A DNA stretch of 64,000 bases from Ascidia mentula (taxonomy: Eukaryota > Chordata > Ascidiacea > Phlebobranchia > Ascidiidae), in the NCBI GenBank assembly GCA_947561715.1, contig OX387201.1, positions 20,598,001-20,662,000 on the forward strand. The letters are read 5' to 3'. The translations under genes were made by a program, and so were the position numbers. Position 1 is the stretch's first letter; each line of letters opens with the position of its first letter. Below, piece by piece: positions 1-64,000 of this stretch. The notes beneath the pieces are model-generated. The model was not told the DNA's origin, searched no databases, and saw only the letters and a program-made list of their open reading frames with translations.

Positions 1-29
1 TTTTGTGTCATAATTTCTTTTTTGCTGAC

Positions 30-151
30 AGCTTCAAGAAGTGACCATACTAAAACAAACTTGGAGCCTGGATGTGCTACTAGTTCCGCTAGCAAGATGA
101 CATTCCCCAGCATTCCACAAAAAGGTTTTGTTGCATTTGATGTTGCCAGTT
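30..151 (+). CDS. possible 3'-terminal exon of an unknown upstream gene
   Basis: A pyrimidine-rich tract ends in CAG at about 29-31 and is followed by an open frame of about 40 codons ending in TAA near 151. The frame is Ser/Thr-rich at first and ends in FDVAS. I recognise no family. It lies left of the duplication boundary at about 265, so it has no counterpart beside copy B. It could be the last exon of a gene outside the window, or chance. Confidence 0.2.
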
Positions 152-525
152 AAGCTGTTAAGGTCAAGTAACTGAAAATATTTCAAAAACTTGCAAAACT
201 GGACCAAAACTAAATGCCAACGTAACTTCAATGTGAGTCTAGCAGGCCACAAGTTGGAGTAAACCATTCAAATCTGCTTTTTGTTATTCGCATGTATTGG
301 TCATTGCCTTGCCTTCATAACATTACAAAAATACGCAGTCGCGTATGCTATTTGAATTAACATATTTATACTCATCAATTTCACAGCACTGCGGTTAGTT
401 TTGCACTGCGTTTTTTAACACAGCACATGGTAACGCAAAGCTTCTACAAATAATGGCAGTGTTTGTAAAAATATATATGAGTGCAAATGATTCGTGCAAC
501 CAAACACATTTTTACTGTTTTCCAG

Positions 526-1745
526 ACAAAAGTGCGAAATTATTGGATGCGCTTTCAGGATATCTCGAATTTGGACCCGAGGAATACGATCTACTGAGTG
601 AGTAAATGATATGAATGCCAACAGTTTAATGCGTGTTTGTAAACATTACATTTAATTATGTAACAATGGGTGGGTTTGTTACGTCACACAACCATTGTTT
701 GAACCGAACACTCAGTGCAGTTTTTTTCAGTTGTGAAAAAATCTTGTAAAGGAAAGTCGTGTTTATTTCTGTCCTAATATTTTGTGATAATTTAAACGTT
801 TTATATTGGATTGATTTGTTGGTTCTTGTGTTGATTAAATCCGACTTAAACGTGGAGAATTCTGTGCAAGAATAAAGTAAGTTTTATTTTAAGTGATTTT
901 ATTAAAACTGGAAACCAGACATCTGCTTTTTTATAAACTTGTTCCTGTTTTGTTTCAGATTTATTTCTGGATTTTAAGGAAATCCAAAAATGCCATCTAG
1001 AAAAACTCGCCAGGTTTTGTCCTGGGATATTATGTTTTCCCCGAACCCGACTTCACTCATTCGTTGAGGTTTTGTCGGAATTTTTACCAAAAGTTTCAAG
1101 AAACGATTTGGAGCTGGGGATGATGAGTTGCGGCCTGACCTCCGAAGATTTAACGATTATTTGTGAAGCAATAAAAAGAATGAAATACGGGGTTTGTTCG
1201 GTTTTTGTTCATTTTGTGAATAAGTTTTTATTTGATTAAAAGCATTTTTTACCTAAGTTTTCGATTTTAAGAAAAATGACATAAAATATTTTTATTGTAG
1301 TTTAGGGAATAATTTTTGTTTGTGTATTTTTTACTCTTTTCCAGTTTTAATATTTGTTTATTCCTGGTTTAAAGAGCATCAAAACATTTCCTACAAACAA
1401 TGTTTATATTTTAAATAGTTGTGGACTCTCGACCTGATGGGAAACGGCTTTCATGGAAGAGAAGATGGGGAAAAAATTTGTGGGATTTTACCGAAGGTTG
1501 GGGGGAGGTTGGATCTGCGTTACTGCGAATTGGATCCGGATTCGATTAAGATGGTGGAGGACGCATTTGAGAATATGGAAGATCCTGTGAGGATTTATTT
1601 AAAATATGTATTTGTAAATTTTAATAAAATAAAAACTTTTGTGACTTTTCAGCCGGAAGTTTGGGGTTTGTATAATCAGTCCCTCCCCACCTCTGACTCC
1701 AGTGGTTCGGATTCGAGTGATCCTGACTCTAGTGGTTCGGATTGA
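526..1745 (+). CDS. NLR-like protein, LRR-type C-terminal exons (copy A)
   Basis: Four exons join in one frame: 526-597, 959-1191, 1419-1586 and 1653-1745 (TGA stop), all with AG/GT borders. The product is a helical segment (DKSAKLLDAL) followed by leucine-rich repeats with the ribonuclease-inhibitor flavour of NLR proteins (CGLTSEDLTIICEAI, LDLMGNGF, LDLRYCELDPDSI). It ends in an acidic Ser-Asp tail. LRRs of this kind in NLR receptors sense or restrain activation. The 5' part, including any NACHT ATPase, is not present between base 1 and 526, so this is either the tail of a gene starting outside the window or an orphan tail. In copy A the four exons are intact; the copy-B version is damaged. 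An AATAAA lies near 1815. NLR identity is inferred from the LRR style and from the 5' exons at 44615. Confidence 0.5.
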
Positions 1746-3400
1746 AGCAGAAGCTCAACACAAAAACTACCTCATGTTCCTCATAATTATTTGTGTTTTC
1801 GTGACTCCTTAAAAATAAATAAATTTAACAAAAACAAAACTTCCGCCATTTTTTTTTCCGCAGCAGTCGCCAAGACCGAAACTTTAACGATGCCGGTAGG
1901 GTTTTTTAAACGAACAGAAATAAAATTAGGATTGAACACCGGGCCGATTTTTTTGGCAATTAAAATACGTGCAGTTTTAAAAACAAAAATTTACACTTTT
2001 GATTTAAAGATTTAATATTTTAGTTAATATCTGTTTGTAAGTTTAGCACGTTACGACCAACCAATAGATGCGCGAATTTGATAAGTTTTCCAACTTCTGT
2101 CATTTCGTCAAAATTGTTTTTTTAAAACAAAATTAAATATCATGTTCGAATAAACACAAATTGAAGAGATATCACAAAATCAAGACAGCTTATGACAAGC
2201 AACGAATTAACAATTAGGAAAACGTGATTCAGGCTTGGGAAGAGTAATTTAACGTATCCTTTGTAATTTAGTTCACTGGAATCGCTGCTAGTGAGGTGGT
2301 TATAGAGTATTGTCGCCGCACAGCACATGTATATACTAAAAAAGGCCCAAAGCGTATAACTATCTTATGACCGAGAGTTAAAACCAAAGTCATTGTAATC
2401 ACGCGTTCAACGCATGTCCGAGTTGTGATGTCCAATAAAACGACATGGGAAAAAAAGAAGAACCAATTTCCGGTTTAGGTCAATTCCTGATCGGACAATT
2501 TAATAGGAAAAACTAGCCGAGCTGGTGACAGGTGAAAAAATTGTAGCCAGTAGAAGCCACATTATAGTTGTGTTATAAACCATGTAATTTGGGAAATAAA
2601 GCCATATAGGTAACTTAGGCAACAAAACTAACTGCGTAAATCAAGTGAAAATAATTATAGGCATTTCTTTGCCAAAATTTAAACACAAGTACTTTTTACG
2701 CAAATGATAAATAAAGCTTAAATAAACATAACTACTTTTAGTTATTCGGAAAACAAAGTCAACCTAAACATAAACAACCTATTTAGGGCACCTAGATAAT
2801 CAAGCTATATAAATAACTGAAGTAATCGACCAAATCGGCCAACTTCAAGTTGCATTAAAGTTGCGCAACAACTCCAAATAGGGTATCAATACGTGTGGCC
2901 AACCGCAGACTATATAAGCAGAGCGACTAGCGCCTGCCAAATCAGTGTGTTTTAACTGTTGCTGTGTAAGGGTCTAGGCTGTTGGTTCTGCTTTATCGAC
3001 CACTTTTTTCGGACAAGTCGGAGCGAGATATGCAAAATAACCCCACCTGCTGGTATGTTTCAAACTAAAGGCAATGGGTTAACCAGACCCAACGCTCCAC
3101 CAACTGAGCTACGCGATTTCAGAGATTTGAATGTAGTTTATAATGGTCAAGATACACTGGTGAGTCAGCACACAACTTTACTAACGATCTACACATCTCT
3201 ACTACTAATCACACCAAGCAGAAATATATCATGATACTATATGTCAAGGTTAGCTATTGTAGATGAGGTTGCTAAGTACGGGTTTTCACAGTAGAGCGAT
3301 CCTGTCTAGTTCCTGCGTTAGTAATTCGTACAACCACAAAGAACCATGCATTTGCTTGCGGTCGAGTCAAGACATCAGCTTGCATTCATTTTTATTGATT
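1746..3400. other. Intergenic stretch between convergent LRR tail and WDR24 (copy A)
   Basis: No coding exon is supported here. AATAAA-type sites follow the LRR stop (about 1815). A TATATAAG box lies at about 2911-2918, with a T-rich leader after it, and is conserved in copy B. A tRNA-like A-box segment (about 3080-3121, minus strand) is described separately. Copy B carries two extra blocks in the corresponding interval. Confidence 0.6.
3078..3125 (-). repeat. tRNA-like A-box segment (SINE head, copy A)
   Basis: On the minus strand the segment reads GCGTAGCTCAGTTGGTGGAG followed by an anticodon-stem-like GTTGGGTCTGGTTAACC, a clear match to the D-arm/A-box half of a tRNA. No B box follows at tRNA distance, so it is not a tRNA gene. 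The matching copy-B segment (about 49110-49165) continues into an extra GC-rich body that copy A lacks. Confidence 0.5.
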
Positions 3401-6400
3401 TTACAGACAGTGATATCTGCATGTTATAGGAATATCGTTTTTCTGAGATTGTTTTATCCAAGTTGCCACACAGTTGGAATGTCCCCCAAAACTACAGCCT
3501 TGACAATATGTGTAGAGTCCGCGCACTTGAAGTTGACAGTAGAAACACGTGACTGGTTTGTTTTTGTGTTCCGCATCAATGCGTCGGTCACATGACCAGG
3601 GGTTACTCTGGGGCATTCCTCGTTGGCAGACTTGGCAGCCCAGGGTGAAAGTTGAAGAGGATGAGAGAGATTGGATTGCAGGAACTTGGCTCAGTTTTAC
3701 AACCTGGACGAAAATTATTTTAATTGATAAATGCGAAAAATAGTTTAATCTGTTGATGTCCTGGTGCAAGTTTCAAACCTTAAAGTAATTGTATTGATAT
3801 TGCCATAACATAAAATAAAAACTAAAAAATTAACAAGAAAAGAATTAACTGCAAATTGAAACAAAACATACAGTAGTTATTCCACCTGAGCATGTTGTAT
3901 CCATAACCTGTTCTTTGCCAACAAATCAAGGTAGGAGTTTTGCCAATGCTCAACTGTTCTAACATCCATAGGAAGGTTATATGTGGATGGATAGGATGAC
4001 ATTGCAAGCAGCATACACACTGGACTATGCACATCATTCATTCCAGCAAAAAATCTGAAAATACATTGAATACAACACATGTAGCATGTTGAAACCTGTG
4101 AATGTTTTGAGAAAATAAAAAAGTAAATTCAAAACAAGAACTATTTTTGAGTGAATAAACATTCTTGTAAAGACTTTTTACCTATGTACAAGCAGTTGGC
4201 AGATTATTTTATCTCATTGTCTGGTAAGTGTTAGTTCTGTTGTTTTAAAAATATGCTGTTGATGAATTGTTGTATTTCTTTGTCAATTTCAAAAATACGA
4301 TGTTTTGTCAGATTGTTTTGAACTGCACAAACTCACTCTAATTGCTGACAGGCAATCTCTTCTTTAATTGAATCGAGTGGAGCCGGCCAGAGAGTGGGAC
4401 ACACACTGATGACTCCATCTGAGATGTTAAGCTCCTCATCAGCAGGAGATGTTGAGGAAGAAGAATTCATCTTCTTGGTAACGACCTTCTCATGCCACCT
4501 CCCACCGTGAGCAGTCAGGATTCGTTTTTCAGATTCATTTTCAATATTCATTCCAGAAGGTGCATCTATTCGACCAAACTTTGATATCGCGTCCAGTTCG
4601 ATGTCCTGAAAAAGACAGGAGATTGTTTCTTACATCTTTCATTACTTAGGGTGTGGTGCAACCTTAAAACTGTGTTCACAGCAACCATATGTTTAGCAAC
4701 ACAAAACACTGTGGCCTATCTATCTATATATATATATATCAATCACACCTCTCTCTGTTGAAACGCTTCAGTTGGAACAAGATATTCATGCTCTGACAAA
4801 AACTCAGCTTCCGATGTTATTCCACCATAACCAAACCTAAATCATTAAACTAGATTACAGACTATAATTTCCACTACATCAATTTTAGACATCTTGGTGT
4901 TTAATTGTAACACCATTAATTTTGTTGCGGATGCAGCAACAGGAAAGCATGATAATAGATTCTTTTATCAGTTTATGCACAATTGTGTTGCAACAAACTT
5001 TGCATGATTTTATATTTGAGAATAATATCTCTAAACTACCCAGGGTCATCATCTGTCATGTAGAGATCAGGTTCTGATTGTCGTCCCCGAGCGATATCAG
5101 TGAGATAATCTTCTACCTCAAGTCTTCCATCATCAGAACGTTGATCAGCTTCCCCACCATGGATTGCTGAACCATTCAATGCATGCGAACCATGCAGTTC
5201 ATCCTACAGCAAACACAAACCAGTCATTGTGTGTAGAAGCAATCTTGTTAACATTCATATCCAACAATTAGTGATAATCAATATTTGCCATGTTTTGAAC
5301 AAATGCTGCCATAACTTTAGAAAATCATTTTGTTTTTTAAACATCAAACCATGGTCACAAGAATCCTTCGATTCCATTCCCAGAAAAAAACATGGCATAA
5401 TTATATCTATTCCTACAACTTTCTGCATACCAGGCATTTCGCAACTATTTATAAGGTGAAGATCTGTAACAATTGTTTATTAGCACATATTACGTCACCA
5501 AAACCACCTCACCTTTTTCACAGTGAGTGAGTGTCTTTTGTTTTTTGCCTCTGCTTTTTCCAGCTTTTCTGAAACTTCAGGTTGTGATTTGTTTGAATGA
5601 ATCTCTTTGTTGAAAAACACTCCAAGCAATTTCCACGTCCGAGCAACATTACAGAATCCACCTTTCAAAGCAACATCAGAGTTGTCTGTCATAGTGGGAT
5701 AATCATCAAAGTCAGAACTTGGTTTTAAATCAGACTTGGTGCTTGAAAATATTCTGAACTTTGATCTTGAATTAAGAAAGTTGTGTTGTCTTTGAAATGC
5801 AACTGGCGAAGAAGGACTGGAAATATTCAAACCGTCCAAATCAATCACGTCTTTTGATCCAGTCTTCCATCCAAATATTGTTGGTAGTTTTGAAGCAGAA
5901 CCAGTGGGACTCTGTACCCTGGGTGTTGATGCTGTGGCTTGACTTGCGAGGGCGATATGACCACATGAGCTGATGGCAAGTCCACTACTCATGGCCTGCT
6001 TAGCTGGACAAGAAGCGTCAAGTAATGAATGCATCATGAGACGGCCATCTTTCGAACATGACAAAATAAAATTTGGATCTGACTTTTTCCAAACTATTCC
6101 AGAGGGGCTGTCTGTGTGATCCTTAAAATATGTTCGTTTGTTGTTTAAAAAGTAAATTAATCAAAAAACAAATGGTTGTTTGATACAACTACAATTATAA
6201 TTCATACCTGGAAATGAGCAAATGGGACATATTTCCTATGCAGATGCCAAATGTTCACGCTGAATTCAAGCATCATAGATATAGTGGCAAGTTGCTCGGG
6301 ATGGTAGGGTCTCCATTTAACCGAAGCTACGGACGACATGGTTGGAACATTGTTTATTTCTTTCTCCCTGTTGTTTTCAATCGACCAAACCTGGAATGCG

Positions 6401-8284
6401 ACAAGTGGAAACATTGGAAAACAATATTTAACACGGACAATGATTAGATCCGTTATCAGCAATGACATGAAAACCACCTTTCACACGCCCTCCAGTGCAA
6501 AAACAGAGTAAAAAAATTATTCGTGTTATTACAATCACTCACCTTAACCATGTTATCACGCCCTCAAGTGGCAAGAGTCATTTTGTGATCTGGATCAGGG
6601 TGCCAGTCGAGAGTATACACAGATCCCTTGTGTGCGATAAACTGGTGAACGTAACCTGTAGGTCGCCTGTAATCCCATATCTAGTAACAACAACAACCAA
6701 AATTAACATGAAAACTTTTGGTGCAATATTCTAATTTGGTCTCACTAGAATGCTGAGTTTGCATTAATACTGGGAACATTTTTAGTATCACAAGCACTGG
6801 TTTACTGTTTCAATGGAAGGACATACCAACTATTTCAAAAAAACTACATTTTGAATTGGTTTCATATGTTACAATATAACAGTGAGGGGATTTAACAAAA
6901 ATCAATTTAATGTGAGATTCCTTGAGTCGGTTTGAGTTGTTTTATTTATTCTATGACATCCATGTGTTTCTGGCATTATTGTTTTATTATATTTCCATGG
7001 TAACATGTTCACAACACGACAGCATTAAATATCCAGATTCACTTGAAAATTGGCTGCAGGTATTTTTATATAAGTTAGCACACCCCTAAAACTTACTTGT
7101 ACATAACCATTATCGAAGCTAGCAGCAAAAATAAAATATTCATGAGGATTGAACTGAACACTTCTCACGCCATCAGCTTTGCTTTGAAACGTGTAGGTAC
7201 TTTCCCTTCTCCTCAAATCAAACAGCTTCATCGTTCCGTCCTTAAAAAACAAATGATGCAGTGTTGCTACTAAGCTTGTCATTTGAATAAACACATAATA
7301 TATATATATTTTTATAAACTTTACACTTCGCTTTGACTTGTTTGCAGCCAAAAGCAAAATAACACTTATAATACAGAAAATTTCTAACAGAAAAATGTAC
7401 GTGCTCCTGTAAGACGTGTTACAAGTTACATTGAGCACCAAACTAAACTTTATCGATCAAGATTTGTGATTGCGAAAAAGGCTTGTGTCACATAAAAATG
7501 CAAATTTGAACAAACTTGTCTTATGGTCTTGACAGGTCCCATCTATATAAGAAACACATTTTTATTTAAAAACTATACATATATATAACACCTGTGATCA
7601 AAGCAAAAGATTTCCTTCCGAGTTGTCAAACGAAACTTTTGTGACCGTGCGACGATGTTCAGACAATATAGCGAGCTTCTTCTCACGACCAGGAGTGTTT
7701 AAATCCCAAGCTTCAACCACTCCATTAGTAGCAGCAGTTGCAATCAAATTTTCATCCATGGGACTCCAACCCACGTCAGAAAAACTCATGTTCAAACCCT
7801 GAAATAAAAAATAATCATTTTTATCAATTGTGTATGTGTAAACTAATTATGCTGATGAACAGCAATTGTAATCTTGAAAAATTAGGTCAAGCATGCAGCC
7901 ACAGGTAAAAGCTAATTTGATTTCAATAACTTATGATGTATTATTTTGTTGGGTGGTAACTGGCTTTGGCCAGTCATGAGCAACGAAAAATACCAATATG
8001 CCTCCCTTAAAATACAACAGTAATTGCAAAAACCTACACTTATAACATGAAACGAAACACAATCAGCACTATCAAACTCAGTGGCACACATTAATTCCAT
8101 CGGAGCAAACCTGTTTTCTTCCAACATGAAGATTAAGGTGCTCGCTGAAACCATTAACCTCATCAACATGATAAATTTTCAACAGAGACCGTCCAGCGAT
8201 GACCACTTTACTGTTGTCCTTACTGAGGCAAAGTGCATTCACTGCTGTTCCAACATCTATTGAAACAGCTTTGTTTCTCTTCAT
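3401..8284 (-). pseudogene. WDR24: WDR24-like gene, copy A (GATOR2 subunit), degenerate
   Basis: WDR24 is a GATOR2 subunit that acts on the lysosome to promote amino-acid signalling to mTORC1. Exons on the minus strand: 8111-8284, 7600ish-7798, 7097-7240, 6543-6680, 6208-6390, 5513-6121, 5040-5203, 4749-4836, 4337-4605, a small one near 4182-4220, 3886-4054 and 3401-3703. The start is ATG at 8284 (MKRNKAV), which is the shared start with copy B. Residues IAGRSLLKIY, ATAATNGVV, KLFDLRR and WKRPY-type segments follow the WD40 propeller order. The last exon encodes the Cys/His-rich RING/zinc end (CQVCQRGM, CFYCQLQV, YCQGCSFGGH). Damage: TGA at 7598-7600 where B reads LSGSQ, TGA at 6564-6566 replacing a Gly codon of ATGGRD, and a 105-base in-frame deletion at 5685/5686 removing 35 codons next to the conserved LCSHN segment. 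The exon near 4200 has unresolved borders. Confidence 0.88.
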
Positions 8285-9099
8285 AATTTCAGAAACCTGC
8301 TTACGGTTAACTACATAAGTACAGTAGCAGCAAGTTCTTAAACAAACTAATTCCCGAGAAAATGTAAACAAAACAAATTCGTCTCTTGCACGCTTCAGTG
8401 ATTTTCCAACACGAACAACGATTTTATCCTCGCAACCGCAACCAGAACATTAACTTTTCCAATGCTGATTGCTGACTTGCAATAATTACCTAATTTTTTT
8501 GTACACACAAAATAGACAGATTGAATCAAGTTGATATACATTTTGCATGAACGAGCAATATTCTATATTACAAATATTCGGTTGGAAGCCAACAATTTAT
8601 TGTAGTAAAGCTACTCGATTTCTACAAAAATTTAAGTTAAATATGCATATGTCTAACTTTGTCAAACATTCTTTACTAAGTACACACGATGCAATTATGA
8701 GTAAAAAAATGTTACATCAGTGGAAGAATCTGGGATGTTCACAGTTTTATAAATCTCACAAAACGTGTCACTTCAAAAGGGAATGCAAGAACATAAAAAA
8801 ACAGCATCGTATCTTTCACATAATACATGAAGCATACAAATTTTCACAGTGAAATATTTACAAACTACACGAACTTGTCGCGCAACTGCATACAATGTTT
8901 TGAACCTGACAAGAAAAGAAAAACAGGAAACTGTTGTTCTAAAATAAGTAAAACTTGGGAACAGAAAAGTTTTTGTTTCTTTGCAGAAACTTTTCTGTTG
9001 GCCGGGGAAATCGAACGTGCTCTCATCGTCCGGTGAGAAGCTCTGAAAAAATCCACATTTCAGTGTTCCTGTATTTTAACGTACACTACGAGGCATTTC
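8285..9099. other. Intergenic interval between WDR24-A start and ANKAR-A end
   Basis: This holds the upstream region of WDR24 (minus strand) and the downstream region of the ANKAR-like gene. An open frame of about 70 codons at 8639-8852 (+) stays open in copy B (55581-55790), but it has no recognisable domain and its conservation follows from the duplication. A hairpin lies at 8960-8999. Copy B has two insertions in this interval. Confidence 0.6.
8960..8999. other. 13-bp stem hairpin downstream of ANKAR-A
   Basis: AACAGAAAAGTTT at 8960-8972 is the exact reverse complement of AAACTTTTCTGTT at 8987-8999, with a short loop. Copy B keeps both arms (about 55899-55936) although the loop has changed. 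It sits about 100 bases past the ANKAR stop on the minus strand, so it could be a 3' UTR or processing structure. Function unknown. Confidence 0.4.
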
Positions 9100-12000
9100 C
9101 TACCCGTTAACATGTAAAGTGTTTCCCCTCGTTTGCGCTGTTTGAGGTCTTGGCGGCCCTGAATAAACAAAGGTTGATATTTTTATGATTGAAATAAACC
9201 CCAGAACTTTTGCTGCATGAAAGCTTGTGTCTAAGCTCAGTAGAAATGTACGTTAACACAAATTGTAACGAACTTACTCCTCTTTTCTTTAACAATCGGC
9301 AAACCGATGGTCGCCTGTCGTTTAAACTCGGCTACAAACTCATCAGACACTTTTCCATCTTCACCCAAATTGTCTGTAAGAGTGACGTAAAGGCCTTCAG
9401 TCGCTCTACATGACGTCATCAACTCTCTGCTCGCCGTTCGGTTGAAAGATAAATATCCTAAAAATGTCATCATAAAGTTTAAACCACGTGGAAATAGATA
9501 ATTGTCAATGTAATACATAAGGTAATAGGGAAACCAAGTGCATGTTTTCCTAAACAATCTCACGTTATTTTGTCACCCGACAACTCCATAGAAATCATAT
9601 ATAGACAACCAACCTAATGCCTGGGCAGCAGTTTGTCGAACCAACTGATTCTCCGACTTCACTTTACCAAGAAGTTTCTCCACAGCGCCGCAAGTGACGA
9701 TGGCTTCAGGAACGCCCGCCCTCGTGTGGGCGAGTGACGCAAGATAATCCGCTGTAATACGTCATCATTACGTCATCTTTCTTTCATGTGAAACTACAAA
9801 TCACCCAAAAAGTCGAATATATATTTCAACACGTACCTGCCATTGCCACTACGTCATCGTTGACGTCATCGAGGAAGTTGACGAGCGTAATGACGCCTCT
9901 AGCGGAAGATTCGACAAGGGAAGTGTTTGTTATGATGCGAGCGAGAACAACCAGCTGTTAAATACACAACGGCTATAACTCAAAACCACTTCCTCCACGC
10001 TTTCGTCCCACATAAACCACAAGGTTTATATTATTGCATGAGGTTTTCATCTCACAAAGCTGTCTGAGATACAAGATATTTCTTTCCAACTTTACCTGAA
10101 AAGCTGCGGTAGTTTTAAAAATCGGATCCTTGCACCGAAATAAATCCTCAAACGTTATGAGGCTCAAACCACCCAAGCGTGAAATCTGTTGTTGTTGTTG
10201 GATTCGGTTGAATGCGAACATGGTTAGTGCGGATACTGCTTGTAATTTCACCGCCTTAGAAAGAACAAAACAATTGTTAGTAAAAATTACTTCCAATTCG
10301 TTCACACACAAACTTGCACACGCAATTAACTTTATCGCCAATTATTTGTACGTAAATTTCAATAGAAAGTAAATACCCTGGCTTAAAGCAAGCTTCGCAG
10401 ATTCAACAGGAGTTGTGGGAAACAAGTAGTAGAGGTGGGGATTACCCACCCGGTACTATATATTGAGCATTCTTTATTACATCACAAAGGTTTTACAACA
10501 AACCCACCATACTGGGCGAGTTGCAGACTTGCAGAATAATTTCGAATCCGAATCCGTCCAATTCGTTCAGTTTGTCTTCGTTCTCCTGACAACCGCTAAC
10601 AAGACACGATAAACAATGGAGAAGATCGACCTTTAGAACAAACATCTTTTGTTTAATCGCGACTCTATGACGTAATTTCTGGCATCGCGTCACCTGCATC
10701 TTCTCGTCACGTGACGTTTTCCACACTCTGTTGACCAGCAGCTCAATGGCGCCCTCTTCGGCAATTGTGAGTTGAGAGTTCTTGTTGTTTATGTTGGCTA
10801 CACCTGGACCCATGTGAAAATAAAGTGAAATAATAATCAACAAATTTATCAAAAACAAACTTTAGGAAATTCACTGATTTTACAAACACAAAATATTGGA
10901 TTCTGAACGAAAGTTAAAGCTCCCTCTAATGCTTTAGAAAACAAAAAAGCTTCACGCGCAGCCATTGTCGTTATGATAATACCTGAAATGCACGTTACAG
11001 AGGTAGGAAAAATTGTCACGCACCAAAGCACATCTTGTTGATAGCATCCAGTGTTCCCATGACGACTTTCCGACTGGTTTTCTCCAACCTGAGCAACCGG
11101 ATGAGCGGAGGGATAGTGTTGTCACGTGACAAACGCGCCTGACTCGATGAACTTTTCCAGCTCCATGCTGCCACCGCCTGGCAACCTACAAACGAGTCAA
11201 TACATTCCAGCCATTGACATCATAAAATCGTTTTGCTAAAATACTCCGCGAAGAATCTTTTTAGCGACAACTTCCACTGATTGGGATCTTGTGTTTCCTG
11301 AACTCATTTTGTTTTACCGACATACACTTTTTTATTTTTAATATTATTCGTTTGTTTTATTTCAAATATCAGAAATAAAGCAACTTTTTACCGATCAACT
11401 GAAGCGTGTCGGATTTGCTGAGTAACATGTCAATGATTTGACTCGTCCCGATTCTGCGAGCAATTGCTCTCTGCTGCTCAGGGTGGTGACCAGCCAACGA
11501 CCACAGTGCGCATGCCCCGCGTTCCTTCACCTCATCCGACCAAATCTGTTACGAAAATGACAGTTGATGGAAATCTTTACATTGGGTTGATCAATATTTT
11601 TTTTCAAAATGGAAAGGAAAAATCAAAAAATGCCGTAAAAGAGTTCCACTAAAAGTCACAAGGTTTCAATAAAAAAATTCTTTAAACTTGACAAACTTGA
11701 TTTTTGTAACTTCATTCTCTACTTAATTGAAACAGACGACACAGAGCGGTCGGAGCTTCTTCTAACGACGCCTCGTGTTGGGCTCCCTGGTTCCCTCTAG
11801 TAATGCATCCAACAGCAAGCGCAGCTTTCATCTGAGCGGGAATGCAATGACCTCGCAATATCGCCACCAGCGGCGCTAAGACTCCGATTTGAACAAACTC
11901 GTTCTGTGCAAAATCTTCGGTTAAATTTTCAACTTTCTGGCATTTAGGAAACAACAAAAAAGACCAATTTTAATATTTCCGTAAATCTTTTGTAAAAACA

Positions 12001-14231
12001 ACATCGGCCAAACAAAATGATTACTGCAAGCAATATAAACAACGACTTCACTTCTTGACTGAAATTATTCAGTTCTTCAACAGGTTCAAAATCCCACAAG
12101 TGTGGATCAATATTTAGGTCACAATTCACAACAAGCTTCATCCCCACACCCGTTATACCTGGTTGTCCTGGTTGTCATCGCAAACAGCGGCAATCGCGTC
12201 AGCAGTCGCCGTCTGAAGCGAATCGTCCTTCACCGTGAGAAAATCAACCAGGAACCCGGAAGCTCCACACTCCATAATTCTCCGCTGGATGTCGCCCGCA
12301 CCACTCGTGTCTCCCCGACAGAGTGAAGCCAGGGTGTTGATAAACAAAAAAAAACAAAAAAAAAACAAAAAAAAAAGCCAGGGTGTTGATGACGTTGACA
12401 AGCACATCCACAACCTGGAACAATACAAGCTGGAAAGTTACAATTACCTCAAATTCCATGGGAAGTATACGACGGACGTGAGGCATCGGTTTTAAACTAA
12501 CTGCAAAATTTAATCAAGAATTCCCCTCCTGTATTTCTGACTCACGTCAACTTGGAGGAGTTCAACTAACGGCCGGATACCACCATGTGCGGCGATGCGT
12601 GACGCGTTGTCATCCACGTGGGCGAGATCCGAGAGAACGACGGAAGAACGCGATTGAATCTCGCATCTCTCATCCGTAGATTCCAGATCCTGGTTCTCCG
12701 GATCATGATCGTGGGAGGCCATGGGTTTCAACAGAGAAATAAGTGCTGCGAAAAATAGTTCCCGATTGAAAAGAAACAAGTCTGACCAATCGACGGCATA
12801 TTCAATACATTTTACACTTAACTTAATCAAATGCTGCACGATAAGCATACATTGCACAAATTACATAATTTTTACGCAAAGTTACTGCAGACATGAACAG
12901 AAAACGTGATACATAAAATAGCACCGATAAAACCATGAGGGTTTCCGAGTCAGACACACAAGTTCTCTTCCGTGTTCACGTGGTTTTCAAAAATACTGAA
13001 CTGGTATTCAAGTACGATTTCTATCCCGACAAAAGTGAAATATTAACCACGTGACTTAACACTTACTTGGAATCGCGCCAGCGTTCGCAATCTCAACTCT
13101 GACGTCATCCTGTTCCGACATGAGGCAAATAACAGAACAAGCGAGTGATCTTATGGGAGAAGTTGTCTCGTCTTCCAAATCCTTCCCTAAACCTTCAACA
13201 CAAATGTTCACTGAGTCCTCGACCACAAAGTTCGATGGTTTGGGATTTCTGGAGTTACAACTTGGACTCCAACCCCAAACACACACTCGGTGCATCCGCG
13301 TAAAGATTTAACGAAGCTTATTGCGGGAATAAAAACGTTGCAGCGACATCTAGCGGTAAACAACACATGTCTTTTAGTGAGTGCCAGTCAGGTTTAGTGG
13401 GTGTTTCGACCATTAGGTTTCATCCCTGCAGCTTTTGGGCCAGTGACAAAACATCCGGGCGAACACCACGCACAGTCGCCGGGATAGCTTTAAATTTAAT
13501 TTACCCGACGAAAAACATGTGTCCACATTGACCACAGTTAAAAACGAACCAGAATCAAGGGACATGGTTCCTGACTTGGGTCTTTTTCTTGCGCTCCGGA
13601 GCAAATTAACAAGAGGAGGAACTGCATCAACCGCCAACAGAGGGCGCCAGTAAGTCGGTGTGCGATGAAGCAGAACCTCGAGGCAACGAAGCGAAGCGTC
13701 TTGGCGGGAAACGAATCGGAATTCCAGCATTTCTTAAATAGAGAATTTGTTTTTTGTGAGGTTGCAATAATGTTAGGGAATAATAAATAAATAAATTGTC
13801 ACATTTTCCACACACAGAGTTTCTGACTTATTCCGAAAATAAACAACATTTACACAAAATTACAACATACAACCGATGAAACCAAAGTTCCTAAAAGAGT
13901 CATCCACCCTGTTATTAAATTGGTGAATACATACGCATATACACAAAGCATCGTCAGCGTAATTTCAGTATGTTATTATTACGCAACAATGACGTCACTC
14001 ACCAACTAATGCTGGCCACACGTTTAAACTTTCCTCGTCATCACCATCCTTCCTCCCCTCCAAACTAATCAAATATTTGATGACGTCAGTGTTGTAACTG
14101 GGGGTGCTCTTGTCACGGGACCGTCATTGTTGACGTCACGCGATCGCACGGTGGCGCCAGACTTGATGGGAAATTTGAGGCAATCGTGCGCCCCACTTGA
14201 GGCAGCAACGAGCAGTGGTGTAGCGTTGTCC
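9100..14231 (-). pseudogene. ANKAR: Ankyrin and armadillo repeat (ANKAR-like) gene, 3' part, copy A, degenerate
   Basis: Minus-strand exons begin with an ankyrin exon (14003-14231: TPLLVAASSG, HDCLKF) and continue as armadillo repeats. Examples are PLLAVDAVPPLVNLL (13.6 kb), ARIAAHGGIRPLVELL-type (12.55-12.75 kb), TADAIAAVCDD (12.2 kb), IGVLAPLVAIL and QMKAALAVGC (11.8 kb), ERGACALWSLAGHHPEQQRA (11.5 kb), DNTIPPLIRLL (11.1 kb), EEGAIELLVNRVW (10.7 kb), AVSALTMFAFNRI (10.2 kb), ADYLASLAHTRAG (9.7 kb). The stop is at 9100-9102. The ankyrin-then-armadillo order is that of ANKAR, whose biochemical role is poorly known. Only one ankyrin exon is found, and no further exon precedes 14231, so the 5' end is missing in both copies. 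Damage specific to A: a 1-base deletion in the ankyrin exon (about 14105-14120) that leads to TGA, loss of the splice donor (GT to TT at 11725-11726), and a 49-base insertion at 12342-12390. Confidence 0.72.
12326..12390. mobile_element. A-rich retro-insertion with 16-bp target-site duplication
   Basis: A 33-base tract of A with three or four C interruptions (12342-12374) is flanked by identical 16-base copies of AAGCCAGGGTGTTGAT (12326-12341 and 12375-12390). Copy B has the single, uninterrupted target at about 59221-59236. This is the signature of LINE-type target-primed insertion in which only the poly(A) end was copied. It lies in an armadillo exon of the ANKAR-like gene and adds 49 bases, breaking the frame. 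Because B lacks it, it arose after the A/B duplication. Confidence 0.85.
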
Positions 14232-14242
14232 CTGTTTCAACA

Positions 14243-14342
14243 ACATTGGTGAAGGCGCTCGACGTTATATTAAGCACAAAAAGCCTGATCGGAATTCATG
14301 GCAAGGAGAGTCAGGGTTCGAACCCCGGTGTGGTAAAAGATC
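14243..14342 (+). repeat. tRNA-like SINE (copy A)
   Basis: An A-box-like ATTGGTGAAGGCGCTCGAC is followed about 45 bases later by GGTTCGAACCCCGGTGTGG, a near-perfect tRNA B box and T-arm with a 3' acceptor-like end, then an A-rich tail. Spacing and motifs resemble a stretched tRNA. Relatives share the GATCGGGATTC..GGTTCGAAYCCCGGTGTGGCA core at 33717-33822 (-) and 61090-61190 (+). B-box-only relatives are at 18378-18420 (-) and 26505-26535 (-). A tRNA-derived SINE family is the best reading. Confidence 0.6.
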
Positions 14343-14689
14343 AGCAGCTGTTTTTCATTAAATTCCCATTTTCGTGACGTATTTGTTTCATTGATGACGA
14401 AATTAGCAGTGGTTGGATACCGGGTTAGTTTAAATAAGTGCATATACACAGGGATGAGTCAGACCTAACCCGAATATCGTACGTGGAATGCGCTCCACTC
14501 AGATTGTAACAACGTCGCTAGGAATCACACACCTGTTTATATAATAATGTCACTGTTTCTTTTGAGACCAATTAGAATTGATGACGCAACTCTAGCAATA
14601 TATGATAAATGTGCGGCAAGTTGAAAGTAAAAATAAACTAGGTTGATATATACTGGTTAGTGCAGTAATTATGGATGTGTGTTAGATCT

Positions 14690-14916
14690 GCGGACACATG
14701 CACGCACTGTTTCAATCTATAAAGGTCTCATCAGTGCAGCTGGTGACTGTGACACTGGCTGGGACAACTTGGATACTGACAGGGACACAGATTTTAATTT
14801 CAAGGTGTCTGTGGTGTAAGTGTGCATGGTAGTCTACAAGCTAGCCCAGTGCCACAGTCACACCAAACTGCACTGATGAGACCTTATAGGATGAAATATT
14901 GTGTGCACGTGTCCGC
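14690..14916. mobile_element. Fold-back/MITE-like element (copy A)
   Basis: The ends are inverted repeats of about 70 bases. The left arm contains GGTCTCATCAGTGCAG then a segment near GACTGTGACACTGG. The right arm contains CCAGTGCCACAGTCACACC then CTGCACTGATGAGACC. The outermost bases are GCGGACACATGC and GCACGTGTCCGC. There is no coding capacity. The copy-B counterpart lies at about 61529-61770. I could not identify a clean target-site duplication, so the family is open. Confidence 0.6.
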
Positions 14917-15089
14917 ATTTCTCATGGATTCTTATGGCTCTTTACTGCTTGTAAGGAAGAAACACATTTAGTGCTTGTTTTGTATTTGGACCGATTCTGT
15001 TTAAAGTCAGAATACTGCACTTCATTATAGATATTTTGATAACCCAACCCCCGTTTTGCCATTGTGAATTATTAAACATATATGTTTAT

Positions 15090-15480
15090 GCACGTCTTAT
15101 GGCCTCGGCAGATCCCAGCATGGAAACTCGTTATCACACGATCATCTAAAATCCACCAACCTGTGATCCACTCAGCAAAAGATTTCCATGAGAGTTGTGA
15201 CACTTTCGTGACCGTGTGACCAACATTCAGACAATATAGCAAGCCAGAAGTGTTTAAATCCCAAGCTACAACCGCTTCATTAGTAGCAGCAGTTGCGGTC
15301 AAGTTTACATCCACAGGACTCCAACCCATGTCAACTCATGTTTAAGCCCTGAAATTAAAAAAAATGCTAATTATGTGTTAGGACAAACATGTTGATGACC
15401 AGGTACTGTGATCATGTCAAATGTTAGGTTTAGTGAATTATGTCAACTATATGATTTTATTGGGTGATGACTAGCAACAT
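15090..15480 (-). pseudogene. WDR24: Isolated WDR24 exon-2 fragment with flanking intron (copy A)
   Basis: Minus-strand frame at 15329-15160 reads MGWSPVDVNLTATAATNEA and VVAWDLNT, matching exon 2 of the WDR24 genes at 7.6-7.8 kb and 54.0-54.2 kb. Homology continues into both flanking introns (15095-15120 with 7525-7545; 15350-15480 with 7800-7960). No other WDR24 exon is nearby. The fragment is present at the same place in copy B (61975-62350), so it predates the A/B duplication and shows that WDR24 had been copied before. Confidence 0.85.
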
Positions 15481-15799
15481 GTTACAATATAAACTTATTG
15501 ATGTTTGTTGTTTAAACAAACATTTGCCTGAATACTCAGGGCTATAGGGTGAGAAATTCTTACCACAAACAAATCAAAGTTTGGGTCAACTTCTGACATT
15601 GTAAATGCAAGTTGAATTATAACCACAATTACTTTAATCATTATCACAGCTTTGTTTTCACCCCAAACTTATTGTATATATTTTTTTTATTTTTTTGTTT
15701 TTGACTTCATTTTTACACATACCGCAGGTTCAAGTATTTTCCCATGGATCATCATGAGATCACAAACAAAATAACATAAATTTGTCTTATCAGACTTAC

Positions 15800-17087
15800 C
15801 AGAAGCAGTGTTTCCACAAACTATTTGAGCAGTCGGTTGGGATTTGAGAACTGCAAATAAATCATTAAACGAAGTTGGTCAGATCCATGAAGTTCCACCA
15901 TTAAATAATTCAAGCCTGGTTGCTTTTAGTTGCACTAACCTGACCTTTTTAAGGTCCTAAGAAACAAAAACTGTTAAAAATTTCTAGAGATACAATGTTG
16001 TTTACTTAAAGTATTTGTTGGTCACAGAAAAGGAATCAGGAAGTTTGTACATTTTATTGCATGTTGTACCTCAATGTCTGAACATTTTTCCAGCAGTTTT
16101 GGGTCAGCATCTGTTGCAGAAGATTTCATTGCATCAAGTATGGGACGATATCCTGTACAACGACAAATGTCTCCATCAAAACTATCTTTGCTCGGTTGGA
16201 GTTGGATCTTCTGATAAAAGGCTAAAAAGACAAGAGAGTTACTTTATGGTTTTATTGGCAACTACAAATAAACATGCATACTACAATGATTTAATATAAT
16301 AAGCACAGTTGTGTTTGAAAGGCCAGAAAACCATACTCTGAATAACCCACCACAAATTTTCTGTGTATTCTAATTTATAAGCGAACCTGTACATATTCAT
16401 GACGAAGCCAGGAGTGCAATAACCACACTGTGAACCATCGAACTCAGCTACACGAGTTTGTATTGCATTGTAGCCATCTCTTCGTGACCCAAGTCCTCCC
16501 ACAGTTGTTACTCTGCACCCGTCCACTGAAGCAAGCAGGCTGAGGCACTAAATACGTTTGTCAATACATAAATTTTTTTTAACATGCATTTTTATGTCAA
16601 ACACAGTAAAATTAGTTAATGAACAGGAAGCATCTGCATATCAGTTATGATTAAACAACAAACCAAGACATAGAAATTAACTTTTAACATTCACCAAGTT
16701 TACAGCTTCTATCTTTCCGGGAGTTTTCTCCATGGCAACCATGCAACATCCACATCCTCCCTCATAACACATCACTTTTGTTCCAGTGAGTCCTGGTTGT
16801 GATCGCAGCCATGAGTTCAGGCTCATCATCGGATCCACATCATCAACTGAACAAAGCAAACAGGTTTACAACAACTAATAATTTCTACTTCTATCTTTAA
16901 CAAACACGTTCACATTTTTGTGACAGCTATTGCCAACAACTAAAATTAACTAAATTAAAATGCATTAAAAGCCTAAAAAAAGAAATGCAGAAGTTTTTTT
17001 GAAAATAAGCTTCAACAAACCTGTATACAGTTGTCCAATTACATGGAATGATATTGAGGTACTTGTCATTGTACCAAGTATAACCAC
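15800..17087 (-). pseudogene. Aldehyde oxidase/xanthine dehydrogenase, first exons only (copy A)
   Basis: The full enzyme is a molybdo-flavoprotein of about 1,300 residues with two 2Fe-2S domains, an FAD domain and a Mo-cofactor domain, oxidising aldehydes or purines in the cytosol. Here only five exons are found: 17021-17087, 16695-16846, 16387-16547, 16070-16221 and 15800-15944. Exon 2 carries the plant-ferredoxin-like cluster motif CYEGGCGCC. Exon 3 has GSQCGYCTPGFVMNMY and exon 4 has DICRCTGYRPILDA, the second cluster. Exon 5 begins the FAD domain (AQIVCGNTASG). A likely start is ATG at 17067-17069 giving MTSTSISFH. The remaining FAD and all Mo-domain exons are absent; downstream lies the WDR24 fragment. 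A TGA at 15879-15881 breaks exon 5, where copy B has CGA. DADP and YGxC context resembles invertebrate aldehyde oxidases more than xanthine dehydrogenase. Confidence 0.88.
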
Positions 17088-17123
17088 CTAAAGTGGAAGC
17101 ATAGAAAGTTTTGTCCCACGTAT

Positions 17124-19029
17124 TTAAGAATTAGCTACAAAATTTTGTTGACAAAAATGCACCATAGGTTTTGTATTAAATTCATAACCTTTTACAATGG
17201 GGTTGAGAGATAAAATATTTAAAAAAAATTTACAAATGGCTGACAAACCACAGCAAATCAATACATGGATCCCAGAGTGGAAAGTTTGTTTTTTGCTCAG
17301 AGGATTTTGTTTTGGCAATCGTTAATTTCGCAGACGTTTTTTTCATATGTTAATGCATTAGCTCATTAATATTTTGCGGATTATCGGTAAATTTTCACAA
17401 AATTATTTGACATTTTTTCCTAAAACCTGTGCTAATGATAAATCTTGATAATATAAATTTAAAATTAACGTGAAAACAAAACTTTTGTAAATCAGAAGAA
17501 ATACACAAAAGCTTTCACAGCATTGGAATTAAACCTCGCTAGTAAACTCCCTGCGACGCTTAGCTTAAAAGTCATCATTCATTTGTTTTCTGAGTTTACA
17601 TTTTTTCCTAAAACGTGAAATGGCACGGAACGCACAGGGGATTTCCCAATGCATAAAATAATTACCTCAGCTATTTTTAATGATCAGAAATGGTTGGTCT
17701 TCAGGGGCCTTTTAACTGACGCCATAAAAAATTAGGGATTTTTGTAAGGCCACAATTTCATCTGTTTCTTTCCACAACAATACATTTTCCAAACAGAAAT
17801 AGAAACAAAATTTGTGTCCGAAAAGAACCTCCCCTTACGCGAAACCCTGTGTAGGTTTCAAGTTACGCATCAACTTCTATGTAACGGTTACGACCCACTG
17901 AAACTAAACACACCCTGTCTCCTCGCAACCAGCATTCAGTTGCTAAGTGTGTAGTAGTTTGCTGGTTCACTGAAGGTTTGCAAGGATTAATATTTGTCAG
18001 CTTGTTCTAGCTGACTTTGCGAGCAATCAGTTAAGAAACCGTGAAACTCTGGCTTATTTTGAAGTGTACAGGGGTCTTTCATAATGAACTGATAAAACGA
18101 TATGCGGAAACGGTTTGAGTTATAGTAGAAGTTAAAAAGAAACATTGGATTTTATGATTATGATGATACATGCGATCAATCAACTCACCAAAGTTGGAAT
18201 TTAAGGATGTAATTTAATGGTTCTCAAACTGGTCGTCGCGTTACCTCGGTGCGTTGTTTCGAATATCCAAGGGCGTCGGGTAACTTAAAACCCGGCCTTT
18301 TACAACAATCAGTGCGTCACACGTACTGTGAATATCTGCATATGCGTCGCACTGCAATATGTTCATTTACTTATTTGTTGCCACACCGGGATTCGAACCC
18401 GCGACACCTATCGAATCAGCCACATATATAAAGTCATTTCCTTCAATGACGTACAGCGGTCGGTTTCGCTTTGCAATCAATTGATTTGATTGCGCAGCGT
18501 TAAATTGAGTTGAAAGCGAAGTTGGTAAATGATATGTGACGTCAAGTAGCAAATGTGGAGAATCATAGCTTTATGTACGGTTGTGAATGCGTACAAAGCT
18601 GTTGTATTTGAACAAGAATTCTCTGTCAAATTTTATTTGTAACGCACGGAAAAGAAGATAACATTTATGATTAAATCGATAGCAAACAAAACAAGATCTT
18701 GGTTTATTTACTTGCGATAAAGTGCACAGCAGTAGTTTAGCGTTGAATAAATTATTCCGGCAATTACTAAGTTATTTATTCCAATATTTAATTTAGTTGA
18801 TTAGCTAATTAAAAAGCATTGATTTGTTTATCAAATGTAGTATCACCCCATATTGTGCATTGTTGGAATGTGGCTGCACCGTATATGCAGAGAAACTTAT
18901 ACACAGCAAAATGATGTGATACATAATATGCCATGACGTGGCGTGATAACTTATCATATACCGTTATCATGTTTATACTTACTGGCATTTTTATGTAGGC
19001 ATAATTTTTTTGCTTCAACGTACTGAACA
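17124..19029. other. Gene-free stretch right of copy A
   Basis: No coding exon is supported. Short open frames at 17124-17318, 18249-18431 and 18809-19084 have no recognisable domain and no good splice context. A tRNA-like B box lies at 18378-18420. The right edge of the segmental duplication is somewhere here or at 17123, but cannot be fixed because copy B runs off the window. Confidence 0.55.
18378..18440 (-). repeat. tRNA-like SINE end
   Basis: The minus strand reads TCGCGGGTTCGAATCCCGG then TGTGGCAACAAATAAG. This is a T-arm/B-box plus acceptor-like end, shared with the SINE-like units at 14243, 26505, 33717 and 61090. The upstream part differs, so it may be a truncated or related member. 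Confidence 0.45.
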
Positions 19030-21078
19030 ATGTTTGGCGATCTTGATGATGACGTAGATCAAGTATGGAATGAGTGGATCGCAAAATACAGTAAGTTTAT
19101 TCCTAGTTTCCACCAAATTGCTTTAATAAGTTTCATTCTTAATTTACATCGATTTAACATTTAGAGTTATGTTGCAGTTATTTCGATGGTTTGCAGATAA
19201 ACAATATTTAAACGAGGACGAACTTCTTGAAAGAAAAAGTATTTGGGAAAGAAGTTTAGCTGAAGTGAAAAAACACAATGAAGATTTCAAGACTGGAAAG
19301 TTCACGTACAGGATTTCTCTAACACAGTTCAGCGATCGGGTAAAAAACAACACATGTCCAAATCAACTCAGTAATGTTTCATGCAATGGTTGCTGATGCA
19401 GCCAGACTGCGATACCTGGGCTGCGAAACCTGTTAACCTAATGACTTCCTACTAAGTTTGAATAAACGTTTGTTTAAATACATTTCCACACAGAAAAACG
19501 AAGAAATTCCATGGATGGACGATCGGAATGTGGCAGAATGTTACAGACCACCCTTGTTATTCGGAGCATCGAAAATGTGCGAAGAACCTCAAGAAACTGA
19601 CCCAGATGTTGGCATTGAGGAACCCAACCCTGAAAGTTTTGACTGGAGGGACAAGGGTTGTGTAACACCGGTGCAAGACCAAGGAACTGAGTTACCCGTT
19701 TGCTGAATATTCAGTGCAGTAAGCGTTCGTAACAAATGCCTAACTAGTATAACTACTGTGATTTAAATATGCAGGTAGCAGCCGTTGAATCTCATCACAA
19801 GATAAACAATGGAGAATTGGTCAAACTTTCTGAACAACAATTAGTTGATTGTGACAAAAAGGGTGGAGGAACAGGAGATCTGGAATGGGCGTTTAATTAC
19901 ATTCGAAGGAATGGACTCGTTTTTGAACATGAATATCCGTTCATTGGCAAGGTTGATTTAACGAAAATCCATTTTTAATATTAAGCAATAATTGGATCTT
20001 CAGTGTGCTTTTTACCTCATAACATACTTCCCATAGACGTCCATTACTAAAGTACCTTGTAGATTGCCAGAGTTATAACGTAACCACCACTAAAGTACTG
20101 GTTTTTGTAATTGAGAGTCTTGAAAAGAGATACGTTTAATTGTATCTTCCAGTACTGGTTTGGTTTGAGAAACCAAACATCAAAATCAGCAAAACTTATT
20201 AGGTTGAACCATTGTAATCGAAATTTACGAAAAGATCTTCGTAAACAAAAAGTTACATAACATACATCGTGATTTGGTGAAAATATGTGTACGACAATTT
20301 GATCTGTTACATTGGACAGAGAACACGATGCAGAGATGGACCTTGTAGACGTATCGGAATCAAAGGATTCAAGAAAATAAAAAGATGTGAAAAAGAACTT
20401 GAAAATGTGGTGGTGAAAGTTGGGCCGGTTGCTGTCAGTTTGGTTGCTTCAAATAAATCCAAATTTCACGCTCACACCAACTATGAAGGTAACTTTTTGA
20501 AAACAACTTCTTATAACTTAACTGTATATAAATAAATTTGCCTCTTTGCGAGCAAATATTAAATATCATAGCAGTGCAATGAACTTTCAGATATATTTTA
20601 TGATCCTGATTGGGAAAAAGGTTTAAATCCAACGAACGAAAACGCATTACGTCACACAGTGTTGGTCGTTGGTTATGGAAAAGATCAGAGCAAACCACCT
20701 GGCGAGGACAAGTACTGGATTATCAAGAACAGGTATACCATCATATTTTTGTGTAAATGCCATGAAGACAACATGTTATAAACCATTAGTAACCAATGTG
20801 GAACAAAACCAAACTACAACAAATCAGCAAAGTGTTTATCGTTTTTATCGTGTACAATTATACCTCAAATATGATACATCCTTGTTGGTAAAGTCTTTGA
20901 AAACTTCTTACAAATACTGTAAAATTTCTCAAATTGAGAATATTTGCTCAGTTGGGGAGTTGGTGACGATGATTCGGGTTTCAAGAAAATTGCCAAAGAT
21001 CGAGACAACAATTGTTTTGTTTCTGGACAAGCAATTTATCCTGTTGGCGTGGGTTGCTACTCACCAGAGGAAAGCTAG
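19030..21078 (+). pseudogene. Cathepsin-L-like papain-family cysteine protease with degenerate active site
   Basis: Seven exons: 19030-19090, 19197-19339, 19494-19718, 19775-19951, 20320-20488, 20591-20732 and 20952-21078 (TAG). The product has an I29 inhibitor prodomain (ERFNIN-like ERKSIWERSLAEVKKHN, then ISLTQFSDR). The mature part begins near PESFDWRDKG. It has VQDQG, LSEQQLVDCD, VGPVAVSLVA, the catalytic His region RHTVLVVGYG and the catalytic Asn region YWIIKN|SWG, ending NNCFVSGQAIYPVGVGCYSPEES. The catalytic-Cys loop is abnormal: the usual QxCGSCW is replaced by a sequence one residue longer, with the disulfide Cys lost, the Cys kept, and TGA (19704-19706) where Trp is expected. The CNGG motif after VDCD is also missing. 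All other exons and splice sites look sound. No signal peptide is visible at this start, so an upstream exon may be missing. Confidence 0.85.
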
Positions 21079-21532
21079 ACCACAGTTAATAAATGTCAAC
21101 GTGCCAAGAAGAACAAAAACGTAACAAGGACTCGCATATTTTGACTAAAATAGTAAAATAGTTTTCGATCAGACCGACCACACTTGAAAAGCCCGAGACG
21201 AAGCAACCAAGATTACGTTGCCATGTAATTTGCTGGTAATTGTTTGTTGGTCGTCTCCATGGCGTCAGTTTTCCTGTGTAAAGTTTAACCCGGTTTTCCA
21301 GTAACTGAATGTCTTCTGTTAAATGCTTGCTGTGAACAATCTTTTTTCAGAACCTCTAAATCGTCACCCCTCTCACTAGTATAGTGTGCTTTTATCAGTC
21401 TCAGCCTCTACAACTTAACCTAATAGTCTTCGCTTTGTGTGTTAACTCTGTACTTGTATACCGAAAGTGTAGTTGTTAATGCGTGTGTCTAATTATTTGA
21501 CTAACTTTGTATCAATGTAGTTTTGATGAAGT

Positions 21533-21538
21533 AATAAA
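21533..21538 (+). terminator. Polyadenylation signal of the cathepsin-like gene
   Basis: AATAAA lies about 455 bases past the stop codon, in a T/A-rich context followed by TGTATGTAG, as expected for a 3' UTR end. No better signal lies closer to the stop. Confidence 0.45.
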
Positions 21539-21854
21539 GATGTATGTAGTATAATTCTCTGCATCAGGTTTTCAATTAAACTCAGGTAAAGGAACAACAT
21601 AAGCACCCATGTGCGACTTTATGTCAAATGTACTGAACAAATATGATTTCCCAATCAAATTCTACGCAAGTTATATTAGATTTATGTATCGCAAAATTGG
21701 AGAACAAATTAGAAAAAAATGCAGCGATTAAAGAGTGCAATTCATCATAACGTAATTAATAATCTGCGTAAATTCAACATTATCAAGTGTACACAAAACT
21801 AATATCAAAGGAGCAAAAATCCATGTTTAATATTTGCATCCAAGTAATAAATGC

Positions 21855-22740
21855 TTAACTGATTGGAACCGGGGGCACCCTGGGGTTGTGGATTATTGAT
21901 TTAAGCGTGTGAGAAGTCACAAGGTTTGTGTTAAAAAAAACTTCAAATTTCAACATTCTGCCCCAGGCTTTAATACAGATTCTTACGTCATTTTGTCTGA
22001 CTCGCGCCTTGAAATTTGTTTGCTGCATTCGGGCCACTTTGAAACGTAAATTCCAATGCGAAAAACATGTGGCCTTGTAATTATCATGCTTTTTATCTTT
22101 AGTCAAAATTAATGCCGGATAATTGTCCATGATTTAACGGTTTAGTCTTTTCACAATTTCTACGAAGGAATGTCAACCGTGATGTTGTCATAAAATACCT
22201 TTGGTTGTTCAGCCACAATTTACGCTTCCGTCAGGATTTTTATATTATTTGTGGTACAATCTATCCGCGGTGGAGTTAACATGGACGTGAGCCACAAGCA
22301 AAACGTTGCGCGTCATCTTCTCCACTGTGCTGAATGCAGATATCATAGACAATTTAATACATTAGTTACAACTCTGTGATGTTTGGTCCCCCAAATAAAA
22401 GTGAGAACATGCATACGATGAACCAACCCTCCTTTGTTTGTGATCAACGTTGTAATTATCTATATATAGCGTCCTGAAACCCGGTAGTAATAAACGTTGC
22501 TGGGCTTTGCGCGCACGTTCAATCTCCTAATCATGTTTACTGCGCGTCTGTGATTGCAGTGTTATGATGTCATGCAGTACCTGGTACAAGATTAATCTCA
22601 GGTTGTTTGGTGGGAGACGAGATTAGAAGATGAAGTAAGCGCTTGGCGGTGCGTGTCGCGATTGCTAAAAGTAGCGTTTGCCACAAAAACTGGAAATTGA
22701 CAATTTGCAAACGCGTCCCTGAAAACACCTATTTATAAAA
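21855..22740. repeat. Local degenerate duplication, unit 1
   Basis: Shared landmarks with unit 2 occur in the same order: ACTGATTGGAACC, GTGTGAGAAGTC, TTCTGCCCCAGGCTT, TTACGTCATTTTGTCTGACT, CACTTTGAAACGTAAATTCC, then TGCAGTACCTGGTACAAGATT and CGATTGCTAAAAGTAGCG. The intervening sequence has diverged strongly. There is no coding frame. It may be two copies of one old mobile element or a local tandem duplication of about 1.1 kb. Confidence 0.6.
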
Positions 22741-22949
22741 GTCGGGATGGTTGAACCCAGAATAACAGATGAATTTGTCTGATATTCTGAATGTAAACGA
22801 AGAACAGGAAACAATGCAAACGAATGTCGTTTTGCGAACACTTTTCAACCACATGTCTGTAAAAAATAAGTAACTTTAATAATGACAATTGATTGCAAAA
22901 ATAACCTTGATATAAAGAGTCCAGTTTAATCTTACCCTCCTGGTATTAA

Positions 22950-23650
22950 ATTCTTAACTGATCGAAACCTGACCGCACCCAGGGGTTTAAGTAACATTGA
23001 GTTAAATGTGTGAGAAGTCGAGATTTTGTTTTAATGAAGTCGCCTGAAACGTTCGATCGGAGCAAAATATTGTAAATAAAATAAAATTAGAGCCGAAATG
23101 TGAAACTTTCTGCCCCCAGGCTTCAGCGCACATATTGTTACGTCATTTTGTCTGACACGCGACTGCAATTTCGGTCTTTCTGCATTCAGGCAACTTTGAA
23201 ACGTAAATTCCAATGCAAGCCGTTGGTTACGTTAAAAATCATTAAAGCCGGAGAATCTTTCTCGCTTATTGATATTTCCTTTAAAATATTATCTTCTGTC
23301 AAGTCGTCATGTAAGGTATTGACCTGAATGTGGAGTTGTTCTCTTATTAAAAATTACCTGTTTCTATTACTTTTGTTAGTTGTGCTGCAAGCGACGATTT
23401 AGAATAAAATTGCTCTTGCAAGTAAAACGTTTGCGCATCACCTCTGTTGCGATGTCTGCTCATGTCATAGAAAGCGTGAAGCATTCAATATTCTGTGCAT
23501 GGATGCGCGTTGAAATTACCTCATGTTTATTCACATATTCATGAAATCATGCAGTTCCTGGTACAAGATTAGTGTTAGGCGGTACGTGTTGCAATTGCTA
23601 AAAGTAGCAACAACTTCACCTCATGTGGTTGGGAAGTTACCTGCTGCGTG
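22950..23650. repeat. Local degenerate duplication, unit 2
   Basis: It contains the counterparts ACTGATCGAAACCTG, GTGTGAGAAGTC, TTCTGCCCCCAGGCTT, TTACGTCATTTTGTCTGACA, CAACTTTGAAACGTAAATTC, TGCAGTTCCTGGTACAAGATT and CAATTGCTAAAAGTAGCAAC. The order is the same as in unit 1, about 1.1 kb to the left. Identity is high in short islands only. Confidence 0.6.
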
Positions 23651-24723
23651 TTTAGTGGTAATGAAGTTTTTCTATAAAGCCGGGGGTCTTGCAGCTGTTT
23701 GTCCGCATTCAGTTGCCTGGGACAGGAAGGTGTCGAGGGACAGGTAAAGAAAAGTGTTAAGAAATAATACGAGATCTAACTAACTTGGATGCAAATTACT
23801 TGGGTCGTATTACAAGAAATTGTCGATTAACATTGGTAGCTCACATTGTAATCTTGGAATGCAGTTTTCTAACATTTAACGTTGATCTATGAAGTAAGCT
23901 TGAGGTACAACGTTGCATGTCCTCGCCATGACAAAGCGTGTACGTCCAAAGTACAACAGGTTACCTTACAATAGAGATAATGAAAGCCTAAAAAAATGTG
24001 GTAAATTACTGCAGGAATCAACCTGTGCAGGTCGCGGTGACCGGTGGATCTGTTTTTACAAATCAATATATTATATTCCTGTGACTCGGAGTAAAGCACG
24101 ATCACCGCCTGTGTGTAATTTTTATTTTTTCTCATAAATAATAATTTCGCCTGTTGGCATCCTCAGTTTCTGTCTTATTCAAATTGAAATGTTTCCACTC
24201 CCTTTGGAGTCTCAGGAATATAACAGAGATAATGCAAGTTCACAATTGTTAATGCGAATACAAAGCAAAGACGTGAGCAGAAGAATGTGATAAAAATAAT
24301 GTAGTGTTGATATTAGTCGCAAGAGTAAGTTTTGTAGCTGTTTCAAAACATGTTTGTGTGTAGTTCGGTGGAACGGTTAATGAAACACTTCTTTTCTAAA
24401 ATAGGTCATGCTTTACCATTGCATCGACATTTTCACATGATTGTTTATATCGTTGTCATAGCACCGAAAGCGTGGGTGTGGCGCACCTAGTGGCCATAAT
24501 TGAAAGTTAATTATTACGAAGTTTTACAATCAGCTTTCATAGTTGGTGACTTTTTTAAGATTCTCCTATCTGTCATTTTGTCGAAGTTGAGTTGTTTTAT
24601 GTTCAGAATAAGTTTCTGAGTAAAGGTGAAAATATCAATGAAGCAAACAACTCAAAGATGTTTAATATCAAACAAATATATTTCGCCTAAAGAGGCATCA
24701 TCAGTTTCTGTGACTGCAGAGTG

Positions 24724-24730
24724 TATAAAT
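24724..24730 (+). promoter_or_regulatory. Possible TATA box of the CUB/ZP gene
   Basis: TATAAAT lies about 85 bases before the first in-frame ATG (24809) of the signal-peptide exon. No other core element was identified, so this is a positional suggestion only. Confidence 0.3.
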
Positions 24731-24808
24731 CAGAAGCAACGTAACCATTTAAGTTAACACAAGGTTTATAACTTCTATTACAATAAATAATATTCTCTTC
24801 AGTTGTCG

Positions 24809-27800
24809 ATGTTAGGAAAAACATTTGAAATGGAAATTATTTTCCTCTTGTGCTTGTTCCTGCAAGTTATTACAGGTATTTTTTAACAAGACATTACTCT
24901 AAATCTTTTATGTTATTATCGTACTTGTGTAGGTGGAGGGTCGTCAACTTGCCGACCATCAGCTTATAGTGGACATCAAACTGGTTTCAGCATCTCACAA
25001 TCGTGTGCAAGTTATGGAAGAATTTTATCAACTGGAAATGATGGGGGAATTGCTGCAATATATTTGTACTACAGAACACTCGGCAACAACATTTGTTCGG
25101 TAAAAATACTCGCTTTGTTGTTCTACTAAACCAACCTTAACTTTGAGTTGTGGAAGATCTTGTGCTTACGTGAGCCAAACTTATCACAAGTTAAAAAATT
25201 ATAAGTAAAACAAAATTTTAAAAAATTCCTGCTCGCAACTGCAAGATATAAAATTAATTAGCGTGACGATAAATTGTAATGTTATGTTTGCGGATCGAAT
25301 ATTCTACTTTAACATTTGTGGCATTTTATAATTATCTGTATGCTTTATTCCGACGTCTGTGGTTGAATTATTTTCTGATAATGATAATAAAACAAACTGA
25401 AAGCGAACCATAGAAATAACTGACTAATGCGTTTAGAGGGCAAATACCGGTATGTGGAACAGGGAAATCCCTATTTTTCATACTAACTTTAGGTATGTTA
25501 TGTTATAATTTTAATGTAGGTTTACGAAGGGAGCAACACAAACGGAGCCTTGTTAGGAACGTTTACAGGTAATGGAAGTACAACAGGAATTGTGAAATCA
25601 GATACCGGTTCCATGTATTTAAGTTGTCCCACGTTGCGAGGCATTTCTTCTTCTTCCTATCCCTTCTTTGCATTCATGAAAGGTAATAAACGTAAAACCA
25701 AACAATCTAAGAAACAAGCAGGAAATGTATTTGAATATCATAAATCGATTAAACTTAAGATGCAACCGCATTCATTAATTATTAAATGTTTAACATCGGT
25801 TTTGTCGACGAATATTAAACACCGTTAAACAGTCACGCTTCACTAAACCTTTACATTTTTAAAATAGTAAAAATTTCCCCAGTGAAGAAGATATTTGTAT
25901 TTTTTCTGAATTTCGGAAAGAATCGTTTTGTGAATCACTGAAAGACTTCAACAATTTTTGGAGTTTAAAAAATTTTGTCCTGATAAAGTTCGATTGCATA
26001 ACGACCGAAATGTCGACCAAGCAAATAATTATTTGCCATAAGAACTTATGAGGTTTTATGCCTAAGATTTAAACGTTTAAAAACAATTGAAGCCTTTAAG
26101 ATTTAAACGCTTTATATTTTTTTTGTGAAAACTAAAGTTCGAATTAGTTTGATGCGAAAATAATTCTAAAACTGGTAAAAAAAATCCCTTTGAAGAAAGT
26201 TCGATTGAAACTTAAACTCTGTAAATACGCGTTGCAAAATGAAAAATGTTTGGTCAACTTGGAATCTGAGCTGAACTCCATTGAAACCACTTTCATCTAA
26301 AGTCCGGGCTAAATTCAAAAACTCCTGACCATTAGCATTCCAGGCATCCTGTCTGAACCTTTTTGCTGAGCTGTAATCACTCTCCTGTCTGAACGTGTAG
26401 AGTGGATTTAGCTACACTTATGCGGCTGCTCACAACGCGTCACACTAGCTTCACATATGTGAAGGTGACCACCACCGTATAGCGCAGCACAAACATGTAT
26501 ATTTTTACTACACCGGGATTCGAACCCAGGATATACAAAGCACCACGATTAGATTTAAACATACTTTCGTATATGTGAATACAATTTTAACTAAGGTGAC
26601 AACAAGTGTTTGATTCAGTTTCCAATACGTAACCATCTTATTTGCCAGCATTAGTTTTTTTTCGTCGAATATTAAAGATTTGGTCAAACACTGAAACTAC
26701 ACAAACGTTTGATGCAACATACAATTGAGGTAAAAATATACAGTATTTAATACAGTGGTTTCCAACAGGAATTGCCGCGGTACAATCGATTCCAAGTTTA
26801 TACGATGCTGTGCAGTGATGTTATAACACAAATTGTCAACTTATTGTCGTGTTTTGGTCGAAAAAAGTGGACTTGCTCTGATTCGGCTAAATTTCAGTTT
26901 AATTTAATTTCTACAATCTCATGCAAGTACTTGAATTATGAAATGTTGTTTAGTTAACGAACAATCTTGTGATTCGGAGTTGAACGTGGACGATCTTCCA
27001 ACAACACTTGTTCTTCAAACTTCGAGCGATGGAAACTTGTTACAACGCCTGGCTTGTAATTACACTGTGACAAGTCCAGTGAGATGTAATTTCACAATAT
27101 CTGCTTCAGCTGTTCGCAGCAGTACGTTTGGCCGCGGTGGAAATGCAGACGGACTCAATGTAAGTTGCATTCAGAAAGTTTTCGTGACTGCCATTATAGG
27201 GACGTTGTTGTTATCTTTGATATAAAAACAAACTAAGTTCATATGATCTCCTGTACCTTGTTGTTGAATAGATTTTATCTGATGATCCTTCACATCCTGG
27301 GGTAATTATTGGCGGGGATCAAATAATAAAACTTCAAGCCCGAAGAATTAATATTCAAATATTCGTATATCACTCTGACACTCCTCATCCTTCAATCAAC
27401 ATCAGCTCAGGTTTGTATTAAACTAAGTTCGACAATAATGTGAAGCGGAAGTTATGAAGTGGATTGATCAAGTTGAGCAACCGATCATACAAAGAGACTT
27501 AGAAAACACAAACCGATTACATAATTCACAAATGCGGACACTAGTGCACAATTTTTATTGTGTGTAGATGACGTAGTTATTATGTGTCTGATTTATGACA
27601 TTTTAAAACCAAATATTTTTCATAGACGTTTATGTTTCAATTAAACCCTGTTCTCACGGGGACAGTTATGTGTCACCATAAGCACTCCCACTATATGGCT
27701 TTGCCGATGATATTACGCACTTCTTGTGTTTACAAGCTTTTGCTTGACATTTCGATGCAAAGCTAACTCTGACGGTCAGCTGATTTCATTTATAAAACTT

Positions 27801-30800
27801 CCAGTAATTAATGTAAACATAATAGTCAGAAAGAATAACTGGGAATATAAATTGAGACGAAATAAGGTTCATTGACCCAGGAATATTTTTGATCTAAAAT
27901 CAAAGGAGTTTAAAACAGGAAAGGTGAAACAAGAGTATTTTATTTTTTCAGATTGCAAGATGTATAACGAAATGGAATGCAACACCAATTCTATGAAGTT
28001 GAAGTAAGATTTAAAATTTCTAGAAATTGCTAGAGAATTAAATAGTTTTTTCATGAATTGTTACTTTGAATTTATCCAAATTAAACCAAAACAATATAAA
28101 AACAAATATACAAAATTTAAATATATTATTCATGTTGTAGATATTTATAGACTTGTTAGCTTCTATTATCATTTGATCTGTTCAATTAGAACGACAACTT
28201 TTAACTTTGTATTGGTTATAAGTTTTGTTGCTTCAATGAAATTTGTTTTGATAAAACTTCAGTTAATCTAAAAAAATAAACCAGTTATTATAAGTAATCA
28301 CAATCTCATTTTGATGTCGCTTTCGATCTTTTCTTACTGATTTAAACGAAATCTTACACGTCTGTTATTTGCTTCTATTATTTTTTTATAGGTAAAAATT
28401 TAGCGACACATTTTACAACATCAACTTCACCAAATCTCATGGTTATTTAAACAACTTTTATTCCAGTGTCAGTTCTCGTGGGTTAAGTGCATTGGAAGCA
28501 AGTGGAAAAGATATTTTGTATATTTCGAATCGTACAATGACAAGTCTTGATTCTCTCCCTGGAAGTTGTAAAGTTGCAGCGAAAAATCCTGTTTTCCAAT
28601 TTGAACTGGATGCGTGTCCTTCAACTCTGGAGGTAATTATATTTAGTGAAGAAATATTTTCCGATGTTCATCTGAATTTACGAACTTAGCAATTAGGCAC
28701 AGGAATATTGACTGAGATAAAGCATGTCATAAACCTCAACAAAAACATGTAACAATTTTCATTATCGACCAACTGATAAGAGCATAGTCTTCATTATTAA
28801 TTATTCGAACAAAAATATACTTTATATGTTCTTCGAAGAAATCCCAAAGCAACATAAGCATCATGTACCAAGTTCGCAATTACAAATTTACCACTCAAGT
28901 TGTGAGACGGACATCTTACAATCCATTCTGGCAAATATCGTGCTTTATTCCAGGAATGTTAAACAGAGATATCAAAACTGCTTCTGGAGCAATATCAACT
29001 AAACTGTACGCATTGTAATATGTTTACTTTTTTAGTTTGGTGACATTTATGTTTTTGTTGAAACTTAACAGGAAAGAAAGTTATCTGACTTCACATCGTA
29101 GTGTCGGGAATATTACGATCAGATTTGAGTTGTTTAGTGACGAGCAAATGAAAAATCCACTCAGATCAAATTCAATCGTCCAAGTTCCAAACTTCGTTTA
29201 CGCTAAGGTTGATTCGGCCAGTGGAAGTGGAAAGTTTCACACATCTCTAAGGGTATGTTTTGTTCAATGATAATTTGAAATAAAAATGTGTCAGTATTTT
29301 GTGCATGATTAAGGCTGTGCTGGCTATAAGCTAAGCCGTAGAAGTGTGGCCTGAAATACACATATATGCGTTCACACATGGTAAAAATTTTATGCTAAAC
29401 AAATATACTCATCAATGAATTTCTCGAAGCCAAGGATGCAAATAAATTAACTTTTAATACAAAACTTTGTTGATCATTCTACTTCTTTATTACTAAACTT
29501 ACGCCATAAGTTATGTAGATGGACTGGGTTAGTGGCTGGCTCTAAAGGGTGCCGTTTTTGGCACTGACAATACGTTGTTTATATATGCATGGTTTTTATT
29601 AGATATATTAGGAAATTTTTTGTACATAATTTGTGCTAGGATTCCATATTTAGCCAATGATTTAATGAAACTCTGTTTGTCAGTTAAAATCGTGCTGGGT
29701 CAGCAACCGGGGTTCTGATGAAGGAGGTTTGAAATATGAACTCATCACAGAAAGGTAAAAATGTCGACGAAAAAAAACTTCCAAATACATTCCTGTCAAT
29801 TATGTTCAAGTGAAAGTGATTTAAGAATGTCAGAAAACATAAGCATGAAATTTAACATATTTTCAACCTTACCCACTATTTCTCATTTAAATTAAGTGTT
29901 TGTTTAACTTGTATTTCATGCCACAATATTAACTCAGGTCTATAGAAATTTGTTTTATTCTTACTTAAAATGTTTGATTTGTTCGATTTAAAATATAAAA
30001 AGTTTACAGATAAAATCATATTATCGCAGTTGCAAAGTCGTCCACGAGTTGGAGTCAGAAGATTCAATCGTAATTTTGAGAAACTACCAAAGCACTTTCG
30101 TATCCTTTAAGTTTCGCTCATTCGTGTGGAACAACGTGTCTGTGAACGAACAATCACTGTACGCTCATTGTTACGTGCAATTATGCGATAATACCAGCGA
30201 CGACTGTCAACAACCGGTGAGGTTTTATACACAGTAACATATTGGTGTTTTCTGTACAAACACAAAACTAGTTTTACGATACATTTTCGGACTAGCATTT
30301 ATGGAAATACATAGCAATATAAGATAATACTTTTTCATACGTGTTTCACAGGATTGCTCACAAAGACGTGAACGGCGATCAGTGGATTCGGATATAGAAG
30401 AGATTTTAACGGTTGGACCATTCTACGTTTCAGCTCCGGATTTGTGTGGAAAGGTGAGGAGCCACAATGTTTAGATACCTCGGTATATTGTCTGACAACT
30501 ACAAAATTTCTGCATATTGTAGGAAAATGGTGGATGCTCAGATTTCTGTAACGATGAACTTGGAGTTGTTCAATGTTCTTGTTTTAAAGGCCGCTATCTC
30601 GGGAATGACGAAAAAACTTGCATTGGTGAGAATTAAGTTGGGTTGAATATTATCATTTATTATACCTCGTTTTTCATACAAAAATATTCTTAATTATAGT
30701 GATAAATTCTAGTTATAATCTTTCATACTCCACTTACCGAGCAAATTGTGACCATGGTTAACATTTTTTCTTATGTTTTAATAAGTTTGTGTGAGTTAAT

Positions 30801-31039
30801 ATTCACCATACTTATCTAACCTTACCTATAGTATGTGCATGTGTGCAGATGTGGAAGAAGCATTGAAATCTGAAGGTTTGCAACACATGAAAGGTGTTTA
30901 CATATCAGTTGGATTCATCGTTCTCCTGCTTGTTATGGTGCTGGGGTTGGTTGCATGGTTTATAAGAGGAAGATTCAATGAGAGAACTGATCGTAGATCG
31001 TTGCAGTCGAAGACATACATGTACATCCCTGCTAAATAA
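24809..31039 (+). CDS. CUB-ZP-EGF single-pass membrane glycoprotein
   Basis: Exons: 24809-24875 (signal peptide, FLLCLFLQVITG), 24933-25099, 25520-25682, 26954-27159, 27272-27410, 27952-28003, 28467-28632, one near 28954-29005, 29072-29252, 29684-29754, 30030-30216, 30352-30453, 30523-30625 and 30849-31039 (TAA). Exons 2-3 resemble a CUB domain (QSCASYGRIL, VYEGSNTNGALLGTF). Exons 4-5 encode an unrecognised Cys-poor region. Exons 6-11 follow a ZP module: DCKMYNEMEC, FELDACP, KSCWVSN, CKVVHELESEDS and LYAHCYVQLCD. Exon 12 has the dibasic RRERRS, a furin-type site. Exon 13 is a compact EGF-like domain (GGCSDFC, CSCFKGRYLG). Exon 14 has a transmembrane helix (VGFIVLLLVMVLGLVAWF) and a short basic tail. 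ZP proteins polymerise into egg coats and apical matrices after furin release; a vitelline-coat or epithelial role is inference. The junction from exon 7 into the 28954 exon does not keep frame in my reading, so that small exon is uncertain. Confidence 0.8.
26505..26535 (-). repeat. tRNA-like B-box segment in intron of the CUB/ZP gene
   Basis: The minus strand reads CCTGGGTTCGAATCCCGG then TGTAGTAAAAAT, a B box and acceptor-like end related to the SINE at 14243. The surrounding 26380-26505 may be its body. It lies in the 1.27-kb intron after exon 3, the longest intron of the gene. Confidence 0.45.
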
Positions 31040-31580
31040 CTGATCGTTTGCTGCCAACTTGTATTTGTATTAAACACGTGCATGAATACTTGACTAACTG
31101 AGTTTGTGTAACACGTTGTAAATACAAGCCCCCATATGCATGTACAATTTTGATTTATGTCGTCACACAGAATATGGGAATCTAAGATAATGGCACACAT
31201 GAGATCTGTACTTCATTGTTCATGTTGCGATGTAATCTTGTCAATGGATTTGTCGTATTTCAAGTTTATTAGGTTACGAAACAGCAACCTTAGTTGAATG
31301 GTAATGAAACGGTAAAATGACCACAAATCAAATCGATTGTATGTCACGCGAAAAGTGAACAATATCCACCAGAAATAAGAAATATTCAGAATGCATGTGA
31401 CGATAGGTGGGCACACGGCAGTGCTGGCCAAAGCAAAACGCAATATATGACAAGAAAACGGCAAGCCGAAGCCCAGTTTGCGCTACGAAGTATTTTTACA
31501 TTGTTTCGTTCCTGCATCAAGCAAGCGCCGGTAGACTATTGGATTTATTGAAAAAGCCACCGGATAATGATAAGTAGAAT
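31040..31580. other. 3' flank of the CUB/ZP gene
   Basis: No coding exon is supported. Short minus-strand open frames here (30898-31704) lack recognisable domains. A canonical AATAAA close to the stop was not found; ATTAAA occurs at about 31069. Confidence 0.5.
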
Positions 31581-33237
31581 TCACTAAAGCAACGGTTAAT
31601 AAACACTTACGACTGCTCGGATTATGAAAGAGCGCATAAACTGTTACATATATCTGAACTTGGAGACCGATCTCAAGCAGAATTAATGAATGAGATGCTG
31701 TCATTGTTAGGTCGCAGTGTTTTTTTCGTTATATCTTTCTGCAAAGGTTGCCCGAAGAAATACGAATTATACTCGCAAAAGAAGATTTTGACGACCCACG
31801 TGTTTTTGCACAACGTGCTACCATTCTATGGAAGGCAAGGGCCGAGGAGTGCTATGCGTTCACGGCTGCCGCAAAGGTAGACAAGCGCAACGCGCTCGCG
31901 GCGTCTCCACGTGCATCTACATGCAAATCAGAAACTTTGTTTTTACCATCAGCGTTTTGGTGAAAAGGCAAAGAAATGTCAACCTCCCTGCAGTTTCCAG
32001 GGAAACTCGTCAGCCGGCCGTTGTTAATTGCCTTATCGGCCGGCAAAGCTCATAACCTCTTTCACATTTGGGATCAAACCACTCGTCGTTATTTTTTAGT
32101 TGATGCAGGCGCTGAGGTCAGCGTTTTTCCGGCATCACGTAATGCTCGTCAACAGCAAGCTAAAGGAATCAAGTTTATTACAGCTAACGGCAGCTAACGG
32201 CAGCAGGATGAATACTATTTGGAAAAAGATGCTCACACTCGCAGCAGGCAAATTTTGTTGAAAATGCATACTTGCCGCTGTATCGCAACCTCTACTGGGA
32301 GCCGACTTTCTCCGTGCACATTCCTTGCTGGTAGACCTACGTCACAGTTGCATTGTTCATTCATAATCGTTCGCCAGCATTCCTACAAAAGGCACACATA
32401 ACAAATCGTCGCGCATTTGCAAATTGACCACATTTACTGACGATTTTAAAAAGTCTTCTCTCACGGTTTCCGTCTTTAACCGCACCCAAGTTTTCCAGCA
32501 TTGACCCCAGACACAAGGTCCAGCATCGCATTTGCACAAATGGATCACTGGTTCATGCACTGGCACGCCGTTTATCCACCGAAAAGCTTGCAATCGCTAG
32601 AGCAAGTATCATGTCCCCCATTTATAATTCCATGTCAAAAAGGAATGCTCAGCTGCAGTGGTCTCGTGATTTGCAATGTGCTTTCGACGCAGCAAAACTT
32701 GCGCTGGCCAATGCAACGAAACTTAACCATCCACATCCTGATATCACAGTCGCCCTGACTGTTGATGCATCCGATAGGGCTGTAGGAGCGGTGCTTGAAC
32801 AGCATATAAAGGGGGTTCGGAAATTTCTTGCATTTTTTAGTCGTCATTTGCGTGTTAACGAGATGAAGTACAGCGCATTCGACCGAGAGTTGTTGGCGGC
32901 TCATCTGGCTATTCACCATTTCCGATACTTTCTAGAGAGCCGTATATTTACCCTCAACACCAACCACAAAATGTTGACTTTTGCGTTACAAAGGGCGGCG
33001 GATCCATGGTCGGCAAGACAACAGCGCCACTTGTCCGTCATATCCGAATATACAACGGACCTTCGTTATGTACAAGGTAACTACAATTGTGTTGCTGATA
33101 CATTATCCAAAGCAGTGATTGGCTCCATTCAAAATCCTGCAATCAATCTGGATCACATTACTCTTACCAAAGCACAGCATGTTTCATAAGTTGGGGGGCG
33201 CTTGGTGACATGGAAAAAATTCTCTTGTTGCGTAAGT

Positions 33238-33593
33238 CAGTGTTTCCCACCGGTGGTACTTATAACCACTAGTGGTATGCGACCGCATTCCAGGTGGTAC
33301 GCGAGCACCTTTCCGTGATTATCTTAGCTCTTACTTGGTGGAACGTGCGTTTAGCGCCTTCACCACTTTTTTAGATGGAAAAAGAAATCGTCTTGATTTC
33401 GGCAGTTGAGGAACTTACCATTGTTTTTGTCAGACATGAAACCTGATATTGAGAAATTTGTGTCATTCCACCAACCTCACCAATCGCATGAATTGGAAAT
33501 AAATTCCTTGTGATTTTTGTATGTTCTGTTGGGCGTTGTTAAATGACTATGGTGTTTAGGGGGCGGTACAGAAAAAAAGTTTGAGAAAGACTG
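33238..33593 (+). mobile_element. hAT DNA transposon deletion derivative with transposase 3' remnant
   Basis: The left end is CAGTGTTTCCCACC and the right end, read inverted, is CAGTCTTTCTCAAAC, giving imperfect terminal inverted repeats of hAT type. The interior still encodes the end of a hAT transposase dimerisation domain: LVERAFSAFTTFLDGKRNRL, then after an in-frame TGA and shift, LPLFLSDMKPDIEKFVSFHQ. The first part of the transposase is gone. The 8 bases on each side (GCGTAAGT and GTCTAGCC) do not match, so the target duplication has decayed or an end was lost. It sits inside the Ty3/Gypsy fossil between the RNase H and integrase parts. Confidence 0.75.
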
Positions 33594-33716
33594 GTCTAGC
33601 CCATCCATCAGTCAGAACAACAGTCATTTCGTCAAGGTTTGTGCGGCGGTTTAAACAAGCAAGTTGCAGAGTGGGCTCGACAATGCTTGCAGTGCCAACG
33701 TGCAAAGATTCAAACT

Positions 33717-33822
33717 TTTTTTTTTGCCACACCGGGATTCGAACCACTGATATCCTGGCCACGAATCCCGATCGGGTTTTCTTCTTGGTATATGGGTCGG
33801 GCGCTTGACCGATGCTGCCAAT
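33717..33822 (-). repeat. tRNA-like SINE nested in the Ty3/Gypsy fossil
   Basis: On the minus strand: GGTCAAGCGCCCGACC, then CCGATCGGGATTCGTGGCC, then AGTGGTTCGAATCCCGGTGT, GGC and a run of nine A. It matches the units at 14243 and 61090 over their full length. A tail of A at the 3' end supports retroposition. Confidence 0.65.
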
Positions 33823-34020
33823 CACCCGCCATCATGACTTACCACGTTGATATTGATATTGTTGGTCCTCTACCGCCATCACAAGGAAGTAGATACTTAC
33901 TTACCATCGTCGACTGGCCAGAAGCCATGTGGCGGATGCCACCCTTGAATTTATTGAAGCGTGATGCGTTTTGCTTTGTGTGTCTCGCCCTTTTTCTGTG
34001 CCTTTCTTTAGAAATTTAGC

Positions 34021-34700
34021 GTGATCTTGCAACGGCGCGCGGTCAATAAAATACAATACATGCTCAAACACCCACTTCAATATCAAGATAATTACGCAAC
34101 AGATAAAAAGTGCCTCATGCTTGTGACATCGTCTTTTTCAAATGATGAACGTGAGTTGTCCAGGTTATAGTCTGTCATCATTGTAAACCCCGAGATATTT
34201 AATATTATTTGATCGCATAAGGTTTTCATGTCCGATGGTGATGGGGAAATCCCCAGTGCTTGAGGTGGAAGGGGAAACATTAGGAACTTTGTTTCCGAAT
34301 GTTAAGAGAAACCACAGGTGTCCTGTTTAATCCAAGGCATCCGGTTTATCCTTGTGTTTCAAAAGAATAACTGAACATTGTGAATCTTGAAGAACAAATG
34401 AAAACGTTAACTTGCTCGTGAACATCCAACCAGGATTTGTTTCTACGCTGACATTAGAGCGGTTACCATTTATAGAATAATTTGTATTATTTACCTGTGG
34501 TCGACATATGTATGGAGTGATAATAAAACGATTTCATAGGATTGTTTTGTGCAATATCCCGCATGGTATAAGTGATACCGGAAGCCCTTATACCTTACAA
34601 ATATCTGTACAGTCGAGACCCAAAGCGCATGCTCTTAATTATTCGTACAGAAGGTTGCACCTTAGGAAGAAAGCAACCATCAAACATGCTAAATAGCGCC
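34021..34700. other. Unassigned stretch between retroelement fossil and repeat array
   Basis: No coding exon is supported. A small frame at 34508-34696 has no domain. GGGGAAATCCCC-like palindromic patches at about 34242 recur in degenerate form at 34826 and 47706. Confidence 0.5.
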
Positions 34701-35679
34701 CTAAAGTTGTTTCTGTGTAATGTTAAACTTTAGGTGACTTTGTTTGCATAAAGTTTGTCGTCAGCTGTGACGTCAACAATTTGAGAGCGCTCAGCTCGGT
34801 AAATACTCAAACCACCTCACAGATGGTCGATGGGGATTTCCTTGGTTTATGCGTGGCATGGTTAAACTAGTGCGTTCTGCTTCCATATTGCGAGTCTTGA
34901 CAAAACAAATCACTTCATGGAACAACATGTTTCCGTCCCAAATTGAGTCAATACGATTTTAGTCAATTTTTGTTAATTTAAATTCGATGCTAGAATTTTA
35001 ATAATACAAACCGCCTGAGGGCGCCAAAGAATTAAATGCAGAGTTACAAAGTTGATCGGCGACTGGTGAGCGGGCAATTATCCAACCGATAAAGGCGTTT
35101 GTCCCACATACACCGAATAAAACAACTGATCGTGATTTTGCCCATATTCGAAACCTGCTGGTGCGGCAAAATAATCGACCACCGGTGTGGATAAATGTAG
35201 AGCGTATGTTATCTGGAGTTCTGCATGTCAAACAACAAAACCTCAACATTTCACCAAAAGGTTGCAGTCGTGTGGAGTGACGTCAACCTTCAAAACCTTT
35301 GAAATAACGAAGTTTAATTTGTATTTGACAACGAATTTCGTTTAAAAGCAATTTTAAACGCTTCCACAAGCCTGCAGAAGAGAGCTATAGGATGATATTT
35401 TGTTAGTAAATTGCAACTAGGCGTCAGTTCCACAGCAACACTTACCCAATGGCACTAACATAAAGCATTATACATCGGTATTACGTCATCGTGGAATACG
35501 AATTCGACAACCGAATCGTAAGAATAATTAGTCCCGTTCACAAGTCCTCGCTTTTGTAAACTTAAGATTGAATGAAATTCGGTGCGTGAAAGTAAATGAT
35601 TAACCAGAAACCACATAAAGTTCGTTTGCCTAAGATGACGTCAAAAGTTACAGAGCGTTCAACTTCTTAATTACGAGTC

Positions 35680-35949
35680 TTGATTAAACAAATCGTAAAC
35701 CAGGTGAAGACAGAAACCAGGTCCGCCGTATTGATGGTCGTCTATCAATGTGTGTTGTCTCATGTTGGGAAAAATCAAATTAAATCCAATGTTCATCACT
35801 TGGAACGATTGGTACTGATAGTTGGCCATGTATTCATTCATTTATTTAACATCGCATGTGTTTTTGTGGCCACAAATTGCATTTCTATCCATGAAACTTC
35901 AGTGAAAAATTATCACAACAAAAACTACGGCAAAATCAAACTACAATAA
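35680..35949 (+). repeat. Array block a, first copy, with open frame of 89 codons
   Basis: This block matches 40222-40494 almost end to end. Both keep an open frame with the same ending (VTNYHNKN-like, IKLQ stop) and share QIVNQ, SHVGKNQIKSNVHH and FVATNCISIHET. No domain or start context is recognisable; the frame may be chance. Confidence 0.5.
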
Positions 35950-36731
35950 CAGTTAGTACTCAACGCAGTGACACGCACTGATAAATAACATGCTCTGAAA
36001 TCACATGTTGGACACGTGACATGTGACATAGAATGTTACCATCCCTTTTTTCATGTTTGGGTTTACTTATAAGTATATATTTCTTGTTCTGACTATAGCA
36101 CAGTGAATAGCTTGCTGCTGTCGTCAAAGTTAGAGCAAAGTTTGTCGTGATTTAATCTTTTCACAAGTTTGTTGCTTGGTATTCGTAATATAATCAATAT
36201 ATTTTGTATGTTGAGAGTGCACGTGATGAATGGGGTTGTTGGCTTCACAAAATTAATGGTTATTTTAAGTATTGCGTCTAAATGCTGATGGTGAACAGTT
36301 TAACAACACTTCACTTAAGCATAAGCTTGTGAAATTAAAGTGCACAATTTTGTAAACGCGGAAATTCCCCCAACTAACGCACAGTCTCGTTTCATCTAAA
36401 AATATAGTTGTAAGTTAATACTTATGAGGAAAGGCTGCAATGGAAATCGGCTCTCCTATAAGTTTGTTTGTCAGCTATGACGTCAAACGTTCGAGCGCGC
36501 GTTCAGTTTCTCCATTACGAAACTTCATTAAACAAATCGTAAACCAGGTTCGACCATGAAACAACATGTTTGTGTCACGTTTACTCCTGACGTACCAGGA
36601 TCGTATTCGAAAATCCGAGAGCTTAATTGTCATTAAACTTATTGAAACACGAACAAACCAACATTTTTGTGATAAATATTGATACTATGGCATTTTCACA
36701 GCGATAAGTTCTCGGCGGATTGCCAGTTACA

Positions 36732-36793
36732 TATGTCACGTGATGTCACCTAATGTACACGCAACGTGACATCAGGTGACATCACGTGACATA
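36732..36793. other. Long inverted repeat with paired CACGTG boxes
   Basis: The left arm begins TATGTCACGTGATGTCACCT and the right arm ends AGGTGACATCACGTGACATA, its exact reverse complement, around a short centre containing ACACGCAACG. Each arm carries the palindrome CACGTG. It can form a cruciform or a dense bHLH/bZIP site cluster. Related but shorter CACGTGACATGTGACAT strings lie at about 36016, 38276 and 40559. Confidence 0.6.
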
Positions 36794-37679
36794 CAAAATA
36801 TAAGCGGTTATCTCCCGTCTTGTTGCCAGTTTGGGTTGATTCTCATTTCTGGTTCCAAGTAGCACAGACAATAGCTTGCTGCAGCTTTTTGTAAGAGTAG
36901 GATGTGTATCAAGTTTAAACTCTTGTACATAGAAAGCTATTGGTTAGTATCCCTTATATAACCAATGTGATTTGTATGTTGGTCAGTATATGTTGCACAA
37001 GAAGCTAGGTGTTGTATTTTGTATGTTGAGAGTGCACGTAAATTATGGTGTTGTTGGCTTCACAAAATAATGGATGTTGTGAGTATCACGTCTAAATGCT
37101 GATGGTGAACAGTTTAACAAAACTTCACTTTAAGCATAGGCATTCTAAATTAAAGTGAACAATTTTGTAAACGCGGAAATTCCTTCCAACTATAGAGCAC
37201 AGTCTCGTTTCATCTAAAAATATAGCTGTAAGTTGATATGTATGAGCAAAAGCTGTAATGGAAATCGGCTCCCCTACAAGTTTGTTTGTCAGCTGTGACG
37301 ACAAACTTTCGAACGAGCGTTTAGCTTCTCCATTTCACGGAACTTTATTTAACAAGTCGTAAACCAGGCTAAGCCAAAAGTCAGGTACGCCATGGAACAA
37401 CATGTTTGTGTCACGTTTACTCCTGACGTACCAGGATCGTATTCGAAAATCCGAGAGCATAATTGTTATTAAACTTTATTGAAACACGAATAAACTCAAC
37501 ATGTGTTTCGGAAAACATTGATATTAACTTAAATAATCCCACACGACTGCCATAGACAACAAAATCAAATATGAGGGATTAAAATTTTCTGCACGAATAA
37601 ATATCCCATATATTAAATACAACACGGCTTTATCACAAATTTCATTATGATTTGAATTCGGTTCTATTGTGTTAGTAAG

Positions 37680-38010
37680 GCAAACCGCTTGAGGACGCTA
37701 AAGAATCAAATGCAACTTTATTTCCGCGTGTCGATAAATGCTGACAGAATTGTATGTAAATTAGTTCATCTCAGACCCAGTGTGCTAACACGAAAAGAGT
37801 TGTGTGAAGTGACGTCAACCTCCTAAACTTTAACTTTCGAAATAACGACATTTTAATTGGAATTTGCACTTGAAAACGGAGCTTCGGTCCATCGTTGGAA
37901 GCGATTAATGGCGCGTTGATACAAACTAAACAAAGACTTTCAGATTCAAAGCACAATTGCAGGTCGCACTGTTGACATCACTTTGTAATACATCTAGGTG
38001 TGCCATTTTT
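37680..38010. repeat. Array block b, first copy
   Basis: It runs from GCAAACCGCTTGAGGACGCT through GTGACGTCAACCTCCTAAAC to CATCTAGGTGTGCCATTTTT. The same run occurs at 39450-39790, and partly at 40666-40880 and 35005-35300. The copies at 37.7 and 39.5 kb are highly alike, suggesting recent amplification. Confidence 0.65.
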
Positions 38011-39449
38011 ACAGCGATAATTTTTCCACGGCATTCGCGAGTAAATTTGCCAAAGTTGGTCACCGGAGTACGAAAAGGGATTTAGTCCGCGTAATGCTGA
38101 TCGTCGACTAATGTTGTTACACGCTGATTTTAAACAATTGGTGGTTGGATAATGAGCCTGTATATTAGGCATAGATGATTCAAGTCAAACTGTGGACAAA
38201 GTACGTTATTATATTAAATTAATTGCATCGAAAATCTTTAATCTGGTGAACTTGCTCTGAAATGACATGTTGGACACGTGACATGTGACATATAACCGGT
38301 TACCATCCCTTTTTTCATGTTTGGGTTTACTTTTATTGCTTGTTCTGACTATAGCACAGTGAATAGCTTGCTACTGCCTTCAAAGTTACAGCCAAATTTG
38401 TCGTGATTTAATCTTTTTAGAAGTTTGTTGCTTGGTATCCGTAATATAATCAATGTATTTTGTATGTTGAGAGTGCACGTGATGAATGGGGTTGTTGGCT
38501 TCACAAAACTAGTGGATGTTTTGAGTATTGCATCGTAATGCTGATGGTGAACAGTTTAACAATATTTCACTTAAGCATAAACATTTTGAAATTAAAAGTG
38601 CACCATTTCTAAAACGCGGAAATTCCCTCCAATTAGCACACAGTCTCGTTTCATCTGAAAATATAGTTGTAAGTTAATATGTGTGAGTAAACGCTATAAT
38701 GGAAATCGGCTCTTCTACAAATTTGTTTGTCAGCTGTGACGTCAAACTTTCGAGCGCGCGTTCAACTTCTCCATTACGAGTCTTGATTAAACAAATAGTA
38801 AACCAGGTGAAGTCAGAGGCCATGAAACAACATGTTGGTGTCACGTTTACTCCTGACATACCAGGATCATATTCCAAAATCAGAGAGCATAATTTTCATT
38901 TTGCTTTATTGAAACACGAATAAACTCAACAATTTTGTCGGAAAATATTGACATTAATTTAAATGGTCTCATACGACGATCATAGACAACAAAATCAAAT
39001 ACAAGGGAATAAAATTTTCTGAGTAAAAGCTGCAATGGAAATCGGCCCTCATATAAGTTTGTTTGTTTGTCAGCTGTGACGTCAAACGTTTGAGCGCGCG
39101 TTCAACTTCTCCATTACGAGTCTTGATTAAACAAATCGTAAACCAGGTGAAGCCAGAGGTCATGTCCTTCATGGAACAACATGTTTGTGTCACGTTTACT
39201 CCTGACATACCAGGAACATATTCGAAAATCAGAAAGTATAATTGTTATTAAACTTTATTGAAACACGAATAAACTCAACAATTTTGTCGGAAAATATTGA
39301 TATTAATTTAAATGATCTCATACGACGACCATAGACAACAAAATCAAATACAAGGGAATAAAATTTTCTGCACGAATAAATATCGCATATATTAAATACA
39401 ACACGGCTTTATCGCAAATTTCATTATGATTTGAATTCGGTTCCATTGT

Positions 39450-39820
39450 GTTAATATGGCAAACCGCTTGAGGACGCTAAAGAATCAAACGAAACTTTAT
39501 TTCCGCGTGTCGATAAATGCTGTTAGATTTGTATGTAAATTAGTTCAACTCAAACCCAGTGTGTTAACACGGAAAGAGTTGTGTGAAGTGACGTCAACCT
39601 CCTAAACTTTAACTTTCGAAATAACGACATTTTAATTGGAATTTGCAGTTGAAAACGGAGCTTCGGTCCATCGTTGGAAGCGATTAATGGCGCGTTGTTG
39701 CAAAATAAACAAAGACTCTCAGATTCACAGCACACTTGCAGGTCGCACTGTGGACATCACTTTGTTATACATCTAGGTGTGCCATTTTTACAGCGATAAT
39801 TTCTCCACGGCATTCGCGAG
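39450..39820. repeat. Array block b, second copy
   Basis: It matches 37680-38010 with few changes. Minus-strand frames in both (CINAPLIASNDGPKLRF versus CNNAPLIASNDGPKLRF) read alike, but this follows from recent copying rather than demonstrated selection. Confidence 0.65.
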
Positions 39821-41639
39821 TTTCTCATTATTTACTTTAGTGTTAAATTTGCCAAAGTTGGTCACCGGAGTACGAAAAGGGATTTAGTCCGCGTAATGCT
39901 GATCGTCGACCAATGTTGTAACACGCTGGTTTCAAACAATTGGTGGTTGGATAATAAGCCTGTATATTTGACATAGGAGCTGATTCAAGTTAAACTGTTG
40001 ACAAAGTACGTCATTATATTTGAGTTAATAGCCACTAAAATCGATAATCTAGTGAAAAATACTGGGTCCAAACGCAATATTTGCCAATATCCTGGTTTAA
40101 GTAACCTTAAAATTGACTGAAATTCGGTATGTGAAAGTAAACGCTTAGCCAGTGAGCACATAAAATTTGTTTGTCAAATATTATATCAAAAGTTGCAGAT
40201 CGTTCAACTTCTTTATTACAAGTCTTGATTAAACAAATCGTAAACCAGGAAAAGTCAGGAGTCAGGTCGGTCGTGTTGATGGTCGTCGATCAATGTGTGT
40301 TGTCTCATGCTGGGAAAAATCAAATTAAATCCAATGTTCATCACCAGGAACGATCGCTACTCATCGGTGTCCATGTATTCATTTATTCATTTAACATCGC
40401 ATGGGTTTTTGTGGCCACAACGAGCATTTCTATCCATGAAACTTCAGTGACGAATTATCACAACAAAAACTGCGACATAATCAAACTACAATAGCAGTTT
40501 GTATTCAACGCAGTGACACGCACTGATCAATAACTTGCTCTGAAATGACATGTTGGGCACGTGACATGTGACATAGAATGTTACCATCCCTTTTTTCATG
40601 TTTGTGTTTACTTATATTTCTTGTTTTGTCTAAAGCACAGTGAATCGTTTGCCCCTGCGTTTAAAGTTGTGTGAAGTGACGTCAACCTCTTAAACTTTAA
40701 CTTTCGAAATAACGACATTTTAATTGGAATTTGCAGTAAAAAACGGAGCTTCGGTCCATCGTTGGAAGCAATTAATGACGCGTTGTTGCAAAATAAATGA
40801 AGACTTTCAGATTCACAGCGCACTTGCAGGTCGCACTGTGGACATCACTTTGTTATACATCTAGGTGTGCCATTTTCACAGCGTTAATTTCTCCACGGCA
40901 TTCGCGAGTTTCTCATTTTTAATTTAGTGTTAAATTTGCCAAAAGTTGGTAACCGTGGAGTACGAAAAAGGAAATTAGTCCACGTAATGCTGATCTTCGA
41001 CCAATGCTGTAACACGCTGGTTTCAAACCATTGGTGTTTGGATAATCAGCCTGCATATTTGGCATAGGTGATTTCTGTCAAACTGTTGACTAAACTACGT
41101 CCTTATATTTAAGTTAATAGCCACTGAAAATCGTCCATCTGGCGAATAATGTTGCGTCGAAATCCTAGTTTATGTAACCTTAAAATTGAATATTTAAAAT
41201 CGGTTTGTAAAACTATACGCTTCAACAGAAAGCACACAAAGTTTCTCTGTCAACTGTGACGTCAAACGTTCCAACGCGTTCTGCTTCTCCATTTCGAGTC
41301 TTGATTAAACAAATCGTAAACCAGGTGAAGTCAGATACACGGCTGCTGTGGAAGGCTTTTAAATGCGCGTTGTTGCAAATCAAATAAAGTTTTCAGTCTC
41401 GCCCCAAGCACATTGGAAATTGTTTCGTAAATGAGTAGATTTGTACTGGGTTTAAACTCTTGTACATAGAAAGTTGTGTTGGGAGTTTTTGATTATTTGG
41501 TCGAAATACGTTTTGTGGTCAGTTTTGAAGAAAATCTCGAAAATCTCAATTTTAAACAAATCGTAAACCAGGTTAAGCCAGAGGTCACGTCCTTCAGGGA
41601 ACAACATGTTTGCGCCAATGAGGGTTAATAATTGTCTGC

Positions 41640-41990
41640 AATTTGCGTTTGTCAACGAGGCTTGGATTTTTTCATCATCAATACAGAAGTCAAGTTGAAT
41701 CGCTAGCTGAAAGCGGAACTTTCGTATAGCAAGAAAAAATGTCATTTGTTAAAAGCATGAGGTTCGCGTTGGCAAAACTACAACAACGATAAATGCAGAA
41801 TAAGACAAAATATCGTTTTAACCACGAATAGTAGGCTTGATTATTTACCATTTGAGTTATTTACCATATGGGTTTGAGAATTAGCAGTTAACGTGGTGCT
41901 TCAATATCGAAACTTCATATTTCTTGAGGTCTATATTTGGGACGAGACGCTACACGTGCGAAATCTTGGTTTACTTCACCTTAAAGTTGT
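41640..41990. repeat. Array block c, first copy
   Basis: Shared strings are CATTTGTTAAAAGCATGAGG with TTCGCGTTGGCAA, then TAAATGCAGAATAAGACAAA, then GACGAGACGCTACACGTGCG and TTTACTTCACCTTAAAGTTG. In the second copy these are split between 42730-42860 and 43390-43700 by about 530 bases of other sequence. Confidence 0.55.
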
Positions 41991-43389
41991 TTGTTTAAAT
42001 TCAGTAAGCTGGAACACAAATTAATTTGTTTGTCCATTATGACGTCAAACGTTCCGACGCGTTCGGTTTCTTTGTTCGAATCTTTATTCAAACAAATCAT
42101 AAACTAGAAGCCAAAGTTCGGGCACGCCATGAAACAACATGTTTGTGTCACGTGTGCTGTGTGACGTAGCAGGATGAGAATTATTTACTCGAGAATTGCG
42201 CGCGCGCAAAGTTCGTCGACGTGGAATACGAAAATGTGCAGATATTTAACATCTTGCTACGTCACACAACACACGTGAATTTCGAAATTCGAATCATGCA
42301 AAGTGATTTTTCCAATGGTCGGGGATAATTGTGGACCAATATGTATTGTTTAGCGATACTTCGGTCCAGGTGACGTAAGCAAATTAAGTTTTAATGTCGC
42401 TTTCATATTTACCACACGGCTTCAGAAAGATATTGTAGGTAAAGAAAACATTGTCACAAAACCTTTCCAATCAGTCATAAATTGTTTGAGGCAGTGATTA
42501 CTTTATATTGTGACGTAATAAGGGAGGCGTGGTACTACACTTTGACATGCTTGGTTACACACTGGTGAATCCATACAACTGAAGCAATTTCTCACTCAAA
42601 AGCGTAAACTGTTTGGAATGTAAACAATACACAGACGGTGGTTGTGACGTAAGTGGCGAACTGCCTTTGTTTGCTGAAGGTTTCTTACTCGCAAAAACCG
42701 TGACTTGTTGGTCTTGGAGGGATCAGCCCAGCTAAGTAACAAAAGTCAAGGTTGCTTTCGTCATCTATACAGAAGTTAAATCGCTTGCTTAAGCTGTGCT
42801 TTCGTTTAGCAAGAAAGCGCCATTTGTTAAAAGCATGGGGTTCGCGTTGGCAACGTGTTCGATTCGCGTGTTGCTCTATAGCGTTCAAGGGCGCAAGGGG
42901 GGTATGGTCACTATTTGTCCAATTAAAGAAGGTTCGCGTTTTGTTAGAAGGCCAAATTTGATTTTATTCGATAGCAGGAGTGTGTAAGGTTGTTGGTTAA
43001 AAATGCAGCGGCATACGTTTGTGCAAGGTTTTATGGCCGAAATGTGTTCGTGGTGTGCGGAAAACATGGGAAAATAAGTGTGGTATGGTTTTTGTTTTGC
43101 AAATTTGACAATGTTCGCGTTTTTTAGAAGGCCAAATTTGGTTTTATTTAATAGAATTAAGGCAAAAGAATATTTGTTTTGAAGGATTTCAGCGGCAAAC
43201 GTCGTTGCTTAGAGTTATGTTATAATACGCATATAATATTCATAACCGATTATAAATATGTTTTTTTTTCATAGTTTTGACATCGTTAGAAAGGTCAGCC
43301 TATGAAATTTTACGTGTAAAAATATCATGCTGCTACCTCGTAGGCGGCCGAGTAACCCGCGTTCAAAGTAACTAACATCCCTCTTGGTG

Positions 43390-43705
43390 ACAATTACAAC
43401 AACAATAAATGCAGAATGAGACAAAATATCGTCTTAACCACGAATAGTAGGATCAGTTACCACTTGCGTTGTGTGGGTTCAAGCAAATCTTCAAATAAGA
43501 GAGAACTCGCAGTTAACATCGGTCTGCCATTGAAAGCAATTAAATGCGCACTGGATTTCAACGAGTGGTGCTTCGATATCCGTGCGCAAAAACAGTTAAA
43601 AAAGATACGTCATCATATAAAAGTGTTAGCCATCGAAAATTATATGTGGGGCGAGACGCTACACGTCCGAAAATCCTGGTTTACTTCACCTTAAAGTTGC
43701 TTAGA
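43390..43705. repeat. Array block c, second part
   Basis: It carries TAAATGCAGAATGAGACAAA, CCACGAATAGTAGG, GGCGAGACGCTACACGTCCG and TTTACTTCACCTTAAAGTTG, in the order of 41790-41990. The open frame at 43416-43694 lies within the repeat and shows no domain. Confidence 0.5.
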
Positions 43706-43920
43706 ACCTAGAGCGCAGATTAGTTTTGTTTGTCAGCTATGACGTCAAACGTCGAGCGCGCGTTTAGCTTCTCCATTGCATGGGTCTTTATTAAACAAAT
43801 CGTAAACCAGGCTAAGCGAGAGGTCACGTCTTTCATGAAACAACATGTTTGTGTCACGTTTACCCCAGACATACCAGGATCATATTCGAAAATCCAAATG
43901 TATTGAAGCATGAATTATGA

Positions 43921-44614
43921 GCATAGGAATGGGTCTGAACCATATTGCAAGTAGAAAATATAGTAGACAATAGTAGCCAGGATAACCAGAGCAGAAATTA
44001 ATTTAGGATATAAAGATCCTATTCCAATTCGTTTTCTGCCAAATTGCCTGAAATTTAACACAAATTTAAATTCTGAATAAAGGGCCAGACCTATATTCCA
44101 AAAATTTTTATGTTTTCTATTTTTTTGATGTCTCAGCCCATTTCTTTTATTCTCTTAATTTTAGTAAATCTGTTTTTGGTGAAAGCACACAAGCTTGCTT
44201 AAAACCTGATTAAAGACCAATTTAATTATTAAACTGATCTAAACAGACCACAACACCCGAATTTTTTAAATGTTTGCTCAATAGTGCCACAAAGCGGTAG
44301 CGTCCACAGTCGTCTGCGCAACGATAACTGGGTTACAGAGGTCACAATGTCACAAGCAGGGTGAAAGGATTGCGCTGGAGTACCAACGAAATAACTTTGT
44401 GTTTTATTTACATAAATAAGTTTAGGCAGACTTTCTTTGGTTTTAAAGAGTTGCAAGATTAATCTGTACTGAGGTTTTGTTTTGTAGTTTGAGCTTGGAT
44501 TAAAGAAATGATTTCTGTGAGCTGCATTTATGTTTGTTTACAGTGAAAAGGTTTCAAAAACTGTGACAAGTTGCTGCATTTGTTTTCGAAAGAGGGACAT
44601 TGCCGACAAACATC
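43921..44614. other. Upstream region of the NLR-like 5' exons
   Basis: No coding exon is supported. The repeat array ends near 43900. The stretch is AT-rich and probably contains the promoter of the gene starting at 44615, but no clear TATA box was singled out. Confidence 0.45.
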
Positions 44615-45549
44615 ATGACGGAGTCAGAAAGCAAGAGAAGAAGAATGACTACAACAATTTCAGAATCTGGTTCGAAAGTTGTCCAACAGAAAGCAGGTCT
44701 AATGTGTTATTCTCTCCTTTATTACATAAAACTGAGTGGAAAGTTACTAAAATCAATTATGCCTCATACTAAACCTTAGCTTTATTGGGAATGTATCATG
44801 CATAGTGACTTTTTGATTAAAGTAGCCTAACTAAAATGAAATTTTTATTTTTAGGCAAGTAATGTACAAATGATATTTCAGGCACTAACAAGATATTAAC
44901 TTTGAATCAGATTCCACACAGCAAATATCAGCACCGGGAGCAACCATAACTGGTAGCATTGCTGCAGTTCAGGGCAATGTCAATCAACCAATAATAATAA
45001 ACAACTACAATACTCCAGGTATATTTGTCAGCTGACCAATGCACTGTAAACTAATGCAACATTAAATGGTACATTCTGTTTATGTTCACATTTAATTTTT
45101 GCAATGAAACTTTTTAACCTTTGCACCAACCAACCGTTTCATTTTATACAAAGCCGATATTATACCCTTAAAGTCAGATTAGTGTGAATTTTTGCAGGTC
45201 CATCAAACGAAGGTGAACAAGCAGATGAAAGTAAGCTGTTTCAACCTCTTTACTGCATTTAAAACATTTACCTCGATAATGTCTGACAATAATGCCCGAA
45301 TGCTTCCATATGATAATGTCTAGTGAGCCATAATTACTTGTCTCTAGTTATATTTCTGTCTGCAGTCAAAAAGCAGCGAGAAGCCATTCAAATCATCAAA
45401 CATGAACAGGACAAAATTAAGTCTGTCACACCTCTTTCTGGTTTAAATGAAGAAGGAATCCCAGATGTTTGTCCACAGCTGGAGAAACGTGATTTCTACC
45501 AAGGTATTGATACCAAGAAAGGTGAAGAGTTTGTGCCATCAACAATAAG
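44615..45549 (+). CDS. NLR-like protein, 5' exons (partial; no NACHT follows)
   Basis: Four exons join in frame: 44615-44696 (MTESESKRRRM), 44922-45018 (ITGSIAAVQGNVNQPIIINN, YNTPG), 45198-45230 and 45366-45549 (KKQREAIQIIKHEQDKIKSV, EKRDFYQGIDTKKGEEF). The second exon's GSIAAVQGNVN..IIINNY pattern and the last exon's KKREFYQGIDT-like run resemble the region ahead of the NACHT ATPase in invertebrate NLR proteins, which are cytosolic immune sensors. The next expected exons (NACHT) are absent. Instead the copy-B duplication boundary comes 24 bases after exon 4, followed by LRR tail exons whose phase does not fit. This makes a headless/bodiless chimera. The start ATG was chosen because it opens the frame that splices to exon 2. 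Family assignment is moderate. Confidence 0.5.
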
Positions 45550-45863
45550 GTACAATGAAAATAAAGTTAGTAAACCAATCAAATCTGCTTTTTGTTATTC
45601 TCATGTATCGGTCATTGCCTTGCCTTCATAACATTACAAAAATACGCAGTCGCGTATGCTATTTGAATTGACATATTTATACTCAACAATTTCACAGCAC
45701 TGCGGTTAGTTTTGCACTGCGTTTTTTAACACAGCACATGGTAACGCAAAGCTTCTACAAATAGTGGCTGTGTTTGTAAAAATATATATGAGTGCAAATG
45801 ATTCGTCCAACCAAATGCAATTTTACAATTTCCATTGCAAATGTTGGTCTTTCTTGTTTTCCA

Positions 45864-47105
45864 GACAAAAGTGCGAAATTATTGGATGCCCTTTCAAGAT
45901 ATCTCCAATCTCAACCCAGGAATAACGATCTACTGAGTGAGTAAATGATATAAATGCCAACAGTTTAATGCGTGTTTGTAAACATTACATTTATTTATGT
46001 AACAATGGGCTGGTTTGTTACGTCACACAGTCATTGTTTGAACCGAACACTCAGTGCAGTTTTTTTATCAGTTGTTAAAAAATCTTGTAAAGGAAAGTCG
46101 TGTTTATTTCTGTCCTAATATTTTCTGATAATTTAAACGTTTTATATTGGATTGATTTGTTGGTTCTTGTGTTGATTAAATCCGACTTAAACGTGGGGAA
46201 TTCTGTGCAAGAATAAAGTAAGTTTTATTTTAAATGATTTTATTAAAACTGGAAACCAGACATCTGCTTTTTAATAAACTTGTTCCTGTTTTGTTTCAGA
46301 TTTATTTCTGGATTTGAAGGAAATCGAAAAATGCCATCTAAATAAACTCGCCAAGTTTTGTCCTCGGGTGTTGAATTTTTCCGGAACCCAACTTCACTTA
46401 ATCCTTGAGGTTTTGTCGGAATTTTTACCAAAAGTTACAATAATCGATTTGAGGCTGTTGCTGTTGCTTGGAGCTGTGGTATTGCGACCTGAACTCCGAA
46501 GATTTAACGATTATTTGTGAAGCAATAAAAAGAATGAAATACGGGGTTTGTTCGGTTTTTCTTTATTTTCTGAATAAGTTTTTACTTGAATAAAAGCATT
46601 TTTTACCAAAGTTTTCGATTTTAAGAAAAATGACATAAAATATTTTTATTGTAGTTTAGGGAATAATTTTGTTTGTGTATTTTTTACTCTTTTCCACTTT
46701 TAATATTTGTTTATTCCGTTTTAAAGAGAATCAAAACATTTCCTACAAACAATATTTATATTTTAAATAGTTGGGATTTCTCAACCTGAATACAAACGAC
46801 TTTCATCGAAGAGAAGATGGGGAAAAAATTTGTGGGATTTTACCTAAGGTTGGGAGGTGGTTGAATCTGACTTGCTGCGAATTGGATCCGGATTCGATTA
46901 AGATGGTGGAGGACGCACTTGAGAATATGGAAGATCCTGTGAGGATTTAATTTAAAAGATTTATTTGGAAATTTTAATAAAATCAAAACTTTTGTGACTT
47001 TTCAGCCGGAAGTTGTGGGTTTGGATGAAGAGCCCCCCCCCCACCTCCGATCCTGACTCCAGTGGATCGGATTCGAGTGATCCTGACTCCAGTGGTTCGG
47101 ATTGA
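45864..47105 (+). pseudogene. NLR-like LRR tail, copy B, degenerate
   Basis: Exon counterparts of 526-1745 lie at 45864-45936, about 46300-46540, about 46769-46940 and about 47005-47105. Exon 2 diverges after EVLSEFLPKV: bases are inserted and the frame ends early in TGA, so the CGLTSEDL repeat is lost. Exon 3 keeps LNLNTNDFHRRED and ELDPDSIKMVEDALENMEDP. Exon 4 has an expanded run of C ahead of the Ser-Asp tail. The tail follows the 5' exons at 44615-45549, but no NACHT exons lie between and the junction phase is wrong. Confidence 0.6.
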
Positions 47106-47654
47106 AGCAGAAGCTCAACACAAAAACTACCTCATGTTCCTCATAATTATTTGTGTTTTCGTGATTCCTCAAAAATAAATAAATTTAACAAAAACAAAAC
47201 TTCCGCCATTTTTTTTTCTTCCGCAGCGGTCACCAAGACCAAAACTTTAACGATGCCGGTAGGGTTTTTTGAACAAATAGAAATAAAATTAGGATTGAAC
47301 ACCGGGGCCGATTTGTTTGGCAATTAAAATACGTGCAGTTTTAAAAACAGAGATTTACACGTTTGATTTAAAGATTTAATATTTTAGTTAATATCTGTTT
47401 GTAAATTTAACACGTTACGACCAACCAATAGATGCGCGAATTTGATAAGTTTTCCAACTTCTGTCAATTCGTCAAAAGTTTTTTTAAAACAAAATTAAAT
47501 ATCATGTTCGAATAAACACAAATTGAAAAGATATCACAAAATCAAGACAGCTTATGACAAGCAACGAATTAACAATTGAGAAAACGTGATTCAGGCTTGG
47601 GAAGAGTAATTTAACGTATCCTTTGTAATTTAGTTCACTGGAATCGCAGCTAGG

Positions 47655-48065
47655 GCAATAAAGGAGTCTGGGCCTAGTCTACTTTTTCATGTAGATACTC
47701 TAACACGTCAAGAACGGACGATGGGGATTTCCCCGGCTCTTGCGTACCTACTTAAACTTGCGTTTTCACGAGACTAAGCAATAGTACAACTTCAATATTA
47801 GGTTTATTATAGCACAAACCTTATTACGTACAAAGAGCGTCATGTTTTTTTGCGGGATTTGTTTGAAGACCGTGAATTGTCTATCAGCACGTGGTGAATG
47901 AAACGTTTCGTTTATCTAAGATGTTTTCTTGTTTTTAAAATACCTCTGTGCAATGCCTTAATAATTATTTTAGTTCGGAAAGAACGATATTTCCAACAAA
48001 CATGTCCAAAGTGCTGGTTTAACCATGCCACGCATGAACCAAGGAAACCAACCGTTCGTGAGGCG
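47655..48065. repeat. Copy-B-only insertion sharing a dispersed repeat
   Basis: Copy A jumps directly from GAATCGCTGCTAGTGAGG to GCACATGTATATACTAAA. Copy B has about 410 extra bases, starting after GAATCGCAGCTAGG. Near its left end is GATGGGGATTTCCCCGG. Its right part, read inverted, contains TTCCTTGGTTCATGCGTGGC and ATGGTTAAACC. The same strings occur together at 34826-34872. This is a dispersed repeat of unknown class; no clean target duplication was found. Confidence 0.55.
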
Positions 48066-48639
48066 GTTAGAGAAAGCACATGTATATACTAAAAAAACCC
48101 AAAGCGTATAACTATGTTATGACCGAGAGTTAAAACCAAAGTCATTGTAATCACGCGTTCAACGCATGTCCGAGTTGTGATGACCAATAAAACGACATGG
48201 GAAAAAAAGAAGAACCAATTTCCGGTTTAGGTCAATTCCTGATCGGACAATTTAATAGGAAAAACTTGCCGAGCTGGTGGCAGGTGAAAAAATTGTAGCC
48301 GGTAGAAGCAGCCACATTATAGTTGTGTTATAAACCATGTAATTTGGGAAATAAAGCCATATAGGTAACTTAGGCAACAAAACTAACTGCGTAAATCAAG
48401 TTAAAATAATTATAGGCATTTCTTTGCCAAAATTTAAACACAAGTACTTTTTTCGCAAATGATAAATAAAGCTTTAATAAACATAACTACTTTTAGTTAT
48501 TCGGAAAACAAAGTCAATCTAAACATAAACAACCTATTTAGGGCACTTTAGATAATCAAGCTATAATCGACCAACTTCAAGTTGCATTAAAGTTGCGCAA
48601 CAACTCCAAATAAGGTATCAATACGTGTGGCCAGCCGCA

Positions 48640-49165
48640 GACTATATAAGCAGAGCGACTAGCGCCTGCCAAATCAGTGTGTTTTAACTGTTGCTGTGTA
48701 AGGGTCTAGGCTGTTGGTTCTGCTTTAGTACTCTCCGTGTTTTGAAGAAACTTCTGTGCTGTGTTGTATTATATTACTGGATTATAAACGATAAACGGAT
48801 TTATGAACAACTTTGAACTGGTTTGAAGCTTGGTGGATGTATGTGCTTAGTCGGGGGTTAGACTATTTAGAAAACGCACAGACTTGTGTAAAGGAGTTAT
48901 TTAACCCCAACAGTAACCTTGAGATAGCGAAGGCAAGTTGCCTACGAGGCCGAGTTGCCATCGAGACTCGGTCGGATCCTTTGGGTGCGAGGCCCGAGAC
49001 GCAGTCGTACCCCACGGTCCCACAGCGAGGGCGTACGCCGACAGTATCTACCACTTTTCCGACAAGTCGGAGCGAGATATGCAAAATAACCCCACCTGCT
49101 GGTATGTTTCAAACTAAGGCAATGGGTTAACCAGACCCAACGCTCTACCAACTGAGCTACGCGAT
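48640..49165. repeat. Unclassified repeat with TATA box and tRNA-like head (copy B, long form)
   Basis: The plus strand has TATATAAGCAGAGCGACTAG and a T-rich leader, shared with copy A. The minus strand from 49165 starts with the tRNA-like GCGTAGCTCAGTTGGTAGAG and TTGGGTCTGGTTAACC, continues through CTCGCTCCGACTTGTCGG into a GC-rich body (about 48950-49045: GTGGGACCGTGGGGTACGAC, GGCCTCGCACCC). Copy A lacks about 310 bases between the leader and CACTTTTTTCGGAC, so either B gained the body or A lost it. It may be a composite of a SINE and an older element. Confidence 0.45.
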
Positions 49166-49448
49166 TTCAGAGATTTGAAGGTAGTTTATAATGGTCAAGA
49201 TACACTGGTGAGTCAGCACACAACTTTACTAACGATCTTCACATCTCTACCACTAATCACACCACGCAGAAATATATCGCGATATCATATGTGAAGGTTG
49301 GCTATTGCAGATGAGGTTGCCAAGTACGGGTTTTCACAGTAGAGCGATCCTGACTAGTTCCTGCGTTAGTAATTCGTACAACCACAAACAACCATGCATT
49401 TGCCTGCGGTCGAGTCAAGACATCAGCTTGCAGTCATTTTTATTGATT

Positions 49449-52400
49449 TTACAGACAGTGATATCTGCATGTTATAGGAATATCGTTTTTCTGACATTGT
49501 TTTATCCAAGTTGCCACACAGTTGGAATGTCCCCCGAAGCTGCAGCCTTGACAATATGTGTAGAGTCCGCGCACTTGAAGTTGACAGTAGAAACACATGA
49601 CTGGTTTGTTTTTGTGTTCCGCATCAATGCGTCGGTCACATGACCAAGGGTTACTCTGGGGCATTCGCCGTTGGCAGACTTGGCAGCCCAGGGTGAAAGT
49701 TGAAGAGGATGAGAGAGATTGGATTGCAGGAACTCGGCTCAGTTTTACAACCTGAACGAAAATTACTTTCATCAACAAATGCGAAAAAGAGTTTAATTTG
49801 TTGATGTCCTTTTTCAAACTAAAAGTAATTGTATTGGTAATGGCATAACATAAAATAAAAACTAAAAAATTAACAAGAAAAGAATTAACTGCAAATTGAA
49901 ACAAAACATACAGTAGTTACCTGAGCATGTTGTATCCATAACATGTTCTTTGCCAACAAATCAAGGTAGGAGTTTTGCCAATGATCAACTGTCTCAACAT
50001 CAATAGGAAGGATATATGTGGATGGGTAGGATGACATTGCAAGCAGCATACACACTGGACTTTGCACACCATTCACTACAGCAAAAAATCTGCAAATACA
50101 TTGAATACAACACATGTAGCAAACTGAAAACTGTTAGAGTTTTGTGAAAAAATAGAAAAAGAAATTCAACTCCACAACTAATTTTGGGTGAATAAACATT
50201 CTTGTAAAGACTCTTTACCTACGTACAAGCAGTTGGCAGATTATTTTATCTCATTGTCTGGTGAGTGTTAGTTCGGTTGTTTCAAAATATGCTGTTGATA
50301 AATTGTTGTATTTCTTTGTCAATTTTAAAAATACGATGTTTTGCCAGAATGCTTTGAACTGCACAAACTCACTCTAATTGCTGAGAGGCAATCTCTTCTT
50401 TAATTGAATCGAGTGGAGCCGGCCAGAGAGTGGGACACACACTGATGACTCCATCTGAGATGTTAAGCTCCTCATCAGCAGGAGATGTTGAGGAAGAAGA
50501 ATCCATCTCCTTGGTAACGACCTTCTCATGCTACCTCCCACCGTGAGCAGTCAGGATTCGTTTTTCAGATTCATTTTCAATATTCATTCCAGAAGGTGCA
50601 TCTATTCGACCAAACTTTGATATCGCGTCCAGTTCGATGTCCTGAAAAAGACAGGAGATTGTTTCTTACATCTTTCATTACTTAGGGTGTGGTGTAAACT
50701 TACAATTATGTTCACAGCAACCATATGTTTAGCAACACAAAACACTGTGGCCTATCTATCTATATATATCGATTACACCTCTCTCTGTTGAAACGCTTCA
50801 GTTGGAACGAGATATTCGTGCTCAGACAAAAACTCAGCTTCTGATGTTATTCCACCATAACCAAACCTAAATCATTAAACTAGATTACAGACTATAATTT
50901 CCACTACATGTTTTAATTTTGGACATCTTGGTGTTTAATTGTAACACCCTGAATTTTGTTGCGGATGCAGCAACAGGAACTACTAGTTTTTGCACGATTG
51001 TGTTGCAACAAACTTTGCATGATTTTATATTTAAGAATAATATCTCTAAACTACCCAGGGTCATCATCTGTCATGTAGAGATCAGGTTCTGATTGTCGTC
51101 CTCGAGCGATATCAGTGAGATAATCTTCTACCTCAAGTCTTCCATCATCAGAACGTTGATCAGCTTCCCCACCATGGATTGCTGAACCATTCAATGCATG
51201 CGAACCATGCAGTTCATCCTACAGCAAACACAAACCAGTCATTGTGTGTAGAAGCAATCTTGTTAACATTCATATCCAACGACTAGTGATAATCAATATT
51301 TGCCATGTTTTGAACAAATGCTACCATAACTTTAGAAAATCATTTTGTTTTTTAAACATCAAACAATGGTCACAAGAATCCTTCGATTCCACCCCTCAAA
51401 AAACATGGCATAATTATATGTCTGTATACCAGGCATTTCGCAACTATTTATTAGGTAAAGATCTGTAACAATTGTTTATTAGTACATATTACGTCACTAA
51501 AACCACCTTACCTTTTTCACAGTGAGTGAGTGTCTTTTGTTTTTGGCCTCTGCTTTTTCCAGCTTTTCTGAAACTTCAGGTTGTGATTTGTTCAAATGAA
51601 TCTCTTTGTTGAAAAAAACTCCAAGCAATTTCCACGTCCGAGCAACATTACAGAATCCACCTTTCAAAGCAACATCAGAGTTGTGCGAGCAAAGCTCTTC
51701 GAATGTCATTTTTGCCCCACTTCCATCTAAAACATAGTTTTTCGCAACAAACCTAAATTGGTTAAGAGTTAATTGCTCTACAACAGAGTCTGTCATAGTG
51801 GGATAATCATCAAAGTCAGAACTTGGTTTTAAATCAGACTTGGTGCTTGAAAATATTCTGAACTTTGATCTGGAATTAAGAAAGTTGTTTTGTCTTTGAA
51901 ATGCAACTGGTGAAGAAGGACTGGAAATACTCAAACCGTCCAAATCAATCACGTCTTTTGATCCAGTTTTCCATCCAAATATTGTTGGTAATTTTGAAGC
52001 AGAACCAGTGGGACTCTGTGTCCTGGGTGTTGATGCTGTGGCTTGACTTGCGTGGGCGGTATGACCACATGAGCTGATGGCAAGTCCACTACTCATGGCC
52101 TGCTTAGCTGGACAAGAAGCGTCAAGTAATGAATGCATCATGAGATGGCCATCTTTCGAACATGACAAAATAAAATTTGGATCTGACTTTTTCCAAACTA
52201 TTCCAGAGGGGCTGTCTGTGTGATCCTTAAAATATGTTCAGTTCATTGTTTAAAAAGTAAATTAATCAAAAAACAAATGGTTGTTTGATACAACTACAAT
52301 TATAATTCATACCTGGAAATGAGCAAATGGGACATATTTCCTATGCAGATGCCAAATGTTCACGCTGAATTCAAGCATCATAGATATAGTAGCAAGTTGC

Positions 52401-54725
52401 TCTGGATGGTGGGGTCTCCATTTAACCGAAGCTACAGATGACATGGTTGGAACATTGTTTATTTCTTTCTCCCTGTTGTTTTCAATCAACCAAACCTGGA
52501 ATGTGATAAGTGGAAACATTGGAAAACAATATTTAACACAGACAATGATAGATCCGTTACCAGCAATGACATGAAAAGCACATTTCACACGCCCTCCAGT
52601 GCAAAAACAGAGTTAAAAACTTATTCGTGTTATTACAATCACTCACCTTAACCATGTTATCACGCCCTCCAGTGGCAAGAGTCATTTTGTGATCTAGTTC
52701 CGGTGGCCAGTCGAGAATATACACAGATCCCTTGTGTGCGATAAACTGGTGAACGTAACCTGTAGGTCGCCTGTAATCCCATATCTAGTAACAACAACAA
52801 CCAAAATTAACATGAAAACTTTTGGTGCAATATTCTAATTTGCTCTCACTAAAATGCTGAGTTTGCATTTAAACAGAGGACATTTTTAGTATCACAAGCA
52901 CTGGTTTACTGTTTCACTGCATTTATATTTACCAAAAGGACAGACCAAATATTTCAAAAAAACTTTTTTTAATTGGTTTTGTATGTTAGAACAGTGTGGT
53001 CCAACTAAATTTCGTCGCAGGCCATAACAAACCGTTAGTTTATCTCGCGGGCCATTGTACATACGGATTTACGGATGGAAATTGCTATTACACGAATAGC
53101 ACAACTCAATTTTTAATACATGCGATTTGTGGTCGAACAGCTTCTTTTATCGAAAGGGGTCGTGTAAACAGGAATTTGGTTGTGGCCATGCAAAGACAGT
53201 CGCACAAAGTTGTGTTTCAAGTCAGGTTACGATTCTCGGGCAAACGAAAATTAGATCATGGGCCAAAATTGGCCCGCGGGCCTGTAGTTGGACCACGCTG
53301 TGTTAGAATATAACAGTGAGGTGATTTTAACAAAAATCAATTTAATGTGAGATTCCTTGAGTCAGTTTGAGTTGTTTTATTTATTCTATGACATCCATTT
53401 GTTTCTGGCATTATTATTTTATTATTTTTCCATGATAACATGTTCACAACACAACAGCATTAAATATCCAGATTCAGTCGAAAGTTGGCTGCAGGTATTT
53501 TTATGTAAATTAGCACACCCCTAAAACTTACTTGTACATAACCATTATCGAAGCTAGCAGCAAAAATAAAATATTCATGAGGATTGAACTGAACACTTCT
53601 CACGCCATCAGCTTTGCTTTGAAACGTGTAGGTACTTTCCCTTCTCCTCAAATCAAACAGCTTCATCGTTCCGTCCTTAAAAAACAAATGATACAATATG
53701 GCTTCTAAGCTTGTTATTTGAATAAACACATATTTTTATAAACTTTACACTCTGCTTTAACTTGTAGGCTATGCAGCCAAAAGCAAAATATCACTTGTGA
53801 TGCATATATTTTTTTACAGAAAAATGTACATGCTCTGCTCCTGTAAGAAGTGTTACAAGTTATATTGAGCACGAAAATAAACTTTAACGAACAAGATTTG
53901 CTGATTGCGAAAAAGGCTTGTGTCATATGACAATGCAAATTTAAACAAACTTGTCTAACGGTCTTGACAGGTCCCATCTACATAAGAAACACATTTTTAT
54001 TTAAAAACCACCCATATATAAAACACCTGTGATCCACTTAGCAAAAGATTTCCTTCCGAGTTGTGAAACGAAACTTTTGTGACCGTGCGACGATGTTCAG
54101 ACAATATAGCGAGCTTCTTTTCACGACCAGGAGTGTTTAAATCCCAAGCTACAACCGCTCCATTAGTAGCAGCAGTTGCGATCAAATTTTCATCCACGGG
54201 ACTCCAACCCACGTCAGAACAACTCATGTTCAAACCCTGAAATGAAAAAACAAAACATTTTAATTAATTGTGTATGTGTAAACTAATTATGCTGATGAAC
54301 AGCAATTGTAATCTTAAAAAATTAGGTTAAGCATGCAGCCACAGGTAAAAGCTAATTTGATTTCAATAACTTATGATGTATTATTTTGTTGGGTGGTAAC
54401 TGGCTTTGGCCAGTCATGAGCAAAGAAAAATACCAATATCCCTCCCTTAAAAATACAACAGCAATTGCAAAAACATACACTCATAACATGAAACGAAACA
54501 CAATCAGCACTATCAAACTTAGTGGCACACATTAATTCCATCGGAGCAAACCTGTTTTCTTCCAATATGAAGATTAAGGTGCTCACTGAAACCATTAACC
54601 TCATCAACATGATAAATTTTCAACAGAGACCGTCCAGCGATGACCACTTTACTGTTGTCCTTACTGAGGCAAAGTGCATTCACTGCTGTTCCAACATCTA
54701 TTGAAACGGCTTTGTTTCTCTTCAT
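49449..54725 (-). pseudogene. WDR24: WDR24-like gene, copy B (GATOR2 subunit), one nonsense codon
   Basis: It has the same exon plan as copy A, with start ATG at 54725 (MKRNKAVSIDVG) and stop at 49449-49451. Exon 2 is intact (EGNLLLSGSQ). Exon 4 reads ATGGRDNMVK where A has a stop, although the preceding WHP is WPP here. Exon 6 keeps the 35 codons missing in A (EQLTLNQFRFVAKNY, GAKMTFEELCSHN), a segment that corresponds to conserved WDR24 sequence before the alpha-solenoid. The C-terminal zinc region is intact (CQVCQRRM, CFYCQLQV, CQGCSFGGH). The one clear break is TAG at 50531-50533, replacing the Trp of GGRWHEKV in the exon at 50374-50642. If that exon can be skipped or the base is an error, this would be the functional copy. 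A 236-base block not found in A lies 7 bases upstream of the ATG. Confidence 0.88.
52984..53308. mobile_element. hAT-type MITE with perfect 8-bp target duplication (intron of WDR24-B)
   Basis: A 309-base element (52992-53300) begins CAGTGTGGTCCAACTA and ends TAGTTGGACCACGCTG, near-perfect terminal inverted repeats. It is flanked by TGTTAGAA at 52984-52991 and 53301-53308. Copy A has the single empty site (about 6867, TGTTACAA). The interior has CGCGGGCC motifs near both ends and no transposase, so it is a non-autonomous hAT family member that inserted after the A/B duplication. Confidence 0.92.
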
Positions 54726-54731
54726 AATTTC

Positions 54732-54967
54732 AAGTTTTCCGATGAAATATGCGGTGTTTTATATTTAATATCACTTCCACAACACATAAGCACTTTGGTT
54801 TACAGAAGACAAGGTCATGACATTTATTGTATATTTAAAGAACAACACACTGGCTCTGTTTGCCTTTGCAAATTTTTGATAAAATTACACAATAACAACA
54901 ATTATTCCAATCCGACCCAGAAAAACCATTTAAGCGCAGATGCAAAGGTGATTTTTCACATATAAAG
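54732..54967. other. Copy-B-only 236-bp block just upstream of the WDR24 start
   Basis: Copy A reads straight from CATAATTTCA to GAAACCTGCTTACGG; B has 236 extra bases between these. The block is AT-rich with no clear inverted ends. It replaces the immediate 5' UTR/promoter of WDR24-B. It is either an insertion in B or a deletion in A. Confidence 0.7.
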
Positions 54968-56036
54968 AAACCTGCTTACGGTTAACTACATAAGTACTGT
55001 AGCAGCAAGTTCTTAAACAAACTAATTCCCGAGAAAATGTAAACAAAACAAACTCGTCTCTTGCACGCTTCAGTGACTTTCCAACACGAACAGCGATTTT
55101 ATCCTCGCAACCAGAACATTAACTTTTCTGGAAGATACTTTTACACCGGGTCACAATGTTTTTTCCAAACTTGATCCACATTTAAACCTATGCAACATAG
55201 AAATCTGTGCGAATATTAACGCTACGATTTCGTGTATTATTTCAAGTTAAATTTACAAACAAAAATAACAGATGGTGGCCCTGTTTAAACCTAATCATCA
55301 AAATTTGCACGGAATTATGTTTCACACAGACTTATACGTGGATCAAGTTTGGAAAAAACTTTGTTACCCAGTGTAGTAGCATTTTCCAACTGTTCTAATG
55401 CTGATTGCTGACTTGCAATAATTACCTAATTTTTTTTTGTACACACAAAATAGGCAGATTGAATCAAGTTGATATACATTTTGCATGAACGAGCAATATT
55501 CTATGTTACAAATATTCGGTTGAAAGCCAACAATTTATTGTAGTAAAGCTACTCGATTTCTACAAAAATTTAAGGTAAATATGCATATGTCTAACTTTGT
55601 CAAACATTCTTTACTAAGTACACACGATGCAATTATGAGTAAAAAAATGTTACATCAGTGGAAGAATCTGGGATGTTCACAGTTTTATAAATCTCACAAA
55701 ACGTGTCACTTCAAAAGGGAATGCAAGAACATCAAAAAACAGCATCGTATCTTTCACATAATACAGGAAGCATACAAATTTTCACAGTGAAATATTTACA
55801 AACTACACGAACTTGTCGCGCAACTGCATACAATGTTTTGAACCTGACAAGAAAAGAAAAACAGGAAACTGTTGTTCTAAAATAAGTAAAACAAAGGAAC
55901 AGAAAAGTTTTATTTGTTTGTAGAAACTTTTCTGTTGGCCGGGGAAATCGAACGTGCTCTCATCGTCCGGTGAGCAGCTCTGGAAAAATCCACATTTCAG
56001 TGTTCCTGTATTTTAACGTACACTACGAGGCATTTC
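54968..56036. other. Intergenic interval between WDR24-B start and ANKAR-B end
   Basis: Apart from the MITE at 55129-55387, this mirrors 8293-9099, including a hairpin at about 55899-55936. No exon is supported. The frame at 55581-55790 matches 8639-8852 but has no recognised domain. Confidence 0.55.
55121..55395. mobile_element. MITE, probably hAT-type (copy B only)
   Basis: The ends are inverted repeats of about 50 bases: left TGGAAGATACTTTTACACCG then GGTCACAATGTTTTTTCCAA ACTTGATCCAC; the right end is its inverse with about ten differences. Flanks AACTTTTC (55121-55128) and AACTGTTC (55388-55395) match at 7 of 8 bases, and copy A has the empty site AACTTTTCCAATGCTG at about 8451. The length is about 259 bases and it is non-coding. 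Confidence 0.8.
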
Positions 56037-59000
56037 CTACCCGTTAACATGTAAGGTGTTTCCCCTCGTTTGCGCTGTTTGAGGTCTTGACGGCCCTGAA
56101 TAAACAAAGGTTGATATTTTTATGATTGAAATAAACCCCAGAACTTTTGCTGCATGAAAACTTGTGTCTAAGCTCAGTAGAATGTACGTTAACACAAATT
56201 GTAACGAACTTACTCCTCTTTTCTTTAACAATCGGCAAACCGATGGTCGCCTGTCGTTTAAACTCGGCTACAAACTCATCAGACACTTTTCCATCTTCAC
56301 CCAAATTGTCTGTAAGAGTGACGTAAAGGCCTTCAGTCGCTCTACATGACGTCATTAACTCTCTGCTCGCCGTTCGGTTGAAAGATAAATATCCTAAAGT
56401 TTAACCACGTGGAAATAGATAAATGTCAATGTAATACATAAGGTAATAGGGAAACAAAGTGCATGTTTTCCTAAACAATCTCACGTTATTTTGTCACTGA
56501 TTCTCCGACTTCACTTTACCAAGAAGTTTCTCCACAGCGCCGCAAGTGACGATGGCTTCAGGAACGCCCGCCCTCGCGTGGGCGAGTGACGCAAGATAAT
56601 CCGCTGTAATACGTCATCATTACGTCATCTTTCTTTCATGTGAAACTATAAATCACCCAAAAAGTCGAATATACATTTCAGCACGTACCTGCCATTGCCA
56701 CTACGTCATCGTTGACGTCATCGAGGAAGTTGACGAGCGTAATGACGCCTCTAGCGGAAGATTCGACAAGGGAAGTGTTTGTTATGATGCGAGCGAGAAC
56801 AACCAGCTGTTAAATACACAACTGCTTTTACTTAAAACCACTTCCTCCACGTTTTCGTCCCACATAAACCACAAGGTTTAGATTATTGCAGGAGGTTTTA
56901 ATTCTTCTCACAAAGCTGTCTGAGATACAAGATATTTCTTTCCAACTTTACCTGAAAAGCTGCGGTAGTTTCAAAAAATCGCACCGAAATAAATCCTCAA
57001 ACGTTATGAGGCTTAAACCACCCAAGCGTAAAATCCGTTGTTGTTGTTGGATTCGGTTGAATGCGAACATGGTTAGAGCGGATACTGCTTGTAATTTCAC
57101 CGCCTTAGAAAGAACAAAACAATTGTTAGTAAAAATTACTTCAAATTCGTTCACACATAAACTTGCACACGCAATTAACTTTATCGCCAATTATTTGTAC
57201 GTAAATTTCAATAGAAAGTAAATACCCTGGCTTAAAGCAAGCTTCGCAGATTCAACAGGAGTTGTGAGAAACAAGTAGTAAAGGTGGGGATTACCCACCC
57301 GGTACTATATATTGAGCATTCTTTATTACATCACAAAGGTTTTACAACAAACCCACCATACTGGGTGAGTTGCAGACTTGCAGAATAATTTCGAATCCGA
57401 ATCCGTCCAATTCGTTCAGTTTGTCTTCGTTCTCCTGACAACCGCTAACAAGACACGATAAACAATGGAGAAGATCGACCTTTAGAACAAACATCTTTTG
57501 TTTAATGGCTACTCTATGACGTAATTTCTGGCATCGCGTCACCTGCATCTTCTCGTCACGTGACGTTTTCCACACTCTGTTGACCAGCAGCTCAATGGCG
57601 CCCTCTTCGGCAATTGTGAGTTGAGAGTTCTTGTTGTTTATGTGGGGTACACCTGGACCGATGTGAAAATAAAGTGAAATAATAATAAACAAATTTATTA
57701 AAAGCAAACTTCAGGAAATTCACTGATTTTACAAACACAAAATATTGGATTCTGAACGAAACCAGTATTTTCTAATAGTGAAAAAAAACCAACACCAAAC
57801 GTTCAAACTCCCTCTAACGCTTTTGGAAACAAAAAAGCGTTCATGCGCAGCCATTATCGTTATGATAATACCTGAAATGCACGTTACAGAGGTAGGAAAA
57901 ATTGTCACGCACCAATGCACATCTTGTTGATAGCGTCGAGTGTTCCCATGACGACTTTCCGACTGGTTTTCTCCAACCTGAGCAACCGGATGAGCGGAGG
58001 GATAGTGTTGTCACGTGACAAACGCGCCTGACTCGATGAACTTTTCCAGCTCCATGCTGCAACCGCCTGGCCACCTACAAACGAGTCAATTCCATTCCAA
58101 CCATTGACATCACAAAATCGTTTTGCTAAAATACTCCGCGAAGAATCTGTTTAGCGACAACTTCCACTGATTGGGATCTTGTGTTTCCTGAAGTCATTTT
58201 GTTTTACCGTCATACACTTTTTTGATTTTTAATATTATTCGTTTGTTTTATTTAAAATATCAGAAATAAAGCAACTTTTTACCGATCAACTGAAGCGTGT
58301 CGGATTTGCTGAGTAACATGTCAATTATTTGACTCGTCCCGATTCTGCGAGCAATTGCTCTCTGCTGCTCAGGGTGGTGACCAGCCAACGACCACAGTGC
58401 GCATGCGCCGCGTTCCTTAACCTCATCCGACCAAATCTGTTACGAAAATGAAAGTTGATGGAAATCTTTACATTGGGTTGATTAATGTTTTTTTTTTTGC
58501 AAAATGGAAAGGAAAAATCAAAAAATGCCGTAAAAGAGTTCCACTAAAAGTCACAAGGTTTTAATGAGAAATTTCTTTAAACTTGACAAACTTGATTTTT
58601 GTAACTTCATTCTCTACTTACTTGAAACAGACGACACAGAGCGGTCGGAGCTTTTTCTAACGACGCCTCGTGTTGGGCTCCGTGGTTCCCTCTAGTGATG
58701 CATCCAACAGCAAGCGCAGCTTTCATCTGAGCGGGAATGCAATGTCCTCGCAATATCGCCACCAGCGGCGCCAACACTCCGATTTGAACAAACTCGTTCT
58801 GTGTAAAATCTTTGGTTAAATTTTTAACTTTCTGACATTCAGGAAACAACAAAAAAGACCAATTTTAATATTTCAGTAAATCTTTTGCAAAAGTAACACC
58901 GGCCAAACAAAATGATTACTGCAAGCAATATAAACAACGACTTCACTTCTTGACTGAAAATATTCAATTCTTCAACAGGTTCAAAATCCCACAAGTGTGG

Positions 59001-61079
59001 ATTAATATTTAGGTCACAATTCACAACAAGCTTCATTCCCACACCCGTTATACCTGGTTGTCCTGGTTGTCATCGCAAACAGCGGCAATCGCGTCAGCAG
59101 TCGCCGTCTGAAGCGAATCGTCCTTCACCGTGAGAAAATCAACCAGGAACCCGGAAGCTCCACACTCCATAATTCTCCGCTGGATGTCGCCCGCACCACT
59201 CGTGTCTCCCCGACAGAGTGAAGCCAGGGTGTTGATGACGTTGACAAGCACATCCACAACCTGGAACAATACAAGCTGGAAAGTTACAATTTCCTCCCAT
59301 GGGAAGTATACGACGGACGTGAGGCATCGGTTTTAAACCAACTGCAATAAATTTAATCCAGAATTCCCCTCCTGTTATTTCTGACTCACGTCAACTTGGA
59401 GGAGTTCAACTAACGGCCGGATACCACCATGTGCGACGATGCGTGACGCGTTGTCATCCACGTGAGCGAGATCCGAGAAAACGACGGAGGAACGCGATTG
59501 AATCTCGCATCTCTCATCCGTAGATTCCAGATCCTGGTGCTCCGGATCAAGATCGTGGGATGCCATGGGTTTTAACAGAGAAATAAGAGCTGCGAAAAAT
59601 AGTCCCCGATTGAAAAGAAACAAGTCTGACCAATCGACGGCGTATTCAATATATTTTACACTTAACTTAATCAAATGCTGTACGATAAGCAGACATTGCA
59701 CAAATTACATAATTTTTCGCAAAGTTACTGCAGACATGAACAGAAAACGTGATACATAAAATAGCACCGATAAAATCATGAGGGTTTCCGAGTCAGACAC
59801 ACAATTTCTCTTACGTTTTTACGTGATTTTCAAAAAAATACTGAACAGGTATTCAACTACGATTTCTATCCTGACAAAAGTGAAATATTAACCACGTGAC
59901 TTAACACCTACTTGGAATCGCGCCAGCGTTCGCAATCTCAACTCTGACGTCATCCTGTTCCGACATGAGGCAAATAACAGAACAAGCGAGTGATCTTAAG
60001 GGAGAAGTCGTCTCGTCTTCCAAATCCTTCCCTAAACCTTCAACACAAATGTTCACTGAGTCCTCGACCACAAAGTTCGATGGTTTGGGATTTCTGGAGT
60101 TACAACTTGGACTCCAACCACAAACACACACTTAGTGCATCCGCGTAAAGATTTAACGAAGCTTATTGCGGAAATAAAAACGTTGCAGCGACATTTAGCG
60201 GCAAACAACACACGTCTTTTAGTGAGTGCCAGTCAGGTAGGTCTCATCCGTGCAGCTTTTGGGGCCAGTGACGAAACATCCGGGCGAACACCACGCACAG
60301 TCGCCGGGATAGCTTTAAATTTAATTTATCCGACGAAAAACATGTGCCCACATTGACCACAGTTAAAAACGAACCAGAATCAAGGGACATGGTTCCTGAC
60401 TTGGGTCTTCTTCTTGCGCTCCGGAGCAAATTAACAAGAGGAGGAACTGCATCAGCCGCCAACAGAGGGCGCCAGTAAGTCGGTGTGCGATGAAGCAGAA
60501 CCTCGAGGCAACGAAGCGAAGCGTCTTGGCGGGAAACGAATCGGAATTCCAGCATTTCTTAAATAGAGAATTTGTTTTTTATTGTGAGGTTGCAATAATG
60601 TTAGGGAATAATAAATAAATAAATTGTCACATTTTCCACACACAGAGTTTCCGACTTATTTCGAAAATAAACAAAATTTTCTCAAAATTACAACATCAAC
60701 CGATGGAACCAAAGTTCCTTAAAGAGTCATCCGCCCTGCTAATAAATTCACAAATACACACGCATATACGCAAAAAGCATCTTCAGCGTAATTTCAGTAC
60801 GTAATCCTGGTGCTATTACGCAACAATGACGTCACTCACCAACCAAAGATGGCCACACGTTTAAACTTTCCTCGTCATCACCATCCTTCCTCCCCTTCAA
60901 ACTAATCAAATATTTGATGACGTCAGTGTGGTAACTGAGGGCTGCTCTTTGCACGGGACCGTCATTGTTGACGTCACGCGATCGCACGGTGGCGCCAGAC
61001 TTGATGAGAAATTTGAGGCAATCGAGCGCTCCACTTGAGGCAGCAACGAGCAGTGGTGTAGCGTTGTCCCTGTTTCAAC
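56037..61079 (-). pseudogene. ANKAR: Ankyrin and armadillo repeat (ANKAR-like) gene, 3' part, copy B, degenerate
   Basis: It has the same exon plan as copy A. The ankyrin exon here is fully open (TPLLVAASSGALDCLKFLIK, SGATVRSRDVNNDGPV, AALSYHTDVIKYLIS), which confirms the ankyrin assignment. The armadillo exon that is interrupted in A is intact (VINTLASLCRGDTSGAGDIQ). The splice donor lost in A is present at 58621. Damage specific to B: a 7-base deletion near 56980 that shifts the frame after FEDLFRC, and a 69-base deletion at 56497/56498 that removes the end of an armadillo exon (RQTAAQALG in A) with its splice donor. As in A, nothing upstream of the single ankyrin exon is found, so the gene is 5'-truncated. 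Confidence 0.72.
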
Positions 61080-61089
61080 AACATTGGTG

Positions 61090-61190
61090 AAGGCGCTCGA
61101 CGTTATATTAAGCACAAAAAGCCTGATCGGGATTCATGGCAAGGAGAGTCAGGGTTCGAACCCCGGTGTGGCAAAAAATCAGCAGCTGTT
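61090..61190 (+). repeat. tRNA-like SINE (copy B)
   Basis: This is the counterpart of 14243-14342. It keeps the more canonical GATCGGGATTC and GTGTGGCAAAAAA end, matching the nested SINE at 33717-33822. Confidence 0.6.
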
Positions 61191-61528
61191 TTTCATTAAA
61201 TTCCCATTTTCGTGACGTATTTGTTTCATTGATGACGAAATTAGCAGTGGTTGGATACCGGGTTAGTTTAAATAAGTGCATATACACAGGGATGAGTCAG
61301 ACCTAACCCGAATATCGTACGTGGAATGCGCTCCACTCAGATTGTAACAACATCGCTAGGAATCACACACCTGTTTATATAATAATGTCGCTGTTTCTTT
61401 TGAGACCAATTAGAATTGATGACGCAACTCTGGCAATATATGATAAATGTGCGGCAAGTTGAATGTAAAAATAAACTAGGTTGATATGTACTGGTTAGTA
61501 CAGTAATTATGGATGTGTGTTAGATCTG

Positions 61529-61770
61529 CGGATACATGCACGCACTGTTTCAATTTATAAAGTCTTATCAGTGCAGCTGGTGACTGTGGCACTGGGGCAG
61601 CTTGGATACTGTCAGGGATTTTAGATTTTAACTTCGTGGTGATTTTAACTTCGTGGTGTCTGTGGTGTAAGTGTGCATGGTAGTCTACAAGGTAGCCCAG
61701 TGCCACAGTCACACCAAACTGCACTTATGAGACCTTATAGGATGAAATATTGTGTGCAAGTGTCTGCAGT
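61529..61770. mobile_element. Fold-back/MITE-like element (copy B)
   Basis: This is the counterpart of 14690-14916. The right arm CACTTATGAGACCTTATAGG remains; the left arm has lost several bases, and a short duplicated TTTTAACTTCGTGGTG appears in the centre. Confidence 0.5.
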
Positions 61771-61974
61771 TCTCATGGATTATTATGGCTCTTTACTGCT
61801 TGTAAGGAAGAAACACACATTGTGCTTGTTTTGTATTTGGACCGATTCTGTTTGAAGTCAGAACACTGCACTTCATTATAGATTTGAAATTTAAGCAGGT
61901 TTAGTGCATTTTTGAAACCTTATTTTGATAACCCAACCCCCGTTTTGCCATTATTTTGCCCAAACATATATATC

Positions 61975-62350
61975 TTATATGCACGTCTTATGCCCGCGAC
62001 AGATCCCAGTATGGAAACTCGTTATCACACGATCATCTAAAATCCACCAACCTGTGATCCACTCAGCGAAAGATTTCCATGAGAGTTGTGACACTTTCGT
62101 GACCATGTGACCAACATTCAGACAATATAGCAAGCCAGAAGTGTTTAAATCCCAAGCTACAACCGCTTCATTAGTAGCAGCAGTTGCGGTCAAGTTTACA
62201 TCCACAGGACTCCAACCCATGTCAACTCATGTTTAAGCCCTGAAATTAAAAAAAATGCTAATTATGTGTTAGGACAAACATGTTGATGACCAGGTACTGT
62301 GATCATGTCAAATGTTAGGTTTAGTGAATTATGTCAACTGTATGATTTTA
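61975..62350 (-). pseudogene. WDR24: Isolated WDR24 exon-2 fragment (copy B)
   Basis: The minus-strand frame reads MGWSPVDVNLTATAATNEA and VVAWDLNT, nearly identical to the copy-A fragment at 15090-15480 and clearly more diverged from the WDR24 exon at 54.0-54.2 kb. It is thus an older fragment carried inside the duplicated block. Confidence 0.85.
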
Positions 62351-62674
62351 TTGGGTGATGACTAGCAACATGTTACAACACAAACTTGTTGATGTTTGTT
62401 GTTCAAACAAACAATTACCTGAATACTCAGAGTTATAGGGTGAGAAATTCTTACCACAAACAAATCAAAGTTTGGGTCAACTTCTGACATTGTAAATGCA
62501 AGTTGAATTATAACCACAATTACTTTAATCATTATCACAGCTTTGTTTTGACCCCAAACTTATTGTACCTCATTTTTGCCTTCATTTTAACACATACCGC
62601 AGGTTCAAGTATTTTCCCATGGATCATCATGAGATCACAAACAAAATAACATAAATTTGTCTTATCAGACTTAC

Positions 62675-63965
62675 CAGAAGCAGTGTTTCCACAAACTATT
62701 TGAGCAGTCGGTTGGGATTTAAGAACTGCAAATAAATCATTAAACGAAGTTGGTCGGATCCATGAAGTTCCACCATTAAATAATTCAAGCCTGGTTGCTT
62801 TTAGTTGCACTAACCTGACCTTTTAAGGTCCTAAGAAACAAAAACTGTTAAATATTTCTTGAGATACAATGTTGTTTAATTAAAGTATTTGTTGGTAACA
62901 GAAAAGGAATCAGGAAGTTTGTACATTTTATTGCATGTTGTACCTCAATGTCTGAACATTTTTCCAGCAGTTTTGGGTCAGCATCTGTTGCAGAAGATTT
63001 CATTGCATCAAGTATGGGACGATATCCTGTACAACGACAAATGTCTCCATCAAAACTATCTTTGCTCGGTTGGAGTTGGATCTTCTGATAAAAGGCTAAA
63101 AAGACGAGAGGGTTACTTTGTGGTTTTATTGGCAACTACAAATAACCAAGCATATACTGCAATGATTTAATATAATAAGCACAGTTGTGTTTGAAAGGCC
63201 AAATAAACATACTCTGAATAACCCACCACAAATTTTCTGTGTATTCTAATTGATAAGCGAACCTGTACATATTCATGACGAAGCCAGGAGTGCAATAACC
63301 ACACTGTGAACCATCGAACTCAGCTACACGAGTTTGTATTGCATTGTAGCCATCTCTTCGTGACCCAAGTCCTTCCACAGTTGTTACTCTGCACCCGTCC
63401 ACTGAAGCAAGCAGGCTGAGGCACTAAATACGTTTGTCAATACATAAATTTTTTTTAATGTGCATTTTTATGTCAAACACAGTAAAATTAGTTAATGAAT
63501 AGGAAGCATCTGCATATCAGTTATGATTAAACAACAAACCAAGACATAGAGTTTAACTTTCAACATTCACCGAGTTTACAGCTTCTATCTTTCCAGGAGT
63601 TTTCTCCATGGCAACCACGCAACATCCACATCCACTCCCTCATAACACATCACTTTTGTTCCAGTGAGTCCTGGTTGTGATCGGAGCCATGAGTTCAGGC
63701 TCATCATCGGATCCACATCATCAACTGAACAAAGCAAACAGGTTTACAACAACTAATAATTTATACTTCAATCTTTAACAAACATGTCCGCATTTTTTGT
63801 GTTATCTGTTGCCAACAACTAAAATTAACTAAATTAAAATGCATTAAAAAGCTAAAAAAAGAAATGCAGAAGATTTTTGCATATAAGCTTCAACAAACCT
63901 GTATACAGTTGTCTATTTACATGGAATGATATTGAGGTGCTTGTCACTGTACCAAGTATAACCAC
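62675..63965 (-). pseudogene. Aldehyde oxidase/xanthine dehydrogenase, first exons only (copy B)
   Basis: Exons: 63899-63965, 63571-63724, 63263-63423, 62944-63095 and 62675-62819. Exons 3 and 4 keep the second cluster motifs (GSQCGYCTPGF, DICRCTGYRP). Exon 5 is open here (GGTSWIRPTSFNDL, AQIVCGNTASG), unlike A. Exon 2 has a 2-base insertion inside the first 2Fe-2S motif (near 63631), which shifts the frame. The ATG used in A is GTG here (near 63947), so the start may also be lost unless translation begins in an upstream exon. As in A, the FAD and Mo-cofactor exons are absent. Confidence 0.86.
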
Positions 63966-64000
63966 CTGACGTGGATGCATAGAAAGTTTTGTCCCACGTA

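What the first reader, a model, noticed from the sequence alone, without database searches (positions are those of the whole stretch)
265..64000. A direct duplication of at least 17 kb flanks 28 kb of single-copy DNA
Copy A (265 to at least 17123) and copy B (45573 to window end) are collinear through exons, introns and intergenic DNA. The left breakpoint is sharp: the two copies lose similarity immediately left of 265 and 45573. Copy B adds several datable insertions. The 28-kb spacer carries different genes.
Basis: seen in the sequence. Interest (0 to 1): 0.75.

Follow-up and report, generated by a model that had tools for sequence, protein, structure and literature searches.

The report
Hypervariable immune-receptor gene array in sea squirt
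The two long similar stretches are neighbouring units of a large repeated block of immune-receptor-like genes in a sea squirt, whose copies differ most strongly at the spots predicted to touch a target, so the block looks like an inherited set of different receptors rather than one simple duplication.

Summary
The A/B similarity is real: 16,551 aligned sites, 95.75% identical. The reading as one two-copy duplication around single-copy DNA is wrong. The assembly matches Ascidia mentula, a tunicate (longest scaffold 27,920,005 bp). The window is part of a ~1.5 Mb array with 22 copies of the left-end gene region; two spacer pieces tested are multi-copy too. The sharp left "breakpoint" is a ~2 kb deletion in copy B that removed a NACHT exon. 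The unit's left-end gene is an NLR (NACHT-LRR receptor). All 20 full-length NACHT exons in the array lack stops. In 12 in-frame LRR copies (14 of 22 read), all 14 hypervariable codons lie among 20 predicted strand-surface codons of 133: pN/pS there 0.477/0.124, elsewhere 0.052/0.050, introns 0.041. All 12 surfaces differ. WDR24 and other genes look like passengers; the WDR24 exons searched were intact only in this array and a related C1 segment. Most likely: an amplified, diversified innate-immune receptor repertoire. Expression and binding are untested.

The parts
265..17122 (.). Copy A: part of one array unit (the unit starts left of the window, near C69:20594239)
45573..64000 (.). Copy B: part of the next unit, cut by the window end; matches to spacer pieces continue beyond it (C69:20663023-20664168 and 20666943-20669803)
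43560..45569 (.). Left part of unit B: homologous to C69:20594239-20596248 (97.1%) and C69:20469702-20471706 (96.8%); shows the unit does not begin at 45573
526..597 (+). NLR gene, copy A: short exon between the NACHT exon and the LRR exons (splice sites read by eye)
959..1191 (+). NLR gene, copy A: LRR exon 1 with two hypervariable strand motifs
1419..1586 (+). NLR gene, copy A: LRR exon 2 with two hypervariable strand motifs
1653..1745 (+). NLR gene, copy A: last exon (P-E-V-x-G-L, then a Ser/Asp-rich tail, stop)
44913..45017 (+). NLR gene, copy B: N-terminal exon (35-aa stretch found at 21 places in the array)
45366..45569 (+). NLR gene, copy B: 5' remnant of the NACHT exon; the rest, with the P-loop, is deleted at 45569/45570. 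The full exon of unit A lies outside the window at about C69:20596044-20597350
46300..46938 (+). NLR gene, copy B: LRR exons; the first carries a 13-bp frameshift insertion, and the region is identical (920 of 920 sites) to that of the unit near C69:20.862 Mb
3404..8291 (-). WDR24 (GATOR2 subunit) passenger gene, copy A; 105-bp in-frame loss in the 246-aa exon
49452..54758 (-). WDR24 passenger gene, copy B; 246-aa exon open
9240..13733 (-). Armadillo-like repeat gene, copy A (repeat name by eye; the 2 frames of it tested in Pfam gave no match)
56040..61074 (-). Ankyrin/armadillo-like repeat gene, copy B (ankyrin part PF12796 E 2.1e-8; armadillo part by eye)
16025..16547 (-). Xanthine-dehydrogenase-like [2Fe-2S] exons (PF01799 E 7e-12 and 1.6e-6), copy A; the same frames in copy B at 62851-63423
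19130..20778 (+). Papain-family (PF00112, E 7.7e-12 and 9.9e-6) gene in the 'spacer'; a third frame, 19437-19703, gave no Pfam match; multi-copy in the array
32428..33189 (+). Retrotransposon reverse transcriptase/RNase H fragment (PF17919 E 1.4e-24) in the spacer
52984..53300 (.). hAT-like short element with an 8-bp target duplication (read by eye), shared with the unit near C69:20.48 Mb
55127..55387 (.). Only B-extra segment of 40 bp or more that is private to copy B among four units compared

Best explanation
The window is a slice of a ~1.5 Mb array on C69 (probably chromosome 5 of Ascidia mentula) of repeated units; spacing was about 76.9, 47.7 and 47.3 kb in the stretch read. The units carry a NACHT-LRR (NLR) gene plus passenger genes. 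SHOWN: 22 LRR-region copies; 20 full-length NACHT exons without stops, 17 of them 96-100% alike; LRR exons whose residue differences concentrate at codons predicted to face outward on the LRR strands (20 of 133 codons carry 53% of them), far above intron divergence. INFERRED: units multiply and are lost by unequal exchange; exchange or conversion keeps flanking sequence alike; selection for new binding surfaces diversifies the LRR strands. Each copy would be an intracellular receptor with its own target, whose binding lets the NACHT domain assemble a signalling complex. WDR24, the ankyrin/armadillo-like gene, the XDH-like exons and the protease are carried along. Copy B is a dead receptor (NACHT deleted, LRR frameshifted).
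For: Array: 43 of 44 matches of one 1.4-kb block in C69:19.91-21.43 Mb; 22 LRR regions at 87-100% identity. NLR: NACHT PF05729 E 1.7e-17; best PDB match 'NLR family protein 1', then NLRP3 and NLRP5. Intactness: 20 of 20 full-length NACHT exons lack stops, against 16 of 27 full-length open WDR24 246-aa exons (split rows merged by eye). Fisher P is 0.001, or 0.02 if the two units without a full NACHT exon count as failures. Diversification, 12 in-frame copies: pN/pS over 133 LRR codons 1.94 (bootstrap 1.28-3.12); strand positions 0.477/0.124, rest 0.052/0.050; NACHT (11 copies) 0.77 with no codon showing 5 or more residues. No strand position is invariant (0 of 20), against 67 of 113 others; 20 of 133 codons carry 53% of pairwise residue differences. 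Divergence: LRR exons 10-11%, neighbouring introns 3-4%. Closest pair: 2 of 351 intron sites but 28 of 398 exon sites differ. 12 of 12 in-frame copies have different surfaces. In LRR exon 2 the same positions vary among 3 copies of a sister cluster.
Against: No expression, binding or population data. Gene models were read by eye. LRR identity is weak by profile: the two LRR frames of copy A gave no Pfam match at E 0.01; spliced, PF00560 E 0.0022 and PF13516 E 0.021 are below the curated cut-offs; ribonuclease inhibitor E 0.0084, and the best PDB entry bears an unrelated name. No Pfam N-terminal domain. The 20 strand positions were set from the motif after the variable columns had been seen, so P 1e-14 is descriptive. 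LRR codons outside them have pN/pS 1.04, so they look nearly neutral rather than constrained, and they hold 47% of the residue differences. NACHT pN/pS 0.77 (0.55-1.12) is not strong purifying selection. The last exon ends early through small indels in 6 of 14 regions read. Homogenisation is not NACHT-specific: units A, B and 20471 are 98-99.8% alike in most of the ~1.6 kb upstream too, while unit 20548 is 90-96% there. NACHT and intron distances correlate (0.90), as simple descent would also give. Only 14 of 22 LRR regions and 11 of 20 NACHT exons were read; search counts are lower bounds.
Confidence: 0.8

Rival explanations
1. A single two-copy segmental duplication flanking unique DNA.
For: Collinearity of A and B.
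Against: 22 LRR-region copies, multi-copy spacer pieces, homology left of the 'breakpoint'.
Confidence: 0.02
2. Assembly artefact: haplotype contigs or mis-joins create the apparent copies.
For: Ascidians can be very heterozygous (recalled). A C1 segment is collinear with an inverted C69 segment with a constant coordinate sum, which could be a misplaced allele.
Against: A diploid gives at most two haplotypes, but 12 of 12 in-frame copies differ. The published assembly reports 74x HiFi, QV 64.9 and 1.2% duplicated BUSCOs. No N in the 207 kb read.
Confidence: 0.05
3. The amplification is driven by something else (WDR24 dosage, or a selfish amplicon of the kind recalled for mouse R2d2 or HSR), and the NLR is a passenger.
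For: WDR24 is in 27 places, 16 with the 246-aa exon fully open, with pN/pS 0.32 in 8 copies over 147 codons. No intact copy of the WDR24 exons searched was found outside the array and its C1 relative.
Against: WDR24 copies are interrupted more often than NACHT exons. The diversified part is the LRR. Sister NLR clusters recur on C69:16.87-19.08 Mb and C71, and the WDR24 246-aa exon has no match in either.
Confidence: 0.12
4. The LRR differences are mere relaxed decay of duplicated genes.
For: 2 of 14 LRR regions carry a frameshift and 6 of 14 last exons end early. LRR codons outside the strand positions have pN/pS 1.04.
Against: Relaxation cannot give pN 0.477 at strand positions against intron divergence 0.041. 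The 20 NACHT exons have no stops.
Confidence: 0.06
5. The strand codons are varied by a dedicated process (templated exchange of strand-sized pieces, or directed mutation) rather than by selection on ordinary mutations.
For: Exon divergence barely follows intron divergence (r 0.23); 6 of 21 differing codons in the closest pair are multi-base changes. Strand-sized motifs recur in different combinations (by eye).
Against: Third codon positions at strand codons vary less (0.199) than first and second (0.544, 0.489), the mark of amino-acid selection. Ordinary gene conversion that homogenises introns while selection keeps old exon variants would look the same.
Confidence: 0.12

Closest known systems
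Zebrafish NLR-B30.2 family, chromosome 4 (PMC4852459, passages seen)
   Same: Large NLR family in genomic clusters, many near chromosome ends; NACHT domains kept alike within groups, for which gene conversion is proposed; other gene families interspersed.
   Different: There the LRRs are described as 'not particularly variable' and the B30.2 domain varies. Here the gene ends after the LRR and a short tail, and the LRR strands are the variable part.
Plant highly variable NLRs (PMC8226289, abstract and outline seen)
   Same: Predicted specificity residues cluster on the LRR surface.
   Different: Defined there by allelic diversity within a species; here shown among paralogues of one assembly. 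Animal NACHT instead of plant NB-ARC (recalled); very few repeats.
Sponge NLR expansions, e.g. Dysidea avara (PMC12909245, passages seen)
   Same: Large NACHT-LRR repertoire, many members without a recognised N-terminal domain (class NLRX).
   Different: There spread homogeneously over 15 chromosomes; here 20 NACHT exons at 90-100% identity in one ~1.4 Mb stretch with strand-concentrated hypervariability. The word stem 'hypervariab' and 'positive selection' have 0 hits in that paper.
Ascidian NLRs (PMC11508797, passages seen)
   Same: Ascidian NLRs reported there lack a CARD and have only NACHT-LRR or NACHT.
   Different: No array, expansion or hypervariable surface is described in the passages seen.

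Membership tests
Animal NLR (NACHT-LRR) | NACHT domain | tested here: met
   PF05729 E 1.7e-17, 64.2 bits against a cut-off of 26.7; PDB matches to NLR proteins
Animal NLR (NACHT-LRR) | C-terminal leucine-rich repeats | tested here: inconclusive
   No Pfam match for single frames of copy A; spliced, PF00560 E 0.0022 and PF13516 E 0.021, both below curated cut-offs; ribonuclease inhibitor E 0.0084; four xxLxLxx-like strand motifs by eye
Animal NLR (NACHT-LRR) | N-terminal CARD, PYD, Death or BIR domain (absent in class NLRX) | tested here: not met
   No Pfam match up to E 10 for the N-terminus spliced by eye; PMC12909245 counts NACHT-LRR without such a domain as bona fide
Highly variable NLR (plant-style) | High-variability residues on the LRR surface | tested here: met
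   14 of 14 codons with 5 or more residues fall in 20 strand positions of 133, 12 in-frame copies; surface position inferred from the motif, no structure made, positions not chosen blind
Highly variable NLR (plant-style) | High allelic diversity within the species | not testable with these tools
   One assembly only; alternate haplotype not held
Two-copy segmental duplication | Exactly two copies and a unique spacer | tested here: not met
Gene-conversion donor cassettes (VLR or chicken-Ig style, recalled) | Most copies are incomplete donors around one expressed gene | tested here: not met
   Against 22 LRR regions there are 20 full-length NACHT exons and the N-terminal exon at 21 places; expression not tested
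Zebrafish NLR-B30.2 | C-terminal B30.2 domain | tested here: inconclusive
   Reading frame ends after a short tail at 1745 in copy A; no B30.2 model was run downstream

The most novel reading that the evidence does not exclude
A tunicate germline mechanism exchanges strand-sized LRR pieces among array members, or varies their codons, faster than descent allows. This would produce a combinatorial, inherited repertoire of NLR binding surfaces, an innate counterpart of lamprey VLRs, possibly differing between individuals. It rests on exon divergence being nearly independent of intron divergence (r 0.23; 2 of 351 intron but 28 of 398 exon sites in the closest pair) and on recurring strand motifs (by eye).
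Probability: 0.12. Interest if true: 0.85.

Novelty: new variant of a known kind. Interest (0 to 1): 0.68.

Why it matters
[quoted passage not shown] That tunicate immunity review has 0 hits in its main text for NLR, NOD-like and NACHT. This assembly holds at least 148 NACHT-encoding places (union). One array shows a plant-like pattern of conserved NACHT and hypervariable LRR surface, unlike zebrafish NLRs, whose LRRs are reported as not particularly variable. If expressed, it is a natural set of related receptors that differ at about 20 surface residues, which would allow direct tests of NLR specificity. No description of this was found in the held papers (NLR searches; listings, with passages only where named); most subscription papers are not in that library.

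Tried and rejected
Rejected: two-copy duplication; haplotype artefact (22 copies, 12 distinct surfaces). No tRNA (ARAGORN, bacterial code) or Rfam match at gathering scores in the window.

Considered and dropped: the C1:9589191 hit as an ancestral WDR24. It is a lone 68-aa fragment in the 10 kb read. The zinc exon is found only in the array, at C1:15.076 Mb and as fragments at C69:14.99-15.01 and 19.66-19.72 Mb (three further hits at E 0.16-0.73 on other contigs disregarded).

Lead not followed: the N-terminal exon has a Gln/Asn/Ile-rich stretch that reminded me, from memory, of RHIM or amyloid signalling motifs. Pfam gave nothing. It is array-specific: 21 places at E up to 5.5e-4, plus two weak C2 hits at E 1.8. 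I make no claim.

Rows dropped before counts: the pN/pS counts exclude B and the 20.862 unit (frameshift), leaving 12 of the 14 regions read. One search's divergence table excludes B only. One search compares four units. In LRR exon 2 of two copies the alignment gap was shifted to codon boundaries before counting. One search prints 2 'stops' in the 12 copies; these are the two gap codons, as one search shows no stop in them. In one search WDR24 copy A (an in-frame 105-bp loss) was counted as not open. The NACHT exons compared were fetched at equal length and compared without alignment. One search used coordinates typed from the lists.

Not done: codon-model tests, formal conversion tests, trees, structure prediction (the spliced LRR is not one open stretch of window DNA).
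Full report
What the window is. The window is C69:20598001-20662000 of a 195.8 Mb assembly in 79 contigs. The mitochondrial contig C79 has AGA/AGG in COX1 where glycine is expected (from memory of COX1), as in the ascidian code. Contig C1 is 27,920,005 bases long, exactly the longest scaffold of the Ascidia mentula assembly kaAscMent1.1 (PMC11109543, first of three parts read: 197.0 Mb, 9 chromosomes, 74x HiFi plus Hi-C, QV 64.9). C69 (22.34 Mb) is then probably chromosome 5 (22.35 Mb in that table). The held copy is slightly smaller than version 1.1, so the version is not certain.

The observation. Copies A and B align over 16,551 sites at 95.75% identity, K2P 0.044 (blocks). But the block 6867-8291 has 44 matches, 43 of them between C69:19.91 and 21.43 Mb and one on C1. 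The two spacer pieces tested are also repeated across the array. The left-end gene region has 22 copies between 19.9 and 21.29 Mb. Of the 21 NACHT hits in the array (20 full-length, one partial), 17 lie on the plus and 4 on the minus strand, so part of the array is inverted. In the 207 kb read without any N, units begin near 20469.7, 20546.6 (extrapolated), 20594.2 and 20641.6 kb, that is spacings of 76.9, 47.7 and 47.3 kb. Search lists are capped, so counts are lower bounds.

The left breakpoint. DNA left of 45573 in B (43560-45569) is 97.1% identical to DNA 2-4 kb left of copy A's edge, outside the window. Between lies ~2 kb present in A and in two other units and missing in B. It holds an exon with a NACHT domain (PF05729 E 1.7e-17; about C69:20596044-20597350). 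So the sharp edge is a deletion in B that removed the core exon of a receptor gene. B's LRR exon also has a 13-bp frameshift, shared with the unit near 20.862 Mb, whose LRR region is identical over 920 of 920 sites.

Insertions. Seven segments of 40 bp or more are extra in B and two in A. Six of the seven occur in one or both of the two other units compared; only 55127-55387 is private to B. One (52984-53300) has the 8-bp target duplication and ends of a hAT-like short element, by eye.

The NLR gene. Exons on the plus strand: a short N-terminal part (array-specific 35-aa exon at 21 places), the NACHT exon, a short exon (526-597 in A), LRR exon 1 (959-1191), LRR exon 2 (1419-1586) and a tail exon (1653-1745). 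Splice sites were read by eye. The array has 20 full-length NACHT exons, 17 at 96-100% and three at 90-91% protein identity, none with a stop, and one partial. NACHT pN/pS over 11 of the 20 is 0.77 (bootstrap 0.55-1.12), which is not strong purifying selection. The tail exon ends early through small indels in 6 of 14 regions read.

Hypervariable LRR. I read 14 of the 22 LRR regions; 12 are in frame. Mean divergence is 3-4% in the introns between the exons and 10-11% in the LRR exons. Over 133 codons pN/pS is 1.94 (1.28-3.12). At the 20 positions x of four xxLxLxx motifs it is 0.477/0.124; in the rest 0.052/0.050, that is 1.04, so the remainder looks nearly neutral. All 14 codons with five or more residues are among those 20. 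None of the 20 is invariant, against 67 of the other 113, and these 20 (15% of codons) carry 53% of the pairwise residue differences. I set the 20 positions from the motif after seeing the alignment, so the hypergeometric P (1e-14) is descriptive. First, second and third codon positions there differ at 0.544, 0.489 and 0.199, introns at 0.041. The closest pair of copies differs at 2 of 351 intron sites and 28 of 398 exon sites; over all 66 pairs the two divergences correlate weakly (r 0.23). In that pair 21 codons differ, 4 of them synonymously. All 12 in-frame copies have different strand residues. In LRR exon 2, the only part fetched, three copies from a related cluster (C69:18.53-18.64 Mb) vary at the same positions.

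LRR identity. The profile evidence is weak: no Pfam match for the single frames of copy A, sub-threshold LRR_1 and LRR_6 for the spliced piece, and a weak ribonuclease-inhibitor match (E 0.0084), ranked below a chain labelled tubulin. The case rests on the motif, the order NACHT then LRR, and the variation pattern.

Homogenisation. In windows of 400 bp, units A, 20471 and 20548 are 98-99.5% identical from the NACHT exon into its intron, 91-95% in the two windows with the LRR exons, and 90-99% elsewhere. The high identity is not confined to the NACHT exon: A, B and 20471 stay at 98-99.8% in most of the ~1.6 kb upstream, where 20548 drops to 90-96%. This fits patchy exchange or conversion that spares the LRR exons; I did not test it formally, and NACHT and intron distances correlate (0.90), as simple descent would also give.

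Passengers. On the minus strand lie WDR24 (PDB matches to the GATOR2 subunit; no Pfam match for its 221-aa exon), a gene with ankyrin repeats and armadillo-like repeats by eye, and xanthine-dehydrogenase-like exons (PF01799). The spacer carries a papain-family gene and a retrotransposon fragment. The WDR24 246-aa exon is at 27 places including one on C1, 16 of them full-length and open (split rows merged by eye); pN/pS in 8 copies (one from C1) over 147 codons is 0.32. No intact copy of the two WDR24 exons searched was found outside the array and the C1 segment, so the cell's WDR24 presumably comes from this locus. That may explain why some copies stay under constraint (inference).

Genome context. 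Two searches with 95 scored places each, of 306 and 317 candidates, give a union of 148 distinct NACHT-encoding places, a lower bound that may include NACHT proteins other than NLRs. A sister cluster of 22 places with 64-69% identity lies at C69:16.87-19.08 Mb (one of them with a stop), and 50 places on C71 appear.

How it most likely works. Shown: amplification, open NACHT exons, strand-concentrated variation. Inferred: unequal exchange makes and removes units; selection for new binding surfaces diversifies the LRR; each receptor senses a different target and signals by NACHT assembly. I put 0.8 on the diversified receptor array; the signalling step is from general knowledge of NLRs.

Compared with what is known. 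Zebrafish has a large clustered NLR family, but with LRRs described as not particularly variable and a variable B30.2 domain (PMC4852459, passages). Plant hvNLRs show variable residues on LRR surfaces (PMC8226289, abstract and outline). Sponges have large NLR sets (PMC12909245, passages). Ascidian NLRs are reported without CARD (PMC11508797, passages), and a tunicate immunity review has no hit for NLR (PMC5465252). Nothing on this array was found (NLR searches; listings only unless named above). I rate it a new variant of a known kind.

Noticed in passing
C1:15.076-15.121 Mb and C69:21.300-21.345 Mb: A segment on C1 is collinear with an inverted array segment on C69 with a constant coordinate sum (36420996, off by one at the WDR24 end) and equal or near-equal scores: a very recent inter-chromosomal copy or a misplaced allele. 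No NACHT or LRR hit on it is listed.
   Followed up: partly
C71:0.68-0.95 and 12.7-19.7 Mb; C69:16.87-19.08 Mb: Further large NLR clusters: 50 places on C71 plus 12 more, and 22 on C69. Hypervariability was checked only in LRR exon 2 of three copies of the C69 sister cluster.
   Followed up: partly
window 3404-8291 and 49452-54758: WDR24, a GATOR2 subunit: no intact copy of the two exons searched was found outside this array and its C1 relative.
   Followed up: partly
C69:20597400-20597950 (left of the window): The intron after the NACHT exon holds tRNA-like sequence arranged as an inverted repeat (by eye), shared by three units read.
   Followed up: no
window 44913-45017: N-terminal NLR exon encodes a Gln/Asn/Ile-rich stretch reminiscent (from memory) of amyloid signalling motifs; no Pfam match.
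   Followed up: partly
window 35500-43900: A cluster of imperfect ~0.5-1 kb repeats (about 84-88%) inside the spacer, with a 349-bp tandem repeat at 38722-39370.
   Followed up: no
window 25520-31039: ORFs resembling (by eye) a CUB-like domain and a transmembrane helix, perhaps another passenger gene.
   Followed up: no
C69:19.66-19.72 and 14.99-15.01 Mb: Degenerate WDR24 zinc-exon fragments outside the array, hinting at older rearrangements.
   Followed up: no
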